Shown: one piece after another, positions 1-64,000 of the stretch | How positions within the stretch are numbered: the stretch's first letter is position 1 | Layout: every line of letters starts with the position of its first letter | NCBI GenBank assembly: GCA_022567155.1 | Contig: JADFHN010000008.1 | Coordinates: 1-64,000 of the forward strand | DNA length: 64,000 nt | Origin: Bacteroidota bacterium | Lineage (GTDB): Bacteria > Bacteroidota > Bacteroidia > Cytophagales > Cyclobacteriaceae | Direction: 5' to 3' | Made by a program: the position numbers and the translations under genes | The notes under the pieces: generated by a model | The model's database searches: none | Told to the model about the DNA's origin: nothing | Seen by the model: the letters and a program-made list of their open reading frames with translations, nothing else

Positions 1-130
1 GATGACGGTGCTCAGGCTCATAAATACCGCACCAACAGCCGGACCCATTACAATTCCCTGTGCGTAAAGTACACCCGCAGCCTGGGAAATAGCCAAAGCA
101 TTGCTTTCAATAAATATTTCAGGAACGCCT
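1..130 (-). pseudogene. C-terminal fragment of a second copper P-type ATPase
   Basis: Read on the minus strand, this edge piece encodes a segment close to the C-terminal membrane part of the intact ATPase at 574..2661, including AAGVLYAQGIVMGPAVGAVF-type residues. Bases 1..63 are identical to 616..678. Beyond base 63 the two copies fall to roughly 70 percent identity, and the upstream residues (about 100..130) no longer match the family. The rest of this copy lies left of the window. It is either the tail of a paralogous ATPase whose 5' part is broken, or a partial duplication. It is not an intact gene inside the window. Confidence 0.6.
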
Positions 131-168
131 TCCCTGTTTTACATGCGAAAGCTCGCAATAAAATTTAA

Positions 169-482
169 GGTGCGGAGCACCGATTATCTTTATAGCCATT
201 TATTATCATCAAGTGTGAGGTGCGGAGCACCGTGATATTTTTATTGATATGCTTCATGAATTCCAAATCGTCTATAAAGATGAATACTTATTTAAATTTT
301 TTGATGATGTGAATGAGTGAAAATGATATCACGGTGCTCCGCACCTTGAATTACCTGTTGTATTGTATTCTACAAATATTACGGGTACGCTGTACCCTGA
401 CATTTCATTTTTCTTTAGATATAGCGGGTGCGTTTTATACTAGCAATTAACTTTCTAAAGACAATACGGGTATACCGTACCC
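169..482. repeat. Cluster of five short hairpins (GGTGC-N3-GCACC and GGGTA-N5-TACCC types)
   Basis: Five small palindromes lie in gene-free sequence: GGTGCGGAGCACC at 169..181 and 219..231, its reverse complement at 333..345, GGGTACGCTGTACCC at 383..397 and GGGTATACCGTACCC at 468..482. The copies at 219 and 333 also share flanks, so 218..238 and 327..346 form a longer inverted pair. The same two hairpin types recur at 22093..22265. No coding sequence is seen here. The arrangement resembles an interspersed REP-like family; its function is unknown. Confidence 0.8.
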
Positions 483-573
483 TGGTATTTCAGGAAATTT
501 GAATCATGAAAAAAAGGATGCAGGGGGTTAGCTATGAGAATTCCCGAAGTCATGCCATCACTTGCTTCTGTTT

Positions 574-2661
574 TTATTTGATCGACTTTCGGAGAAGTTG
601 GGCGTTGATGGCTACGATGACGGTGCTCAGGCTCATAAATACCGCACCAACAGCCGGACCCATTACAATTCCCTGTGCATACAGAACACCAGCAGCCAGA
701 GGAATTGCCACGGCGTTGTAAGCGGTTGCCCAGATCAAATTCTGGATCATTTTCCGGTAGGTGGCTTTTCCGAACAGGATAAGCTTTGAAATATCCTTCG
801 GGTTGCTGTTGACCAGGATAATATCAGCCGTTTCAGCGGCTATATCCGTTCCGGATCCCACAGCAATGCCAATATCAGCCTGGGCAAGGGCAGGGGCGTC
901 ATTCACGCCATCCCCGGTCATCGCTGCAAACTCACCTTCATCCTGCAGTTTTTTAACAATCTCCACCTTCTGGTGGGGTAAAACTTCAGCGTAATAACCA
1001 TCCAATCCGAGGGCCTCGCTTACGGCTTTTCCGGTTTTTTCATTGTCGCCGGTAGCCATCAGTACTTTTATTCCGTTTTTCTGAAATGTTTTTACGGCAT
1101 CGTAAGATTCTTCACGTATTTTATCGGCAAGGGCAATAAAACCTGCGAGTTTGTCATCAACCAAGACAAATACGACGGTTTCTGCGTCGCTGGAAAAGCT
1201 GTCTGCAGGTATTTCAAAACCTTCTTCCTTCAGATAACCGGGACTAACCACTTTTACGCTTGTACCATCTACTTTTGCTTCTACCCCTTTTCCGGTAATG
1301 GCATTGAATTCTTCGATTTCAGGCAGGGATAGCGCCTCTACTTTTGCCTTATTTACAATCCCCACTGCTATCGGATGTTCGGAGTTTTGCTCTAAAGCAG
1401 CGGCAAGTTTCAGAATATCCTTGTCTGAAATCGTATCTGTAAAAGATCCCATGCGGCTGACACCGAAATTACCTTCGGTAAGCGTGCCGGTTTTATCAAA
1501 CAAAATAGCAGTGATCTTGCGTGAATTTTCGAATGCGGTACGGTTTCGTATAAGAAGACCGTTTTGGGCCGATATAGAGGTGGAAATGGAAACCACCAAT
1601 GGAATAGCAAGACCCAGTGCATGCGGACAGGATATAACCATTACGGTGACCATTCGTTCGAGGGCAAACACAAAATCAAACCCCAGAATTAACCATACCG
1701 CAAGCGTAGTAAATCCTACGGTGAGGGCGACGTAGGTTAGCCATTTTGCCGCTTTATCAGCCAGGCTTTGGGTTTTCGATTTGGTTTTCTGCGCCTCCCG
1801 AACCATTGTGATGACTTTGTTCAGGTAACTGTCTTTACCGGTATGGGCCACCTTTACTTCCAGTGAACCATTGCCATTGATCGAGCCACCGATCACATGG
1901 TCGTTTACCTCTTTTTTTGCCGGACGCGATTCACCGGTAAGCATCGATTCATCCAGGTAGCTCTCTCCTTTTACAACTACGCCATCAGCGGGTACTTTTT
2001 CTCCGGGTTTAACCAGAATGAAGTCGTCCTCATTCAGGTCTTCAATCCGAATATCTTCCACTGAGCCGTTGATGATACGATGAGCTTCAGAAGGCATCAT
2101 ATTGACGAGCAGTTCCAGGGCTCTGGATGCGCCCAATACGGATTTCATTTCAATCCAATGGCCAAGTAGCATGATCACAATCAGTGTACCGATTTCCCAG
2201 AAGAACATTTTCCCTTCAAGGCCAAATGCCACGGCGCTGCTGTAGATATAAGCGGTACTGATCGCTACCCCGATAAGCGTCATCATTCCGGGGTTTCCAC
2301 CCGTTATTTCGTCCTTCATGCCTTTCAGAAACGGCCATCCGCCATAGAAATAGATGACCGATGATAAGACGAACAGGACGTAGGTATTTTCATTGAAAAT
2401 CCATTCAAATCCGAAAAACCCCTGGATCATCGGGGAGAGTACAAGCACCGGTAGGGTAAAGAAAAGGGAAATCCAAAAACGCCTTTTAAAATCCTCAATC
2501 ATCATGCGGTGATGATCATGTCCTGCATGGCCGTGAGTGTGATTATCCCCACTTTCCCCCTGGTTGTTGTCACCATGAGAATGATGCTGGTGATTGTGGT
2601 GTTTCTTGTCATGTTCGTGTTCCTGAACATGACCGTTTTCCATATGATGTTGATGCTCCAT
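574..2661 (-). CDS. copB: Heavy-metal P-type ATPase, CPH type (CopB-like copper exporter)
   Basis: The 695-residue protein is a P1B-type ATPase that pumps a soft metal ion across the inner membrane using ATP. The first 55 residues are packed with histidines (a cytoplasmic metal-binding tail) and there is no HMA domain. A membrane CPH motif at residues 345-347, in place of CPC, places it in the P1B-3/CopB group, linked with Cu export. The actuator TGES, phosphorylation DKTGT (Asp389), the nucleotide-domain HP motif and the GDGVNDAP hinge are all present, so it should be active. Length is normal for the family. It is the last gene of the minus-strand copper island. A near-identical piece of its 3' end is repeated at 1..63. 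The exact metal is inferred from the motif and neighbours. Confidence 0.93.
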   Translation of the reverse strand: MEHQHHMENGHVQEHEHDKKHHNHQHHSHGDNNQGESGDNHTHGHAGHDHHRMMIEDFKRRFWISLFFTLPVLVLSPMIQGFFGFEWIFNENTYVLFVLSSVIYFYGGWPFLKGMKDEITGGNPGMMTLIGVAISTAYIYSSAVAFGLEGKMFFWEIGTLIVIMLLGHWIEMKSVLGASRALELLVNMMPSEAHRIINGSVEDIRIEDLNEDDFILVKPGEKVPADGVVVKGESYLDESMLTGESRPAKKEVNDHVIGGSINGNGSLEVKVAHTGKDSYLNKVITMVREAQKTKSKTQSLADKAAKWLTYVALTVGFTTLAVWLILGFDFVFALERMVTVMVISCPHALGLAIPLVVSISTSISAQNGLLIRNRTAFENSRKITAILFDKTGTLTEGNFGVSRMGSFTDTISDKDILKLAAALEQNSEHPIAVGIVNKAKVEALSLPEIEEFNAITGKGVEAKVDGTSVKVVSPGYLKEEGFEIPADSFSSDAETVVFVLVDDKLAGFIALADKIREESYDAVKTFQKNGIKVLMATGDNEKTGKAVSEALGLDGYYAEVLPHQKVEIVKKLQDEGEFAAMTGDGVNDAPALAQADIGIAVGSGTDIAAETADIILVNSNPKDISKLILFGKATYRKMIQNLIWATAYNAVAIPLAAGVLYAQGIVMGPAVGAVFMSLSTVIVAINAQLLRKSIK

Positions 2662-2865
2662 TTTATGGAAATTTACTTTAGATTATTAAATTCTCATCAA
2701 AGTTGCCTGTATTATGTGTGCACCATATGCAATATTCTGTGTTTGATGTATGAGATTTTGGGAATGGTTAAAGATCAAAGGATAGTTAGCTTGAAATGGG
2801 AGATGAGTCGTATATAGCTATTCCCCATAATCCCAATGAGCTATTTTTATTAACTTTCGGAAAGA

Positions 2866-2899
2866 AAAAACCATGATTTTGTTTCAAACCATGGTTTTT
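2866..2899 (-). terminator. Hairpin with T-run, likely terminator
   Basis: Ten-base arms AAAAACCATG and CATGGTTTTT enclose a 14-base loop, and on the minus strand the stem is followed by a run of T. It lies between the decayed gene at 2951..3375 and the ATPase start at 2661, so it would end transcription coming from upstream and leave the ATPase with its own promoter. On the plus strand the hairpin also has T-rich flanks. Confidence 0.5.
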
Positions 2900-2950
2900 G
2901 TTTAAAGCCCGATACCGGGTTAGCATTTTAATGACATATTCAATCAACCG

Positions 2951-3375
2951 TCATTCACCCGGGTGGTATTTCTCATGAACCGTGTGCAGTGAATCCATCA
3001 CATAATGATCGTCCATTGAGCGGTCCATCATATTCTGATCATGGAATTGCATCATTTTTCCCAAATAATTGGTTTGTCCACCTATGGACCTGTTTCCCAT
3101 CATACCGCAGCATTGATGATCGTCCCATCATTTGCCATGGCTGTAATTGTTATGGTACATGTAAAAAAGCGAATTATGCAGGTGGTACTGCTCGTCATAA
3201 AAGTAACACATGGAATCCTGGGAGAAACCCGTATCATTGAAATGACTTGCAAGTGAATCGTTGTAAGCTTTCGTTGAAAAGAGTGCTTCTTCCATTCCCG
3301 GAAAAGCAACCTGTCCTGTTGTGACAGTTCATTGATCTCATTTTCGGTATGGCAAATGCAAGTCGTAAACAACAT
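2951..3375 (-). pseudogene. Broken small His/Met-rich gene
   Basis: Two minus-strand frames join into one plausible protein. The first begins MLFTTCICHTENE and runs through NELSQQDRLLFREW; the second continues as MEEALFSTKAYNDSLASHF and ends with a segment rich in Met, His and Asp (MMQFHDQNMMDRSMDDHY) before a stop at 2951. Joining them needs a frameshift near 3295, and there is an in-frame TGA in the stretch before WDDHQCCGMMG. The His/Met/Cys composition fits a metal-resistance accessory protein such as others in this island. The family was not recognised. It may still yield short peptides, but the simplest reading is a decayed gene. Confidence 0.5.
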
Positions 3376-3412
3376 TCCTATTATTTTAAAATTTTGGATT
3401 AATTGTAAGATA

Positions 3413-3988
3413 TTATGTTACCCCTGTTTTTAAGATTAGTTGTAACTGCTTTTTATAATCGGACACAGATTGGCCTGTTACACGTTTAAACTGACTTGAA
3501 AGGTAGTGGACACTACTGTAGCTCAACTGAATCGCAATTTCACTAAGCGTAAGTTCATTATAACTCAACAATTCTTTTACTCTTTTTACTTTCCGGCTGA
3601 TGTAATAATTTTCAATGGTCGTGTTTTCATGTTTTGAGTATAGCTTGCTGAGATATGAATAATTTTTCCCTATTTCACGAATGAGGTATTCAGACAGGTT
3701 GTATGCAACCTCATTTTTTTCCAGCAATTCGAGATATTTTAATGCTTCAATTTTTATCTGCTCTACCACCTGAAATTCTTTATCGGTAAGTAATTCAAAA
3801 CCGAATTCTCTCAGTTTTGCATCAATTTCATCATTGGTCAATTGGTCAGGCAGGTTTACGGATACACGCCCCAGTTCGGCTTGTGTAACCTCAGCACCCA
3901 TTTCAGTTAACTCATTGGTTACAACGAGAATGCATCTTGGACATACCATGTTTTTTATATGAAGGTTTGTAGATTTCATTTTTGTCAA
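3413..3988 (-). CDS. AraC-family regulator with N-terminal HMA-like metal domain
   Basis: The 191-residue protein has two parts. Residues 1-70 look like a heavy-metal-associated fold with a CxxC pair in MVCPRC (Cys16, Cys19). Residues about 85-185 form an AraC/XylS double helix-turn-helix with the usual second-helix pattern (LSEIAIQLSYSSVHYLSSQF, then FKRVTGQSVSDY). This suggests a cytoplasmic regulator that senses metal through the HMA-like domain and controls the surrounding copper genes. A second ATG three codons downstream is an alternative start. The architecture is seen directly; copper as the ligand and the target genes are inferences from context. Confidence 0.85.
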   Translation of the reverse strand: MTKMKSTNLHIKNMVCPRCILVVTNELTEMGAEVTQAELGRVSVNLPDQLTNDEIDAKLREFGFELLTDKEFQVVEQIKIEALKYLELLEKNEVAYNLSEYLIREIGKNYSYLSKLYSKHENTTIENYYISRKVKRVKELLSYNELTLSEIAIQLSYSSVHYLSSQFKRVTGQSVSDYKKQLQLILKTGVT

Positions 3989-4128
3989 CGTTAATAATCT
4001 GTTCCTAATTCTTTAATCCATATTGCCATACGACGTGGATACGTTCAGTACGACCTGTACTTCATGATCTACTATTTTCAGTGAATCTTAAAACTACATA
4101 AGAATAACAGCAATTATTTTCCCCCGGG

Positions 4129-4620
4129 CTAGTTCAGGAATGAACAGAGTTGTACCCGCATATAGCGGCCTTGCAATGGCGGTGGCACATGAGCAAAGCT
4201 TGCACCCGCAAACGAGAATGCCTGGTCGCCATTGTGACTGATTAACTGTATAAAGTCATGAACAAAGTCCCAATGGATGCCTGTAAGTTTTACTTCAAGA
4301 TCAAAGGACTCGGTTTTTTTCTTAATGAGTGTGTTAAACAAAGGGTGTGTTTCATCGTCGCAGCAATCATCCGGGATATCCTGCCCGTGGTTGTCATCCC
4401 CATTTCCGTGTTCGTGTTTATTGACTACATTATCATGATGAGAGTGGCTGGCGGGTTTATTGCCTGCAAACTGATGGTCGGGGGAATGATGATGTCCTGC
4501 ATGCGCTATATCAAAATCACATAAATTATCGCATATGAATACACCCGAAAATGCAGTAAGAAGTACAGCAACCAATATTCCGGATATTTTACGTAATACG
4601 TTAAACTTCACAATTTCCAA
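4129..4620 (-). CDS. His-rich exported protein with CC and PP motifs (HYC_CC_PP-like)
   Basis: The 163-residue protein has a hydrophobic N-terminal export signal (about residues 10-30), then a histidine-rich stretch (HAGHHHSPDHQF, HSHHDN, KHEHGNGDDNHG), the pair DDCCDDE, and a C-terminus with PPPLQGRYMRVQLCSFLN. The CCDDE and PPL-G...SFL elements are shared with the smaller protein at 13931..14317, so the two are related. Such proteins commonly accompany RND metal pumps in Bacteroidota. A periplasmic metal-binding or sensing role is likely but unproven. A TAnnTTTG-type element (TACCTTTG, 4630..4637 on the minus strand) sits directly before the start codon, which would give a very short leader. 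Confidence 0.75.
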   Translation of the reverse strand: MEIVKFNVLRKISGILVAVLLTAFSGVFICDNLCDFDIAHAGHHHSPDHQFAGNKPASHSHHDNVVNKHEHGNGDDNHGQDIPDDCCDDETHPLFNTLIKKKTESFDLEVKLTGIHWDFVHDFIQLISHNGDQAFSFAGASFAHVPPPLQGRYMRVQLCSFLN

Positions 4621-4637
4621 AATCTAATGCAAAGGTA

Positions 4638-5255
4638 CCATATTTTTCAATTTTATCATTTATGATCTCCGGCAGGTATCAGACATGATTATTTTCAGTT
4701 TTTAAATCGTCATTTGAATTTCCTTATGGAAGGGGAAGAGATATAAAAAAGTAAAAATCCGAATGCTTTTTAACTGAGCGGAAAAAGAAATACAAGAGGA
4801 CCTCCCCAAATTCCACTTAGAAAAAAAATGCTTTCTTACGATTAGATTAATCGGGAGTAATTGGTCAAAAATGAACATTGGAGTTACTACGGAAAATGTC
4901 CAAAAAGCCTATTTAGGCAGAAAAGCAATGCCACTTTTACTGGTATCAGTAAGTATTTTTCCAATTATCCGGGTCGCGGCTTTGTTTCAATTCAATTTAC
5001 ATAAATTCTAATAATTAATGGTACAGACATGGCTTATAACGTTCTGGCTAAAGTGCGTTTTCCTGCCCGTCCCTGCCTTGCCGGCAAGCAGGCAGCAGTG
5101 CAGGTGGAATGCAGTTTAGTATTTTATTAGGTGCTGGCTTCGATCATTTAGTTAAGTCGTGCATTTATATCATTGGAAATAAATCAATAACAGCAACAAG
5201 ATACTATATTTTTTCAGTACAAGCCTGAAAAAAATCCGGACGAGGCCGTTACAAG
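4638..5255. other. Gene-free spacer with one REP-like palindrome
   Basis: No convincing reading frame is seen in these roughly 620 bases. A GC-rich palindrome at about 5072..5095, centred on TTGCCGGCAA, stands out from AT-rich surroundings. It belongs to the same loose family as the palindrome at 14799..14818. The stretch borders the decayed PepSY gene and may be part of its lost C-terminal end. Confidence 0.5.
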
Positions 5256-5939
5256 TCACGGAACCGAAAAACCTTTCAGCAGCATGTTTCCAAAATCATC
5301 CCTGCTGTTGTAGTCCGTGATATGCAGTATCTATAAAAAATCGAAAATGCGCCACCTGCGGTGCCGTATGGCTTCAAACGATCGGGATTCGGCGGACACA
5401 CATATGGTAGCATTATCAGGATGATCATAAGAAACCGCCCATACGGGCAGGGGTAATTCGCAATATTCGTGGTGGTTATCCACATGATTGATGTACGAAA
5501 CCTGTTTAATTTTAGGAGTGGCTTTCCAAAGCCTGTTGGCGATCTCTACGGCTTCATATTCTGAAACAGGCCCTCTGATTATGCCACTTTCTGCTGAAGC
5601 CAGTTTTGTCCCGATTTTAACAGGACCTTTGCCAGGTATCGTTTACCTGATCAGGCAATAGTGGTTGTCAGGAATTTCTTTCAGAGAAATTACGAGTATT
5701 GAATCAATTGGGTTGGATTCTCTCAGGTTATCAATCGGTATTTGCGGACTTATCAGCTTGAGATTTACCAGGAGAAGCCGGAGTTTTGTATCATGTAAAT
5801 GGTCTCCATGGATCTCGTCAATATCATTCCAACTGAAATACAGTCCACTAAGCGTTCAAATCAGAAACTGGATTCCGATAAATATTCCAGGATAGCGGTG
5901 AATTTTCCTGGCCTGGTAGTTAAGGTTTTTTTTATTTAT
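5256..5939 (-). pseudogene. Decayed PepSY-type membrane protein gene
   Basis: One minus-strand frame from 5939 to 5256 still reads as a PepSY-TM-like protein: RKIHRYPGIFIGIQFL, then LSGLYFSWNDIDEIHGDH, later EYEAVEIANRLW, LPVWAVSYDHPDNATI and RRWRIFDFL, ILHITDYNSRDDFGNMLLKGFS. In-frame stops interrupt it: TGA where the first membrane helix should have Trp (before TLSGLYFSW), TAA in the middle, and TAG at 5331..5333 where the motif expects Trp (DFL-W-ILHI). The expected start codon appears as ATA at 5937..5939. The two Trp-to-stop changes and the lost start are all G-to-A transitions. The C-terminal membrane part is missing. PepSY-TM proteins occur with metal uptake and efflux systems, which fits the island. 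Confidence 0.8.
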
Positions 5940-6020
5940 GATATGCAAAAACGGGTTGAATACTATTAAAAAAAGTGAGAGGACGAAAGTCCTGCCCACT
6001 TTCATTGATTTCCTGAATTA

Positions 6021-6599
6021 TTATTTCAATGTTTCTTTTACAGACCCACATTTTGGCATTTTGGCTCCCATATAAGGATTTTTGATCTGCTCACTATCGC
6101 TGAGCCAGAAAGCGCCTTTATTGTTATTTGCCATTGGGCAATACTGATAGTAGGCCGTTTCACCTATTTTAAATACCTTAATACTCTGGTATAATCCCTT
6201 ATTGTATTGAGAAAATGCAGTGCGTTGATGATTGATTGAAGCCGCTTCAATTATCTGATCCAACCCGCCATTCATTGTTTTTAAATAATTCATCCAATCC
6301 ATATGTGCCTGCCCTTTTAAAAGCATCATATCCACTTTTCCGATTTGGTCTCTTACATCCATCGCTGCCTTTTTTACTGTGGCGATGTCTTCTGTCATAA
6401 ATGACTCGTTTAGTTTCAAACTTGACTGGAATACAGTATTCAGTTGTTTTTGGAAATTGACATCTACTTTGTGAGATGGTGCTTTTAGCATTTCGTGGTC
6501 CATGCTCATTTTTGAGTGATCATGTTCCTGTGCCATTAACGACATTGAAAATATTCCGAATGTCATGGTAAGTGCGATAGTTAAAAATTGCTTTTTCAT
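6021..6599 (-). CDS. Exported DUF3347 protein
   Basis: The 192-residue protein has a cleavable signal peptide (ends near MSLMAQ, residue 24), a short His/Met segment (EHDHSKMSMDHEM) and a DUF3347 domain filling most of the rest, with LLKGQAHMDWMNYL and a conserved YYQYCPMANNNKGAFWLS end. The domain is homologous to the C-terminal 160 residues of the CusB-like protein encoded just upstream (6642..8507), with the shared pattern LLKG-AHM-WM-YL and CPMA...GAFWLS. It lies 42 bases after that gene in the same direction, so it is probably the last member of the efflux operon. The likely role is periplasmic copper binding; direct function is unknown. Confidence 0.88.
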   Translation of the reverse strand: MKKQFLTIALTMTFGIFSMSLMAQEHDHSKMSMDHEMLKAPSHKVDVNFQKQLNTVFQSSLKLNESFMTEDIATVKKAAMDVRDQIGKVDMMLLKGQAHMDWMNYLKTMNGGLDQIIEAASINHQRTAFSQYNKGLYQSIKVFKIGETAYYQYCPMANNNKGAFWLSDSEQIKNPYMGAKMPKCGSVKETLK

Positions 6600-6641
6600 T
6601 TTACTTTTTCTTTTGTTTAGAATGAATAGTTGTTTTATTAC

Positions 6642-8507
6642 TTAATTGATTATTTCTTTTGTTTCTCCACAGGTGAGCATAGCATCGCCATAGAATGGAT
6701 TTCTGATTTCTTCAGAGGTACTCAGCCAAAATGCACCCTGACCATCGAGGGCCATGGGGCAGAACTGGTAATACGCGCCCAGTCCATCGACCTGAAAATA
6801 TTTGATGCTTGCATACAAGGCATCCCCCAGATCTGCAAAGGCAAGCCGTTGTTTTGCAAGATCGTCGGTGGTTGTGATGGCTTCCAGCGATGTATTTATG
6901 GAATTAAGATAGTCCATCCAATTCATATGTGCATCACCTTTCAATAAACTCATGTTTACCTCCTCGACGACCTTCGTCACCTCCTGGCCGGCTTTGGTGG
7001 CCACAACGGCATCAGAGGATACGAAGGCGTCTTTGAGCACAATGTATTTGTTGAAAACCTCCGTTAGTTGTTTTTTAAATTCAGGATCGGTTTCCACATT
7101 CATTGCACCCTCATTCTCCATGTTGTCATGTTCAGAGTGATCCTCCTTTTCACCCTTCAATTCCGTGTCCATGCTTGTATCTCCTCCCATATCCATTCCG
7201 GCATGACCTCCGAGTGATTGCTTTCCTCCTTCAGGGTTCATCATACTTCTTTCCCCTTTGAGTTGTGCCGCTGCATCAATTTTGAATACACCGTTCGAGG
7301 CAACAAGTTCACCTTCTTTCAGTCCTTCCAAAACCACGTAATAGTCGCCTGCATCAGCTCCGAGAGTAATTTCAGTAAATCTGAACATATTTTGATGACT
7401 ATTCGTCCGTACATACACAACCGCTTTCTTACCAGTCCATAATACAGCAGACTTAGGTATGATTAACTGATCCTTGCCACCTGGCAACATCGTTTTTAAA
7501 AGACCGGATGCCAGCATTTGTGGTTTTAACAAATCCTTATGGTTATTTAATTCAGTGCGTACACCTGCAACCCTGGTTTTGGGGTTTAATACGGGATCAA
7601 TGAATGTAACCGTACTTTCAAATACCACATCGGGAACGGATTTGATTTTGAATTTAATTTTGTCCCCAAGTTTTATCCATGGGATATCGCTTTCATACGC
7701 ATCAAACATTACCCATACATGGCTCAGGTCAATAATTTTAAAGAGTGAAGTCCCTTCTTTTACATAATCACCCAGCGAAACCATTCGCATAGTAACTGTG
7801 CCTGTTAAGGGTGAAAGTACATCAAAATAGAACCGTACTTCACCGGAATTTGTTATTTCATCAATTTGTTCTTCGGTCAGGTCCCATAGTTTAAGTTTAT
7901 TGCGTGCTGCGCGGTAATAATTGGGGTTGCTTTCCTGAAATTTCATAGCCTCAAACAATTCCCGCTGGGCAGTAACTATTTCGGGAGAATATATTTTTGC
8001 CAATACCTGCCCTTTTCGAACTTTTTGTCCGGTAAAGTTCACATAAAGCTTTTCAATCCTTCCGGGGAACCGTGCGGTTAGCTCTGAAATTCTACGCTCA
8101 TCCGGCATCACTTTTCCAGGGAGATAAACTTCTTTATAAGGAGCTTTTCTTTCTATCACCGTTGTTGAAACTTCTGCAATTTTCATTGCAGCGTTAGAGA
8201 GTTTTATAGTATATTCACCTTCCTCATCGCTATCATCTTCTGATTCCACAGGAACCAGTTCCATCCCGCAAATAGGGCAATTACCCGGTTCATCTTTTCT
8301 GATTTGAGGGTGCATAGCACACGTCCATATCGTTCCCTGAACATGGTCATGATCTTCTGCTGTTAATTCTGTTTCGTTTATACTCGGGTAACTCTCACCG
8401 CCAAAGATCAGGTTACCTGCAACGATCCCGATGATGAAGATGATTACGAGGGACCACCAGAGGTGTTTGGTAATCCAGCTTTTAAGTTTATTTATTAAAG
8501 TTTCCAT
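6642..8507 (-). CDS. cusB: RND efflux periplasmic adaptor with metal-binding and DUF3347 domains
   Basis: The 621-residue membrane-fusion protein links the CusA-like pump to the TolC-like channel. An N-terminal membrane anchor (residues 15-35) is followed by a heavy-metal-binding domain (WTCAMHPQIRKDEPGNCPICGMEL, two CxxxH/CxxC clusters, about 62-87). Next come the barrel-sandwich and alpha-hairpin adaptor domains (about 120-400), with typical LPGKVMPDERR and PLTGTV segments. A linker rich in Met, His and Asp then leads to a C-terminal DUF3347 domain (about 465-621). This fusion makes it longer than a standard CusB (about 400). The gene follows tolC by about 145 bases, a gap filled with 7-bp tandem repeats. 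Cu(I)/Ag(I) is the expected substrate by family. Confidence 0.92.
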   Translation of the reverse strand: METLINKLKSWITKHLWWSLVIIFIIGIVAGNLIFGGESYPSINETELTAEDHDHVQGTIWTCAMHPQIRKDEPGNCPICGMELVPVESEDDSDEEGEYTIKLSNAAMKIAEVSTTVIERKAPYKEVYLPGKVMPDERRISELTARFPGRIEKLYVNFTGQKVRKGQVLAKIYSPEIVTAQRELFEAMKFQESNPNYYRAARNKLKLWDLTEEQIDEITNSGEVRFYFDVLSPLTGTVTMRMVSLGDYVKEGTSLFKIIDLSHVWVMFDAYESDIPWIKLGDKIKFKIKSVPDVVFESTVTFIDPVLNPKTRVAGVRTELNNHKDLLKPQMLASGLLKTMLPGGKDQLIIPKSAVLWTGKKAVVYVRTNSHQNMFRFTEITLGADAGDYYVVLEGLKEGELVASNGVFKIDAAAQLKGERSMMNPEGGKQSLGGHAGMDMGGDTSMDTELKGEKEDHSEHDNMENEGAMNVETDPEFKKQLTEVFNKYIVLKDAFVSSDAVVATKAGQEVTKVVEEVNMSLLKGDAHMNWMDYLNSINTSLEAITTTDDLAKQRLAFADLGDALYASIKYFQVDGLGAYYQFCPMALDGQGAFWLSTSEEIRNPFYGDAMLTCGETKEIIN

Positions 8508-8544
8508 TATAAATGTATTTAATTATTAAGTTCTATTATTCTAA

Positions 8545-8651
8545 AACTCAAAGCTCAAAGCTTAAAGCTTTTTTTCAGATCATATATTTTTTGTTCGATC
8601 TCCATATTCTAGATTTTCGTATCTCAGTTTTTGTATTTCGTATTTCGTATT
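8545..8651. repeat. 7-bp tandem repeats between tolC and cusB genes
   Basis: Two heptamer arrays lie in this spacer. At 8545..8568 about three units of (A/G)(A/G)CTCAA occur, and at 8617..8651 several units of TCGTATT. The first motif also forms the seven-unit array at 35724..35772. The second array runs up to the stop codon of the gene at 8652..9944. Such heptamers are probably replication-slippage repeats; no function is evident. Confidence 0.7.
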
Positions 8652-9944
8652 TTAATTTTTCCCAGTTAAATAGGTGATATAAGCTACCGCTGTATTCTGA
8701 TCGGCACGCGCTTTTTCCAGCTCGAGTTCATACATAAGCAGTTGACGGTCCATGCGGAGTACTTCCTCAAAGTCTTTACCGGCCGAGGTAAACTCGGCAA
8801 GTAAAATATTAAGGGATTGATCGGCCAACCGGATTAGATATGCGTATAGCGCTACTCTTCGGCGGGCATCCAGGTAATCACGCCATCCTTTTTCAAGTTC
8901 GGTGTTCAACCGGTTAACCCTGTTTTCTTTCTGCTGAACAACCGACATTTTTAGATATTCCTTCTCGTTTACCATTGCCTTATATTTCTTGCGATAAAGG
9001 GGGATCCGTACTCCTATTTGTGGAAATATGAACGAATCTTTGCCGTTGCCGGCGAAATCTTCAACACCTGTTCGTTTAGCCACATTAGTGTAAGCAAGTC
9101 CGATGTTAAATGAAGGAAGACCCATTTTTCGTGCTACATCAATCTCGCTGTTCAGTGCATCGATGTCATAGTCAAGCTTTCTTAAGCTAGGATTCTGCAT
9201 CAGGATTGAATCCAGCAAGACGCTCTTGTTCTCCTGAAATTCGATAGTTACCAGGGTGTCGGGTGTTTCGATCGTTAGATCGTAATCCACGTTCATCAAT
9301 TCTATCAATTCTGCGAGGATAGGTTCGCGGGTATCTTCAAGGTATTTAAGTTCATTATCGAGTTCGGCCAGATCCATCTCAACCCGCAGCAGGTCAACTG
9401 CACTACCGGTTCCTGCCTCAAGCCGTACATTGGCCAGTCTCCTGAAAGACTCCAGCAGCCGTATGTTTTTATTAGTGATCGTGATGGCCGCTTCGAGCAC
9501 GTAAAGTTCATAATACGTGGACCTAACGTTAAAAAACAGCCTGTTTCGTTCATCTTCAAATACTTCAAACCGGCTTTTTGCGAATTGTGCAGCCACTTCT
9601 TCCTGTGCAGAAAGCTGGCCAAACCAGGGGAAAGCCTGGTTGATCGCCAGCCCGGCTTGTGTAGCCCCAACCCGTGTTTCAACCGGACTTGTAAAAATGT
9701 TAAACATCACGGTAGGATCGGGCAGAGCCCTAGCCTGTGGGAGTCGTTCCATCGCTGCCAGGTACTGGTTGAACAACGATTTCAATAGCGGGTTGTTTTC
9801 TGCCGAAAGCTTGAGATAACTTTCCAACGGGCTTTTTACATCAATTGTATCCGCAGGATCACTTTGTTGCTGCGTGTAGCCGGCAATGGTACTGTATAGA
9901 ATAATTGCCACCGTCAATATTTCGTATATTTTAATAGATTTCAT
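8652..9944 (-). CDS. TolC-family outer membrane channel of the metal efflux system
   Basis: The 430-residue protein has a signal peptide (cleavage near residue 24) and two repeats of an outer-membrane efflux domain, with the long alpha-helical signatures of TolC/CusC proteins (NPLLKSLFNQYLAAMERLPQ near the start, then RARADQ-type C-terminal helices). Beta-strand insertions rich in DPTVMFN and PSFNIGLAYTNV are typical. It forms the outer-membrane exit duct for the CusA-CusB complex. It starts 17 bases after the CusA-like gene, so the two are co-transcribed. Substrate assignment rests on the operon. Confidence 0.92.
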   Translation of the reverse strand: MKSIKIYEILTVAIILYSTIAGYTQQQSDPADTIDVKSPLESYLKLSAENNPLLKSLFNQYLAAMERLPQARALPDPTVMFNIFTSPVETRVGATQAGLAINQAFPWFGQLSAQEEVAAQFAKSRFEVFEDERNRLFFNVRSTYYELYVLEAAITITNKNIRLLESFRRLANVRLEAGTGSAVDLLRVEMDLAELDNELKYLEDTREPILAELIELMNVDYDLTIETPDTLVTIEFQENKSVLLDSILMQNPSLRKLDYDIDALNSEIDVARKMGLPSFNIGLAYTNVAKRTGVEDFAGNGKDSFIFPQIGVRIPLYRKKYKAMVNEKEYLKMSVVQQKENRVNRLNTELEKGWRDYLDARRRVALYAYLIRLADQSLNILLAEFTSAGKDFEEVLRMDRQLLMYELELEKARADQNTAVAYITYLTGKN

Positions 9945-9961
9945 GTTCGTTTTCAGTTCGT

Positions 9962-12900
9962 TTATTCTGATTTAATTTGCCTGGTAACAGCACGTTCCTG
10001 CCACATGCAATAAAGGGTTGGTACAACAAACATGGTCATTACCTGGATAAGCATACCCCCAAAAGTTGGTATCGCCATGGGTACCATAATGTCAGCGCCT
10101 TTACCCGTGGAAGTAAGTATGGGAATTAAGGCAATGACAGCTACCGCTGCCGTCATCATTGCGGGGCGTACCCGTTTCACCCCGGCATGCATAATAGCTT
10201 CCCGAACTGCTGCTACACTTTTTGGCTTTTCCTTTTCGAAGGTCTGTTTGATGTAGGTACCCATGATCACCCCATCATCGGTTGCGATTCCGAAAAGTGC
10301 GATAAATCCTACCCAAACAGCCACACTGAGGTTGATGGTATGCATTTGGAAAAGATCACGCATTCCCATTTCGGCAACGGAGAAGTTCATAAACCAATCC
10401 TGGCCATAGAGCCAGATCATGATAAATCCACCGGAAAAAGCTACAAATATTCCTGAGAAAACCATCAGTGTTGGCTGTACTTTCCCAAACTGGAAATACA
10501 GGATCATAAAAATAGCCATCAGCGATATGGGCACCACTATGGCCAAACGTTTGGTAGCACGGATCTGGTTTTCATAATTCCCGGTGAACTTAAAATTCAC
10601 TCCCGCCGGTACCACAAATTCGCCTGAAGCAATTTTAGCGTCAATAAAGCGCTGTGCTTCTTCCACAACATCTACTTCCGCATAACCCGACTTTTTATCA
10701 AATATTACATAACCATTAAGAAACGTGTCTTCACTTTTAATTGCCTGGGGACCCCTTCGGTATGTAATTTCCGCTAATTCCCCTAGTGGAATTTGGGCTC
10801 CCGTTGGAGTAGGTATCAGCACTTTTTTCAAATCTTCAGGGTTGTCCCTGAATTCACGGGCATACCGGACCCTGATAGGGAACCGCTCACGGCCTTCAAT
10901 AGAAGTAGATAGCTGAATTCCCCCTATTGCCACTTCGATATAGTTCTGAATATCTTTCATGGTTAACCCATACCGGGCTATTTCATTACGGTCAACATCG
11001 AATTCAATGTAGGGTTTCCCCACAATTCTATCGGCGAAAACAGATGATGATTCAATACTGGGTACCTGCTGGAGAATTTTTTCCAGTTCAAAGCCCACTT
11101 TTTCGATTGTTTCGAGATCGGGTCCAAAAACCTTGATACCAATCGGGGCACGCATGCCTGTGGAGAGCATGATATTCCTGGTTTCGATTGGTTGAAGTTT
11201 TGGTGCTGAAGTCATACCGGGTATTTTGGCCACACTGATGATTTCCTGCCATATATCATCGGATGACTTAATATGCGGCCGCCATTGCCTGAAATAGTTT
11301 CCTTTCTTTTTATCCTCAACAAGGAGTTCCCTTTCAATCAGGCGGAAGCCATTTTTTTCAGAGTCATAGACAGAACCGTCCTTTAAAACATAGGCTCCAT
11401 TGTCATTTACTTTGAAACGTATCCGATGTCCGTCTTCATCGACCATGTATTCCGGTTTGTAATTGATCATATTTTCAAACATGGAGATGGGTGCAGGATC
11501 CAGGGCTGAATTTACACGTCCCCATTTCCCAACAACAGACTCTACCTCGGGTATTTCAGACACAAATGCATCCAGTTTACGGATTACATCAATGTTTTCC
11601 TCAATACCTGAATGTGACATGTTGGTAGGCATCAGCAGGAAGGAACCTTCATTCAATGAAGGCATAAATTCTTTCCCTACCCCGGGCAATTTTTTGTTCA
11701 TATATTGCCAGGTATCTGTCTGACGAATATCCCAGCTAACCAGATTGGCGCCTTTGGCAACAAATCCAAACATTTTGCCAAATCCCTGCCAGGTGGTGAT
11801 GCCAAATAGCAAAACCAACAATGGAATAGATAAAAACTTCCATTTGTTTTGCAAACACCAGGCAAGCATTTGCGGATAAAAATGTACGATCGCCAGCAGT
11901 GTCCCCAAAATGGTTGAAATCAAGGTAATAGCAAACAAGAAATTAACAAATAAACTGTTTTGAGCGCCAAGAGGCATCCATGCCGTAGTTAAGAAATAAA
12001 CCATGGTCATCAGGATAATCACAGTATTAATACGGTTTGTCCATGCCCTGTATTTTTCAGGCATCCTGGATTCGAAGAAATTATTTATACCAAACAGTAT
12101 TAAAGCAATGGCTGCAATACTTCCGTACATGATAAGGAAAATAAGTCCGAGGCCGGTAATAACCAGCGCCCATACTTTTTTTGACTTTTCCTTATCAAAC
12201 CGGATAGAAAAGACCGTATGAGCCAGGGCAGGTATCAAAATCAGCCCCAATAACAGTGAAGATAATAAGGCAAATGTTTTGGTAAATGCCAGTGGCTTAA
12301 AAAGCTTTCCTTCCTGGGCCTGCAAGGCAAATACCGGAAGAAAACTCACGATGGTTGTTGACAGTGCAGTCATGATGGCAGAAGCTACTTCAACAGACGC
12401 TTCATAGATCACTTTTAGCAATTTCACTCCATGTACACCTTCATTTTCGGGCATTTCAAGGTGGCGGACAATGTTTTCGGTAAATATAATGCCTACATCT
12501 ACCATTACCCCGATAGCAATGGCAATTCCTGAGAGGGCTACCACATTGGCATCCACTCCAAAATATTTCATGGTGATGAACGTCATGAGGACAGCAATGG
12601 GCAGTATGCTGGAGATGATAATGGATGCCCGGATATTCATCACAAGTACGATCACTACGATGATACTGATGAGTATTTCATGCTCCAACGCTTTTTCCAG
12701 TGTGCCCAGGGTTTCCTTGATCAGCCCGGACCTGTCATAGAAGGGAATAATGGTCACTTTGGAGACGGTTCCATCAGCAAGGATTTTTGAGGGCAATCCG
12801 GGAGAGATCTCCTTAATCTTTTCCTTTACATTTTGAATAACCTCCAACGGGTTGGCACCATAACGGGAAACTACGACCGCACCGGTAGCTTCTGCGCCAC

Positions 12901-13789
12901 CTTTATCAAGTCCTCCTCTTCGTGCAGCGGGCCCAAAATGTACATGCGCAACATCTTTAATGCGGATGGGTGTATTTCCATTTACAACAACAACTGCTTT
13001 TTCTAAATCCTCGATATTTTTTATATAGCCAAGGCCCCTCACCAGGTATTCGACACGGTTAAATTCAATGGTCCGTGCGCCCACATCCAGGTTGCTTTTC
13101 CTTACGGCGTTCATGATCTGTGCAACATTCACGTTGTATTCACGCATGGCCACAGGATCAATATCCACCTGGTATTCTTTTACAAATCCACCGATTGCAG
13201 CAACCTCCGCAACTCCTTTTGCTGAAGTAAGTGCATAACCCACGTAATAATCCTGTATGGTCCGTAATTCCTGTGGGTCCCATCCACCGGTTGGCTCCCC
13301 GGTTTCAGGATTTCTTCCTTCCAGCGTGTACCAGTATATCTGGCCCAATGCAGTAGCGTCCGGGCCGAGGGCGGGTTGTACCTCAGCCGGCAGGGTGCCC
13401 GAAGGCAGCGAATTTAGTTTTTCGAGAATCCGTGACCGGCTCCAGTAAAACTCAATGTCTTCTTCGAAAATAATGTATATACTGGACAGTCCGAATATAG
13501 AGCTGCTACGGATTGTTTTTATACCAGGCACGCCAAGTAAAGCTGTAGTAAGCGGATAGGTGATCTGATCTTCAATATCCTGAGGTGACCGGCCCATCCA
13601 TGTAGTAAATACAATTTGCTGGTTTTCACCTATATCCGGTATGGCATCTACCGGCACCGGATCACGGGGAAACCAATCCATCTTCCAGTTAAAAGGAGCC
13701 GTGGACACGCCCCACCCAATAAATATCAGGACAATGAGGCCCGTGACCAGTTTATTTTCAAGGAAGAATTGAATAAATTTATTTAACAT
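9962..13789 (-). CDS. cusA: CusA/CzcA-family heavy-metal RND transporter
   Basis: The 1275-residue inner-membrane pump is driven by protons and exports metal ions through a tripartite complex. The family signatures are clear: an N-terminal helix then AIPDIGENQQIVFT, a TM4 segment with GIAIAIGVMVDVGIIFTENIVRH, and a C-terminal half with GIATDDGVIMGTYIKQT and MTAAVAVIALIPIL. It is longer than Escherichia coli CusA (1047), because of extra hydrophobic segments after the first membrane block (about 555-680) and about 80 added residues in the second periplasmic loop (near MVDEDGHRIRF). That layout is common in Bacteroidota homologues. Copper or silver is the likely substrate given the CopB-like ATPase and DUF3347 neighbours, but cobalt, zinc or cadmium cannot be excluded. 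Confidence 0.95.
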   Translation of the reverse strand: MLNKFIQFFLENKLVTGLIVLIFIGWGVSTAPFNWKMDWFPRDPVPVDAIPDIGENQQIVFTTWMGRSPQDIEDQITYPLTTALLGVPGIKTIRSSSIFGLSSIYIIFEEDIEFYWSRSRILEKLNSLPSGTLPAEVQPALGPDATALGQIYWYTLEGRNPETGEPTGGWDPQELRTIQDYYVGYALTSAKGVAEVAAIGGFVKEYQVDIDPVAMREYNVNVAQIMNAVRKSNLDVGARTIEFNRVEYLVRGLGYIKNIEDLEKAVVVVNGNTPIRIKDVAHVHFGPAARRGGLDKGGAEATGAVVVSRYGANPLEVIQNVKEKIKEISPGLPSKILADGTVSKVTIIPFYDRSGLIKETLGTLEKALEHEILISIIVVIVLVMNIRASIIISSILPIAVLMTFITMKYFGVDANVVALSGIAIAIGVMVDVGIIFTENIVRHLEMPENEGVHGVKLLKVIYEASVEVASAIMTALSTTIVSFLPVFALQAQEGKLFKPLAFTKTFALLSSLLLGLILIPALAHTVFSIRFDKEKSKKVWALVITGLGLIFLIMYGSIAAIALILFGINNFFESRMPEKYRAWTNRINTVIILMTMVYFLTTAWMPLGAQNSLFVNFLFAITLISTILGTLLAIVHFYPQMLAWCLQNKWKFLSIPLLVLLFGITTWQGFGKMFGFVAKGANLVSWDIRQTDTWQYMNKKLPGVGKEFMPSLNEGSFLLMPTNMSHSGIEENIDVIRKLDAFVSEIPEVESVVGKWGRVNSALDPAPISMFENMINYKPEYMVDEDGHRIRFKVNDNGAYVLKDGSVYDSEKNGFRLIERELLVEDKKKGNYFRQWRPHIKSSDDIWQEIISVAKIPGMTSAPKLQPIETRNIMLSTGMRAPIGIKVFGPDLETIEKVGFELEKILQQVPSIESSSVFADRIVGKPYIEFDVDRNEIARYGLTMKDIQNYIEVAIGGIQLSTSIEGRERFPIRVRYAREFRDNPEDLKKVLIPTPTGAQIPLGELAEITYRRGPQAIKSEDTFLNGYVIFDKKSGYAEVDVVEEAQRFIDAKIASGEFVVPAGVNFKFTGNYENQIRATKRLAIVVPISLMAIFMILYFQFGKVQPTLMVFSGIFVAFSGGFIMIWLYGQDWFMNFSVAEMGMRDLFQMHTINLSVAVWVGFIALFGIATDDGVIMGTYIKQTFEKEKPKSVAAVREAIMHAGVKRVRPAMMTAAVAVIALIPILTSTGKGADIMVPMAIPTFGGMLIQVMTMFVVPTLYCMWQERAVTRQIKSE

Positions 13790-13930
13790 AATCTTTAGTT
13801 TTTCAGCTTAGTAGTAAAGTATAATGATTATAAATTGTTGGTGCAATTTATAATACGATTGATAGCAATTTATTCAAGCGCATGGATCTAATCCACTGCA
13901 AGCTTAAAAAATAATGCCGTGTTAAGAATC

Positions 13931-14317
13931 TTAAAGAAGAAATGACTGAACGCTGACATAAATGTCTTGTCCGGTCAAAGGGGGAGAGGGTGTATGGAAT
14001 ACCGAAAGTTTACTGTACGCAGATTGGAGTTCAACCTGAGGGATAAAATAATCAGAAAGTGTGTACAAATTCAATGAAGGTGCTTCGAGCTGAAGCACCA
14101 AGGCATAATATTCAAAGGCCTGGCTGACGGAAAATACCTCGGTTTCATCATCGCAGCAATCCATGGGTATTTCCAAATCACCTGAACATGTATCGGCTGC
14201 TTTTAAAATGGCTACATCATATACATTACCCATGCATAAATGCCTGCTTACAGAAATGCCAACAGTGCTCAAGAGCAGTAAAAATGCAAAAGCGATATGT
14301 ATGATTTTGCGAAGCAT
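13931..14317 (-). CDS. Small exported HYC_CC_PP-type protein
   Basis: The 128-residue protein has an N-terminal hydrophobic signal (residues 5-22), then SRHLCMG, the pair MDCCDDE, and a C-terminal TPSPPLTGQDIYVSVQSFLL. These spaced H-C, CC and PP elements match a small family that NCBI calls HYC_CC_PP, found beside RND and CzcA-type pumps in Bacteroidota. It is the first gene after a good promoter and lies 141 bases before the pump gene. It shares the CCDDE and PPL-G-xxV-SFL pattern with 4129..4620. It probably binds metal in the envelope; the biochemical function is unknown. Confidence 0.78.
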   Translation of the reverse strand: MLRKIIHIAFAFLLLLSTVGISVSRHLCMGNVYDVAILKAADTCSGDLEIPMDCCDDETEVFSVSQAFEYYALVLQLEAPSLNLYTLSDYFIPQVELQSAYSKLSVFHTPSPPLTGQDIYVSVQSFLL

Positions 14318-14333
14318 TTTTTCTTTATCAACG

Positions 14334-14364
14334 CAAAAGTACGGAAAAAGATGCCTGAAAGCAA
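14334..14364 (-). promoter_or_regulatory. Bacteroidota-type promoter of the metal efflux operon
   Basis: On the minus strand TTG (14364..14362) is followed, after exactly 20 bases, by TACTTTTG (14341..14334), which fits the Bacteroidota TTG-N19-21-TAnnTTTG pattern. Transcription would start near 14328, about 10 bases before the ATG of the HYC_CC_PP gene. It can serve the whole 14317..6021 operon. No clear operator palindrome was seen around it. Confidence 0.6.
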
Positions 14365-14536
14365 TTCAAAATTTTGGCGGGGATGTACGATATTTTGATT
14401 TTGGATTGATTTGTTGGTATAAACAATTTAAAATGTGCCCGATCTGACCGGCATAGTACACGGTATAGACGGTATTCCGTGTTATTATCGCCGAAAACAC
14501 CGTTATGCCTGCTTAAACTTGTCTTTTAGTGGGAGC

Positions 14537-15110
14537 CTAATAACTAATGACAAAAACCCCTAAAGTGCTGATTATCTACTATCTCTAATTCCCCACAGAA
14601 GCGTATACGAGCTGTCTCAAAAGATCAATCAAACATCATTCTGAGTAAAAATCCCTGCGAAAAGCGGCTCAAAAAGTGAACTAAGGATTTGTTAGTGTAA
14701 ACCGGGTTGTAAGTTACAGATTCTTCACTTCGTTACTAATGACTAAATATTCTAAAATGCTGATTGTCAGCTAACTATAATTCCCCTCCGACGCCCTGCC
14801 TGCCTGCCGGCAGGCAGGGTTAGGGGGTGGGTTTTCTAAAAATTGGTAAACAATTTAACAAAAATTATAGATAATTTACCAAATAATGGTTAGTTGGAAT
14901 GTTTGTGTTTTAACTAAAATTTTTTACCCACCTCTTGGCATTGCCATCCCTATGGGAAAATATCCTCCAAGGAGGAGACTTTCTTAAATCGAACTTCCTC
15001 GATGTTAAATTACAGTCATTTACTATAATTTGAATGTGTTTATGGAGGCCTCAGAATGACGAGCTATTTCGACAGCTTCTTCCCTGCGTTCAGAATGACG
15101 GTTATATTTG
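14537..15110. repeat. Non-coding repeat-rich spacer with nested palindromes
   Basis: No gene is seen in 14318..15376. Two diverged direct repeats of about 55 bases (14537..14597 and 14734..14787) share ACTAATGA, TGCTGATT and AATTCCCC. A perfect 20-base palindrome CCTGCCTGCCGGCAGGCAGG (14799..14818) sits inside a C-rich/G-rich element (CCCCTCCGACG ... TTAGGGGGTGGG). The stretch ends with GGAGGCCTCAGAATGACG near 15045..15063. The same order of motifs occurs at 42575..42960. This looks like a non-autonomous or remnant repeat element, not a gene. Confidence 0.6.
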
Positions 15111-15376
15111 ACGAAAAGGATGATTTTGCTTTGTTTGCCATGACTTCAGGTTAAGGCATGATTATTTTATATGTGAAAAAAAATATCTATAAATATCTAT
15201 AAATATTCATATATAATCATTTTTCCTATTCACTTTAGCTTGTATGAGAGCGTTTTGCAGGCGGAAAACAATCAAATTCTGCAGGAAATTGCAATTTGAC
15301 GATGATTGTGCACTTTTTGTTTTTCAAAATATCATAAAGGGCTAAGTAATATGAAATAAACCAGTCTCCAATTAAT

Positions 15377-15772
15377 CTATGATGATTCAGTTGCTTTTTC
15401 AAGCGAAATCAATCCTGCAATTACTTTCATAGATTCGGGGCTATATCCTGTAAACCAGCCCTCCAGTTTTTTACCCGATTCGTTTAACCTGATGACAAAT
15501 GAACCGAATTGCTCGGGCTCGTCTTCCCTGCTCAAATAGTTTATTTGAATGTACGGGTCGTACACATGTACGTTTTCAAGATCGATAACCATCAGATCTT
15601 TCTTCTCAATATTTTTAAATGCCAGGCCGGATGTATCAATTACAGCCTCTCCTGACAACCGCAGGTCTTCCTTTTTGAATTGAAATGTAACTGGTATCAC
15701 TACTTCCTTATTATCCCATTTCTGAATGATATATCCATTCCAATTGCCTTCGATATTTTTTAATAAACTCAT
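15377..15772 (-). CDS. Small protein of unknown function, predicted beta-rich
   Basis: The 131-residue protein was not recognised. It has no signal peptide and no membrane segment. Alternating hydrophobic residues (NGYIIQKW, VVIPVTFQF, LRLSGEAVID, DLMVIDLENVHVYD, GSFVIRLNESGKKLEGWFTGY) suggest a compact antiparallel beta barrel of lipocalin-like or avidin-like type. It stands alone, 100 bases after the peptidase gene in the same direction, with an AT-rich upstream region. Confidence 0.7.
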   Translation of the reverse strand: MSLLKNIEGNWNGYIIQKWDNKEVVIPVTFQFKKEDLRLSGEAVIDTSGLAFKNIEKKDLMVIDLENVHVYDPYIQINYLSREDEPEQFGSFVIRLNESGKKLEGWFTGYSPESMKVIAGLISLEKATESS

Positions 15773-15871
15773 TTTTCTTTTCTAATTATTTAAAATTCAA
15801 AACATGAAAAATCACTTGATATATGGAAAGTAACACTTTAAGAATTAACATGACCCGAATCAGACAAAATA

Positions 15872-17185
15872 TTATTTCATGCCTGCCTCAGTCACAAGCA
15901 GCAAAAGTGCAAGTTTGATTGCCTGCGGACCACTACTATCATTTAGCCACCATTCTTTCAATGCATGCGAACCTCCGCCTTTGCCTCCCCTGCTGATGGT
16001 GACCGCAGGAATTCCTCTGGATATGGGGATGTTTGAATTCGTAGATCCGGTAGTTAACCGCGGACTGATGTTGAATAAAGTAGCAACAGCTAATGCACGC
16101 TGAATCAAGGGAATATCTACAGGAACTTCACCGGAAGGACGGTCACCGATCATCTCAATCTTGACATTTAAGGCTTCCCCATTTTTACGGAGGTCATTTT
16201 CTTTCTGCAATGCAGCCTGCATGGCCTTTTGGAAAATATCGTCCATTGCTAAAAGGCTTGAGTGTTCCACGGAGCGCATATCAACTTCCATCCAGGATTC
16301 AAACGAAATACTGTTTACCGAAATACCACCACCGATCCTACCAACATTATAACTTGTTTTAGGCCCGCTTTGAATAAATCCATCTGCTTCTGTAACAAAA
16401 ATATTGATCGCACGGCCCAGTGCATGGATTGGGTTTGCCATGCCAAATGCACCCCAGCTATGCCCTCCTTCGCCGGTGAAAGTGACACGGTACCGGTGCG
16501 AGCCCAATCCGCTATTGGTTATCCGGTCCGTTGATCCGCCATCTACGGAAATCCAGGAGCGAATCGCCGGTGCGCCGGGCCGGAATAAATGCTTTACACC
16601 CCTGAGGTCGCCCAGCCCTTCTTCGCCTACAGTGCCTACAATCCAAATGTCAGCAACCGTAGCAATTCCTGATTCATTCAATGCCCGCAGTACGGTCAAT
16701 ATAAGAACAAGGCCACGTGTATCATCGCCGATCCCCGGAGCAATCAGGGTATCTCCATTGAATTTAATCGTTACATCCGTTCCTTCCGGAAACACGGTAT
16801 CGAGATGCGCATCCAGCACCACTACTGCCGGTCTTTCAGAATCTCTTTTTGCTGCTTTTCGGACAGCAATCACATTACCAACCTCATCAATCCACACCTT
16901 ATCCGCGCCTGCCTCATCGAGCAAATCCCTGAAAGCTTCCGCTCGCTTCTCTTCTTCAAATGGCGGTGCAGGTATCTCCGTAAGATACACGAGATCCTTT
17001 AATGTCCTGGGCTCCAGAATATCAATATATTCAAATGCATCCTGGATTTTTTTCTTCTTCAGTAGTTTTTTTACCTCCTTAACATATTTCTCATCGGGTA
17101 TGAAGGTGTTATCCTGATCCTGGGAAAATACCCGCTGGCTGAAAATTGCCAGAAAAAAAACGAAATAAATCAGTTGCAGTTTCAT
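15872..17185 (-). CDS. Exported M20-family metallopeptidase
   Basis: The 437-residue protein has a signal peptide (cleavage near residue 21) and the full M20/M28-type dinuclear zinc site: AHLDT (His127, Asp129), APGIGDD (Asp154), VGTVGEEG (general base Glu188 and ligand Glu189), and a late His in GGGSHALKEWW. A dimerisation (lid) domain lies between about 230 and 340, with GGHSWGAFGMANP. The enzyme should hydrolyse peptides or acyl amino acids in the periplasm. It is closest in layout to peptidase T-like M20 proteins; the true substrate is unknown. Confidence 0.88.
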   Translation of the reverse strand: MKLQLIYFVFFLAIFSQRVFSQDQDNTFIPDEKYVKEVKKLLKKKKIQDAFEYIDILEPRTLKDLVYLTEIPAPPFEEEKRAEAFRDLLDEAGADKVWIDEVGNVIAVRKAAKRDSERPAVVVLDAHLDTVFPEGTDVTIKFNGDTLIAPGIGDDTRGLVLILTVLRALNESGIATVADIWIVGTVGEEGLGDLRGVKHLFRPGAPAIRSWISVDGGSTDRITNSGLGSHRYRVTFTGEGGHSWGAFGMANPIHALGRAINIFVTEADGFIQSGPKTSYNVGRIGGGISVNSISFESWMEVDMRSVEHSSLLAMDDIFQKAMQAALQKENDLRKNGEALNVKIEMIGDRPSGEVPVDIPLIQRALAVATLFNISPRLTTGSTNSNIPISRGIPAVTISRGGKGGGSHALKEWWLNDSSGPQAIKLALLLLVTEAGMK

Positions 17186-17230
17186 CGATTGTACATTTAT
17201 TTCCGATCAATTTAAATAAATTATTCATCA

Positions 17231-17434
17231 TTCTTAACTACTGGTGTCCGGGAAAAATAAGAATTACTAAAAAAAGGGTGCTTACAGTCAAACAAAGATG
17301 GTTTTTATGATTCTTCGAAAACAACCCCTTATTTTATTTATTGATGAAAATGAGACATTTATCATTGATAATCAATTTTTTACCCACCCCTACCCCTCCA
17401 AGGAGGGGATTTAACCGGACACCAGTAATTAGAA
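17231..17434. repeat. 204-bp element bounded by inverted CCGGACACCAGTA repeats
   Basis: The left end TTCTTAACTACTGGTGTCCGG (17231..17251, minus orientation) and the right end CCGGACACCAGTAATTAGAA (17415..17434) are inverted copies with one mismatch and one indel. The interior is AT-rich, has no gene and contains CCCCTCCAAGGAGGGG near 17391..17407. A third copy of the end motif forms the palindrome at 35435..35457. Size and structure recall a MITE; no target-site duplication was confirmed. Confidence 0.5.
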
Positions 17435-17602
17435 ATTAATAAAAATAAAATATCGAACTACCCAATTAAGTTTTATTGAATCAGTCTCACGGGCTCAGAA
17501 AGGTAAAAAAGGGGATAAATTCGAACGTGCGTTTTATGAATTTCGGAATACAGGGTTGAATTATTTGATAATAATTCTCATATTGTATCAGTTTTGAGCA
17601 TT

Positions 17603-18139
17603 ATGAAGAAGCTGGTTTTATCCTTAGTTGTTCTTATGGGTATTTCCACGGCATTTGCCCAGCATGTTGGAAATACAGATTGGGATTCTGAAGAAGGATT
17701 CCGGCGGGATGAACAACACATAATAAATGATATTTTGTGGCTCGAGGAAAATCCATTTGCCACAAAAGAAAATAACACCAAAGCTATATCTGATTATGTG
17801 ATTAGGTGGCTTGCAGAAACACCGTACGTTTCGGTAAAGTTAGATGAGATATTTACCGGAGGAATTGTAAATAATAAGAGATACAAGTATTCTGATAAGA
17901 TTCGTGTAACCTATCTGTTTGGCAAATCGTTGTATGTTATCGAAAATCAGGAAAAACCTGACGAAACCGCCGCCAGTTTGCGCGGTCTGGAAGGGGTAGT
18001 AAAAGTGTATAAAGAAATCGTTAATGTTGACCCGAATGCAAAAAACCGGGAACTTGAGTATTATAAATATCTGTTTGATTCAAACCAACTCAGAGATTAC
18101 GTAGCGGCCCAGCTTAAAGAGGTGGGGTCTGATCTGTAA
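17603..18139 (+). CDS. Secreted protein of unknown function
   Basis: The 178-residue protein starts at ATG 17603 (MKKLVLSLVVLMGISTAFAQ), a clear signal peptide cleaved near residue 20; a TTG three codons upstream is not needed. The mature part is soluble and mixed alpha/beta, with DWDSEEGFRRDEQHIINDIL, SVKLDEIFTGG and a C-terminal YKYLFDSNQLRDYVAAQL. No family was recognised. It precedes a TPR gene by about 90 bases in the same direction and may share a transcript with it. Confidence 0.75.
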   Translation: MKKLVLSLVVLMGISTAFAQHVGNTDWDSEEGFRRDEQHIINDILWLEENPFATKENNTKAISDYVIRWLAETPYVSVKLDEIFTGGIVNNKRYKYSDKIRVTYLFGKSLYVIENQEKPDETAASLRGLEGVVKVYKEIVNVDPNAKNRELEYYKYLFDSNQLRDYVAAQLKEVGSDL

Positions 18140-18228
18140 TAAACCGCTACTCAAACGTAATCATTTTCTGGTATCCACTTGTGAGTCCTGCTATATTTGG
18201 AATTAATTCTGTTGTTATAATTTACGTT

Positions 18229-18738
18229 ATGCGGGTGTTTTTAGTATTGATCTTTTTCCAGGTTTCACTCCGGTGTCTGGCCCAGGATCCGGAATATTAT
18301 TTTGAAACAGGTTATGAGTTATATGAAAACGGCGACTACCGGGCTGCTGTTGAAAATTATACCAAAGCAATAGGTATTGATCCTGAAAATCCGGAATACT
18401 ACTATCATCGTGGAGTATGCCTGTCGATGTTGATGAAGAATGAGCAGGCATTAACTGATCTTTCCAAAGCATTGAATATCAAAGCAGATTATCATGAAGC
18501 ATATTTTGAGCGCGCCTATGCCTATTATTTGCTAAATAAAATGGATGAGGCGATACAGGATTATGATAGAGGCCTGGAGCTGGATCCGGAAAATGGGCCA
18601 GGGTATTTAAACCGGGGGTCTGTAAAATTTGATATGGATGATGTTGACGGGGCCTGCAATGACTGGAAAAAAGCAGCAAAACTGGGGATTGGCATTGCCG
18701 GAGAGCTGAATAAAGAATATTGTGCATCAAGGAGCTGA
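18229..18738 (+). CDS. Secreted TPR protein
   Basis: The best start is ATG 18229 (MRVFLVLIFFQVSLRCLAQ), which gives a proper signal peptide; the longer GTG-started form adds 16 residues without a signal. The remaining 150 residues are three to four tetratricopeptide repeats with classic spacing (ALTDLSKALNIKADYHEAYFERAYAYYLLNKMDEAIQDYDRGLELDPENGP in outline), then a short Cys-containing tail (DGACNDWKKAA). It is a periplasmic protein-interaction module of unknown partner. The C-terminal repeat style matches the proteins at 19118..20302 and 60615..61829. Confidence 0.85.
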   Translation: MRVFLVLIFFQVSLRCLAQDPEYYFETGYELYENGDYRAAVENYTKAIGIDPENPEYYYHRGVCLSMLMKNEQALTDLSKALNIKADYHEAYFERAYAYYLLNKMDEAIQDYDRGLELDPENGPGYLNRGSVKFDMDDVDGACNDWKKAAKLGIGIAGELNKEYCASRS

Positions 18739-18885
18739 TAGCAGTAATCAATACCGGACACAGAGTAAGATAAATGTCCGAAACCGTGCATATATACAGG
18801 CTATACGGATCAGAAATTTACATTATTTTAATGGCACAGACTTTGAAGTGCATAGATTCGGGTTAATTTAACGGTATAATTTAGA

Positions 18886-19092
18886 ATGTTTCGAAATATG
18901 AATTTGACATCAAAAAAATTAATGAGATCCCGGAGTAAAGTTATAGCAGGTGTATGTGCCGGCCTTGCTGATTATTTTGGGTGGGATCCGGCTTTAGTGC
19001 GGGTACTGTACCTTCTGATTTCAATTTTCAGTGCAGCTTTTCCCGGAATTCTGGTTTATATTATTCTATGGATTGTTATGCCTCAGGAGTAA
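18886..19092 (+). CDS. PspC-domain membrane protein
   Basis: The 68-residue protein is almost entirely a PspC domain: SKVIAGVCAGLADYFGWDPALVRVLYLL, then a hydrophobic helix ending in ILWIVMPQE. PspC proteins act in the inner membrane, in envelope stress responses and sigma-factor control. It may start at ATG 18898 instead (four residues shorter). It stands alone between a TPR gene and the convergent DnaJ-TPR gene. Confidence 0.85.
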   Translation: MFRNMNLTSKKLMRSRSKVIAGVCAGLADYFGWDPALVRVLYLLISIFSAAFPGILVYIILWIVMPQE

Positions 19093-19117
19093 TGAATTTG
19101 AACAGGGAAAAGCAACA

Positions 19118-20302
19118 TTAATTACAATGTAAATTCATCATTTCAATGGCGGGCGTATAATTCAATCCTGCGGCTGCTTTCCAGTTTTTGCAGGCTTTGG
19201 AATTGTTGCCCAGGGCAAAATAGTTTGTCCCTCTTATAAATAATGGTTCGGCCAGATCAGGCCTGAGAAATACAGACCAATTGCAGTCTTTAATTGCGTC
19301 TTCGTGTAATCCTAATTGCGTATAGGCTTTTGCCCGGGTAAAAAACACCTCAAAATAAATAGGCGGGCTTTCGGCTGGATTCATTACCAGCTCTGCTGCC
19401 TGCCCGTAGATCTGTACCAAAATATCTTTTACCCTATATCTGGCATTATCAAGATACTGTTTTGAGTTTTCAGGATCATTCATGCTGACCAGATACAGTA
19501 TGCCTATGTCAAGGTTTAGTTTAAGATTTTTCTTATCATTAGCACGTATTACCTCAAGCGCATCTGCTGCTTGCTGGTACATGCCCAACGCTTTATAACA
19601 CTCAGCCAGTTTTTTATATACGACCGCACCTTCGCGGCGCTGATAATCTTTCACAATCGAAAAACTGATGATCGCACTTTCAAAATTGTTTTGATTAAAC
19701 TGGTCGTCGGCCATTACCATTACCTCACCCACAAATTTATCTCTGTAGTTACGGATGGTACGTTCAGCAGGATTTTTTTTCTGCATCAGTATGATGATAT
19801 CGAGAGACTTCCGGTATTCACCTTTATCAAAATATGCCTGTGCTTCTTTAAACAGCACTTCCCTTACTTCAGCCAGCCGTATTTCCTTCGCTTCTTGATA
19901 ATCATCATAGAGATATTTTACACCCATAACCATCGCGGCAACGATAAAAATAAAAGCAAATGCCATAACCTGGGCTTTCACATATTTCCAGCCATATTCA
20001 TGTTCACGGGTGGGGTGCCGGGGCCTTTTCTCATAGGGTGGATAGTAAAACGGGCGGTAGGCTGACCTGGGTTTTGAAACCGGAATACGCTGGTAATTAT
20101 ATACCAGGTCATATTGATGCTTTTTATACGGATCTGATAATATCTGATATGCGCGGTTGATCTCTTTAAACTTTTCCTCAGCGGCCGGATAGTCCGGATT
20201 CCGGTCCGGATGATACCTGAGAGCCAGTTTTTTGAAAGCCGACTTTATCTCTGCAGCACTTGCAGAACGAGGTATTCCAAGTACCTGATAATGATCAACC
20301 AT
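19118..20302 (-). CDS. DnaJ-domain protein with TPR repeats
   Basis: The 394-residue protein opens with a J domain (residues 3-67, HPD triad in RYHPDRNP near 31-33), followed by a Pro/Tyr/Arg-rich linker, one membrane helix at about 108-128 ([20 protein letters not shown]), and TPR-type repeats from about 150 to the end. The J domain would face the cytoplasm and recruit DnaK, with the TPR part on the other side of the membrane. No zinc-finger or DnaJ C-terminal domain is present, so it is a specialised J-protein and not the DnaJ chaperone. Confidence 0.88.
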
Positions 20303-20547
20303 ACTACGAATTTACTAAATTATTCAAAACAATTTATTCCAAGTGATTACTTCTGTCCTAATTGACATAACGCAATTTCGGGCATCAGCTGTTAGAAAAG
20401 TTCAAAAAATCACTTTGAATACTGCCGGGTATGGAATACATTTATTTAACAAATATAAATCAAAATATAAATCAAAATGTATTACAATTCCAAATGGAGG
20501 TAACAAATGCATTGATAATTTGAAATATTTATACTATTATTTGCTCA

Positions 20548-21990
20548 ATGATAAAACAGGCGATCATTTTATTTATAATTCTGATTAATGCTGCACCGGT
20601 TTTGGCCCAATGGGAGCTGCCACCGGGTGCACTTGTTCGAAAACGAATTCATCAATCACGTGATACGGATGAGGATGAATGGAAAGACTTTCGGATACAC
20701 ATCAAAGCGTATGATGCGAGGGGGAGAGAGGTGTACCAGAAAAGCCGCATTAAATCAGATAATGGTAGTTGGGTTACGAATCGTGAGGAGTTTTATGCGT
20801 ATAATAATTTTAGCAACCGTACGCGTTATCACGAAAAATCTTATCAAACCAATCCCCACAAATTGGAATGGGAATCGCTCAAAGAATATGAATACCTGAA
20901 TGATACGCTTTTAACTCGTATTTATAAGCTTAATAAGGATTTAATTAATAATGAACAGTGGGAGAGCTGGGATTTTTTTATTTACGATCATAAGAATAGA
21001 AATATTAGAAATAAATCTATTTTCGGCTCCCTGGGAAAACCGGAGTACGGTATTGAATTCAGGTCTTATTACAACGATATGGATTGTCGCGTGGGACACG
21101 CCTGGTACAGGTTAATTGAAGGCACAGTGGATTCGTGGGTTCTAACGGATAGCAGCAATGTTGAAAAGAATGAATATTGTCATGACTTGTTAAAGACATC
21201 GTATAGATATGAGGCAAACGAAATCACGGTATTTTATCAGCAAAAGTATGAGCGAGCATATGATCCGGATAACAGGCCAACTAAAATTTTTCATTATTCA
21301 AGAGATTTTCCGGAAATGGAATGGGTTTTTAAATCCGAGACCTCAATCAGCTATGTCGGAAATAAAGAGGTAACCCGGATCGTTTCGGAAAACAGGGAAA
21401 ATTATGAAGAGGTTGAAACGGATGAATCAGGTAGACAGATTTTATACATATATAAATGGAAAGAAATAAATTCCGAATATTGGAACTACGAAAATATTAC
21501 GGAATATACATATGAAGAAAATGGAAATTTATCTGATATCATAAGCCGGACCAAAATTAGAGATGATTCCACCGGTGAATTTGAAACCCGGGGTGAAGAA
21601 ACTTTATTTACCTATCGCTGTGATGGAGCCCTTACAGGGATGATTTACAAGAATTTTCGACAGTCAAAGGATTATGAAAATGAAAATCATCATAGAACAC
21701 TATATGAGTACGTTACAACGGCGGACTGTGAGCCTCCGGAATATCCATCGGAATCAATCGTACTTTTCCCCAATCCTGCCCGGCAATATATTCATGTGTT
21801 ATTCGATGCCCCCGCTGGTAATTCCACACTTTCAATAATTAGCTCAAAAGGAGATGTTGTAAGGGAATATCAAGGCAATTTGAAAAGTTATAACTCCCTG
21901 GATTTGAAAACCCTGAAGTCAGGTATGTATATTCTACGAATCGAGATCGAAAACAGGATGTATAGTAGTCGTTTTGTTAAAGTTGACTAA
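20548..21990 (+). CDS. Secreted protein with T9SS type A sorting domain
   Basis: The 480-residue protein has a signal peptide (MIKQAIILFIILINAAPVLAQ) and a C-terminal type IX secretion signal of about 75 residues (ESIVLFPNPARQYIHVLF, then DLKTLKSGMYILRIE and RFVKVD). Between them lie repeated Tyr/Glu-rich beta strands (YEYLNDTLLTRIY, YTYEENGNLSDI) of YD- or RHS-like look, without a recognised enzyme. It should be exported by T9SS and attached to the cell surface or released. Its presence also supports the Bacteroidota assignment. Confidence 0.85.
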   Translation: MIKQAIILFIILINAAPVLAQWELPPGALVRKRIHQSRDTDEDEWKDFRIHIKAYDARGREVYQKSRIKSDNGSWVTNREEFYAYNNFSNRTRYHEKSYQTNPHKLEWESLKEYEYLNDTLLTRIYKLNKDLINNEQWESWDFFIYDHKNRNIRNKSIFGSLGKPEYGIEFRSYYNDMDCRVGHAWYRLIEGTVDSWVLTDSSNVEKNEYCHDLLKTSYRYEANEITVFYQQKYERAYDPDNRPTKIFHYSRDFPEMEWVFKSETSISYVGNKEVTRIVSENRENYEEVETDESGRQILYIYKWKEINSEYWNYENITEYTYEENGNLSDIISRTKIRDDSTGEFETRGEETLFTYRCDGALTGMIYKNFRQSKDYENENHHRTLYEYVTTADCEPPEYPSESIVLFPNPARQYIHVLFDAPAGNSTLSIISSKGDVVREYQGNLKSYNSLDLKTLKSGMYILRIEIENRMYSSRFVKVD

Positions 21991-22092
21991 GTGTTTCCTC
22001 CTGATTTGTGTAATACAAAAATGATTAGCAGCTTTATTCGCTTGTTTCCCTGCCTGAATGGATCAGCAACGATCATACAATGATAATATCAC

Positions 22093-22265
22093 GGTGCATC
22101 CGCACCTTGGCCTAACAATTATGAAATGACTATAAAGATCATCGGTGCTCCGCACCTCAGATTATTATGAAGTATGGCATGATACAATACAATATGGGAG
22201 GGTACGGAGTACCCAAAATATCTATAGAAAACAAATCAGCTAATAGATAATAGGTGCAGCGCACC
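22093..22265. repeat. Second cluster of short GGTGC/GGGTAC hairpins
   Basis: Four palindromes lie in the 500-base gene-free space after the T9SS gene: GGTGCATCCGCACC at 22093..22106, GGTGCTCCGCACC at 22144..22156, GGGTACGGAGTACCC at 22200..22214 and GGTGCAGCGCACC at 22253..22265. They match the cluster at 169..482 in both hairpin types, and some flanks are shared (TATCACGGTGC). Spacing is about 40-55 bases. The rest of 21991..22498 holds no gene. Confidence 0.8.
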
Positions 22266-22498
22266 GTAATATTATTGACAGCCAGTTACATAAGCTATTG
22301 ATATATTTAAGTGAATTTAAAATTATCAACGTTTCCGCTGCTTTAATGACACATTGTAGGCGGGAAATTGCTGATAATTAACTATTTACAAACTAATTAA
22401 AGTTGATTTTGGGTGTTACATTGCACAAAACAGGAAATAAAGGCAAAGGGCGCAACATCGTTTCCGGTAGCAGTTACCAATAACCATTTCCGGTAACC

Positions 22499-25480
22499 TC
22501 AAACTACTCCGGGCTTCAACCGTACATTAACCTCTTCCTTATGTACCATGGGCATTTTGTCCATCCTGTCCACTTCGATCATCGGATAACCAAAGTCCTC
22601 TACCACTTTTCCGCGCAGCATGTAAAAACCGCGCCCTCTGAAGGGGTTTCGTTTTGCCACCGGAGGGAAGTGGGTGGTGTCAAAAACATCTCCGTTCCGG
22701 TCGTAAAAAGTGGCAAAGTGCATCAGCTTTCCGTCTTTGGTGTAGGTGTTTTTGATTGTTACCAGGTAGCCGGCAATGCTGACTTTTCCCCCCGTCTTTT
22801 TTATCAGTTCACCAGCCACCGTATTGCCGCGTTCACCGGTAGCCAGCAGGGCGAAGGGGTCACAAAGCGGGAATTGCAGCAGTTCAAACTCGTCAAAAGC
22901 ATCTTCATAAGGCAAATGATCGAGTGGGGGGAGCCGGTAGTCAGGCAATTCAAGGTTAAAAAGATCCACCGAATACTTCATGTTTTTTCCTTTTCCAAAG
23001 TAGAGATGGGCCTCCCACAACAACTCCCGCTTTGATTTTCCGGTAAAACGAAATGCCCCGATGCGGATCAGGATCGAAATCTGCTCAAGCGATACCGGTA
23101 TGCGACGGATAAAGTTATCGAGGCTTTTGAAATCCCCGTTTTGGCCTCTTTCCTTGGGGATACGTTTTCCGATACGGGTTTCCAGGCTTTTGAGGTGAAT
23201 AAATCCGATGTAGATGGTATCGCCGGCGATGGTGGTGGTATGGTCGCTGTGGTTTATGCAGGGCGCTTCGATCTCAGCGCCGTCCATCCGGGCTTCGTGA
23301 AAGTAGAACTCCGTCTGGTAAAAGCCCCCGAAGTTGTTAATCACCCCCACCATGAACTCCAGCGGGTAGTGCGCTTTGAGAAACAGGCTCTGGTAACTTT
23401 CTACAGCATAGCTGGCAGAGTGCCCCTTGGCAAAGGAGTAGCCTGAAAAACTTTCGATCTCAAACCATACCCGGTCGGTTACTTCCTGCGTGTAACCTCT
23501 TTTTTTACAGTTCAGAAAAAACTGATCCCTAACCTGTTGAAATTCTTTCCTCGACCGGTATTTTCCCGACATGCCCCGCCGCAGAATATCGGCTTCACTC
23601 AGGGTAAGACCGGCAAAGTGGTGTGCCACTTTGATCACATCTTCCTGATACACCATCACGCCGTACGTTTCAGTCATCAGTTCATCCATTTTCGGATGTA
23701 TTGAGGTGTACCGCTCGGGGTTAAGATGCCGGTGAATGTATTCACGCATCATTCCCGAACGCGCTACACCCGGCCGTATGATAGAGCTGGCTGCCACCAG
23801 TGTACGGTAATTGTCGCACCGCAGCTTGCCGAGCAGCATCCGCATGGCCGGCGATTCCACATAGAAACAACCCATCGTTTTGCCCCGCCTGATCAGGTTG
23901 CGGATCTTCGGATCTTTTTTAAACGTTTCAAAATCATTGATGTCAACCTTTACTCCGCGGTTTGTCTTGATGAGGGCAGTGGCATCCTTGATGTGCCCCA
24001 GGCCGCGTTGACTGAGAATATCCAGTTTATAAATACCTATATCCTCGGCATTATGCATTTCGAAATGTGCCACCGGAAAGCCTTTGGGAGGCAGGTCAGT
24101 GGCCGTGTAGGCATAGATTGGCTTTTCGGTGATAAGCACACCGCCGGCATGAATGGAGAGATGAGAGGGGATGCTGTACATCCGTTCGGCATAGCGGAAA
24201 ATCAGGCGTGTAATATGATCACGGTTACGATTTTGACCCGGGCGGGCTACAATGGTATCGATCTCCGGCTTGGGGAGGCCAAACACTTTTCCAAGTTCGC
24301 GCACCAGCGACCGGTCTTTGAAAGTGGAGTGTGTACCCAGCAGGGCGGTATGCTGCGGTGTATGTTTATCAAAGATATATTTTGTTACTTCATCCCGGTC
24401 TTTCCATGAAAAATCAATGTCAAAGTCGGGTGGAGAGGTGCGCACCGGGTTTAAGAAGCGCTCGAAATACAGGTCGAGCTCAATGGGGTCCACATCGGTA
24501 ATGCGCAGGCAGTAGGCGGCCACACTGTTAGCGCCGCTGCCGCGACCTACATGGGCAAAATTTTTATGTTCGGCAAACCGGATAATATCATGGGCGATCA
24601 GGAAGTAAGATTCGAAGTTGCGCGAGGATATGACATCGAGCTCTTTAAAAAGCCGCGAACGGGCATGGTGGTCGTAGCGATCGTAGCGACGGTCGAAACC
24701 TTCCATTGCCAGCGACATCAGCAACTCCCGGTCATTACGTTTGCTGCCGGTAAAGGCGGCTTTGTTCTTGTCTGTACCCAATTCGAAACGGATGCTGCAC
24801 TGCTCAAGTAGCCGGCGGCTGTTTTTCAGCAATTCAGGGAAGCGGCGGTATAGCTCCGCAAACTCTTTTTCCGGTAGCATGATCTCATTTCCAGTTGCCT
24901 GGTCCCGGGGGTCAAGTTTACTGAGCAGCGTGTTTTTGTCGATGGCGCGAAGCAACCGGTGTATATTGAAGCCGGTGCGGTTTCGGAAAGTTACCGGTGC
25001 CAGGGCAATCAGCTTGTGCATATAGCCGGTTAATCCGGAAGTTGCCAGCCGGTTGACTTCCCCCGGCCGGATACCGATAAACTCGTTTTCGCGAAGGGAG
25101 TCGGGGGTAGATTTTTCGTAAATGAAGGGATAAATGATAAAGACGTGCTCAAAAGCCGGGGCCTTGCCAGGTAAGGGCTCGCCGGAGGTATTGTGGCAGG
25201 ACAGGTAGCGGTTGAGCTCTTCAAATCCATCGTTATTTTCGGCAAGGCCAATGTATAACAGCCGGCCTTCCGTACGAAACTCGATGCCCAGGACGATTTC
25301 AAGGTCGTACTCCTTGCGGTTTTGGTCGCATATTCGCAGCATTTCAATGTAGCCGGAGGTGTTGTTGATGTCGGTGAGGGCCAGTTTATGCACGCCACAG
25401 CGCCGGGCTTCGTCAAAGAGTCCTTCGATGGACAGGGTTCCGTACCTGAAGGAAAAATAGGTGTGGCAATTGAGATACAT
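22499..25480 (-). CDS. dnaE2: DNA polymerase III alpha-type polymerase, likely error-prone (DnaE2-like)
   Basis: The 993-residue protein is a bacterial C-family polymerase, shorter than the replicative DnaE (about 1150-1250). It has an N-terminal PHP domain (CHTYFSFRYGTLSIEGLF and LALTDINN), the catalytic palm with PDFDIDF (residues 351-357, metal-binding Asp352 and Asp354) and LDILSQRGLG, a finger/HhH region, and a C-terminal OB fold (VSIAGYLVTIKNTYTKDG). Short DnaE paralogues of this kind act in translesion synthesis with Y-family polymerases. Two copies of the operator TACTAA-N5-TTAGTA lie 72-107 bases upstream of its ATG, linking it to dinB and the S24 repressor. It is not established that this is the only DnaE in the genome. 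Confidence 0.85.
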   Translation of the reverse strand: MYLNCHTYFSFRYGTLSIEGLFDEARRCGVHKLALTDINNTSGYIEMLRICDQNRKEYDLEIVLGIEFRTEGRLLYIGLAENNDGFEELNRYLSCHNTSGEPLPGKAPAFEHVFIIYPFIYEKSTPDSLRENEFIGIRPGEVNRLATSGLTGYMHKLIALAPVTFRNRTGFNIHRLLRAIDKNTLLSKLDPRDQATGNEIMLPEKEFAELYRRFPELLKNSRRLLEQCSIRFELGTDKNKAAFTGSKRNDRELLMSLAMEGFDRRYDRYDHHARSRLFKELDVISSRNFESYFLIAHDIIRFAEHKNFAHVGRGSGANSVAAYCLRITDVDPIELDLYFERFLNPVRTSPPDFDIDFSWKDRDEVTKYIFDKHTPQHTALLGTHSTFKDRSLVRELGKVFGLPKPEIDTIVARPGQNRNRDHITRLIFRYAERMYSIPSHLSIHAGGVLITEKPIYAYTATDLPPKGFPVAHFEMHNAEDIGIYKLDILSQRGLGHIKDATALIKTNRGVKVDINDFETFKKDPKIRNLIRRGKTMGCFYVESPAMRMLLGKLRCDNYRTLVAASSIIRPGVARSGMMREYIHRHLNPERYTSIHPKMDELMTETYGVMVYQEDVIKVAHHFAGLTLSEADILRRGMSGKYRSRKEFQQVRDQFFLNCKKRGYTQEVTDRVWFEIESFSGYSFAKGHSASYAVESYQSLFLKAHYPLEFMVGVINNFGGFYQTEFYFHEARMDGAEIEAPCINHSDHTTTIAGDTIYIGFIHLKSLETRIGKRIPKERGQNGDFKSLDNFIRRIPVSLEQISILIRIGAFRFTGKSKRELLWEAHLYFGKGKNMKYSVDLFNLELPDYRLPPLDHLPYEDAFDEFELLQFPLCDPFALLATGERGNTVAGELIKKTGGKVSIAGYLVTIKNTYTKDGKLMHFATFYDRNGDVFDTTHFPPVAKRNPFRGRGFYMLRGKVVEDFGYPMIEVDRMDKMPMVHKEEVNVRLKPGVV

Positions 25481-25551
25481 TTTGGCCTGTTTTGCATTGG
25501 GTCACCTGCCGCAGCGGGTTCACTTGTTCTGAAGCGAAAATACAAAACAAA

Positions 25552-25587
25552 TACTAAAAATATTAGTAAATACTAAAATAATTAGTA
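25552..25587 (-). promoter_or_regulatory. Tandem 17-bp operators (TACTAA-N5-TTAGTA) upstream of the polymerase gene
   Basis: Site one, 25552..25568, is TACTAA-AAATA-TTAGTA; site two, 25571..25587, is TACTAA-AATAA-TTAGTA. Both have perfect 6-base arms, and their centres are 19 bases apart. On the minus strand a TTTG lies upstream of site two at promoter-like distance, and a TAGTATTT element falls between the sites, so repressor binding would cover the promoter. The same operator occurs at 37118..37196 and 41704..41741. Confidence 0.8.
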
Positions 25588-25711
25588 TAATTAATCAAAT
25601 ACCAGCACAACTTCACAGATATGTTTTGATTTTTAACAGCGTCGGGAAGGCACAAATAGTTTTCAGGAGTGGAAGTCCGGCGTATCGAAAACCTTGTTTA
25701 GATCAAGGAAA

Positions 25712-26962
25712 TTATTGGATGGTCTGGTTTTCCAAAAAAATCGCATGGACTTTACCTTGATTGGCATTCGTATCAAGTTTCTTCCAGATCTTAAAGCAAA
25801 TATCTATATCGCCATCCTGGTCCACATCACCAAACAATGCATCGTGTCCGCCCAGATTTTGATCAAAGACAACTCTTTCTTTGAAAAGTCCCCCTTTACC
25901 ATCCAGATTTTCCCACAAAAAACCCATGGGGGTGCGTCCTAATGGTAATATTTTATCATCCTCCTGCTCCACAGAAAAAATATCCAGATCGTTGTCATTG
26001 TCAAAATCCGCTACCGCAAGAGAATGCAATGATCCCCTCCGACCAGCGGTAGGGAGTGGCAACAAATGGACCGTAAACTCCGGATTACTGCCACCGGTAC
26101 TTTCGAGCCATGCTCCTCTCGAGTCAACCTGGTCACCAGACATGATGATTATATCGTTATCGCCATCTCCATCCATATCCAGGATCCAGCTCCTGCATGA
26201 AAGCCCCCAATAGCCGACACTACCAAATGGAAGGAATTTCCTAACCCATGTTTGCCCATTATTTTCGTTTTGATACCACCTGCCGGGCATAACAATGTCA
26301 TTATCACCATCCTGATCCAAATCGCCAACACCACCTGGAAAGAACCCAGCGTGGATATCGTCCAGTTCGTCCACAATGTCGTTAGTGACTGTAATCCTTT
26401 GCCAATTAACATCCTGAGCCGGATTTTCCGGTATCTTGTACCAAAAGCAACCCTCCCGGTCGCCAAGGACTAAAATATCACCAACAGCGTCACCGTCCAG
26501 GTCTTTTACTACAATATCATGTATTTCCGTTTTAATACGGGAATCATATTCGTATCTGATGAATGGTTCTTCTTTGGGGTTCTGCGGGTTTTTAAACCAA
26601 AAACCTCCGATAACCAGGTCCATCCATCCATCCCCGTTGACGTCATGGGCTGCACCTCCTAATTGAGCGCTTGGTATTTCTGCCAAATCATGCCTGACCC
26701 AATTGTCAGCATTTATAAATTCAAACCAAAAGACTTTATCAGAAGTGATGGAAAAAGCGAAATCCAGATCTCCATCATTGTCAAAATCAGCAAGGGCTGG
26801 AGTACCGTAGCGAGAATCCGGTGTGTCGGGAAGATCATTCGTGATAAAATAATGCTTAAAAATCGTTTTAGTATCGGCATCGAAAGCACTTTTTTCATTG
26901 TTTGAGCATCCCATCCAAAGGGATATATAAAGCAGATAAACGAAATATTTATTCATATTCAC
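25712..26962 (-). CDS. FG-GAP/VCBS-repeat lipoprotein
   Basis: The 416-residue protein has a lipoprotein signal (LYISLWMGCS, lipid Cys19) followed by six to seven VCBS/FG-GAP-type repeats with calcium-binding-like Asp clusters (DFDNDGDLDF, DVNGDGWMDLV, DLDQDGDNDIV, DMDGDGDNDII, DFDNDNDLDI, DVDQDGDIDI). These form a beta propeller on the cell surface or in the periplasm, commonly for carbohydrate or protein binding. No catalytic domain was seen. It is a single-gene unit. Confidence 0.87.
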   Translation of the reverse strand: MNMNKYFVYLLYISLWMGCSNNEKSAFDADTKTIFKHYFITNDLPDTPDSRYGTPALADFDNDGDLDFAFSITSDKVFWFEFINADNWVRHDLAEIPSAQLGGAAHDVNGDGWMDLVIGGFWFKNPQNPKEEPFIRYEYDSRIKTEIHDIVVKDLDGDAVGDILVLGDREGCFWYKIPENPAQDVNWQRITVTNDIVDELDDIHAGFFPGGVGDLDQDGDNDIVMPGRWYQNENNGQTWVRKFLPFGSVGYWGLSCRSWILDMDGDGDNDIIIMSGDQVDSRGAWLESTGGSNPEFTVHLLPLPTAGRRGSLHSLAVADFDNDNDLDIFSVEQEDDKILPLGRTPMGFLWENLDGKGGLFKERVVFDQNLGGHDALFGDVDQDGDIDICFKIWKKLDTNANQGKVHAIFLENQTIQ

Positions 26963-27488
26963 TGGTGTTATCTTAAAAATTCGTCACAACATTTAACAGG
27001 CCACTTAATTGTATTAAAATCTTTCATGTTTCGAGTTACGATGTATTAAATATCTTTCACCTTTATCATCCACATTTAAATCTGTATAACCAATTTCAAT
27101 TACAACAAGATAATACTCAATTATTTATTTTTTTCTCTTTTCCTGATTCATACTATAAAAGTAATACTTTGGTTTCCAAAATCCATCGTTCCGGTAAATC
27201 CCTTATGGCTTTTTTACAGGTTGGCGCAAGTCTCGCTACCGCTCCTGGCCGTCGCCTGAAGCCGTGCACCAGCATGTAGCTTGAGATTTTTAATAAGATA
27301 ACCTGCAAGTAATTTTTGAAAAGGTACCATAACAAAAAAGTTGATGGCAATCTAAAAACATGTATATTCAGACTAGTGTCATGTCACTTAAATGAAGGGA
27401 TTATAATCACATTATAGTTAATAAAATTGATAATTATATCTTTGTTGTTCTTTTAAAATAATTAAACTCTAATTAAACTCTATTGGGA
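26963..27488. other. Gene-free spacer with one repeat-like segment
   Basis: No gene is supported here. A segment near 27215..27290 (TGGCGCAAGTCTCGCTACCG and the GC-rich stretch after it) is richer in GC than its surroundings and partly matches 35268..35296 (TGGCACAAGTATCTCACC). A TAnnTTTG-type element, TATCTTTG, lies at 27437..27444, 45 bases before the start of the next gene, but no TTG was found at the proper distance upstream. Confidence 0.4.
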
Positions 27489-30400
27489 ATGAAATTCCTG
27501 AAGTACTTGTTTTCAATGTCGTTTGCCGGGGCGTTATTATTAGCGTTTGGAGTAATCATTTGTGTAGCCACTTTTATCGAAAATGATTTTGGGCCAATCG
27601 GTTCACAATCGATTGTGTACAAAGCGCGTTGGTTCGAATTGCTGCTGGCAATTATGGCTGTGAATATGATTGGCGTTATCGTTGTCCAAAAAATGTGGAG
27701 GCGTGAAAAGTGGACTAATTTACTTTTTCACTCGGCTTTTATCACCATTCTCATAGGCGCCGGTATTACCCGGTTTTTTAGCGAAGAAGGGTTGATACAC
27801 ATCAGAGAGGGGGAGGCCTCGAACAGCTTTGTGTCAGACGCTACTTACATGCGTGTTGAAGTGCTTGATGGTGGGAAAAAGCAAGAATTCAACAATAAAG
27901 TACTTTTTAGCCGGATAAAGAATAACAAGTTCGGTAAGGAAATTAAAGTAAACGAAGGTACCCTGAAGCTCAAACTGAAACACTTTATTTTTAACGCCAA
28001 ACAAATTGCCGAGCCTGACCCGGGCTACGGGCAACCGATTGTAACCGTGGCGGTAGCCGGAGAAAATGGAAGGGAATATAGTTTCATCAAAAATGGTGAA
28101 TACATCCATATTAACGGGTTACTTCTTGGGTTAAACACAGCGCATGACCATCTCAATTCCATTCGATTTATTGAAACAGACTCAGGGCTGGTAATACAGG
28201 CTGAAATGCCGGTTAATACCCTGAACATGGATACCCAGGAAGCCGGTAAAATAGAGGCTCACACTACGGTAATAGCGCCCTACAGAACCCTTTTTACCGC
28301 TAACGGAGTAAATTTTGTGCTCAGCGATTATCATCCCGAATCTACCATTAAAATTATTTCTGCACCGGCCGAAAACAATGAACAAACCCTTGACGCCATT
28401 GTGCTGGAAGCAACGTTGGGTTCACAAAAACAAGATGTGGTTTTATTTGGTGGTCAAGGTTTTATCGGTCAACCGGTTTTTCTGCAGTTGGGTGATGTTA
28501 ATATGAACTTGTCTTATGGAGCTAAAAGGATAGAAATACCTTTTTCTATCGAGCTTAAGGATTTTCAATTAGAGCGATATCCCGGTTCCATGAGCCCGTC
28601 ATCCTATGCCAGCGAGGTGATTGTTCATGATGGTAACACCAGTTTTCCATTTAGAATTTATATGAATCACGTACTTGATTATGGCGGTTATCGCTTTTAT
28701 CAATCTTCATACGATCAGGACGAACTGGGTACCGTGTTATCTGTGAATAGAGACCGGCCCGGTACCATGATCACTTACGTGGGGTATATTTTGTTAGCCT
28801 TTGGGTTGATTTCCATTGCATTTTCAAAAAATACAAGATTCCGTCAATTATCAATAATGATTGATGCCGTTCATGAAAAACGCCAAAAACTGGCAGGTGT
28901 ATTCGCTTTGCTGTTTATGCTTTCAGCAAGTTTGGTACAGGCACAAGAGTATCCGGAGGTTCCTTCCAGGCAGCGGGCCGAAGCTTTTGGGAGACTTATC
29001 TATCAATCGAATGAAGGACGAATGGCTCCTATAAATTCATTGGCCAATGATTTACTCCGCAAAATATACAAAACCAGCAGTTTGGGAGGCTACAGCGCTG
29101 ATCAGGTAATATTGGGCATGATGAGCCAACCGCGTGAGTGGCAAAAAGTTAAAATAATAAAGGTAAACCATGCTGACATAAGGAAGGAATTGCTAATCGA
29201 CTCAAAATATGCCAATTACAATCATTTTTTTGACGAAACAGGAAATTATATTTTGCTCGAAAAAGTGAATGCAGCTTATGCTAAAAAACCTTCGATACAA
29301 AACACCCTAGACAAAGAACTTATTAAAGTTGATGAACGCCTCAATATCTGTTATATGATTTACCAGGCCAGTTTGCTTAAAATTTTCCCCGTTCCCATCG
29401 ACCCTGACCATCTTTGGGTTGCCCCGTTTGACCGTGAATTTTATGGCTTATCCGGTACGGACTCAATTTTCGTCAGGAATGCATTGGTTGAATATTTCAA
29501 AAGTTTGTCTAGTGGTGATCTGACATTGGCTGATGACATACTCAATGCGATAAAGAACTATCAGTCAACGTATGGCGCGGCTGTTTTGCCCAGTCCCATT
29601 AAAGTAAATCTTGAAATAAAGTTTAACGAGTGGAATATTTTTGAAAAGCTATTTCCTTATCATATGCTAGTCGGATTTGTGCTGCTCATAGTTTTGTTTG
29701 CCAGGGTACTCAGCCCTAACCTTTTACTGAAATGGCCTTTTAAAGTGTTGGTTGCACTGATCTTTGCCGGCTTTTTGGTACATACTGTTGGCTTAGGTCT
29801 ACGATGTTATATATCGGGCCATGCTCCCTGGAGCAACGGGTATGAAGCTATGATTTATATTGGCTGGGCAAGTTTGCTGGCCGGGTTGGCATTTGGAAAA
29901 AGATCACCAATGACATTGGCTGTTACGGCTATATTGAGTGGTATAATACTATTTGTCGCTCATCTGAGCTTTCTCGACCCTCAGATCACTAACCTGGTTC
30001 CTGTTCTGAAATCATACTGGCTCACCATTCATGTAGCTACAATTACCGCCAGTTATGGGTTCTTTGCTTTAGGGGCTTTGTTGGCTTTTGTCAATCTGGT
30101 TACTATGATTTTCAAAACTCCTGAAAATAACCTGCGTTTGTCACTTTCCATTAAAGAGCTGACGTATGTAATTGAAATGACCCTGACTATCGGGTTGATG
30201 TTGCTTACAATCGGCAACTTTTTAGGTGGAGTGTGGGCCAATGAATCCTGGGGGCGCTACTGGGGTTGGGACCCCAAAGAAACCTGGGCGCTGGCTTCCA
30301 TCGTGTTTTATGCTTTTGTTATTCACATGCGATTTATTCCCGGTATGCAAAGTTTATTCACATTCAATTTTGCTTCGTTAATTACTTTTGCTTCTATCAT

Positions 30401-30575
30401 TATGACCTTTTTCGGTGTAAATTATTACCTGTCAGGATTGCACTCCTATGCAGCGGGAGACCCATTGCCCATTCCAACTTTTGTGTATTACACAATTGCA
30501 GTAGTAGCCATCATCAGTTTGATGGCATATTGGAACAATAACCGATTAATATATAGCTATGAATCAGAAGAATAA
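27489..30575 (+). CDS. ccsA: ResB-CcsA fusion, cytochrome c biogenesis (System II)
   Basis: The protein (about 1028 residues from ATG 27489; a TTG two codons earlier is unnecessary) joins ResB and CcsA. The N-terminal half has three membrane helices (11-30, 50-70, 82-100), a large periplasmic ResB domain and a helix near residue 435. After an exported linker comes the CcsA half, from about residue 715, with at least seven helices and the heme-handling tryptophan-rich motif (WGRYWGWDPKETW). System II exports heme and ligates it to CxxCH motifs outside the membrane. It lies directly upstream of nrfHA, whose products need many hemes attached, so it is likely dedicated to, or at least supports, that system. 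Confidence 0.93.
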   Translation: MKFLKYLFSMSFAGALLLAFGVIICVATFIENDFGPIGSQSIVYKARWFELLLAIMAVNMIGVIVVQKMWRREKWTNLLFHSAFITILIGAGITRFFSEEGLIHIREGEASNSFVSDATYMRVEVLDGGKKQEFNNKVLFSRIKNNKFGKEIKVNEGTLKLKLKHFIFNAKQIAEPDPGYGQPIVTVAVAGENGREYSFIKNGEYIHINGLLLGLNTAHDHLNSIRFIETDSGLVIQAEMPVNTLNMDTQEAGKIEAHTTVIAPYRTLFTANGVNFVLSDYHPESTIKIISAPAENNEQTLDAIVLEATLGSQKQDVVLFGGQGFIGQPVFLQLGDVNMNLSYGAKRIEIPFSIELKDFQLERYPGSMSPSSYASEVIVHDGNTSFPFRIYMNHVLDYGGYRFYQSSYDQDELGTVLSVNRDRPGTMITYVGYILLAFGLISIAFSKNTRFRQLSIMIDAVHEKRQKLAGVFALLFMLSASLVQAQEYPEVPSRQRAEAFGRLIYQSNEGRMAPINSLANDLLRKIYKTSSLGGYSADQVILGMMSQPREWQKVKIIKVNHADIRKELLIDSKYANYNHFFDETGNYILLEKVNAAYAKKPSIQNTLDKELIKVDERLNICYMIYQASLLKIFPVPIDPDHLWVAPFDREFYGLSGTDSIFVRNALVEYFKSLSSGDLTLADDILNAIKNYQSTYGAAVLPSPIKVNLEIKFNEWNIFEKLFPYHMLVGFVLLIVLFARVLSPNLLLKWPFKVLVALIFAGFLVHTVGLGLRCYISGHAPWSNGYEAMIYIGWASLLAGLAFGKRSPMTLAVTAILSGIILFVAHLSFLDPQITNLVPVLKSYWLTIHVATITASYGFFALGALLAFVNLVTMIFKTPENNLRLSLSIKELTYVIEMTLTIGLMLLTIGNFLGGVWANESWGRYWGWDPKETWALASIVFYAFVIHMRFIPGMQSLFTFNFASLITFASIIMTFFGVNYYLSGLHSYAAGDPLPIPTFVYYTIAVVAIISLMAYWNNNRLIYSYESEE

Positions 30576-30882
30576 ATGACCAAAACTTCTTGAGAACCAA
30601 CGAAATCCGGAATCGTTCGTATGCTATTTAACCCAACTCACACTAAACGGCTTACATCGATTAAAAAGTGTAATAATTGTCATTTTAATTAATCCACATT
30701 CACGTTTCACTTCGGGCGTATGCTGTAGTCGAATACTATGGAGGCGGCGCGACGGAACGTCCTGGGGTTTAATACAATTTAATTTAATTTTTTTGCTCTT
30801 TTTCATGCTATATTTGAAATCAAGTGAAAAAAAATACCATCGATAATTTTATACGACCTTTGAAAATTAAATATTATTACGT

Positions 30883-31461
30883 ATGAAATTGATGTCCTAT
30901 TTAAAGCCTCCTCCACAATGGATAATTTTTGTAACTGTATTGGTAGGAGCATTTGTGGGCTTGTTACTGTATAGTGTTTATATTTCTAATGCATACTCAT
31001 ATCTTTCAGACGACCCAAAAACATGTGTTAACTGTCACGTAATGATGCCTGAATATGCCACATGGCAACATAGTTCTCATAGCAGGGTAGCCACTTGCAA
31101 CGACTGTCACGTGCCTCACACCAATCCGGTGGCAAAATATGCCTTTAAGGCAATGGATGGGCTGGGTCATGCTACCGCATTTACCCTGCGAAAGGAATCT
31201 CAGGTAATTCGGATAAAAGAACGGGGGAGCGTTGTTGTTCAGGAGAATTGCAAACGATGTCATAGTGAACTGGTTTTAAATGTAGGGTTATTAAATATTA
31301 CACCTGAAAAAGCAAGACATGGAGAAGGCAAATTATGCTGGGAATGCCATCGTGAAGTACCCCATGGAAGAGTAAAGGGCCTTTCTTCAACGCCCAATGC
31401 CAGGGTTCCATTGCTGGGTAGCCCTGTGCCTGATTGGTTAAGAAAACAGACGAATAAATAA
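30883..31461 (+). CDS. nrfH: Cytochrome c nitrite reductase small subunit
   Basis: The 192-residue protein has an N-terminal membrane anchor (about 13-33) and four CxxCH heme sites at residues 48-52, 72-76, 123-127 and 152-156. This is the NapC/NirT-type tetraheme NrfH, which oxidises menaquinol and passes electrons to NrfA. It is followed by nrfA after 10 bases. A menaquinone cluster lies in this window at 43..49 kb. Length and heme spacing are normal. A TATATTTG element at 30809..30816 might be its -7 box. Confidence 0.94.
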   Translation: MKLMSYLKPPPQWIIFVTVLVGAFVGLLLYSVYISNAYSYLSDDPKTCVNCHVMMPEYATWQHSSHSRVATCNDCHVPHTNPVAKYAFKAMDGLGHATAFTLRKESQVIRIKERGSVVVQENCKRCHSELVLNVGLLNITPEKARHGEGKLCWECHREVPHGRVKGLSSTPNARVPLLGSPVPDWLRKQTNK

Positions 31462-31471
31462 AACATAAAAA

Positions 31472-32998
31472 ATGAGTACAATAAGACAAACTGCAAAAAA
31501 ACGGCCATGGTTACTATGGGTTTTGTTTGCTCTAACCGTATTAGTTGTTTTTATTTTAGGCTTACTTTCGACCAGTATTATGGAACGAAGAGTTGAAACA
31601 TTGTACATCGACCGGCCGAAAATAGAAATTGCTCCATTTGAACCTCGGGGAGAAATTTGGGGTAAAAATTATCCTAATCAATATGACTCCTGGAAATCTA
31701 CTGAAGATACCAGCTTTATGAGCAAGTATAATGGCAATGTCAACATTGATATGCTTGAAAGGTACCCTTCGCTGGTAATTTTATGGGCAGGATATGGTTT
31801 CTCTAAAGATTACAACCAATCGAAGGGGCACATGTACGCAATAAAGGATCTTATGCACAGCCTCCGCACCGGAGCGCCAAAAACACCGGATGCTGGCCCT
31901 ATGCCATCCACATGCTGGGCTTGCAAAAGTCCGGATGTGCCTCGCTTAATGAGTGAAGTAGGCCCAAGGGAATTTTACTCCGGTAAATGGGCCAAATATG
32001 GAGGTGAGCAAGTAAACCCGGTAGGTTGTGCCGATTGCCATGATGAGAAAACAATGGATTTAAAAATAACACGTCCTGCTTTAATAGAAGCCTTTGAAAG
32101 AAGAGGAGAAGACATTACTAAAGCTACGCATCAGCAAATGCGTTCGCTGGTATGTGCTCAATGCCATGTTGAATATTACTTTAATAAGAAAAAACCTGCC
32201 GAAGGTGTGCCATACCTGACGTTGCCATGGGATAATGGCATAACAGTTGAAGCTATGGAAGAATATTATAATAATATAGAATTTAGTGACTGGACACACC
32301 AACTAAGTAAAGCCCCTATGCTCAAAGCCCAGCATCCTGGCTACGAGTTGTATTCACAAGGTATTCATGCCCAACGAGGTGTTTCTTGTGCCGATTGCCA
32401 TATGCCCTACCGTTCGGAAGGTGGGGTAAAATATACCGATCATAAAATTCAAAGCCCTTTAAATAACATTTCCAATTCTTGTGTGGTTTGCCACCGTGAG
32501 AGTGAAGCAGTACTAAGGAAAAGCGTTTATGACAATATGGACCGCGTAGTTGAAGCCAGAAGTATATTGGAGCATTTGCTTGTAAAACTACATATTGAAG
32601 CGGAGTTTGCCTGGAAGAAAGGTGCAATGAAAGAACAAATGAAGGATATTCTCATGGACATTCGTCGTGGTCAATGGCGGTGGGATTATGCCGCAGCGAG
32701 CCATGGTGGTGCTTTTCATGCTCCGGTGGAAGCATTACGTGTGATAAGCACAGGTATTTCAATCGCCCAGGATGGAAGATTGAAATTAGCAAGGGTGCTT
32801 TCCGATCTTGGATATAATGAAGTCGTTCCATTGCCCGATGTTTCAACTAAGGCTAAAGCTCAAGCATATATTGGTCTCGACATGGCTAAACTTAATGCTG
32901 AAAAACTGGATTTTATTGAAAATATACTTCCACAGTGGTTGGAAAAAGGTAAACAAAGAGAGTCTGCATATACAACCAAATCAGTTACAGGTAGTTAA
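31472..32998 (+). CDS. nrfA: Ammonia-forming cytochrome c nitrite reductase (catalytic subunit)
   Basis: The 508-residue periplasmic enzyme reduces nitrite to ammonium with six electrons. It has an N-terminal membrane/signal segment (about 14-36), the hallmark CWACK heme 1 site with lysine (residues 148-152), and four CxxCH sites (CADCH, CAQCH, CADCH, CVVCH). Conserved active-site regions with a Tyr and a His (QRGVSCADCHMPY) are present. It forms a complex with NrfH upstream. The TRGAPKTPDAG and AASHGGAFH segments match the family. Confidence 0.95.
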   Translation: MSTIRQTAKKRPWLLWVLFALTVLVVFILGLLSTSIMERRVETLYIDRPKIEIAPFEPRGEIWGKNYPNQYDSWKSTEDTSFMSKYNGNVNIDMLERYPSLVILWAGYGFSKDYNQSKGHMYAIKDLMHSLRTGAPKTPDAGPMPSTCWACKSPDVPRLMSEVGPREFYSGKWAKYGGEQVNPVGCADCHDEKTMDLKITRPALIEAFERRGEDITKATHQQMRSLVCAQCHVEYYFNKKKPAEGVPYLTLPWDNGITVEAMEEYYNNIEFSDWTHQLSKAPMLKAQHPGYELYSQGIHAQRGVSCADCHMPYRSEGGVKYTDHKIQSPLNNISNSCVVCHRESEAVLRKSVYDNMDRVVEARSILEHLLVKLHIEAEFAWKKGAMKEQMKDILMDIRRGQWRWDYAAASHGGAFHAPVEALRVISTGISIAQDGRLKLARVLSDLGYNEVVPLPDVSTKAKAQAYIGLDMAKLNAEKLDFIENILPQWLEKGKQRESAYTTKSVTGS

Positions 32999-33015
32999 CA
33001 TCAGCTTATTTTTAG

Positions 33016-33178
33016 GGTAAGCCGCCTCTTTCTCTTTACGTCGAACAGAAAGGCACAATTATCACTATTGCTCAATACCCAGACTGGAAGACTCAGAGTG
33101 GCGTTCTTATAGACCATTTTTATAATCAGCTACAAATGCAATTTGCTGCTACGTTGGGTTCCTGGGGTAAAATGTGTG
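33016..33178 (+). other. Short coding-like remnant after nrfA
   Basis: One plus-strand frame stays open for about 60 codons (33016..33198) and reads like protein (SLYVEQKGTIITIAQYPDW, then QSGVLIDHFYNQLQ), with no start codon. It overlaps the end of the convergent peptidase gene. The family was not recognised. It may be a gene remnant or chance. Confidence 0.25.
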
Positions 33179-35110
33179 TTATCTTTCAAGTTTTATAGGT
33201 ACTTCGATATATCCGCCCCGTGTTGATAAAACTTTCACCTTTCCTTCCACACTTTCTTTTCCTTTTACATGCACCATAAAACGTACGGTTTTGCTTTCCC
33301 CGGGCGCCGTATAACCCGCCCGGATGGTTTTATCATGTGTTTCAGGTTGAGTGATGGTCACTACGGGGTCATTTACTTTCATTAATTCTTTTTCAAACTC
33401 CAGTTGCGCCCGGTCTTCACGCACAATTTTAATAAGTTGAGCCTGCTTCAGCGCAGTGGGAAGGTTGCCTTTGTTTGTCCATGTTACGGTAATTGTGTAC
33501 GTGGCGTCCTCTTTGTCCTTTTCCATCTGTTTTATTTCTACCTGATCAATGACAAGCAGGGGCAGGTCTTTGGCCATCGCCACGTTAAACAACGCCTGAC
33601 GGCGGGCCCATTTCTCAAGCTGATCAGGAGGCCCGTTCTGTGCAAAGAACTTGGGGTGAAAGCCACCGATTTCCACTTCTCCAAGCACCGGATGCGTAAA
33701 CGGCTCCCATTCCCTGAATCCCTTTCCGCCATTTTCTTCTTCATCCCATTGCAGGCCGTCGTAGTCGTCATAAATACCGTCGTTGTTATAGTCTTTGTGG
33801 CGGCCGCCATTCCACAGTTCGTCACCGTACCAGATGGCGCCGTAGTAGAAATAGCCGAAATCCGGCCCGTGCCCGAAAAGGGGAGAAGGCCTGGAGGGGT
33901 CACCGGTTACCTGGTTGACAGGATTACGCGTCATATAGGTTTCATACACATCGCCCGCCCAGGGATATTCGGTGATGGAAAGACCCAGCTTGTCATATTT
34001 CTCATAATAAGCCAGGTCTTCCGGAAACATGCGTTCAACGCTTTTGGAGGTAGAAGGAGGACGCAGGTGCATAGGCACTCGTGTATCCATCGAATTGGCA
34101 ACCGACACATTAGGATGGGTAAGGAGCCACATCACCACGGCGCGGCTTTCCGGCTCGCTCATTGGCTGTTCGCCGGCGCCAAACTGGGTATAACCGCGTT
34201 TGGTAAGGTCTTTATCCGTATCCGGACGCCAGTTCTCAGGGTAGTTGCGATGCAGGTCGAGGCCGCCTACACCGTCTTCGTTGTATTTGCCGTCGCCGTC
34301 GTTATCAATCCCTTCGCTGATCACCATCCAGTCGCCTTTGCCTTCCGGCACCCGTTTCATCAGCCGTCCGGTAGTGTCACGGGGATCCAGAATGTGTGTG
34401 CCCTTATCTTCATCACCCGGTTTTACTTTATATCTGATGGAATAGATAATGCCGTCACCGTCAAGGTCTTCGTAGGGGTCTTCATCCACAAGGCCGTCAC
34501 GGTCGCTGTCGTGGGGCCTGATGCTGCTGCGGTTACGCTGGGCAGTGTGGAGGTAAAGGTTAGAGCCGTCCGGGTTGTTTTGTGGTTTCAGATAGATGGC
34601 GCGGGTGTCAATCAGGTGAGTGATTTCTTCGTCTTTCCCATAGTTTTCGAGCAGGTATCTGATCATCCAGAGTATGGATTCGCTGCTGGTGATTTCCCCG
34701 CTATGCCTTCCGCCTTCAAAAAACGCAGCGGGTTTATCGGTATCTTTTCCGGTTTCTTTGTTGGTAAGCGTAACCTGCAATATAGGCCTGCCTTCAAAGC
34801 TCTGTGCTACTTCATACAGGTCCATGATGTCGGGGTATTGTGCTGCCCAACGCTCCAGCCAGGTGTACATGACATCCACCGTATGGTAAGTGTCGAAAGT
34901 CAGGGTTTCGCCGGCTTCATATTCCACCTCCGGATGGCGGTATTGCTTAAAAAAACTAATGCCGTGCCGTTGTCCCTTCACGGTGTACCATACGGAGTCT
35001 TTGTCGGATTCCGGCCAGGAAGGTGTATGCAGGGGACGATAACCCTGGGCCAAAAGTGAACCGGTGATCAACATAGTGATGCATAAGGTTGTAAGGTTTT
35101 TGATTTTCAT
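33179..35110 (-). CDS. Secreted M14-family zinc carboxypeptidase
   Basis: The 643-residue protein has a signal peptide (cleavage near residue 21) and an M14 carboxypeptidase domain. Zinc ligands are seen in GGRHSGEI (His136, Glu139), with a substrate-binding NNPDGSN segment and a later ligand histidine expected near the HLRPPS region. Acidic Asp-rich inserts (DSDRDGLVDEDPYEDLDGDG) resemble calcium-binding loops. A C-terminal beta domain follows (about 540-643). It would cleave peptides outside the cell or in the periplasm. A 551-codon open frame on the opposite strand is a by-product of the GC-rich third positions. Confidence 0.88.
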   Translation of the reverse strand: MKIKNLTTLCITMLITGSLLAQGYRPLHTPSWPESDKDSVWYTVKGQRHGISFFKQYRHPEVEYEAGETLTFDTYHTVDVMYTWLERWAAQYPDIMDLYEVAQSFEGRPILQVTLTNKETGKDTDKPAAFFEGGRHSGEITSSESILWMIRYLLENYGKDEEITHLIDTRAIYLKPQNNPDGSNLYLHTAQRNRSSIRPHDSDRDGLVDEDPYEDLDGDGIIYSIRYKVKPGDEDKGTHILDPRDTTGRLMKRVPEGKGDWMVISEGIDNDGDGKYNEDGVGGLDLHRNYPENWRPDTDKDLTKRGYTQFGAGEQPMSEPESRAVVMWLLTHPNVSVANSMDTRVPMHLRPPSTSKSVERMFPEDLAYYEKYDKLGLSITEYPWAGDVYETYMTRNPVNQVTGDPSRPSPLFGHGPDFGYFYYGAIWYGDELWNGGRHKDYNNDGIYDDYDGLQWDEEENGGKGFREWEPFTHPVLGEVEIGGFHPKFFAQNGPPDQLEKWARRQALFNVAMAKDLPLLVIDQVEIKQMEKDKEDATYTITVTWTNKGNLPTALKQAQLIKIVREDRAQLEFEKELMKVNDPVVTITQPETHDKTIRAGYTAPGESKTVRFMVHVKGKESVEGKVKVLSTRGGYIEVPIKLER

Positions 35111-35434
35111 TTTTTTATTGTTTGTTCTTACTTTTTTCGTATGAGATTGCAGCTCAATTTATGAAACTCTTTTGAATACCTGACAACGTTTATAACAGAA
35201 TATTACCGGTTGTAAAAAGTAAACCCTGGAGCTTCTACCACAGTCGGCCAGACCAGAGTAGAATAGATTGGCACAAGTATCTCACCACCGCTCCTTACCG
35301 ATGCTGGAATACTGCGCTAGGTTGGAAGTAAGTCGTATTCAATATAAGAATCCAAACAACCAAAGAGGTATTTTTTTATTAAAACCGATTTCGATGTCAT
35401 CAGCCACAATGTATGCATTTGATTGATATTTTCT

Positions 35435-35457
35435 CGGACACCAGTATTTAGTGTCCG
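35435..35457. repeat. Palindrome CGGACAC-N9-GTGTCCG
   Basis: Seven-base perfect arms surround CAGTATTTA. The core CGGACACCAGTA matches the ends of the 204-bp element at 17231..17434. It lies in a roughly 700-base gap between genes, and may be the joined ends left after element loss. Confidence 0.55.
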
Positions 35458-35500
35458 TCTATAAATTCAGTGTTTAGTTCTGAAAGTTTGCTATCAAGGC

Positions 35501-35719
35501 TTGCGAAGCCCGAAAAATGTGAGTTTACATTTCGTAAATGACCATTTTGAGGGCAAGTGTAACGCAGATAGCGGACTTTATGGACAAACACTAATTAGTA
35601 ATAACTTATTGCTTACCGTAAAAACCAAAAGAGTCAAATCGGAGTCTGCTGCTCTGGCGATGGCTGAAACCCTACCTCTGGACCGGATTGATGAACTTGT
35701 GAAATCCGTCTTTCAATAG
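35501..35719 (+). other. Doubtful small open frame
   Basis: The frame gives about 72 residues ending in MAETLPLDRIDELVKSVFQ, which has a protein-like composition, but it lacks a good start codon (TTG) and no family was recognised. It lies between the 35435 palindrome and the 35724 heptamer array. It may be the tail of a lost gene. No other gene is seen in 35111..35826. Confidence 0.2.
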
Positions 35720-35723
35720 GTAA

Positions 35724-35772
35724 GACTCAAGGCTCAAAGCTCAAGACTCAAAGCTCAAGACTCAAGACTCTA
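35724..35772. repeat. Seven-unit 7-bp tandem repeat
   Basis: Seven consecutive heptamers alternate between GACTCAA, GGCTCAA and AGCTCAA, ending in GACTCTA. The motif is the same as at 8545..8568. A second, shorter repeat (CCAACTGCCCACTGCCCACT, about 35801..35820) follows just before the stop codon of dinB. The copy number probably varies between strains. Confidence 0.75.
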
Positions 35773-35826
35773 AGTTATTATACTCAGCATTTGCGAATTG
35801 CCAACTGCCCACTGCCCACTGAAACA

Positions 35827-37014
35827 TCACCCTCTAAACATATTCATATCCATCCGTACCCTCCGGCTTACATCCATAGCTATGGCACGTACCAGTGCGC
35901 CCGATCCGTATCTGGCTTTGATCCTGTCCATGGCCTGATACAGCCTGATGACTTCCTCGGTGTCGTCAAACAGGTTGATCTGGTAATGGCCGTGCACGAG
36001 ATTGCTGAGCCGCACACCCACCAGCCGGAGCCGCATGCGCCGGGTGTATAGCTTGTCGAACAGCTCCAGGGCTAATTTAATAAGCGTCTGGTCTGATGAG
36101 GTGTATGGTATATGCGCCTGTTTGATTTCCGTATCGAAGTTGGAATACCTGATCTTTACGGTAATACAGGAAGTAAGTTTCTTTTTTTTCCGCAGCTTAA
36201 ATGTGAGTTTTTCCACCATGGCAATGAGTATGGACCTGAGCCTGTGTACGTCAATGGTGTCGGCGCTGAAGGTGGACTCGGTGGATATCGATTTTTGCTC
36301 CGTGTAGGGCACTACGGGGGAGTTATCGATGGCATTGGCTTTGTTCCACAGCACGATGCCGTTTTTCCCAAAAGCACTTTGGAGCATTTTCAGTGGCATT
36401 TCGCGGAGCGTGCGCACCGTACGGATCCCCATGTCGTACAGAAACTGCGTTGTTTTTTCGCCTACCATAGGTATTTTTTTTACCGACAAGGGTGCCAGAA
36501 AATCCTGTTCTTTACCTGCAGGGATCTGTTTTTCCCCATTGGGCTTGTATTCGCCTACGGCCACTTTCGATACCAGCTTATTGACCGATAATCCCATGGA
36601 AATGGGCAGGCCTGTTTCGTTGATGATCTTTCTTCGCAGTTCCCTGGCCCATTTGAATGCACCGAAAAACCGCTCCATGCCGGACAAGTCGATGTAGAAC
36701 TCGTCGATGGAGGCTTTTTCGAACAGGGGCGATTCTTCCCTGATGATACCGGTGATGGTAGCGGAAAAACGCGTGTAGGCTTCCATATCACCCGATATAA
36801 ACAACGCATCCGGACAAAGCTGCCGGGCCAGCCGGGCAGGCATGGCCGAATGAATGCCGAACAGGCGGGCTTCGTAACTGCATGAAGCCACTACGCCACG
36901 GTTGCCGGTGCCCCCGATGATCAGGGGTTTGCCTTTCAACCTGCTGTCGCGAAGGCATTCCACGGATACAAAAAAGGTATCCAGATCCATATGAATGATG
37001 GCGCGTTCCGGCAT
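35827..37014 (-). CDS. dinB: DNA polymerase IV, Y-family translesion polymerase
   Basis: The 395-residue protein has the Y-family catalytic residues: HMDLDTFFVSVE near the start (Asp10), the steric region CSYEARLFGI, and SIDEFYIDLSG (Asp/Glu near 107). Thumb helix-hairpin-helix and little-finger domains follow. A clamp-binding motif QINLF is visible at residues 345-349. It bypasses DNA lesions with low fidelity. The divergent intergenic region with the small gene at 37214 carries two copies of the TACTAA-N5-TTAGT(A/T) operator, also found before the dnaE-type gene and the S24 repressor. Confidence 0.95.
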   Translation of the reverse strand: MPERAIIHMDLDTFFVSVECLRDSRLKGKPLIIGGTGNRGVVASCSYEARLFGIHSAMPARLARQLCPDALFISGDMEAYTRFSATITGIIREESPLFEKASIDEFYIDLSGMERFFGAFKWARELRRKIINETGLPISMGLSVNKLVSKVAVGEYKPNGEKQIPAGKEQDFLAPLSVKKIPMVGEKTTQFLYDMGIRTVRTLREMPLKMLQSAFGKNGIVLWNKANAIDNSPVVPYTEQKSISTESTFSADTIDVHRLRSILIAMVEKLTFKLRKKKKLTSCITVKIRYSNFDTEIKQAHIPYTSSDQTLIKLALELFDKLYTRRMRLRLVGVRLSNLVHGHYQINLFDDTEEVIRLYQAMDRIKARYGSGALVRAIAMDVSRRVRMDMNMFRG

Positions 37015-37117
37015 TGTTATTTATTGATTTGGTCATTTGTATCGCTCCGGCAGCACAGACCTAAAGTCTTTGCAGCCGGGCTCCCACTGATGTTTTTCCC
37101 AATAGTTTTAGTTATAT

Positions 37118-37134
37118 TACTAAAATAATTAGTT
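37118..37134. promoter_or_regulatory. 17-bp operator TACTAA-AATAA-TTAGTT (dinB side)
   Basis: This is one of two sites in the divergent region between dinB and the small gene. The right arm differs from the consensus only in the last base. It lies about 104 bases upstream of the dinB start, so it most likely serves dinB. Confidence 0.7.
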
Positions 37135-37179
37135 AATATTTTTATTTTCAATTAAAATGTGTTATATTCACCGTAAAAA

Positions 37180-37196
37180 TACTAAAAATATTAGTT
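37180..37196. promoter_or_regulatory. 17-bp operator TACTAA-AAATA-TTAGTT (small-gene side)
   Basis: The second site ends 17 bases before the ATG at 37214 and has the same spacer (AAATA) as the site at 25552..25568. Its position suits repression of the plus-strand gene. Confidence 0.7.
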
Positions 37197-37213
37197 AAAA
37201 GCAGTATAATTAA

Positions 37214-37474
37214 ATGGAACAAATCAGAAAACTGAAAATAAGCAGTAAAAAGCTGCGATCGGGTAAATGCCAGGTCAAATTCTGCGCAAGTTTATCGGAC
37301 AACAGAGAGCGGTACGGTTATATTCTTGCTGAACCTGGAAGCACGCTGCGGGAGGTAATGATACGTATTATAAAACTTTTGATGAGAGGAAAAAATGCTA
37401 TGGAAAACCATCTTTATTCGGTGGGCGTCCGCAAACAGGTCCTGACAGAATGGATATTTAACCAGGAGATGTGA
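37214..37474 (+). CDS. Small basic protein of unknown function under the predicted S24 operator
   Basis: The 86-residue protein was not recognised. It is rich in Lys and Arg at the start (MEQIRKLKISSKKLRSGKCQ), has a central YGYILAEPGSTLREVMIRIIKLLMRGKNAMENH and no signal or membrane helix. It begins 17 bases after a TACTAA-N5-TTAGT operator and is divergent from dinB. Co-control with translesion polymerases makes a DNA-damage accessory role a reasonable hypothesis, but nothing in the sequence proves it. Confidence 0.65.
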   Translation: MEQIRKLKISSKKLRSGKCQVKFCASLSDNRERYGYILAEPGSTLREVMIRIIKLLMRGKNAMENHLYSVGVRKQVLTEWIFNQEM

Positions 37475-37649
37475 TAATAAAGTAAGGCCACGCATGCAAT
37501 GCGCGGCCACGGTTGTCGGTACATTTGTTATATTCCGGCAATACACAACACCTCAACCCATAAGTAGGTCCATTCATGCAATGCACGGATACAAGTTTTC
37601 AGCTCTCCATTTGACGCATTGAATTAAATTTTTCAAAAAAGTGTTTTTT

Positions 37650-37681
37650 AAATTTAGATAAGCCTAAATTTATTATCTTTG
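37650..37681 (+). promoter_or_regulatory. DtxR-type operator overlapping the feo promoter
   Basis: A perfect inverted repeat AAATTTAG-N6-CTAAATTT (37650..37671) sits directly before a TAnnTTTG -7 element, TATCTTTG (37674..37681). Transcription would start about 7 bases later, some 25 bases before the first ATG. The palindrome fits a binding site for the DtxR-like metalloregulator encoded downstream, so the iron operon is probably repressed by its own product when iron (or manganese) is plentiful. Confidence 0.7.
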
Positions 37682-37711
37682 CTACCAGGAAAACGTATTA
37701 TCGGAATTAGC

Positions 37712-38371
37712 ATGATGAACCTGGCAGAAGAAAATTACCTGAAAACCATTTTCAATCTTTCCGGGGGCGGAAAAAAAAATGTGTCAACAAGTGCAATCTC
37801 GGATTTCATGGAAAACAAACCTTCGTCCGTTACCGACATGTTGAAAAAACTGTCGGATAAAAGCCTTATTAATTACAAGCGGTATAACGGCGCGTACCTT
37901 ACACCAGCCGGAAAGGAAGAAGCCCTGAAAGTGATTCGTAAACACAGGCTGTGGGAGTTGTTTCTTGTAAAGTACCTGGCATTTTCGTGGCACGAAGTTC
38001 ACGAAATCGCTGAACAAATGGAACATGTGAAATCCGGATTACTCATTGACCGGCTCGACAAATTCCTGGGATACCCGGCCACTGACCCCCATGGCGACCC
38101 GATTCCGGGCATTGACGGCAAATACAGGTTGGTAAACAATAAAACCCTGGAAGAGCTTAAAGAAGGAGAGAGTTGTGTGCTCACCGGCGTTAAAAACTCC
38201 TCATCGGAATTTCTGAAATATCTCAACGAAATCAGCATTTCATTGAATACAAGAATTAGGGTACTTAAAAAGTATGCATTTGATGGTTCTGTTTTGGTTA
38301 AGATCGATGAAAAACACCGGCAATCGGTTTCCAAAGAAGTAAGTAAGGATCTGTTAATAACGGTGATTTAA
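37712..38371 (+). CDS. DtxR/MntR-family metal-dependent transcriptional regulator
   Basis: The start at ATG 37712 (MMNLAEENYLKTIF) gives 219 residues; the open frame extends upstream into the promoter, so the longer form is rejected. A winged helix-turn-helix (about 5-65, with VSTSAISDFMENKPSSVTDMLKKL) is followed by a dimerisation/metal domain (HRLWELFLVKYLAFSWHEVHEIAEQMEHV and DPHGDPIPG) and a C-terminal SH3-like/FeoA-type domain (about 140-215). Binding Fe(II) or Mn(II) allows it to repress. It begins the feo operon and probably binds the palindrome at 37650..37671. Confidence 0.9.
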   Translation: MMNLAEENYLKTIFNLSGGGKKNVSTSAISDFMENKPSSVTDMLKKLSDKSLINYKRYNGAYLTPAGKEEALKVIRKHRLWELFLVKYLAFSWHEVHEIAEQMEHVKSGLLIDRLDKFLGYPATDPHGDPIPGIDGKYRLVNNKTLEELKEGESCVLTGVKNSSSEFLKYLNEISISLNTRIRVLKKYAFDGSVLVKIDEKHRQSVSKEVSKDLLITVI

Positions 38372-38383
38372 CTGTTTTATCTG

Positions 38384-39421
38384 ATGATAAACCCGGTACT
38401 CGCATTATCCCTCTTTTTTGTTGTTTTATTGGTTGTTTTCCTGCTTTTCAGACCGGAAAAGGGATTTTACTGGAAATTTGCCGGAATGCTTGCAAGCAAC
38501 GAAAAGACACTCATGGAAGACGTTCTGAAACAGATTTACCACATGGAGCATGCAGGAAATACCGGTTCACTGCTAAGCCTTAAAGGAACCCTTGATATTA
38601 GCGAAGAAAAACTGGTAAAGGTAATTGCAGGCATGGAATCCAAAGGGCTGATACGAACGGATGGCACAAAAATTTCGCTTCGACAAGAAGGCAACGACTA
38701 TGCGATCAAAATAATAAGGGCGCATCGGCTATGGGAAAAATACCTTGCTGACAAAACGGGAGTTGACAAACGGGAGTGGCACCATCTGGCCGAACGTGCC
38801 GAACACAAGCTAACCAAAGAGCAGGTGGATGATCTGGCACTATCGCTTGGCGATCCAAGGTACGATCCGCACGGTGACCCAATTCCCACAAGTAAAGGAG
38901 ATATGCAATACATACAGCATGTGTCGCTTCCTTTATTTCCGGTAGATAAGCAAGGTTACATTGTACACATTGAAGATGAACCGGAATCCATTTACGAACA
39001 GATTATAGCTAAAAATCTACAGGTTGGAGCTCAGATAAAAGTTATTGAAGCAAATGAAAGGCGGATCAGGTTCAGTTCGGAGGGAGAGGAGGTCGTTCTT
39101 ACTCCCATTGTAGCAAATAATATTAGTGTTGCCGAACAACGTCGTTCAGGTGTATTCAGAAAAAATACACGAAAGCTTTCGGGTTTGAAACTTGGAGAGA
39201 AATCAAAAATCGCAGGTCTGTCGCGGGAGTGCCGTGGAGCAAACAGGAGGAGGTTGCTTGACCTGGGGTTTGTACCGGGTACGGAAGTGGAAACCTGCCT
39301 TTCGAGTCCGCTCGGAAACCCACGGGCATACCTGATCAAGGGCGCGAGTATCGCCCTCAGAAAAGAGCAGGCAGATCTGGTTTTAATTGAAATGAATAAT
39401 GACATAGCATATGGCAACTGA
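38384..39421 (+). CDS. feoA: Membrane-anchored DtxR-like protein fused to FeoA
   Basis: The 345-residue protein has an N-terminal membrane helix (about 5-22, LALSLFFVVLLVVFLLF), a DtxR-like winged helix and dimerisation domain (about 45-170, with HRLWEKYLADKTGVDKREWHHLAERAEH and DPRYDPHGDPIPTS), a linker, and a C-terminal FeoA domain (about 270-340, LGEKSKIAGLSRECRGANRRRLLDLGFVPGTEVE). The arrangement suggests a FeoA subunit that also senses metal next to the transporter. Its last 11 bases overlap the FeoB G-domain gene. DNA binding from the membrane is possible but untested. Confidence 0.85.
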   Translation: MINPVLALSLFFVVLLVVFLLFRPEKGFYWKFAGMLASNEKTLMEDVLKQIYHMEHAGNTGSLLSLKGTLDISEEKLVKVIAGMESKGLIRTDGTKISLRQEGNDYAIKIIRAHRLWEKYLADKTGVDKREWHHLAERAEHKLTKEQVDDLALSLGDPRYDPHGDPIPTSKGDMQYIQHVSLPLFPVDKQGYIVHIEDEPESIYEQIIAKNLQVGAQIKVIEANERRIRFSSEGEEVVLTPIVANNISVAEQRRSGVFRKNTRKLSGLKLGEKSKIAGLSRECRGANRRRLLDLGFVPGTEVETCLSSPLGNPRAYLIKGASIALRKEQADLVLIEMNNDIAYGN

Positions 39422-40214
39422 GGCAAATTGTGATGGATGTGCATTTAACAATGCCGCTAACTTAAAAAAGCTTGGCGTGAATGTATCAAATGTGAACTTT
39501 GTAGTGGCGCTGGCCGGCAATCCGAATACCGGTAAAAGTACGGTTTTCAATGCGCTTACCGGATTGAAGCAACATACCGGCAACTGGCCCGGAAAGACCA
39601 TAGCCAGAATGGAAGGTGGATTTTCCTATAATGACAAGAGGTATAAGTTGGTGGACCTGCCGGGAACCTATTCACTTTTATCTACAAGCGAGGATGAAGA
39701 AATTGCACGTAATTTTATATTGTTCGGCAATCCGGATGTTACCGTGGTGGTGGTAGATGCCACGCGGCTTGAACGAAACCTAAACCTTGTTTTACAGATA
39801 CTTGAGATAACAAAGCGGGTGGTGGTGTGTCTGAACCTGCTGGATGAAGCCAAACGGCATCATATAAAAGTGGATGAACGTGTACTGGCACGTGAACTTG
39901 GCGTACCCGTGGTAGGTACATCCGCCAGGTTTAATAAGGGTATAGATGCATTAATAAAGGTTGTGCATGATGTGGCTACCGGCGAAATTATTTGCAAACC
40001 ACACGTTTTAAAGAGTATTTCCGGGAATATCAGGCATGCGGTTAATCGTCTGACAAGTGAGATAGAAAAGCATTTTGAAGGAATAACAAACAGCCGCTGG
40101 TTAGCCATCAGGTTGCTTGAAGGAGATCAAAGCCTCATAGAAGCGCTTGGAGATAACCGTATTGCAGACATGGTTGACAATCAAAATCGTGTAATGGAAA
40201 AAATAGCTGTATAG
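39411..40214 (+). CDS. feoB: FeoB G-domain protein (N-terminal half of the ferrous iron transporter)
   Basis: The 267-residue protein is the cytosolic GTPase of FeoB: P-loop GNPNTGKS (residues 36-43), switch I region with TGNWPGKT, DLPG (82-85), and NLLDEA as the base-recognition motif, followed by the helical GDI-like domain. It ends with TAG at 40212..40214, and the membrane half begins at the next codon in the same frame. GTP hydrolysis or binding gates Fe(II) entry. An N-terminal CDGC pair is present. Whether this is a natural two-gene FeoB or a recent nonsense change is discussed under findings. Confidence 0.9.
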   Translation: MATEANCDGCAFNNAANLKKLGVNVSNVNFVVALAGNPNTGKSTVFNALTGLKQHTGNWPGKTIARMEGGFSYNDKRYKLVDLPGTYSLLSTSEDEEIARNFILFGNPDVTVVVVDATRLERNLNLVLQILEITKRVVVCLNLLDEAKRHHIKVDERVLARELGVPVVGTSARFNKGIDALIKVVHDVATGEIICKPHVLKSISGNIRHAVNRLTSEIEKHFEGITNSRWLAIRLLEGDQSLIEALGDNRIADMVDNQNRVMEKIAV

Positions 40215-41633
40215 ATGGAAAAAAGTAACGAAATAATGTCGCTTGTGTCCGAACTTCAATGGGAAGTAGGTGAGGATTTTCATGATAAGCTTGTGGAGGG
40301 GATTTATTCTGACGCTTCAAGAATTGCCCAAAAAGCCGTATTAAAGGAAGACGGAAAGAAACATTTTAACATCGATGCCGCTATTGACAAGGTGGTAACG
40401 AGCAGAGTTTTTGGTTTTCCGATCATGCTGCTATTGCTGGCTACCGTCTTGTGGGTTACCATTACCGGGGCCAACTACCCCTCGGCAATGCTGAATAATT
40501 TATTGATTGGTATGGGTTATCCGTTTCTAAAAGAGATGGCTGTAACAATCAGCCTGCCATGGTGGCTGACCGGCTTTTTAGTTGACGGTATTTATCTTGC
40601 TATGGCATGGGTAATTGCAGTGATGCTTCCACCAATGGCGATCTTTTTTCCTTTGTTTACCCTCCTCGAAGATTTCGGATACCTGCCGAGGGTGGCCTTC
40701 AACCTGGATCGGATTTTCAGTAAGGCAGGAGCCCATGGCAAACAGGCGCTTACCATGACCATGGGATTTGGCTGCAATGCAGCAGGTGTAGTTGCCACAC
40801 GTATTATTGACAGCCCCAGGGAGCGACTGATTGCGATTATCACCAATAACTTTGCACTTTGCAATGGCAGGTGGCCAACACAAATACTGATAGGGACAAT
40901 ATTTATAGGAGCACTTGTGCCTCCTTACCTGTCAGGTCTTGTATCTGCTGCTTCAGTGGTAGGCATTGCATTGCTGGGCATCTTATTTACATTTATTATT
41001 TCCTGGATGCTTTCCAATACGGTATTAAAAGGGGCAGTATCCACATTTACATTGGAGTTGCCACCATACCGGCCTCCAAGATTCTGGAAAACGGTTTATA
41101 CTTCGCTCATTGACCGTACATTTATTGTGCTGTGGCGGGCCATCATTTTCGCAGCACCTGCCGGTGCTGTAATCTGGCTGGTTTCCAATATCTATATCGG
41201 TGACAACAGCATTGCAGCCAATCTGATACAATTTTTTGATGGGTTTGGTTTTCTGATTGGCCTTAATGGCGTGATACTTCTGGCTTATATCCTGGCCATA
41301 CCTGCTAATGAAATTGTGATCCCAACTATTTTAATGCTTACAGCTATGGTATACGGCGGAACAGGCGTGGGAGCTGGTGAAGGTGTGATGTTTGAGTTTG
41401 ACTCTCAAATGGCTACGGCCGACTTGCTGCATGCAGGCGGATGGACATTGCTTACCGGGCTTAATCTTATGATCTTCAGCTTACTGCATAACCCCTGCAG
41501 TACGACCATTTATACCATTTATAAAGAGACAAAAAGCGCTAAATGGACTACGGTAGCTTCACTTTTGCCGCTTGTAGTCGGTATAATGGTTACTTTTATT
41601 ATAGCACAGGTATGGCGGATATTTATGGGGTAA
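40215..41633 (+). CDS. feoB: FeoB membrane domain (ferrous iron permease half)
   Basis: The 472-residue protein is the membrane part of FeoB with two Gate domains ([14 protein letters not shown] and the later [13 protein letters not shown]-type segment) and about ten helices. It begins with ATG directly after the TAG that ends the G-domain gene, with no spacer, in the same frame. Its first 70 residues continue the helical linker ([17 protein letters not shown]). Translational coupling, or stop-codon readthrough, would give a stoichiometric complex or a fused protein. It imports Fe(II) across the inner membrane. Confidence 0.9.
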
Positions 41634-41695
41634 CATTATAGGTATTTTTAGAAAATCTCTTTTAAGACGCTTTCACAAGAAGTGCACACATTTAG

Positions 41696-41741
41696 TTGCA
41701 ATAAACTAAATAAATTAGTACATTTACTATTAAAATTAGTA
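41696..41741 (+). promoter_or_regulatory. Promoter with two S24 operators before the repressor gene
   Basis: TTG (41696..41698) and TACATTTA (41719..41726) are 20 bases apart, a Bacteroidota-type promoter. Operator one, AACTAA-ATAAA-TTAGTA (41704..41720), fills the promoter spacer. Operator two, TACTAT-TAAAA-TTAGTA (41725..41741), covers the start of transcription and ends 3 bases before the ATG at 41745. Each has one mismatch to TACTAA-N5-TTAGTA. The layout predicts autorepression by occlusion. Confidence 0.8.
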
Positions 41742-41744
41742 AAT

Positions 41745-42518
41745 ATGGCACTTTTAAACGAAAATATCCGTTATCTGAGAAAAAATAAAGGCTGGACTCA
41801 ACAGGAACTTGCCGATAAAATAGGGATCAAGCGCTCACTTGTAGGGGCCTACGAAGAGGGTAGGGCCGAACCTTCTGCACAAAAGCTGCTAAAATTTGCT
41901 GAAATATTATACGTTACCGTGGACGATCTTATAGGGTTGAATCTTAAGGAACACAGTCCGGGTAGTCCACATTTTAAAGTACTGGCCATTACCGTGGACG
42001 AGAATGAAAAGGAAAATATTGAATTGGTACCGCAAAAAGCTGCTGCAGGGTATTTGAACGGTTACGCCGACCCGGAGTATATTAAAGAACTTCCACGTTT
42101 CAAGCTTCCTTTTCTGCCATCCAACGGATCCTACCGGGCTTTTGAAATCACAGGAGATTCCATGCTGCCATTGGTTTCTGGCACGGTTATTATCGGTCAG
42201 TATGTGGAACAGCTGGTGGATATTAAAGACGGTAAGACGTACATTCTTGTGACAAAAAATGAAGGGGTTGTGTTCAAACGGGTATTTAACTACCTGAAAG
42301 ATAAAGGAAAACTGTTTTTGACGTCGGACAATATGCAATACACGCCTTTTGAGATAGATCCGGAAGATGTGATGGAAGTATGGCTGGCTAAAGCCTATAT
42401 CAGCGTTGAATTTCCGGATCCGTCGGATCAGAAATCTAATCAGGATGTTACCAAACTTGCAGCCATGGTCATGAATCTGCAGGAGGACGTGCAGCGGTTG
42501 AAAACAAGGGATATTTGA
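41745..42518 (+). CDS. XRE-S24 repressor (LexA/CI-like, predicted self-cleaving)
   Basis: The start at ATG 41745 is chosen because the upstream part of the open frame is promoter and operator DNA. The 257-residue protein has an XRE helix-turn-helix (about 8-62, WTQQELADKIGIKRSLVGAYEEGRAEPS in outline), a linker, and a C-terminal S24 peptidase-like domain. The autocleavage elements are all present: Ala101-Gly102 in KAAAGYL, Ser139 in GDSM and Lys178 in VVFKRVF. Such proteins repress until RecA-stimulated self-cleavage. Matching operators occur before this gene, dinB with its neighbour, and the dnaE-type gene. RecA dependence is inferred from the family. Confidence 0.9.
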   Translation: MALLNENIRYLRKNKGWTQQELADKIGIKRSLVGAYEEGRAEPSAQKLLKFAEILYVTVDDLIGLNLKEHSPGSPHFKVLAITVDENEKENIELVPQKAAAGYLNGYADPEYIKELPRFKLPFLPSNGSYRAFEITGDSMLPLVSGTVIIGQYVEQLVDIKDGKTYILVTKNEGVVFKRVFNYLKDKGKLFLTSDNMQYTPFEIDPEDVMEVWLAKAYISVEFPDPSDQKSNQDVTKLAAMVMNLQEDVQRLKTRDI

Positions 42519-42574
42519 CGTACTATTCATTAGATTTTTATCGCTACGCTTTCTCTTACCTTAACCCTTTCTAC

Positions 42575-42960
42575 TAATGAACAATTGTTGTATGTTATTG
42601 GTTATCAAGTAATAGTAATTTTCGTAATAATAAGTCCTCTCCGACGCCGTGACAACGCTCACGTCTGTCATTTCGATCCCGCTGGCCACGATAGCTATCG
42701 AGGGGAGGGGAGAGAAATCTTTACCGAAATGAAGGTCAACTGCTTTTCCTTTTCTGCCGGCAAAGATCCCTCATCCAGCAAAGCTGGATTCGGGATTATA
42801 GTAGGGGTGGTGATGGGCGGTTGTGGTTGACTATTTACAGATGAACTATTACCAATACACCCATTTGTCATCTTATGTTTACTATTTAATACGATTGTAA
42901 GAACCGTTCATTTTCTATAAGTTGAATGCATTTATGCGGGCCTCAGAGCGTAGCGCACGC
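42575..42960. repeat. Non-coding repeat element related to 14.7-15.1 kb
   Basis: This gene-free stretch repeats the order of motifs seen at 14734..15063: CTAATGA, then CCTCTCCGACGCC, a hairpin (TCCAGCAAAGCTGGA at 42775..42789), a G-rich GTAGGGGTGGTGATGGG, a T-rich part, and GAATGCATTTATGCGGGCCTCAGAGCG at the end. Sequence identity is low, but the order and spacing are similar. No coding potential was found. Confidence 0.45.
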
Positions 42961-43019
42961 CTGACACAGTTTGGATGGTACTTATGTGATAATATACCTG
43001 GCGGTGCTAACGTTTTATC

Positions 43020-43871
43020 TTACTTCTTCTTTAATCCAAGCTGTCCGGCTATCATTTTATCGAGTATTTTATCAGGAAGCAGGTTTGGGATAGTCCAGTT
43101 TTTAAATTTATTATTGATGATCACATACCTGGTTTTGGGATCTTTTTTTGAAAAAATACGGAAAACCGTTTCACCAAAATCATCAATAGGAATACCTTTT
43201 TCCGCTTCGCCCACAAAAAAGTTTCTGAACTTTGTGGCAGAGGGCAGATAGTCTGTTTTTTTCAGCGCTTCCCATGCATCTTCATCAACTTTATTCCATA
43301 TTTCGGATTTAACCGGCCCCGGTTCAAGTATGATCACCTTGATGCCATATAACTGCAGTTCGATTCGCAGGGTATCCGACAGGCCTTCCAGGGCGAATTT
43401 GCTTGCCGTATAAGGCCCCAGAAACGGAAAAGCCATGCGTCCGGAAACAGAACTCATCATCATGATCTTCCCGGGATCGCCAGTAAAATCCTTCGTTGCA
43501 CCCAGCATGGGTAAGAATGCCTGGGTAACTGCAAGCTGGGCAAAAACATTCACTTCAAACTGATAGCGGAGATCTTCAGGTTTGATGTGCATCAGGGGCC
43601 CGTTGACAGAAATACCGGCATTATTGATCAGGCCAGCAAGGGAATCATCGCCGAGCATCTTTCTGACTTCCTCAGCGGCCGAAATTACTGCATCATGATC
43701 TGTGACGTCAAAAACCAATGGTACATACTTGCTTCCAAGTTCTTCTCTGAGCCTGTCAGCATCCTGCTGCTTCCTTACGCTTCCGAATACGCGGAAACCA
43801 TTTTTTATAAATGACCTGGTACAACCCAGGCCGATACCGGTTGATACACCTGTAATGACAATATTTTTCAT
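43020..43871 (-). CDS. Short-chain dehydrogenase/reductase
   Basis: The 283-residue protein is a classical SDR: cofactor motif TGVSTGIGLG (residues 7-16), NNAG (near 89-92), and the catalytic Ser with YTASK (Tyr/Lys near 156-160). It lies 11 bases after the menE gene and is probably translated from the same transcript. The substrate is unknown; no menaquinone step is known that needs an SDR, so it may only share the promoter. Confidence 0.88.
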   Translation of the reverse strand: MKNIVITGVSTGIGLGCTRSFIKNGFRVFGSVRKQQDADRLREELGSKYVPLVFDVTDHDAVISAAEEVRKMLGDDSLAGLINNAGISVNGPLMHIKPEDLRYQFEVNVFAQLAVTQAFLPMLGATKDFTGDPGKIMMMSSVSGRMAFPFLGPYTASKFALEGLSDTLRIELQLYGIKVIILEPGPVKSEIWNKVDEDAWEALKKTDYLPSATKFRNFFVGEAEKGIPIDDFGETVFRIFSKKDPKTRYVIINNKFKNWTIPNLLPDKILDKMIAGQLGLKKK

Positions 43872-43882
43872 GGTTGGTTTTG

Positions 43883-44959
43883 TTAATCGATTCTCAATTT
43901 TTTCAAGGTTAAACTACGGTTTATTTTTCCCGTAGGGGTTATATCAAATTCGTTTACGTTGCTTACGGATTTCGGCACGTCATATTCCGAAAGCTTTGAT
44001 TTTAACAGAGGCAACAGTCTGGTGTGATCAGGCATGTTTTCCACTACCAATGCCAGCGCCTGACCGAATTTTTCATCCGGTAAACCTGTTAGGAAAAACC
44101 GGTGTTGAATTCCCTCATCACTGAATATCCGTTCAATTTCTGTTTCTGCAGATTCGGGGCTGATCTTATACCCGCCTGAATTTATTACATGGTCGTAGCG
44201 TCCGACCCATAAAAATTCACTTTCTGATTTCAGTTTTACGATGTCGTTTGTAATCAATTCTTTACCATCAGTAATTGTCCCCCTGATCGTCAGGCAATTT
44301 CTGTGATCCTGCCCGAAAACAGCATCTCCAACGGCCTGATAAAAGTCGCTTTTTTGCTTTCCGTTAAGCCTTTTAAGGGCTACGTGCGAGCAGGTTTCGG
44401 TCATGCCGTAGGTTTGATATACGGGCGCTGACAGTTGTTGTATTTTTTCTTCAAGCTTCAGGGAAACCGGCGCCCCTCCTGCAATGATCGTGTGCATTTT
44501 ATTTAATCTGTCTGCATCGCCTGCTTCGAACATCTGGCTCATCTGCATCGGCACAAAAGCGGCGAAATCAATCTGTTGGTCACGGGACAGTTCTTTGAAC
44601 GGGTTGGATGAGGGGGTAATGGCAATCAAATCCATATCAAGCTCCAATACACGCACAATCATCATTTTACCTGCTATATATTGAGGATGCAGGCATAGCA
44701 GAGCGGTCATTCCCGGTTTTAAATCGAGCGTTTTAACCGTGATGCCAGCGCTTAAAATCATTTTATCCCGCTCCAGTAAAACGGATTTTGCCTTACCGGT
44801 TGACCCAGAGGTCTTAATCTTAAACGTTTTTGTTCCGGATTGCCATTGACGAACAAACTCAATTACCTCTCTTTCGAAAGGCGTGCTGCCTGTCAAATCA
44901 CTAACTTGACTCAGATTTTCAAATTTTAGTTTCTTCCCATTAAGTAAAACAGTGCCCAC
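43883..44959 (-). CDS. menE: O-succinylbenzoate-CoA ligase-type AMP-binding enzyme
   Basis: The 358-residue enzyme is a compact member of the ANL superfamily: P-loop-like TSGSTGKAKSV near 51-61, the core YQTYGMTETCSHVAL, a VGRYDHVINSGGYKIS hinge, and a C-terminal lysine in TPTGKINR. It activates o-succinylbenzoate with ATP and CoA for menaquinone synthesis. It is shorter than Escherichia coli MenE (451), as is usual in Bacteroidota. Fifteen bases separate it from menB, supporting the assignment. Confidence 0.85.
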   Translation of the reverse strand: MGTVLLNGKKLKFENLSQVSDLTGSTPFEREVIEFVRQWQSGTKTFKIKTSGSTGKAKSVLLERDKMILSAGITVKTLDLKPGMTALLCLHPQYIAGKMMIVRVLELDMDLIAITPSSNPFKELSRDQQIDFAAFVPMQMSQMFEAGDADRLNKMHTIIAGGAPVSLKLEEKIQQLSAPVYQTYGMTETCSHVALKRLNGKQKSDFYQAVGDAVFGQDHRNCLTIRGTITDGKELITNDIVKLKSESEFLWVGRYDHVINSGGYKISPESAETEIERIFSDEGIQHRFFLTGLPDEKFGQALALVVENMPDHTRLLPLLKSKLSEYDVPKSVSNVNEFDITPTGKINRSLTLKKLRID

Positions 44960-44974
44960 ACTATTGTTATTGAT

Positions 44975-45799
44975 TTACGGGAATTTCGGAAACTTGCCAA
45001 AATCAGGTTTCCGTTTTTCGAGAAAAGCATTTTTTCCTTCTTTGGCTTCATCGCTCAGGTAATAGAGCAATGTGGCATTTCCTGCAAACTCCTGCAGGCC
45101 GGCTTGTCCGTCAAGCTCTGCATTAAAGGCACTTTTAAGCATACGAATGGCCAGCGGGCTTTTCTCCATGATTTTTTCAGCCCAGTTCACATAGGTCTCT
45201 TCGAGCATTCCCAGCGGAACCACCTTATTTACCAACCCCATTTTTTCAGCTTCTTCTGCATTATACTGGTCACATAGGAACCATATTTCACGGGCTTTCT
45301 TCTGGCCGACGATCCTGGCCAGGTAGGAGGCACCGAATCCTCCGTCGAAGCTGCCTACTTTTGGCCCGGTCTGTCCGAACATGGCATTATCAGCGGCAAT
45401 GGTGAGGTCACAGACAACGTGCAGCACATGCCCACCGCCAATGGCCCATCCGGCTACTGCCGCAATCACCACTTTGGGTATGGAGCGGATAATTTTTTGC
45501 AGGTCGAGTACATTCAGCCTTGGTATCGTATCCGCACCTACATATCCGCCATGACCGCGTACGCTTTGGTCGCCTCCGCTGCAAAAGGCCTCTCCGCCTT
45601 CGCCGGTGAGTATGATTACATTGATTTCTGTGCTTTCCCGGCAATAGTTCATGGCTTCAATCATTTCTTGCACGGTAAGAGGTGTGAATGCATTATGCAC
45701 CTGGGGGCGGTTTATGCTAATCCGTGCGATTCCATTGTATTGCTGAAACAGAATTTCTTTGTACTCCTTAACAGATTTCCAACTATATTTTAAATTCAT
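44975..45799 (-). CDS. menB: 1,4-dihydroxy-2-naphthoyl-CoA synthase
   Basis: The 274-residue crotonase-fold enzyme closes the second ring of menaquinone. Characteristic segments are [38 protein letters not shown], and [18 protein letters not shown], all highly conserved in MenB. The length matches the family. It lies between menD (29-base gap) and menE in the same direction. Confidence 0.96.
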
Positions 45800-45828
45800 T
45801 ATCGTTGTTTTATTTGTAATCCAAGTAA

Positions 45829-47535
45829 TTATGTATATGTCCCGGCAATCCTTCTTTTTAATTGCCTAAAGATGGATTTATTGCTTTCATTGTCTGTTTC
45901 TATCTCCAATATCCTCGGTTTGTCTGAAGATTGGAAGAAACTTTGAAGCGCCTCCCGGAGTTCTTCCGAAGAATTTACATAAAAATAATCCATTTCATAT
46001 TCTTTTGCAGTATTCCTGGCATTCAGCTTTTGATGCGTTTCAAAATATTCGTTGAGTTCAGGTTGGGCAGCAGGACCGTCAATAACACCAAAAATACCCC
46101 CGGCATGATTATTCAGCAGGACAATATAGAGATTTGGAACCGAATAATTGTGCCAGAAGGCATTACGGTCATAAAAGAAGGCCATATCACCTGTAATGAG
46201 TACAACAGGATGTTTTGATACCATGGCCATTCCCGTTGCGGCGCTGTTGCTTCCATCTATACCGCTGGTACCACGGTTTGAATATATGGTCAGGTCTCTG
46301 CGATCTTTTGAAATTCCGGTTAAGTTAACCAGCCGCACCGGCATGCTATTGGCCAGGTGTACTTCCGCATAGGCCGGCAGGCATTCCATAACCTGCTGCA
46401 CGGCAACAAATTCGCCAAAAGGAGCCTCCTTCAGAAATTGATCAACAAGTGAAATGGCTTTTGATTCACCTGATTCCCAGGCATTTTTAAATGCAGCATC
46501 AACCACCGGTATTTTTGTCCACTCGGTCACGTGTTTAAAAAAAAGTTCAGGTGTGGTACGGACTACATGTGTGAGTGATTGGTAGGTATCGGCAGCATGA
46601 CCATGAGGCTGTATATGCCAGTGTGTTACCGGCTTATGTTTGCGCAGAAATAATTTCAGATTATTTGAAACCGTAGAATTCCCGAACGTAATCAGAAGTT
46701 CAGGCTGCAGTTTTTGGATAAATTCATTGTCGAGGCTGGCAGGAAAAATATCCAGCCGATTAATACCCTCCTCAAGGAAATGCAAATTTGAAATAATGTC
46801 GCCTGCCACTACCATTTTACCGGCAATGGAGGAAAGGTATTTTTCAAGTTCATCAGAAATCGTCCCTTGTCCTCCAAGTACAAGTATTTTTTTAAAAGAG
46901 CGCCATTGCATTTCAAGAGTAGTTAGTTCATCCGGTGTCAGAGCATAATCTTTGTCCGGCAAACCAGCAAGCACAATATTTTCTGAATAGGTGTAAGGTT
47001 CATCCCGATCAGGGAAAAAAGGTTCTCTGAAAGGTATGTTTATATGAACAGGCCCGGACGGAAATTCTAATGCAAGAGCAATCGCTTCCGAAAGGGTTTT
47101 GGTTACATTGGATGCTGCTTCCGGATGTGTATAATCACCATCAAAACAATAGCTCTTTTTTACATGCCGGCCGTAAACCTCCTCCTGGTATATGGTTTGT
47201 CCGTCTTGCTGGCCAATAAGTTCTGCCGGCCGGTCAGCCGTCAATACCAATAGGGGAATATGCTGAAAAAAGGCCTCGGCTATGGCCGGACCGTAATTAA
47301 GTACTGCAGTACCAGATGTACATATTAGCACTACCGGAGTGTTTAACTTCAGCGCCATTCCCAGGGCAATAAAGGCTGCTGAGCGCTCATCCGGGATGAT
47401 TTTAGTAGTTATTTCAGGGTGGCGTACAAAGGCCAGCGTAAGCGGAGCGCACCTTGATCCGGGCGAAAGAACGGCATGTATTATACCTCTCCTTGCACAA
47501 ATTTCTGCGATGTCGTTTATTGGCTGGAAAACCAT
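45829..47535 (-). CDS. menD: 2-succinyl-5-enolpyruvyl-6-hydroxy-3-cyclohexene-1-carboxylate synthase
   Basis: The 568-residue thiamine diphosphate enzyme joins isochorismate and 2-oxoglutarate. The N-terminal pyrimidine domain shows SPGSRCAPL and [18 protein letters not shown] with [21 protein letters not shown], hallmarks of MenD. The C-terminal part has the diphosphate/Mg motif [14 protein letters not shown] and NNHAGGIFG. It follows menF by about 114 bases, with a perfect 20-base palindrome in the gap. Confidence 0.95.
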
Positions 47536-47598
47536 TGGCCTAATATAATTCTAATTTGCAGTAAAGGTTTCAGATTCAATCTTTCTCAGAATCAAATT

Positions 47599-47618
47599 GC
47601 CTCAGATTAATCTGAGGC
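47599..47618. promoter_or_regulatory. Perfect 20-base palindrome between menF and menD
   Basis: GCCTCAGATTAATCTGAGGC is a perfect inverted repeat lying 64 bases upstream of the menD start and 31 bases past the menF stop, on the minus strand. No T-run follows it in the direction of transcription, so it is not a typical intrinsic terminator. It could be a regulator site or an RNA hairpin in the menD leader. Confidence 0.55.
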
Positions 47619-47649
47619 TATGTATGAAATTTTATGCATATCCGGTGAC

Positions 47650-48870
47650 TTATGATGACCTGATAACGTTTAGCAGTGTATTGCATTTCATTTCAGTTTC
47701 CAACCACTCTTTTTCAGGATTGGAATCCTCCGTTATACCCGAGCCGGCATACAAAACAGCCCGGTCTTCAAACAACTCCATGCTTCGAATGTTGACAAAA
47801 ATATGTGTATTTATGTGATTGTCTACCGGGCCCAGAAACCCTGAATAGTATTTTCGATTGTGACTTTCGTGTGTGTCCAGGAATTTGCTGGAAGCGTCTT
47901 TGGGCATACCGCATACCGCTGAAGTAGGATGCAATAGCTGCAGCATGACTGTTCCCAGATTTGAAAAACCCGTATCATGTAAATCAACTTCATAGGTGGT
48001 TTTCAGGTGCATCAGGTTTCCGGCTATCACTGTTTTTGGCCCGTGTTCCACAAATTCACGAAGCCGTATTTTCTTAAAACAATTGATAATGTATCTGCTT
48101 ACCATAGCCTGTTCTTCAATATCCTTTTGTGTCCAGGCTACTTCACTGGTAATGATGCCTTCATGATATTTTTGTGTTCCGGCCAGGGATACGGTCCGGA
48201 AGGTTCTGCCATCTTCTATTTCAATTAATGCTTCGGGTGTAGCCCCCATCCAGGAACCAATACCCGGTATGGATACAAAAAAGACAAATGTCCGGGGATA
48301 GGCATTGGTCAGTTTTATAAAATTATCAACTACCGAAAATTTTGTATGAAACTTTATCTCTTTGATCCTTGAAGGCACTACTTTTTCAAAAACATTATTA
48401 TGAATTGCTGCAATGGAAGCTTCAACAACACGGAGATATTCTTTATGTGTGGTTTCATTTACAGGTGCTGAACCATTATCTGTAAAATATGTAGCATTTA
48501 ATTCATGTACGGTATCTTGTCCGTATATTTTATCAAGTTTCAATTTGGTTGATGCACTGACATTTCCGGCAACAGCAATATCTGGCTTGTCAGACTCAAA
48601 ATGGATATCACTTCTTATAAATACTTTCTCGCCAGTGTCGAACGGGCAAAACAGAAAGCCTTTAGACATGCGCTCGAGGTCGATTTCTGAAATCTTCTGA
48701 TACCTTCCGGTGTCAATAATTAAATGAACTGCATTTTGATTGGGTAACCTCCAGATTGCCGTGGAAAAGGAGCATCTGAATGAAATATCAAGCATTTTTT
48801 TGAGAAAGGAGGCCGTATAATCACCTTTTCCTTTTATACCATTTTCTGATTTTCGGATATCTGGTTCCAT
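47650..48870 (-). CDS. menF: Isochorismate synthase (chorismate-binding enzyme)
   Basis: The 406-residue enzyme has the chorismate-utilising fold in its last 260 residues: KVVPSRIKEIKF, the mid TPEALIEIEDGRTFRTVSLAGT, then LLHPTSAVCGMPKD, and the C-terminal NRKYYSGFLGP and LYAGSGITEDSNPEKEW. It converts chorismate into isochorismate, the first step of menaquinone synthesis. An entC-type role cannot be separated by sequence alone, but the position directly before menD makes menF the best call. Confidence 0.92.
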   Translation of the reverse strand: MEPDIRKSENGIKGKGDYTASFLKKMLDISFRCSFSTAIWRLPNQNAVHLIIDTGRYQKISEIDLERMSKGFLFCPFDTGEKVFIRSDIHFESDKPDIAVAGNVSASTKLKLDKIYGQDTVHELNATYFTDNGSAPVNETTHKEYLRVVEASIAAIHNNVFEKVVPSRIKEIKFHTKFSVVDNFIKLTNAYPRTFVFFVSIPGIGSWMGATPEALIEIEDGRTFRTVSLAGTQKYHEGIITSEVAWTQKDIEEQAMVSRYIINCFKKIRLREFVEHGPKTVIAGNLMHLKTTYEVDLHDTGFSNLGTVMLQLLHPTSAVCGMPKDASSKFLDTHESHNRKYYSGFLGPVDNHINTHIFVNIRSMELFEDRAVLYAGSGITEDSNPEKEWLETEMKCNTLLNVIRSS

Positions 48871-48873
48871 CGA

Positions 48874-49293
48874 TTATTTTTTATCCATTACGGCCATCGT
48901 TAACCTGCTGATGCAAACCAACTCGTCCGATTCATCTGTAATCCGTATTTCCCAAATCTGTGTTTTTTTGCCAATGTGAACCGGTGTGGTTATACCGGTC
49001 ACGAATCCTTCTCTGGCACTGCGTATGTGATTGGCATTGATTTCCAGTCCAACGCAATACTGTTTTTCGGGATTAACCATGAAAGTTGCCGCAACGCTAC
49101 CTAGAGTTTCAGCCAGGACCACAGAAGCACCTCCATGTAATAATCCGAGTGGTTGCATGGTACGTTTATCTACCGGCATTCTTGCTTTGATGAAGTTTTT
49201 GCCGATCTCGAGAAATTCGATGCCAAGATGTTCGACCATATTTCCTTTACTCATTTGGTTTAGTACCTCGACGTTGATTTGTGAATTAAACAT
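48874..49293 (-). CDS. menI: Hotdog-fold thioesterase, candidate DHNA-CoA thioesterase
   Basis: The 139-residue protein is a PaaI/YbdB-type hotdog enzyme with the signature LHGGASVVLAETLGSVAA (catalytic Glu in the central helix) and an IRSAREGFVTG strand. Being first in the men operon, 3 bases before menF, it is the natural candidate for hydrolysing DHNA-CoA after MenB. Members of this family have varied substrates, so the gene symbol is a contextual inference. Its start is only about 10-25 bases from the divergent phosphatase gene. Confidence 0.8.
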   Translation of the reverse strand: MFNSQINVEVLNQMSKGNMVEHLGIEFLEIGKNFIKARMPVDKRTMQPLGLLHGGASVVLAETLGSVAATFMVNPEKQYCVGLEINANHIRSAREGFVTGITTPVHIGKKTQIWEIRITDESDELVCISRLTMAVMDKK

Positions 49294-49317
49294 TAGCGAA
49301 TTATGTTAATTTTGGCG

Positions 49318-49953
49318 ATGACAAAAGTATTAAGAAAATTGGATTACAAAAATATTTTTATTCTTCGACATGCCGAAACAGATTTTAACAAGCGGGGTGT
49401 AGTGCAGGGTAGTGGCATTGACGCCCCGCTGAATGATACCGGAAAGGCTCAGGCTCGCGCATTTTACACCCGGTATAAGAATTATCCGTTTGATAAAATA
49501 TATATATCAGCACTACAAAGAACCCTCCAGACGGTAAAAGAATTTATTGACGCTGGAATTCCTTATGAAAAGCTCAAAGGTCTGAATGAGATTAACTGGG
49601 GTGTTTTTGAAGGAAAGCAAATAACACCTGCTCACAATGAATATTATAAAATGCTGACAGAAAACTGGCAGAACGGAATGGTTGACTACCGGATCGACGG
49701 GGGAGAAAGTCCGCTGATGGTGCAGAAGCGGCAGCAGAAAGATATGGAACGTATTCTTTCCAGGCCGGAGGAGGAAAATGTACTGATTTGCATGCATGGC
49801 AGGGCCATGCGCATATTGCTTACCACGCTGCTTAATTACCCGTTAAGTTCCATGGACAGGTTTGCCCATCAAAATGCAGGATTCTATCACCTTACCTATA
49901 ATGAAAATACGTTTTCGCTTGTAAAGGCTAATGACACCGGGCATTTAGGGTGA
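49318..49953 (+). CDS. Histidine phosphatase family protein
   Basis: The protein (211 residues from ATG 49318, or 216 from ATG 49303) has the RHGE-type catalytic motif as LRHAETDFN, the second histidine in CMHGRAMRI, and the general acid near EINWGVFEG, as in phosphoglycerate mutase-like phosphatases. It probably dephosphorylates a small metabolite (similar to cobC or yhfR types); the substrate is unknown. It is divergent from the thioesterase, with almost no room for separate promoters, and TAATTTTG (49307..49314) resembles a -7 element, which favours the later start. Confidence 0.82.
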   Translation: MTKVLRKLDYKNIFILRHAETDFNKRGVVQGSGIDAPLNDTGKAQARAFYTRYKNYPFDKIYISALQRTLQTVKEFIDAGIPYEKLKGLNEINWGVFEGKQITPAHNEYYKMLTENWQNGMVDYRIDGGESPLMVQKRQQKDMERILSRPEEENVLICMHGRAMRILLTTLLNYPLSSMDRFAHQNAGFYHLTYNENTFSLVKANDTGHLG

Positions 49954-50513
49954 TTAAGAATCAGTAATTATTGACAAATCTAGGGAGAGCTTTTATTAAA
50001 ACCCCGGAATTACAACTTTGGGCTTCGGTTTTGAATGGTTAAAAAATAGCTATTACACAAAGAACCACGGAGAAGGCACAGAGGACCACAAAGGATGCAC
50101 AAACCTGCCAGCCGGCAGGCTGGGGTTCACAAAAGGTTATACTGATATGATGAAATGACCTTTTAAACGCGGAGAGCACAGAGATTGCACAGAGGTTGCG
50201 GTGCATTTTTTATTATCATACAGCCATTCTTCAAAAATTCAAAAAGCATTTAATAGATGTTCTATGCTCGATATTCAAGCAAAACAAATGAAATAGGCCT
50301 GAAGATATCATCACTTATACCCAAATGGCAGTGAAGTGCTATAAAGAATTAAAATTGAGAAAATTAAATAAATACAAATCAAGAAACCTCCTTCGGTAAA
50401 TCGCTAACTGGGCATAGCTGCAAACCGTTATATTATTAATTGTACATACGAAAATTTATCACACATTCACAGATACTTAACAGAACAGGCTTGTCTATAC
50501 CCTAAAAGTCTTG
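49954..50513. other. Gene-free spacer with interspersed repeat text
   Basis: No gene is supported. 50050..50210 contains ACACAAAGAACCACGGAG-, CACAGAGGACC- and CGCGGAGAGCACAGAG-type text in two related copies. Between them lies a CCTGCC-AGCC-GGCAGG hairpin (50104..50119), related to the palindrome at 14799..14818. These look like dispersed repeats without coding function. Confidence 0.5.
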
Positions 50514-52004
50514 TCACTTGTCCTTCAGACGTGCCAGTGCGGCTTTGGCTTTGTTGTCAATGCTGTTTTTATAAGGATGATTTTTATACGAAAGCGCCAG
50601 CTCAAAATACTCCTTTGCTTTCTGAAGATTATCCCCGGTTTCATAATAATAACCCAGCTGTAAAGCGGAATTAGGTGCAAAATACCAGCCTTTATCACCT
50701 GACTCAAGGATCGTATTTTTATAAAGCCCGATTGCCTGAAGGGTTTTCCCGGTCTTGTCGTACAACCTGGCCTGCCTGTAATTAAACTCAACACGGTCTT
50801 TCTCGTTTGCAAAGGATGTGCCTTTGATTTTACTTACCGTTAAACGGGCTTCATCGTAATATCCACCATCCGTGAATAACCGTAACTTTAGTATGTTTTT
50901 GTCTGAAAGAGGCTGGTTAAGGGCGTGAACGGCATATTTATCTGCTTCGGTTAGCGATTGACCGCGCGCTTCTGCCTGACTGAAAAATTCATTTGTTCGG
51001 GCAGCGTTATCTAGCATCCAGTAGTTGATTCCGGTTTTGTACAGGGCGTCTTTGATATAGTTCATACCGTTGTGGTTTGATAGAAACTTCCGGAAAGCCC
51101 GTATCGACCGGTTATACTCTCCTTTTTGCAATAAAATCGTCCCTTTTTGATAATCGGTAAACGGAAAAGAAATGTGACTCTTATGCCGAAAATTTTCCAA
51201 CTCCCGGAGCGCTTCTTCACTTTGTGAGTTTTTAATTAAAATGGAGGTCAGCGCATAATTCAATAACAGGTTTGATTGCAGGCTGTCTTTGTATTTTGCA
51301 ATAATTTCTAATCCGCATTGATGATCCTGCATCAAATAGGAATATATGAATGCCAGCAAGACATCTGTTTCAAGGGAATACACTGTATTGCTGTTTGAAA
51401 AGGTCTGCAATTCTTCCAATCCGGAATCAACCGAGCCTTCAAACCCCAGCAGATTAAGTAACCATTGGTGCTTTTCGGGTGCCGATCCGATTAGTATATG
51501 CTGCAATCCGGCCGGTTTTTTGTTGTATATAAAACCGGGATACTCCTTTATGTTTTTCTTGATTAGCCGGTAAGCTTGTCTGAAATTCCATGCCGCAGAG
51601 AGTTCTTCTCCAAACTTGAGATGAAGGAAAGATTTGTGAAGTTTGATTTCGGCCATATAAAATGCTTTGAAGGGGCTTTCAGGGGCATTTCTCAGCTTTT
51701 CGAGACGTTGATCGGTATGGTCCTCAAATTCACGGAATTTCGTTTCATCCTCGTTAATAAATATATCAATAACATCATTGATGTGGCTAAGATACAGCCA
51801 TCCATAATGTTGTTTATTGGAGTACGAATCAAGTAAATCATTGCTCCGGCTGATTTGCAAAGCAATGCTGTACTGGTAAGCTTCTGACAACGTATGATCG
51901 AATTGCCACTGATCATGATTATTCTGTGCAATGCTGCTGAATGACAAAAAAAGGCAGGACACAATGCCTGCCTTTCGCTTTTCTATAAACTTGAAAACAC
52001 TCAA
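50514..52004 (-). CDS. Secreted TPR-rich protein
   Basis: The 496-residue protein begins with a weakly basic segment and a hydrophobic signal (AGIVSCLFLSFSSIAQ, to about residue 26). The rest is alpha-helical solenoid with recognisable TPR motifs, especially AGYNRSIRAFRKFLSNHNG-type and AKEYFELALSYKNHPY near the C-terminus. No enzyme motif was found. It probably works in the periplasm as a scaffold or lies in an unknown complex. It is 11 bases after the zinc-ribbon gene and may be the last gene of that operon. Confidence 0.8.
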   Translation of the reverse strand: MSVFKFIEKRKAGIVSCLFLSFSSIAQNNHDQWQFDHTLSEAYQYSIALQISRSNDLLDSYSNKQHYGWLYLSHINDVIDIFINEDETKFREFEDHTDQRLEKLRNAPESPFKAFYMAEIKLHKSFLHLKFGEELSAAWNFRQAYRLIKKNIKEYPGFIYNKKPAGLQHILIGSAPEKHQWLLNLLGFEGSVDSGLEELQTFSNSNTVYSLETDVLLAFIYSYLMQDHQCGLEIIAKYKDSLQSNLLLNYALTSILIKNSQSEEALRELENFRHKSHISFPFTDYQKGTILLQKGEYNRSIRAFRKFLSNHNGMNYIKDALYKTGINYWMLDNAARTNEFFSQAEARGQSLTEADKYAVHALNQPLSDKNILKLRLFTDGGYYDEARLTVSKIKGTSFANEKDRVEFNYRQARLYDKTGKTLQAIGLYKNTILESGDKGWYFAPNSALQLGYYYETGDNLQKAKEYFELALSYKNHPYKNSIDNKAKAALARLKDK

Positions 52005-52015
52005 TAAAATAATGG

Positions 52016-52795
52016 TTATGCCGTTTTTTTCCTTCTGGCAGTTCTTTTCGGCTTGGTTGCTACCACTTCAGGTATTTTATCCACATCGGCCAGTATCCGG
52101 CCACAATGTTCGCAGACGATCAGTTTTTTACGTTCTTTGATTTCCACTTGCCTTTGTGGAGGAACAACGGCAAAACAGCCTCCGCACGCACCCCGCTTTA
52201 CGGATACCACCGCAAGGCCGTTACGCGCATTGTCACGTATCTTTACATATGAATTAAACAGCCGTTCTTCTAATCGTTTCGAAGATTTTTCACGTTCTTT
52301 TATAAGCTTTTTTTCTTCCTCTTCACTTTCCTCCAACAGCACTTTCAATTCATCTTCTTTGCTGTCGAGATCTTTCTGTCTTTCAATCCTGATATTGTCG
52401 GTCTTCTCGATCTCTTCTTTTTTTACCAGTATTTTTTCCTGGGCTTCGTTTATACGTTTTTCGGAAATCTGTATTTCGAGTGTCTGAAGCTCAATTTCTT
52501 TCGATACGGCATCGTATTCCCGGTTATTCCGTACATTCATTTGCTGTTCCTCATACTTTTGTATGAGTTTCTCGGAATCTTTAATTACGTTTCGCTTATT
52601 GGAGATATCCAGCTCAAGATCATTTAATTCCTGATTATACTTTTCAATTCTTGTTTCATAGCCCGCCAGCTCATCCTCAAGGTCACTGACTTCTTCGGGT
52701 AATGCCCCGCGTACTTTTATAATCTCATTTAATTTGGAATCAATGGTCTGAAGTTTTAAAAGTGCGTCTAATTTTTGTGGTATTGTGCTTTCCAT
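52016..52795 (-). CDS. Coiled-coil protein with C4 zinc ribbon
   Basis: The 259-residue protein has a long coiled coil (about 10-180, with Glu/Lys-rich heptads) and a C-terminal C4 zinc ribbon (ACGGCFAVVPP, then VCEHCGRIL), ending in a basic tail rich in Lys, Arg and Thr. It belongs to the YbgG/CdsZ-like zinc-ribbon family, which includes regulators of RNA-polymerase or nucleic-acid-binding type. It lies 9 bases after the Nif3-like gene, a conserved neighbourhood in Bacteroidota. Confidence 0.88.
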   Translation of the reverse strand: MESTIPQKLDALLKLQTIDSKLNEIIKVRGALPEEVSDLEDELAGYETRIEKYNQELNDLELDISNKRNVIKDSEKLIQKYEEQQMNVRNNREYDAVSKEIELQTLEIQISEKRINEAQEKILVKKEEIEKTDNIRIERQKDLDSKEDELKVLLEESEEEEKKLIKEREKSSKRLEERLFNSYVKIRDNARNGLAVVSVKRGACGGCFAVVPPQRQVEIKERKKLIVCEHCGRILADVDKIPEVVATKPKRTARRKKTA

Positions 52796-52804
52796 CTATT
52801 AATT

Positions 52805-53902
52805 TTAAAAATATTTGACTGGATTTGTTACCGTTTCCGATAAATCGACTGCAAAAGTATTAAAATATTTAATTAATAGATCACGCAGCAGTTCTTTTGT
52901 ATAGACTTCGCTTTCATAATGCCCGATGTCAGCCAGAACAATCTTTCCTTCATGATCAAAAAACTCGTGATATTTTATATCCCCAGTCACGAAAATGTCG
53001 GCATTACCTGCAATTGCCTTTTGGATCAGGAAGCTGCCCGAGCCACCGCATACGGCCACTTTACTGATTTTTTTGTTCAGTAGCTGACTGTGCCGGATAA
53101 CAGATACCGCCATTTTTTCTTTCAGGTACTGTAAAAAATCCTGTGGTTCCATTGGGGATTTTAGTGTGCCGGTCATGCCACTGCCCACTTCCTGATATGT
53201 GTTGTCAAGTGATGTTAGATAGTAGGCCACTTCTTCATACGGATGGCTTTTATTTAAAGCGGCCAGCACCGCAGTCCATTGGAGAGTGGGAAAAATTACT
53301 TCTATCCTTGTTTCATTCACACTTTCGATCTCTCCGGGTTTTCCGATGTGCGGACTTGCACCTGCACCGGGTTTGAAGCGGCCTTTTCCTTCTGTTGAAA
53401 AACTACAGTGGTCGTATGCGCCTATCTTACCAGCTCCGGCTTCATGCAGGGCTTCCAGTACACCTGGTGTATCTTTTTCCGGAATAAAGGTCACCAGTTT
53501 ACTTAATACATTTTTCTTTGGAGAAAGCACCTGTACATTTTCAAGTTCAAGTATTTCACATATTTTAAGGTTTACTCCGGATGAAACATTGTCGAGGTTG
53601 GTATGAATGGCGTAAATGGCAATATTGTTTTGTATGGCTTTTATGATGGTCCTTTCTACATAATTCCTGCCTGTAATTTTTTTAAGTCCTTTGAAAATGA
53701 TCGGATGGTGGGCCACCACAAGGTTACAGTTTTTCCTGATAGCTTCATCCATTACTTCTTCTGTTGAATCAAGGCACACCAGCACACCTGTGACCTCCGT
53801 TTCGGGATCCCCGGTGATCAAACCGGCATTATCGTAACTCTCCTGATAGGCGGGGGGTGCAATGGATTCGAGATAACGGGTTACTGCTTTGATCTTCGTC
53901 AT
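52805..53902 (-). CDS. Nif3-like dinuclear metal-centre protein
   Basis: The 365-residue protein has the Nif3/DUF34 fold split by a central insert (about 125-240, PII-like). Metal ligands are seen in VVAHHPIIFKG, in the IHTNLDN segment and in the late DIGHYESE. It forms a hexameric toroid; the reaction has not been settled for the family, with GTP cyclohydrolase I type 2-like activity proposed. It starts the operon with the zinc-ribbon and TPR genes. Confidence 0.9.
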   Translation of the reverse strand: MTKIKAVTRYLESIAPPAYQESYDNAGLITGDPETEVTGVLVCLDSTEEVMDEAIRKNCNLVVAHHPIIFKGLKKITGRNYVERTIIKAIQNNIAIYAIHTNLDNVSSGVNLKICEILELENVQVLSPKKNVLSKLVTFIPEKDTPGVLEALHEAGAGKIGAYDHCSFSTEGKGRFKPGAGASPHIGKPGEIESVNETRIEVIFPTLQWTAVLAALNKSHPYEEVAYYLTSLDNTYQEVGSGMTGTLKSPMEPQDFLQYLKEKMAVSVIRHSQLLNKKISKVAVCGGSGSFLIQKAIAGNADIFVTGDIKYHEFFDHEGKIVLADIGHYESEVYTKELLRDLLIKYFNTFAVDLSETVTNPVKYF

Positions 53903-54058
53903 AGCGTTATTAATTATTGGTTAATAATTCTGTATTTGCAGAATGAAGTTAATTCCGGATGTTTAACTTATCAAAATAAATGTGTCCAGTTAAGAATGCG
54001 TAAAAATATTTCAAATATAATCTTAATCAATGACCGTTTATGCCACAGTTTTACTAAA

Positions 54059-54712
54059 TCAGGAATCATAGCTCACGCTCAGCCTGTCGAGCCATTCCTG
54101 TGGGGCGCCTGACCATACGTTGGCCATGTTGCCCTCGTAAGGCAAGTCGTTGATGCCTGTTTTGCTTGACCAGAATCCGGTTGCCACATAATCCCTGAAG
54201 ATATTAAAGAAAGATACACCCTGGCTGAATTCGGGTCGTGCCGTATCGGGGTAGGCAATGTCGTCCAATATTTGTTGCTGTTCTTCTTCTGAGCACTTTA
54301 TGAATTCCTTCTCGTACCGGCTCAGTGATTCAAAATCCATCCACTTCAAACCACCTCTCATTTTTGTCTGGTTTTCAGGCTTATCCAGCATCATAAATTC
54401 GATAAATGGAACGACCCCTGCATCCTCGGCATTCCCTGATCTGTTGTCAGCCGGAATGATAAGGTTGGCTAGTTGCCGCACCGTCTCTCTTTCATGGTCG
54501 GTAAAAAATTTTTGTTTCATCAGCGCAATATCTTCTTCACTGATACCGGGGTAATTCTTTTTTACCTTTGGGATTTTATCCTCGATTTCTTCTGGTGTGG
54601 AGCAGCCTGCCAGGTAGGCAACCGATATGGTGCCCAGGGTAATATATTTCAGAGAGTCTCTTCTTGAAATTTGCCTTTTGTTGTTTTCCGTGTGTTTATT
54701 ATCCTTTTTCAT
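54059..54712 (-). CDS. Gluconate 2-dehydrogenase subunit 3-like protein, Tat-exported
   Basis: The 217-residue protein begins with a twin-arginine signal (ISRRDSLKYITLGTISVAYLAGC, Cys possibly lipidated) and then the gluconate-2-dehydrogenase subunit 3 fold (LANLIIPADNRSGNAEDAGVVPFIEFMMLD). Such a small subunit travels with the GMC oxidoreductase, which lacks its own signal. It lies 12 bases after the oxidoreductase gene and is likely co-translated. Confidence 0.9.
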   Translation of the reverse strand: MKKDNKHTENNKRQISRRDSLKYITLGTISVAYLAGCSTPEEIEDKIPKVKKNYPGISEEDIALMKQKFFTDHERETVRQLANLIIPADNRSGNAEDAGVVPFIEFMMLDKPENQTKMRGGLKWMDFESLSRYEKEFIKCSEEEQQQILDDIAYPDTARPEFSQGVSFFNIFRDYVATGFWSSKTGINDLPYEGNMANVWSGAPQEWLDRLSVSYDS

Positions 54713-54724
54713 TATCTAAATAGA

Positions 54725-56470
54725 TCATAGGTTCATTTTTTTCATTTGATCAATTATATATTCAGAAGCACGCCACGCTAATGCTAGTATAGTCCAGGTT
54801 GGGTTTTTGTCAGCCTGTGATACAAATGGGCCGCCGTCTACCACAAACACATTTTTGGCGTCATGGGCCTGATTAAACTTATTCACAGCTGATGTTTTCG
54901 GGTCATTGCCCATGCGTGTTACACCAATTTCGTGAATGATCGACCCCGGTGGGGTAATACCGTAGTTGCTATCTTTACCCGGTGAATTCCATAACTGAAT
55001 ACCCCCCATTGCATTGATGATTTCCGAAAAGGTTTCATGCATATGTTTTACCTGAAGTATTTCGTAATCGCTCCATGCATAATTAAACCGTAATACAGGG
55101 ATGCCATATTTATCAACCGTGTCGGGGTCGATTTCACAGTAGTTATCCTTAAAGGCGATAGACTCCCCACGCCCTGACATACCGATCACTGCTCCGTAGA
55201 GTCGCCGGTAATCCTCTTTAAGCTGCATGCCATACCCACCGCCGCTGCTTCTGGGTTTGCCGTCTATTTCACCAAGAATCTTATTGTAGCGGTGAATGCC
55301 GCCCATAAAACCATAACCGGGCATGGTGCGTCCTCCCCAGAATTCAATATGGTACCCCCTGGGGAAATCGCGTTTCTGCTTTTCGCGCCACCAGGGAGTG
55401 TACAGGTGCATGCCACCAACGCCGTCTTCGTTATGCGGTATTCCGTCTATAAGGTCAGGAATAACAGCCATCATAGTGGTTCCGGTTGTATCCATCAGAT
55501 ACCTGCCTACCACATCACTGGAGTTTGCAAGCCCGTTAGGATGTCGGTCCGATTTCGAATTGAGCAGCAGCCGGGCCGATTCACAGGCGCTTGCTGCCAG
55601 TACCACCACCCGGGCTTTTAGATGATACTCTTGTCCGGTAATGGTATTTACATACGAAACACCAGTGGCTTTCCCTTCGCTATCGGTGGTGACTTCGCGT
55701 GCCATCGCGTGCAGGATCATTTCCAGATTACCGGTAGCTTCGGCAGGGGGGATGAGCACGGATGGTGTAGAGAAATTGGAATGTGTGGAGCAGCTTCTTC
55801 CACACTGGCTGCAGTAGTGGCAGGGAGCCCTGTGGGTTGCTGCTGCGTGATCAAGCGGACGTGTAAGTATGGATAATCTTGAGGGGATCATCGGCACACC
55901 TACCGATCTGGCAGCCTTCTGAATAAGAAGCTCATATCCACGGGGTTTCGGGGGCGGAAGAAAAATCCCATCGGGATCGTTGTAAAGTCCTTCCCTGGAT
56001 CCGAAAATACCTACAAACCGGTCCACTTTGTCATAATAGGGGGCAATGTCGTCATAAGAAAGAGGCCAGTCGTCGCCAAGGCCGTCCATACTTTTTCTTT
56101 CGAAGTCATGAGGCCCGAACCGAAGCGATATCCGGCCCCAGTGGTTGGTGCGTCCTCCCAGCATTCTGGCACGGAACCATTTGAAATTTGAACCCGCTTT
56201 GTTAGTATAGGGTTCGCCGTCGATTTCCCAGCCACCGATATTGGCGTCAAATTCTCCAAACGGGTGTTTTCTACTGGCGGCGCCACGTCGGGGCGATTCA
56301 TAGGACCATTTAAACATGTTTGCATCTTCCGAATTAAAATAAGGGCCTGCTTCCAGCATGGCTACCCGGGCGCCGCCTTCGGTCAGGACTTTAGCAGCCA
56401 TACCGCCGCCGGCGCCCGATCCCACAATTACAACGTCATATTCACTGGGTTGTTTTTTTATCTGCATCAA
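54725..56470 (-). CDS. GMC-family FAD oxidoreductase
   Basis: The 581-residue enzyme has an N-terminal FAD-binding motif VVIVGSGAGGG (GxGxxG at residues 17-22), GGRTNHWGR, a CxxC-containing CHYCSQCGRSC region that might carry a metal or cluster, and the C-terminal GMC domain with IHEIGVTRMG and NPTWTILALAWR. It probably oxidises a sugar or alcohol in the periplasm, exported by riding on the Tat signal of the partner at 54059..54712. Substrate is unknown. Confidence 0.92.
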   Translation of the reverse strand: MMQIKKQPSEYDVVIVGSGAGGGMAAKVLTEGGARVAMLEAGPYFNSEDANMFKWSYESPRRGAASRKHPFGEFDANIGGWEIDGEPYTNKAGSNFKWFRARMLGGRTNHWGRISLRFGPHDFERKSMDGLGDDWPLSYDDIAPYYDKVDRFVGIFGSREGLYNDPDGIFLPPPKPRGYELLIQKAARSVGVPMIPSRLSILTRPLDHAAATHRAPCHYCSQCGRSCSTHSNFSTPSVLIPPAEATGNLEMILHAMAREVTTDSEGKATGVSYVNTITGQEYHLKARVVVLAASACESARLLLNSKSDRHPNGLANSSDVVGRYLMDTTGTTMMAVIPDLIDGIPHNEDGVGGMHLYTPWWREKQKRDFPRGYHIEFWGGRTMPGYGFMGGIHRYNKILGEIDGKPRSSGGGYGMQLKEDYRRLYGAVIGMSGRGESIAFKDNYCEIDPDTVDKYGIPVLRFNYAWSDYEILQVKHMHETFSEIINAMGGIQLWNSPGKDSNYGITPPGSIIHEIGVTRMGNDPKTSAVNKFNQAHDAKNVFVVDGGPFVSQADKNPTWTILALAWRASEYIIDQMKKMNL

Positions 56471-56570
56471 CGTTTATTTATATTTAAAATAGGTTTAAAA
56501 AAACTCAAATAATAAATAATAAAGTTGAAATACAAAAATCTTATACTTTTGTGCATATAAATTTATAGCA

Positions 56571-57074
56571 ATGGCTGAAAAAAAATGGCTTGTTTTTTAC
56601 ACCAAAAGCCGGTGGGAGAGAAAGGTAGAAAAATATTTGCGGCAATTCGGGTTCGAACCCTATCTGCCGTTGCACAAAGTGCTGCGGCAGTGGAGCGACA
56701 GGAAAAAGAAGCTGGAGACTCCTTTGTTCAATTCTTATATATTCGTATATGATTACGAACACCGGATCCCGGAGATGTTGAAAGTACCTGGAATAAGCTG
56801 GAATATCCGGCATAACGGTAAGCCTGCCATTTTGCGTGTCAGCGAATTGGAGATGATCAAGCGGTTTATTTCTTCCGGATTATTTTTAGAAACCACTTCG
56901 GTAGCAGACCTGGAGCCCGGAGACCGGGTAAAAGTGATAGACGGGCCGCTGCGGGGAGCGGTAGGATACTATTTCGGACCTTACAACCAGGAAAAGTTCT
57001 ATGTGGTCCTGGAAACCATCGACCAGGTACTCCGGGTAAGTATTGACAAAACATTGTTGGAGAAGGCAGAGTAA
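56571..57074 (+). CDS. UpxY-type transcription antiterminator (NusG family), orphan
   Basis: The 167-residue protein is a specialised NusG homologue: NGN domain (WLVFYTKSRWERKVEKYL, about 5-110) and C-terminal KOW domain (LEPGDRVKVIDGPLRGAVG, about 118-167). In Bacteroidota such proteins bind RNA polymerase over long polysaccharide operons. No polysaccharide genes follow here; a CPBP protease comes next. A TACTTTTG element at 56544..56551 may be its -7 box. The local operon may have been lost, or the factor may act elsewhere. Confidence 0.85.
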   Translation: MAEKKWLVFYTKSRWERKVEKYLRQFGFEPYLPLHKVLRQWSDRKKKLETPLFNSYIFVYDYEHRIPEMLKVPGISWNIRHNGKPAILRVSELEMIKRFISSGLFLETTSVADLEPGDRVKVIDGPLRGAVGYYFGPYNQEKFYVVLETIDQVLRVSIDKTLLEKAE

Positions 57075-57153
57075 CGGATTGCAATTTCCGGATTTAATCA
57101 ATATACATTGTTCGATCTTTACTTTTAAAGTGTTACCTACTATAGAATCAACA

Positions 57154-57765
57154 ATGGATGCCAGGAAAAAAACTCTATTGATTTTGGGATTGGCTTCTTT
57201 GGTAATGTACTATCCTATTACAAAGTATCTTTATCGATATTTCTATTTGGGAATTGATTCAGGTTTTTTAAAAAAATTAGGATTTTTTAGTGGCAACCCA
57301 GGAACTCCTTTAGCCTGGATATTGGCTCTCATTTTTGGACTTGGTTATGTAATGATATCGATGAATGCAGTCCCAATAATTAAAGAAAAATGGCTTGAAA
57401 TTTCCTGGTTTAACCTATTTGGATTTTTGGCTATTATTTCTGCTGCGGTAGTTGAAGAGGCTTTTTTCAGACGATTCATTATGGATAAATTAGCAACCAA
57501 TGGATATGACAATTTAAGTCAAATTATCTTGTCCGGTCTGGCTTTTGGCATTTCACATGGTGTATGGGGATTTCTTAAAGGATCACCTCAGGTTGCAATC
57601 AAAGCTATCCTATACACAACATTATTAGGACTTGCATTAGCTATAATCTATTTGATAGGTGATAGAAGCTTAGCCCCTTGCATTACTTCTCATTACATTT
57701 CTGCGGGTCTGATAGAACCTTGGTTGATCTATGGATTGATTTTGGGTAAGCCTCCTAAATCTTAA
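57154..57765 (+). CDS. CPBP family intramembrane metalloprotease
   Basis: The start ATG 57154 (MDARKKTLLILGLA) gives 203 residues and avoids overlap with the upstream gene. The membrane protein has about five helices and the Abi/CAAX protease motifs: EEAFFRR (Glu101, Glu102, Arg106), FGISHGV (His135) and SHYISAGL. It may process prenylated or other membrane peptides; some relatives give bacteriocin immunity. The base composition is slightly more AT-rich than the neighbours. Confidence 0.88.
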   Translation: MDARKKTLLILGLASLVMYYPITKYLYRYFYLGIDSGFLKKLGFFSGNPGTPLAWILALIFGLGYVMISMNAVPIIKEKWLEISWFNLFGFLAIISAAVVEEAFFRRFIMDKLATNGYDNLSQIILSGLAFGISHGVWGFLKGSPQVAIKAILYTTLLGLALAIIYLIGDRSLAPCITSHYISAGLIEPWLIYGLILGKPPKS

Positions 57766-57796
57766 CAATCATTAACAAGTAAATGAGGTTGAGTAA

Positions 57797-57952
57797 GGAG
57801 TTCAGAAAGCAGCGACCGTACATACGCTACGACACGCATTTGACACCCACTTGTTTGAGACTTTCTTGGATGTAGGGGTCGCCCTACGAGCACTCTCAGG
57901 ACATTATTTGTCCGGAACTACTAAGATATACACCCAGCCACAAAAAGCCTGA
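57797..57952 (+). pseudogene. C-terminal relic of a tyrosine recombinase (integrase)
   Basis: A single frame reads KAATVHTLRHAFDTHLFE, then LDVGVALRALSGHYLSGTTKIYTQ and a stop. This matches the catalytic box of phage-type integrases and Xer proteins: HTLRH (catalytic His and Arg), a degenerate SGH for LGH, and the IYT nucleophile tyrosine. The N-terminal part is missing; an in-frame stop precedes it at 57794. Thus only the last 50 codons of an integrase survive, with weak constraint. Confidence 0.8.
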
Positions 57953-58033
57953 CAAGCATAGCCAGCCCGGTTGATACGATGGAAATTACCTCCAATGAGA
58001 TCATGTAAAAATAAGGCTCCCTATACACGGTAG

Positions 58034-58065
58034 TTGTAAGTAATTTAAAAAAACAGGTACATTTG
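58034..58065 (+). promoter_or_regulatory. Bacteroidota-type promoter
   Basis: TTG at 58034..58036, 21 bases, then TACATTTG at 58058..58065. Transcription would begin about 6 bases on, leaving a short leader before ATG 58090. Confidence 0.6.
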
Positions 58066-58089
58066 TTTCTCATTTATAAACTTAAAACA

Positions 58090-58545
58090 ATGAAAAAAAT
58101 TCTTTTAGTATTAGCAATGTTCGTGAGTACTGTGTACGCTGCTCAAGCTCAAGGTACTCCTCAGTACAAAGTGATTACAGCCGTAGAATCTATTGTGCCT
58201 GCTGGTATAGGGCGTTCAAGAATGATTGAAAGTCAAACAGATTTAGACATAGATGATTTTACAACTGCTCGTACTGACGGTAAAAAAAGTAAGCAAGGAG
58301 AAATTCAAAGAAAGAATGCCAAGGTTGACCAATTTGCAGAATCAAAATTATTGAACTTTTACAGTTTAACAGGTATTAATTTTCAAAATATTGCTTCTAA
58401 TGATGCTTTGATTGCTTCCAAACTAAATAAACTGGCGGCAGAAGGTTGGGAATTGGTATTTGTAACCAGCGGGGTAGAAAGTGATTCTGGAAAGTCTGAT
58501 GGAAAAGGAATTTATATTACCCGTTTTATTTTCAAGAAATCTTAA
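58090..58545 (+). CDS. Secreted protein of unknown function with a DUF4177-like end
   Basis: The start ATG 58090 (MKKILLVLAMFVSTVYAAQAQ) follows a good promoter and gives 151 residues with a cleaved signal near residue 21. The mature part is soluble, with a repeat-free basic middle (KKSKQGEIQRKNAK) and a C-terminal KLNKLAAEGWELVFVTSG, a pattern of DUF4177-like domains. It is unlinked to its neighbours, which are relics. Function unknown. Confidence 0.75.
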   Translation: MKKILLVLAMFVSTVYAAQAQGTPQYKVITAVESIVPAGIGRSRMIESQTDLDIDDFTTARTDGKKSKQGEIQRKNAKVDQFAESKLLNFYSLTGINFQNIASNDALIASKLNKLAAEGWELVFVTSGVESDSGKSDGKGIYITRFIFKKS

Positions 58546-58776
58546 GTTAACGTTTTTAAGCTACATTTTGATCTTCAATAGCATTTGAGTCATCTCGAAT
58601 TTATTATGGGTGACTCTTTTGTTTAAATTCCACATAAATATGAGAAGACGATGTTGCCCAATTAGTGATTGAATTCGTTAAGAAAAAAGAAGATTTTGAA
58701 TAAAAACTACTTACAATAACAGCCAAAGCTGCACTCCAGCCCTCGTGTCCCTGCCTTGCCGTCCTTTAGGCAGGCG

Positions 58777-58893
58777 GGTATTCATGATAATCCTGTGAGA
58801 ACAGGATGGGTAGAGAATCCCGAAGATTATCCGTATTCGGGCGACAGGAATTATGCCGGACTGAGTTCATTTATTGACATTGATCTGATATGA
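58777..58893 (+). pseudogene. C-terminal relic of a REP-associated tyrosine transposase (RAYT)
   Basis: The frame reads IHDNPVRTGWVENPEDYPYS, then GDRNYAGLSSFIDIDLI and a stop. It matches the C-terminal end of Y1_Tnp-family RAYT proteins (NPVR-G-VE-PEDY-YSS-RNY). The catalytic HUH and Tyr part is absent. A GC-rich hairpin (CCTGCC...GGCAGG, 58750..58775) adjoins it. Relics of this family go with REP-like palindromes, of which several exist in the window. Confidence 0.78.
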
Positions 58894-58896
58894 AGG

Positions 58897-59287
58897 CGTA
58901 GTTACACTTGATCGCCTGCCAGTTTACCAGCCGGTGAAAGCATGGAAGACAGGTGTAGCCAGTAACCATGATATTATAATTGTACGGGAGTTTGAAACCG
59001 GAAATTTAAATACATACAATAGGTTAACCATTGCTCCTTTTATTTTCACACATTGTCCACTCGATCAGCCGGATAAAACGTATTATAACCTATGCGGTCA
59101 TATTCATCCGGGTGTCAGATTGTCGGTAGGGCCCGGACAGTAGATTTTGCTTTCTTGCTTTTATTTTACAAATTACCAGGGAATATTGCTGGCTTAGGGT
59201 GATTTTACCGGCAATCATGAGGTTAAACAGGCAAAAGGTGATAAAGTAATTGTTATTACCAACCATAAACTGAAATTATTTCAGTAA
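58897..59287 (+). pseudogene. Relic of a PdeM-type metallophosphoesterase
   Basis: One frame shows VASNHDIIIVREFE, then LTIAPFIFTHCPLDQPDKTY and CGHIHPGVRLSVGPGQ, a stop at 59141..59143, CFYFTNYQGILLA, a second stop, and GDFTGNHEVKQAKGD to a final TAA at 59287. It matches the C-terminal two thirds of the ligase-associated DNA-damage endonuclease PdeM (NHD, GHIHPG metal-ligand motifs). Two in-frame stops and loss of the N-terminal HxD motif show it is inactive. Confidence 0.8.
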
Positions 59288-59330
59288 ATAAAGTAACGGG
59301 AAATATTTTAAAGTTACCTGTTGGAGTGTT

Positions 59331-60065
59331 GTGGGATTACAAAAACTAAAAATAATCGGCAACGGAGATGCCTTTGGTTCCGGTAACAGGTTTCATACCT
59401 GCTTCTACCTGGAATCAGATAAAACTAAAGTATTAGTTGATTGTGGTGCTACATCTATTCACCACCTTATAGAATCGGGGACAGATCTTAATGATATCGA
59501 CCTGATTTTACTCAGCCATTTTCATGGAGATCATTTTGGAGGTATCCCGTTTTTTCTTCTGAATTCATTTTTTCTTTCCGGCCGGATAAAACCCCTTACG
59601 ATTATCGGCCCTGAACAATGTGAAACACGAATAGAAGCTCTGATAGAAGCCATGTACCCGGGATTAACAAAGAAATTCAGGAAAATGGATCTGACTTACC
59701 TGGAGTATAACAAAACAATTAATTTCAATGATCTTGAAATACGGGCCTTTCCTGTCGTACACTCACCCCCGTCAAATCCGCATGGCATCAGGGTAGAGAG
59801 CGGGAACAACGTGTTTGGTTATTCCGGTGATACGGAATGGACAGATAATCTGTACGATTTGAGTTTACACTCCGATATTTTTATTTGTGAATGCAACTAT
59901 TACGATCTGGAGGTCAGAGGTCACCTGAATTATAAAATCCTGCGTGATAAGCTGAATAAGATAAAAAGCCGGAGAATTATGTTAACCCACATGGGGGAGG
60001 ATATGATAAATTCCAGCCAAATCGAACTCGAGAGGACTGTGCAGGATCAGGAGTATAATTTTTAG
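59331..60065 (+). CDS. MBL-fold metallo-hydrolase (RNase Z-like)
   Basis: The 244-residue protein starts at GTG 59331. It has the metallo-beta-lactamase motif SHFHGDH (His63, His65, Asp67, His68), a later His in FPVVHSPPSNPH, GYSGDTEWTDNLY (bridging Asp) and the C-terminal TH of MLTHMGED. The layout resembles RNase Z and related phosphodiesterases, but the tRNA-binding arm is absent. The substrate is unknown. The gene follows the PdeM relic by 43 bases. Confidence 0.85.
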   Translation: MGLQKLKIIGNGDAFGSGNRFHTCFYLESDKTKVLVDCGATSIHHLIESGTDLNDIDLILLSHFHGDHFGGIPFFLLNSFFLSGRIKPLTIIGPEQCETRIEALIEAMYPGLTKKFRKMDLTYLEYNKTINFNDLEIRAFPVVHSPPSNPHGIRVESGNNVFGYSGDTEWTDNLYDLSLHSDIFICECNYYDLEVRGHLNYKILRDKLNKIKSRRIMLTHMGEDMINSSQIELERTVQDQEYNF

Positions 60066-60110
60066 CCATTCCGGGAACTAAATTATTTCAATTGGGCTGC
60101 TGTTTACACA

Positions 60111-60553
60111 ATTACCCCCGCTAGGCGGGGGGCAGGTGGGTAATGATGTCTGATGGTGTGGTTTATCCTGCCGGGACCGGGCAATCCCCGAAAAAACACC
60201 GTCATTACCCGGCTTGACCGGGTAATCCCCCTAACGACACGCTGATATCAGTTTATTCATATGTACTACCTTAAACTAAGGAGATTATCCGGCATCGCTC
60301 CGCGATCCGGATAATGACGACTTTTTTAGGAGATTTTCCGGATAATAGCAATAATTCCCCTTGCCATGGCACGCCAGGCAGGCCCGTCCGAACGGTTCAC
60401 CCGGGCGGGCTTAATTTAGTGGGAATTTATTCCTTATCTACCAATCATTGATTTTTTTATTTTAACTGTCAGAATCACGGATTTGTACAGATTATGGGAT
60501 TACACAGATTAAATCCGTGTCATCGGTGCAATCTGATTAATCTGTGGTTCAGA
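60111..60553. repeat. Dense cluster of inverted repeats
   Basis: No gene lies in 60066..60614. At least four palindromic units are packed here: ATTACCC...GGGTAAT (60111..60144) around a GC-rich core, ATTACCCGG-CTTGA-CCGGGTAAT (60204..60226), ATTATCCGG...CCGGATAAT (60284..60315) and CACGGATTT...AAATCCGTG (60476..60519), with CAGATTA...TAATCTG overlapping. They resemble dispersed bacterial repeats seen in several phyla. Confidence 0.65.
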
Positions 60554-60614
60554 CATTTTTTTAGCATGTGATCTTGTATTTTGCCTATATCGGACTAAAT
60601 ATCTTGTTAGAAGG

Positions 60615-61829
60615 CTATTTGCACATCTTACTGAATGTGCTTTCTGCCTGCTCCATTCCAAGATCAAGCGCTTTTTTTAAATCATGGCATGCAAGCTCCT
60701 TTCGGTGCAGATTATAACGGGCTATTCCGCGGTTATAATAGGCCATCGCAAATTCAGGATAATACATGATAGCAACATCATAATTTTGGACAGCATCTTT
60801 ATACCTTTTTAGCTTCATGAGAGCATTTCCCCGGTTCAGCCATGCGTTTTCCAGGTCCGGGCGCAGCTCAATGGCCTTTGAAAGATCAGAATATGCACCG
60901 TCCGGATTGCTTAATTTAAGTTTAAGTATGCCCCGGTTCATCCATAAAACCGGGTCTTCCGACCCGTATAAAATGGCGGAGTCATAGTCTGACAAGGCGC
61001 CCATAAGATCATCGTTATTCATCCTGGCCAGCCCGCGTTTGGCATACGCCTCGGGAAAGCCGGGGGTATCCTGAATAATTGAACTGTAGGTATCAATAAG
61101 TTCGTTGTAGGAAGCGCTTTCTTCCTGTAACCGGGCAAGGTTATATTTAACTAAGGGGTTGTCGGGATTCATAGTCAAAGCCGCTTGCAGATCCTTTTTG
61201 GCAGAAGTCAGGTTTCCTACGGTTTCATAAGTTTGAGCCCGGTTTACAAGTATATCGGCATTACCAGGCTCAATGGACAATGCAGCCTCAAAATGTTCTA
61301 GTGCCAGATCGTATTGTGTGAGTTTATCAGCTACCATGCCGAGGTGGTTGTATATCTGTGCTCTCATGGTCTTTAACGTTGCTATTTTACTGACGCCGTC
61401 ATCCGGATACCTTTGTTGGAAATAAACAGCGTTGGTTTCTTCTTCCGGTAAACTGAGCAGCGTTTTAAAGTCGTGGCGGGCCAGCTCATAGTGTTGCAAC
61501 CGGTGGTGTAAAACAGCCCGGCTCCATACTGCTTCTGTAAACTCCGGGTCTAAATGTATTAGTGCACTGTAATCGCTTATGGCTCCTTCGGGATTTCCGG
61601 TATTTTCACGGGCTATTGCTCTCGAGAAATGTGCCTGAAAATGAGTGGGCAATATAAAAATGCATGAATCGTAAAATGCCTGTGCAAGCATCATGTTGTC
61701 TGCTTTGAAGGCTGCCTCACCCAGCCTGAAATAGTTTTCAGCCACTTTTCCGGGTTTTGTTGCCTGCGGCCAGGCACACAGATAGAAAGCCATCAGCACA
61801 ATTGAAAAGAGCAACGATTTTTGCCACAT
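60615..61829 (-). CDS. Secreted TPR protein
   Basis: The 404-residue protein has a signal peptide (to about residue 22) and about ten tetratricopeptide repeats (e.g. AISDYSALIHLDPEFTEAVW, HFEAALSIEPGNADILVNRA, AVQNYDVAIMYYPEFAMAYY), ending LHRKELACHDLKKALDLGME. The final repeat with a Cys (ACHDLKKA) resembles those in 18229..18738 and 19118..20302, a style common in Bacteroidota periplasmic scaffold proteins. The partner is unknown. Confidence 0.88.
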   Translation of the reverse strand: MWQKSLLFSIVLMAFYLCAWPQATKPGKVAENYFRLGEAAFKADNMMLAQAFYDSCIFILPTHFQAHFSRAIARENTGNPEGAISDYSALIHLDPEFTEAVWSRAVLHHRLQHYELARHDFKTLLSLPEEETNAVYFQQRYPDDGVSKIATLKTMRAQIYNHLGMVADKLTQYDLALEHFEAALSIEPGNADILVNRAQTYETVGNLTSAKKDLQAALTMNPDNPLVKYNLARLQEESASYNELIDTYSSIIQDTPGFPEAYAKRGLARMNNDDLMGALSDYDSAILYGSEDPVLWMNRGILKLKLSNPDGAYSDLSKAIELRPDLENAWLNRGNALMKLKRYKDAVQNYDVAIMYYPEFAMAYYNRGIARYNLHRKELACHDLKKALDLGMEQAESTFSKMCK

Positions 61830-61956
61830 AATATAAAATTACCGGATTTTAAGGATGGAACCATGTAATGCGTTAATTGTTTTTTATTTTCGTTTTCTGA
61901 TTTTTATATTTCTATAATATTCAAATAAGTTACATTTCGTCACAGCAATCATCGCC

Positions 61957-62253
61957 ATGACAATTGAAGAGTTTAAAACGTACATTGATCAGCAAAAACG
62001 GCCGGAAGGAATTGATACGGTATTGCTTGCACTATGGGAGGTGAAATCCGGAAACTGGGGTCAGGCACATCGTATCGTACAAAACGAATCAAGCCGGATG
62101 GCAGCCCGGGTGCATGCATATCTGCATCGTGTGGAAGGCGATGAAGCCAACGCTGGCTACTGGTATTCATGTGCAGGAGTATCTGTGGCTAAAAATCGAC
62201 CGGACGAAGAATGGGAGGAAATTGTTAATGACTTATTGAGCCGGTTGCCCTGA
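61957..62253 (+). CDS. Small conserved-looking cytoplasmic protein
   Basis: The 98-residue protein is helical, with no signal or membrane segment. Its sequence (ALWEVKSGNWGQAHRIVQNE, then AARVHAYLHRVEGDEANAGYWYS) looks like one helical-repeat module and is similar to unnamed proteins common in many bacteria. The name and function are unknown. Confidence 0.7.
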   Translation: MTIEEFKTYIDQQKRPEGIDTVLLALWEVKSGNWGQAHRIVQNESSRMAARVHAYLHRVEGDEANAGYWYSCAGVSVAKNRPDEEWEEIVNDLLSRLP

Positions 62254-62718
62254 CTGATATGATCCGGGTGTGTCGCTTGAAGTTTAAGGAGGGGTTGATC
62301 GTCTGCCGATGGAACTGACCTAAAGAAACCATCTGTTGTGGAATCTTGCACGCAACCTTGGCGAAGACCTGTGATTGGCACTTGATAGTGGAATTGCAGT
62401 GGGCGCCTCAGGCGGGATTTTACAAGTCAGATTACAACAATCCTCAACTGACTGGGTACTGTAGGGGATGGTGCACATGCAACCCATGAGCATATCCTGA
62501 TGGACAAAACATTTAAAAGAGGCGCCCTGCTTACCCTTTTAATTGCCAGCCCGGATGTTTTTATATAAAATCCATTAAGTTGATTGGAATTCACTTTTTA
62601 CCTTTGGACTAAATCTTTTTAGTGCCGCCAAATTGTATTTACAAATACCTCAGTATGTGAATGCTATTAAATTAATAAAGGAGCCTGCAATGCCGGCATT
62701 AACCATTTCAGTTAGGCT
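62254..62718. other. Gene-free spacer with possible coding debris
   Basis: No intact gene is seen. Short plus-strand frames, such as DGAHATHEHILMDKTFKRGA followed by LLTLLIASPDVFI and a stop at about 62569, look protein-like but are broken and were not assigned to a family. Confidence 0.3.
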
Positions 62719-63732
62719 TTACTTGTCAGCTTTCCGGATACGGACCTCAAAGGCATTGGCAGGATTGTGCACGAGCAGTTGCGTAAGCTCTTCTTCCGAA
62801 TACCCTGCTTCCTTTAGCGCAGGAAGCAGCGAAGTAAACAGCGCGGTATAGCCTCTGAAACTTCCTCCGTCCGGCTCTCCCGGTGTGTACCATCCGGCAT
62901 CATGCGAAACGAGTACCCTGTCCAGCAATCCATTTGCTTTCAAATTGCTGATCATGGCCACATAATCTTTGGTATTTTCCTCCGACACCCCGTCAAGGCT
63001 GATCCACGCTCCTTTCGTTGCAGCCATTACATGTGTGCTATGATCAGACTCAGATTGGGCATGAACCCAAATAAAGGCGCTGGCTGCCACGCCTTCGCTT
63101 GCAAGGATTTCGAGCTCTTCAAAGGCAGGAAGGGCAGGCCCTGTGTGCGAAGCAATTGTTAACCCGGTTTTTAAATGGGTGATTGCAGCGGCTTTTATTA
63201 ATTTTTTATGTAAATCAGAAAGCATACCCGGATTTACACCTGTTTTTATAAATCCGGGCTTTATGCCGGTTCCATCAATCCCATCCTGCCATTCCCGTAT
63301 CCATCTTGCTGCAATTTGTTCAGCTGTTTCCCTAAACGTATGGGAGGGAAGGTATTTGTTGTTTAAAGCGCCGTAGTACCCGGTGTTGGTTAAAATGTTT
63401 AATCCACTGGAATCTGAAAGCATTTTTAAAAGCAGCGGATCCCTTCCGAGGTAGGCCGGCGTACAGTCAATCAATGTGGAGCAGCCTGAATTCCTGATTT
63501 CCTGGAGATAGGGCAGTACCATTTTGATTACTTCTGCTCTATTCCATCTGTGGTAGCCGGTACTGTCCGCACCGATAAAATCCACTAAAATGTGTTCATG
63601 AATCAGCGACTTACCTATTTCACTCACTGATATTGGTCCCTGAACTGTCATGATGAACCCCTCGCTTGCCGGATCTGTACATTTCGACAAAAACAGAAAA
63701 AGCGTGAAACCCAGAAGTATATATTTACGCAT
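62719..63732 (-). CDS. Phosphotriesterase-family lipoprotein
   Basis: The 337-residue protein has a short lipoprotein-like signal (LFLFLSKC, Cys18) and the phosphotriesterase metal site: HEHILVD (His45, His47), GFIKTGVN (the carbamylated Lys), IASHTGP, and VLVSHDAGW (Asp ligand). The amidohydrolase fold of about 320 residues is complete. Such proteins hydrolyse lactones or phosphoesters. The gene follows the GH130 gene by 13 bases on the same strand. Confidence 0.9.
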   Translation of the reverse strand: MRKYILLGFTLFLFLSKCTDPASEGFIMTVQGPISVSEIGKSLIHEHILVDFIGADSTGYHRWNRAEVIKMVLPYLQEIRNSGCSTLIDCTPAYLGRDPLLLKMLSDSSGLNILTNTGYYGALNNKYLPSHTFRETAEQIAARWIREWQDGIDGTGIKPGFIKTGVNPGMLSDLHKKLIKAAAITHLKTGLTIASHTGPALPAFEELEILASEGVAASAFIWVHAQSESDHSTHVMAATKGAWISLDGVSEENTKDYVAMISNLKANGLLDRVLVSHDAGWYTPGEPDGGSFRGYTALFTSLLPALKEAGYSEEELTQLLVHNPANAFEVRIRKADK

Positions 63733-63745
63733 GTTTTACGTCATA

Positions 63746-64000
63746 TTAATTTAACATCCAGCCAGGAAGTGTCTCACTGATGGCCAGCCCCACCATGGAA
63801 TCTGCTGTGCCATAATACAGGTACCATTTCCCTTTGTAATAAACCAATCCTTCGATAAAAGTTGTGCCTGCTTTATACTGCCCGGTTATTTCATGAGGTA
63901 AGTCCGGCCGTATAAAGGGAGTGTCAAGTCTGTCAATCAGTTTGGCGGGATTATCTTTATCAAATAAGGCTTGTCCTCCGCTATATGTTCCTTCAGGAAT
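63746..64000 (-). CDS. GH130-family glycosidase/phosphorylase, C-terminal part
   Basis: The window's edge cuts this gene; only the last 84 residues are seen. They include YSGGQALFDKDNPAKLIDR, then PHEITGQYKAGTTFIEGLVY and KGKWYLYYGTADSMVGLA, which matches the end of GH130 mannosyl-glycoside phosphorylases and hydrolases. Its 3' end is 13 bases before the phosphotriesterase-like gene, so both probably belong to one glycan-use operon extending to the right. Confidence 0.8.
   Translation of the reverse strand: MPEGTYSGGQALFDKDNPAKLIDRLDTPFIRPDLPHEITGQYKAGTTFIEGLVYYKGKWYLYYGTADSMVGLAISETLPGWMLN

Follow-up and report, generated by a model that had tools for sequence, protein, structure and literature searches.

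In the imuA-imuB-dnaE2 arrangement, a Y-family polymerase and a second DnaE stand under LexA control. This mutagenesis cassette is named by Sanchez-Osuna 2021 (PMC8565304), which established S24 proteins of the kind discussed below as "non-canonical LexA" proteins binding CTAA-N5-TTAG. For such proteins and their motif the same source reports binding in EMSA (by a P. actiniarum protein) and induction by mitomycin C, and it describes variable regulon size and a box at recA in several species, P. actiniarum included. Another S24 protein in LexA's place, UmuDAb of Acinetobacter, represses error-prone polymerases with the aid of a genus-unique helper, DdrR, which was found by experiment to enhance UmuDAb binding (PMC11332147).

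The locus described here lies in a 64,000-nt stretch of DNA (the window). It shares with the CTAA-group LexA of Bacteroidetes (PMC8565304) a repressor combining HTH_3 and S24 domains with the Ala-Gly/Ser-Lys residue set and a terminal helix (the latter modelled here); CTAA-N5-TTAG boxes, two or more of them in several promoters; and targets including dinB, a DnaE-type polymerase, splB and the repressor's own gene. Unlike that group as depicted there, it has a small regulon (four promoters found) with dispersed targets and a co-inherited small protein and, unlike P. actiniarum, no recA box. The features of the locus are as follows.

22499..25480, minus strand: target gene dnaE, DnaE-type second DNA polymerase III alpha subunit, 993 aa (PHP plus polymerase; ORF, Pfam)
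25552..25568, no strand: operator dnaE-1, exact, TACTAAAAATATTAGTA
25571..25587, no strand: operator dnaE-2, exact, TACTAAAATAATTAGTA
35827..37014, minus strand: target gene dinB (DNA polymerase IV), 395 aa (Pfam; above the cut-off of NCBIfam PRK02406)
37097..37113, no strand: weak site next to the dinB pair, 3 mismatches
37118..37134, no strand: operator dinB/small-1, TACTAAAATAATTAGTT
37180..37196, no strand: operator dinB/small-2, TACTAAAAATATTAGTT, small-gene ATG 17 bp further
37214..37474, plus strand: small gene, 86 aa, unnamed family; of the 113 genomes having it, 109 place it directly 5′ of the repressor gene
37679..41633, plus strand: two DtxR/FeoA-domain genes and feoB in two ORFs, outside the regulon (Pfam)
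41704..41720, no strand: operator lexA-1, AACTAAATAAATTAGTA
41725..41741, no strand: operator lexA-2, TACTATTAAAATTAGTA, repressor ATG 3 bp further
41745..42518, plus strand: repressor gene (XRE-S24, 257 aa), a non-canonical LexA of the kind known from Bacteroidetes, with A101-G102, S139 and K178

A preliminary description of this DNA had proposed six TACTAA-N5-TTAGTA sites with at most one mismatch, paired in each promoter region and serving a DnaE-type polymerase, dinB, a small gene and an XRE-S24 gene. The ORFs and Pfam assignments agree with these gene identities, and a motif scan of the window confirmed the sites: two exact copies (25552-25568 and 25571-25587) and four with one mismatch each (37118, 37180, 41704 and 41725), placed in pairs 5′ of dnaE, between dinB and the small gene, and 5′ of the XRE-S24 gene. 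In 200 runs of a first-order Markov model built on the window, such sites average 0.14 and never exceed 2, compared with the 6 observed. Allowing up to three mismatches takes the window's count to 38, which is no clear excess (mean 30.5, with 38 reached in 9 of 100 shuffles), and therefore the strict sites alone count. The weak site at 37097..37113 is partly conserved in two members of the genus, and may be nothing. Two further members of the genus keep the arms of both sites between dinB and the small gene, except at the outermost base, while surrounding bases vary. In the repressor's own promoter, the CTAA-N5-TTAG core is exact at 41704 and has one mismatch at 41725; the one comparable genome departs from the window in a single arm base of the second site (TTAGTA to TTAGCA), although this conservation provides no footprint since the whole region is similar there.

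Across the whole 4.09-Mb assembly, 15 places match TACTAA-N5-TTAGTA with at most one mismatch, compared with 48 for a control in which the pattern is read backwards; the motif is therefore no common one in this genome, and what stands out is the way it clusters. For the core pattern the corresponding figures are 28 exact CTAA-N5-TTAG and 157 for the reversed control. Six of the 15 strict places are those of the window, and seven of the other nine fall inside coding sequence. Eight of the 28 exact cores belong to the four promoters described here (five in the window, three at a splB-like gene), which constitute the regulon found; the remaining 20 comprise 15 in coding sequence and five intergenic (contigs C22, C48, C56, C111 and C143), and no further targets are claimed from these. 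The greater abundance of the reversed control in the genome, the three-mismatch count and the single sites found elsewhere are what could be said for chance palindromes in AT-rich intergenic DNA; set against the excess of strict sites here, and against matching boxes at the equivalent promoters of many genera, an origin by chance has a negligible probability.

Within 250 bp 5′ of dinB, CTAA-N5-TTAG is exact in 24 of 30 loci, or 28 of 30 with one mismatch, these being the best 30 of the 144 genomes with a match, the window's included. Elsewhere in the same genome, three exact cores occur in the 95 bp before the ATG of the splB-like gene, whose promoter is the fourth predicted target. Upstream of this gene, in 30 of the 40 genomes with a match (again including the window's), the core is exact in 17 loci and found in 25 with one mismatch. 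It is named as a PA0069-family radical SAM protein, above the cut-off for Radical_SAM and below that of the spore photoproduct lyase model; we take it to be the splB (COG1533) of Sanchez-Osuna 2021. As for recA, there is no box within 350 bp upstream, the best candidate having three mismatches, and it was rejected as a target in this genome. Of the earlier view that both polymerases are of mutagenic-repair kinds, the part on dnaE is at most putative: the window's dnaE is above the cut-off of NCBIfam TIGR00594 and below that of the error-prone model PRK05672. The other alpha subunit is a 1195-aa frame on contig C25. The resemblance to imuA-imuB-dnaE2 consists of a Y-family polymerase and a second DnaE, here under LexA-type boxes; unlike in that cassette, the Y-family member is a DinB, dinB and dnaE are 10.3 kb apart in the window, and the DnaE is below the cut-off of the error-prone DnaE2 model.

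The repressor combines an N-terminal CI-type HTH_3 domain (PF01381, E 1.4e-15) with a C-terminal Peptidase_S24 domain (PF00717, E 5.5e-9), and the canonical LexA winged HTH (PF01726) is absent among the five Pfam families reported at E ≤0.001. It is the sole PF00717 match in a 98.74%-complete genome. All 18 aligned rows, one from the window and the others from 17 of the 21 loci fetched, keep the cleavage residues A101-G102, S139 and K178. Together with sites matching CTAA-N5-TTAG, these observations support the suggestion of an alternative SOS switch. Since a matching S24 protein and motif appear in PMC8565304, such a switch was already described in 2021; the finding takes its place in that published system, and the switch need not be rediscovered. 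The genome has a second match to the repressor at E ≤0.001 which, by the PF00717 search, is not S24.

A structural model of the repressor is of modest confidence (pLDDT 71.5, pTM 0.46). Its best matches are lambda-type repressors and LexA (E 2.4e-6 to 6e-4), and its HTH matches those of SinR, CapH and DdrO; TM-scores over the full length are low, and enzymes of the HppE type appear at scores like those of LexA. The extra C-terminal alpha helix is modelled at residues 233-255, with low to middling pLDDT (51, 74 and 66 per ten-residue block). After L016, the closest named homologue is a Pontibacter protein (L017, 55% identity), which has a box upstream, TGCTAAAAATATTAGTA. In a tree whose rows exclude the published CTAA-group reference proteins, it is placed beside the family clade at a support of 93-94/84-86, too low for the star that the tool awards, and its branch is marked as long.

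We consider it probable, at roughly 85%, that the XRE-S24 protein is this bacterium's LexA, non-canonical and CI-like, governing a regulon that was probably split from a cassette and with the small protein as a putative partner; what computation shows directly are the sites, gene order, conservation, residues and domains. A repressor dimer would bind the paired TACTAA-N5-TTAGTA boxes and shut off its own gene, dnaE, dinB, the divergent small gene and the splB-like gene elsewhere in the genome. RecA on single-stranded DNA would then trigger self-cleavage at Ala101-Gly102, through Ser139/Lys178, and so release the target genes. The sites might instead serve a different regulator, such as the repressor of a prophage or plasmid, with the S24 gene as just one more target. 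Further XRE genes do exist, such as one of 67 aa on contig C111 with its own CTAA-N5-TTAG site, and in this organism binding of the boxes by the S24 protein is predicted. Nevertheless this is distinctly improbable given the single PF00717 match, the presence of the same boxes before the S24 gene itself, and the joint change of operator and HTH (a single event) in a sister clade. Binding of the motif by a P. actiniarum protein of this kind, reported in PMC8565304, likewise argues for the S24 protein as the regulator.

What is new compared with the published switch is the small protein, whose gene is nearly always directly 5′ of the repressor gene in relatives. Matches to its family occur in 113 of 148 examined genomes of the window's taxonomic family and are lacking in 35; in 109 of the 113 the gene lies directly upstream of the LexA-type gene on the same strand, with a median gap of 24 nt between matched stretches, and this constitutes a testable addition. 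A profile search of 386 other genomes of the class gave no match, although a distant homologue may have been missed since at most 13 candidates per genome were scored. Upstream of the small gene, boxes of the CTAA or the TGTT type described below have an exact core in 29 of 30 loci examined. No Pfam or NCBIfam family matches the small protein at E ≤0.001. Candidate relatives were likewise set aside: no Pfam match of 20 members was better than E 0.07, no PDB sequence match was better than E 0.09 or convincing, Foldseek gave nothing at E ≤0.001, and the best VIA-align hit (5kew_A, VtrA/VtrC complex) had a Z of 5.9, within the range which that tool calls common. The model has a mean pLDDT of 69, with residues 61-86 under 50, and since it was built from two sequences no fold is claimed. 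A phage source was rejected in the absence of any match at E ≤0.01 among 50,697 phage records. The main text of PMC8565304 contains neither 'hypothetical' nor 'small protein', and the open-licence literature yielded, beyond that paper, no small lexA partner or such switch in this group.

From gene neighbourhood and operators, our best guess for the small protein is that it modulates LexA or RecA: it would be a partner of the switch peculiar to this lineage, with LexA or the RecA filament as its likeliest point of action. Division inhibitors adjoin lexA in Pseudomonas, Bacillus and Corynebacterium, and a SulA- or YneA-like role would suit a lineage-restricted family whose gene adjoins a lexA-like gene and has LexA-type boxes in its promoter; we regard this as unlikely, there being no membrane segment by eye and no family or fold link found. 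No better placed is an ImuA-like role as accessory factor for the dinB or dnaE polymerase: the small gene is divergent from dinB in at least 24 genomes and in 10 of 30 dinB loci dnaE comes within reach on the downstream side, but the small gene tracks the repressor gene (109/113), including in all 29 relatives' loci examined, none of which has dinB in the ~1.5-kb flanks, and 11 of the 30 dinB loci have the repressor gene without the small gene. If, as we favour, the small protein tunes LexA or RecA, a further S24 SOS repressor with its own helper would stand beside UmuDAb and DdrR. In that system ddrR presumably adjoins umuDAb. The two systems are alike in part in their working, each pairing an S24 repressor with a lineage-specific protein, but no common family is shown, and the helper role of DdrR is experimental (PMC11332147) whereas that of the small protein is putative. 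Tentatively, and at rather less than even odds, the small protein may be the founder of a new family whose dedicated task is SOS regulation: produced together with LexA from one damage-inducible promoter, it would tune LexA's binding or cleavage. This would be a two-protein LexA switch that had also changed its operator once within this bacterial family, from CTAA-N5-TTAG to TGTT-N9-AACA.

In this genus, the DtxR/FeoA genes and feoB separate the small gene from the repressor gene, and DNA corresponding to 37679..41633 is present in L016 and L151. Among the 30 related dinB loci, 12 have the repressor and small genes facing dinB. The ancestor was probably such a compact cassette, with dnaE after dinB in some relatives; it would have split in this genus, leaving the repressor gene and dnaE each with their own pair of boxes. 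The compact ancestor remains a deduction because dinB adjoins the small gene in a minority only. Repressor rows without the small gene were picked for the tree from dinB loci, and their adjoining dinB is therefore no result. The regulon is dispersed, as first described, in that its targets are scattered in the window, with the splB-like gene added and recA not; however, the window's pieces are probably those of a split cassette, and the dispersal secondary. Like the small protein, this split takes the account further than the main text of PMC8565304.

One sister clade carries a different putative operator, TGTT-N9-AACA, before both the repressor operon and dinB, so that the family offers a natural experiment on LexA operator change. 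Its 18 rows form one clade with support of 100/100. The two groups of loci had initially been separated by the absence of CTAA boxes, and TGTT-N9-AACA was discovered in the very data set that gave its first counts; the dinB promoters are a more independent check, comprising 14 regions. Nine of these come from genomes of the sister set, two from the same genera and three from other genera (G329, G383 and G392), with near-copies among them (L194/L195 and L197/L198); a fifteenth (L200) was dropped as being in the wrong place. GACA-N5-TGTC, which marks 13 of the clade's 18 repressor promoters and a single one of the 14 dinB promoters, was not adopted as the LexA box. The changed operator accompanies a changed HTH sequence, a correlation that is weak because it represents a single event, and L018, L029 and L034, from outside the family, have other helices yet CTAA boxes.

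The inverted repeat TACTAA-N5-TTAGTA lies where the preliminary description had placed it, in pairs in three promoter regions, with exact copies at 25552 and 25571 and copies bearing one mismatch at 37118, 37180, 41704 and 41725. The window has six sites with no more than one mismatch, where a Markov model averaged 0.14 and never gave more than 2 over 200 runs. The genome-wide scan proposed in that description, carried out on the whole assembly (4.09 Mb in 171 contigs, 98.74% complete), yielded 15 such places, the six included, against 48 for the reversed control pattern. The motif is therefore not frequent genome-wide, and it is the clustering of strict sites at three promoters that exceeds chance. 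Seven of the remaining nine places fall within coding sequence and two are intergenic (contigs C22 and C110). The genes concerned are as follows.

22499-25480: dnaE, a second DNA polymerase III alpha subunit, PHP-bearing, 993 aa (ORF and domain search)
35827-37014: dinB, with Pfam domains IMS and IMS_C
37214-37474: small gene, divergent from dinB, 86 aa, without a family match in Pfam or NCBIfam at E up to 0.001
41745-42518, + strand: repressor gene, XRE-S24 protein, 257 aa

The switch is most likely of LexA type: the paired boxes would be bound by a LexA-type repressor, causing repression, and RecA-triggered self-cleavage of that repressor would release the two polymerases, an splB-like gene, the repressor gene and the small gene. 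According to Sanchez-Osuna et al. 2021 (PMC8565304), CTAA-N5-TTAG is found before umuDC, recA, recN, dinB, ruvB and splB and, in several species, before imuA-imuB-dnaE2; the S24 proteins are named non-canonical LexA, and specific binding by a P. actiniarum protein is reported, as is induction by mitomycin C. The window's sites contain this same motif and its repressor is the same kind of protein, so that the alternative SOS switch seen in the preliminary description holds as a reading and is already known.

The repressor carries HTH_3 and Peptidase_S24 domains, with no LexA-type winged HTH among the Pfam families reported for it, and is the sole PF00717 match in its genome. Ala101-Gly102, Ser139 and Lys178 are invariant in all 18 aligned rows. 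The structural model (pLDDT 71.5, pTM 0.46; C-terminal helix 233-255) finds the lambda-186 hybrid repressor, lambda repressor and LexA as top matches, with low full-length TM-scores; HppE-type enzymes also match, with E about 3e-4. In a 55-row tree a protein from Pontibacter, the genus to which P. actiniarum belongs, adjoins the repressor clade of the window's family (support 93-94/84-86), its branch flagged as long. Identity as a non-canonical LexA-type protein is well supported, at a probability of roughly 0.85. The ATG at 41745 lies three bases past the second site. Two elements farther upstream, GTTG at 41695 and TACATTTA at 41719, are close to the promoter consensus of Bacteroidota; site 1 would then occupy the spacer, with site 2 positioned at the start point, in agreement with the earlier proposal.

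That proposal also held both polymerases to be of the mutagenic kind. Both do stand at paired sites, but the mutagenic type of dnaE was not borne out: its product clears the general alpha-subunit model and stays below the cut-off of the error-prone DnaE2 model (467.7 bits vs 939). The other alpha subunit is a 1195-aa frame on contig C25. The spacers of the dnaE boxes (AAATA, AATAA) are identical to those of the two dinB boxes, and the arms of the latter pair, which lies between dinB and the small gene, are conserved across three members of the genus, except at the outermost base.

Exact CTAA-N5-TTAG occurs at 28 places in the genome, the reversed control at 157. Five lie in the three window promoters and three within 95 bp before a single gene on contig C90, encoding a PA0069-family radical SAM protein (splB-like); the other 20 are coding (15) or intergenic (5). 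No site with fewer than three mismatches lies within 350 bp of recA. The data can support a regulon of four promoters: dnaE, dinB/small gene, repressor gene and splB-like gene. Among relatives, 24 of 30 loci have the core no more than 250 bp before dinB (28 allowing one mismatch), these being the best 30 by similarity out of 144 matching genomes; upstream of the splB-like gene it occurs in 17/30 (25/30 allowing one mismatch), chosen likewise from 40 matching genomes among 60. The window's own genome is counted in each set. Elsewhere in that genome, contig C22 carries a one-mismatch site and an exact core (9978 and 10333; locus L057, C22:8300-12400) between genes for MerB (alkylmercury lyase) and sulphur transport. 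A single site, TTCTAAAATTATTAGAT, directly precedes a 67-aa XRE gene near the end of contig C111 (2028; locus L053), and a single intergenic core at C56:34338 (locus L045) precedes a 100-aa HTH_3 gene, apparently for a HigA-type antitoxin.

The operator differs in a sister clade of the same family. All 18 of its small-gene promoters contain TGTT-N9-AACA (shuffles: mean near 0.1 of 18, maximum 2) and none exact CTAA-N5-TTAG, which is present in 11 of the 12 others, all lacking TGTT-N9-AACA. Before dinB, CTAA-N5-TTAG is absent from all 14 sister-side promoters (only nine of them from genomes of the sister set), vs 24/30 in the loci above, and TGTT-N9-AACA is found in 7/14 (12/14 if the second arm may begin with R) vs 0/30. 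The 18 sister repressors form a single clade (100/100); the eight rows shown share QRTMISAYEDGRSEP in the HTH, in place of the KRSLVGAYEEGRAEP, or close variants of it, seen in seven rows from the other group. Since the operator change is one event, its connection with the HTH is no more than suggestive. A second repressor gene stands beside dinB in several of these genomes, which agrees with a published proposal of duplication and motif drift. A second palindrome, GACA-N5-TGTC, is present upstream of the small gene in 13 of the 18 sister promoters (loci L071, L073 and L075-L090).

The small protein appears confined to the family in the genomes searched: out of 291 genomes from the order, a single-sequence search matched 31, every one belonging to the family, and a 20-row profile matched 113 of 148 family genomes. 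Across the class that profile matched 6/395 genomes, all six among the nine family members listed, and 0/386 outside (with scoring limited to 13 candidates per genome); phage records gave no match. In 109/113 genomes the gene immediately precedes the repressor gene in the same orientation, the matched stretches being separated by -1 to 352 nt (median 24 nt). The exceptions are genome G300 (1346 nt between) and the three members of the window's genus; one of these three, 58% complete, yielded no repressor gene. Although dinB is the divergent neighbour in at least 24 genomes on a partial dinB list, it is absent from the flanks (about 1.5 kb) of all 29 small-gene loci of relatives, so that the constant feature is proximity to the repressor gene rather than to dinB. 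Alignment of 20 rows gives 11 invariant columns with a core SGxxQ...GY, and a two-sequence model (pLDDT in the 80s for residues 1-50, 74 for 51-60, the remainder unreliable) suggests a predicted fold of three strands and a helix. As to its role, a modulator of LexA or RecA is a tentative reading; a polymerase helper and an inhibitor of division are less probable, to an equal degree, and it may do something else.

The window's pieces are probably a split cassette. In the 30 dinB loci, which end about 1.5 kb from dinB, small and repressor genes together face dinB in 12, the small gene alone in three (two in the window's genus), the repressor gene alone in 11 and neither in four; a dnaE start lies within reach downstream of dinB in 10. 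A nine-row clade without the small gene (100/100) is consistent with one loss. In the window and the related loci L016 and L151, two DtxR/FeoA genes and feoB are interposed between the small gene and the repressor gene; the window has another 10.3 kb between dinB and dnaE, and its repressor gene and dnaE each have their own box pair. L016 has dnaE directly after dinB, with operators and adjoining small gene intact, its dinB (JACZXH010000012.1, 2657-3196) lacking the first 216 residues through either a real deletion or an assembly fault. In genome G395 dnaE does not occupy the 2 kb following dinB, and an assembly fault may lie behind the gene orders of the window, L016 or G395. FeoB itself is encoded in the window (39411-41633) by two abutting ORFs of 267 aa (FeoB_N) and 472 aa (Gate, FeoB_C); the latter is separate in L016 and both are separate in L151, so that the split looks genuine in the genus.
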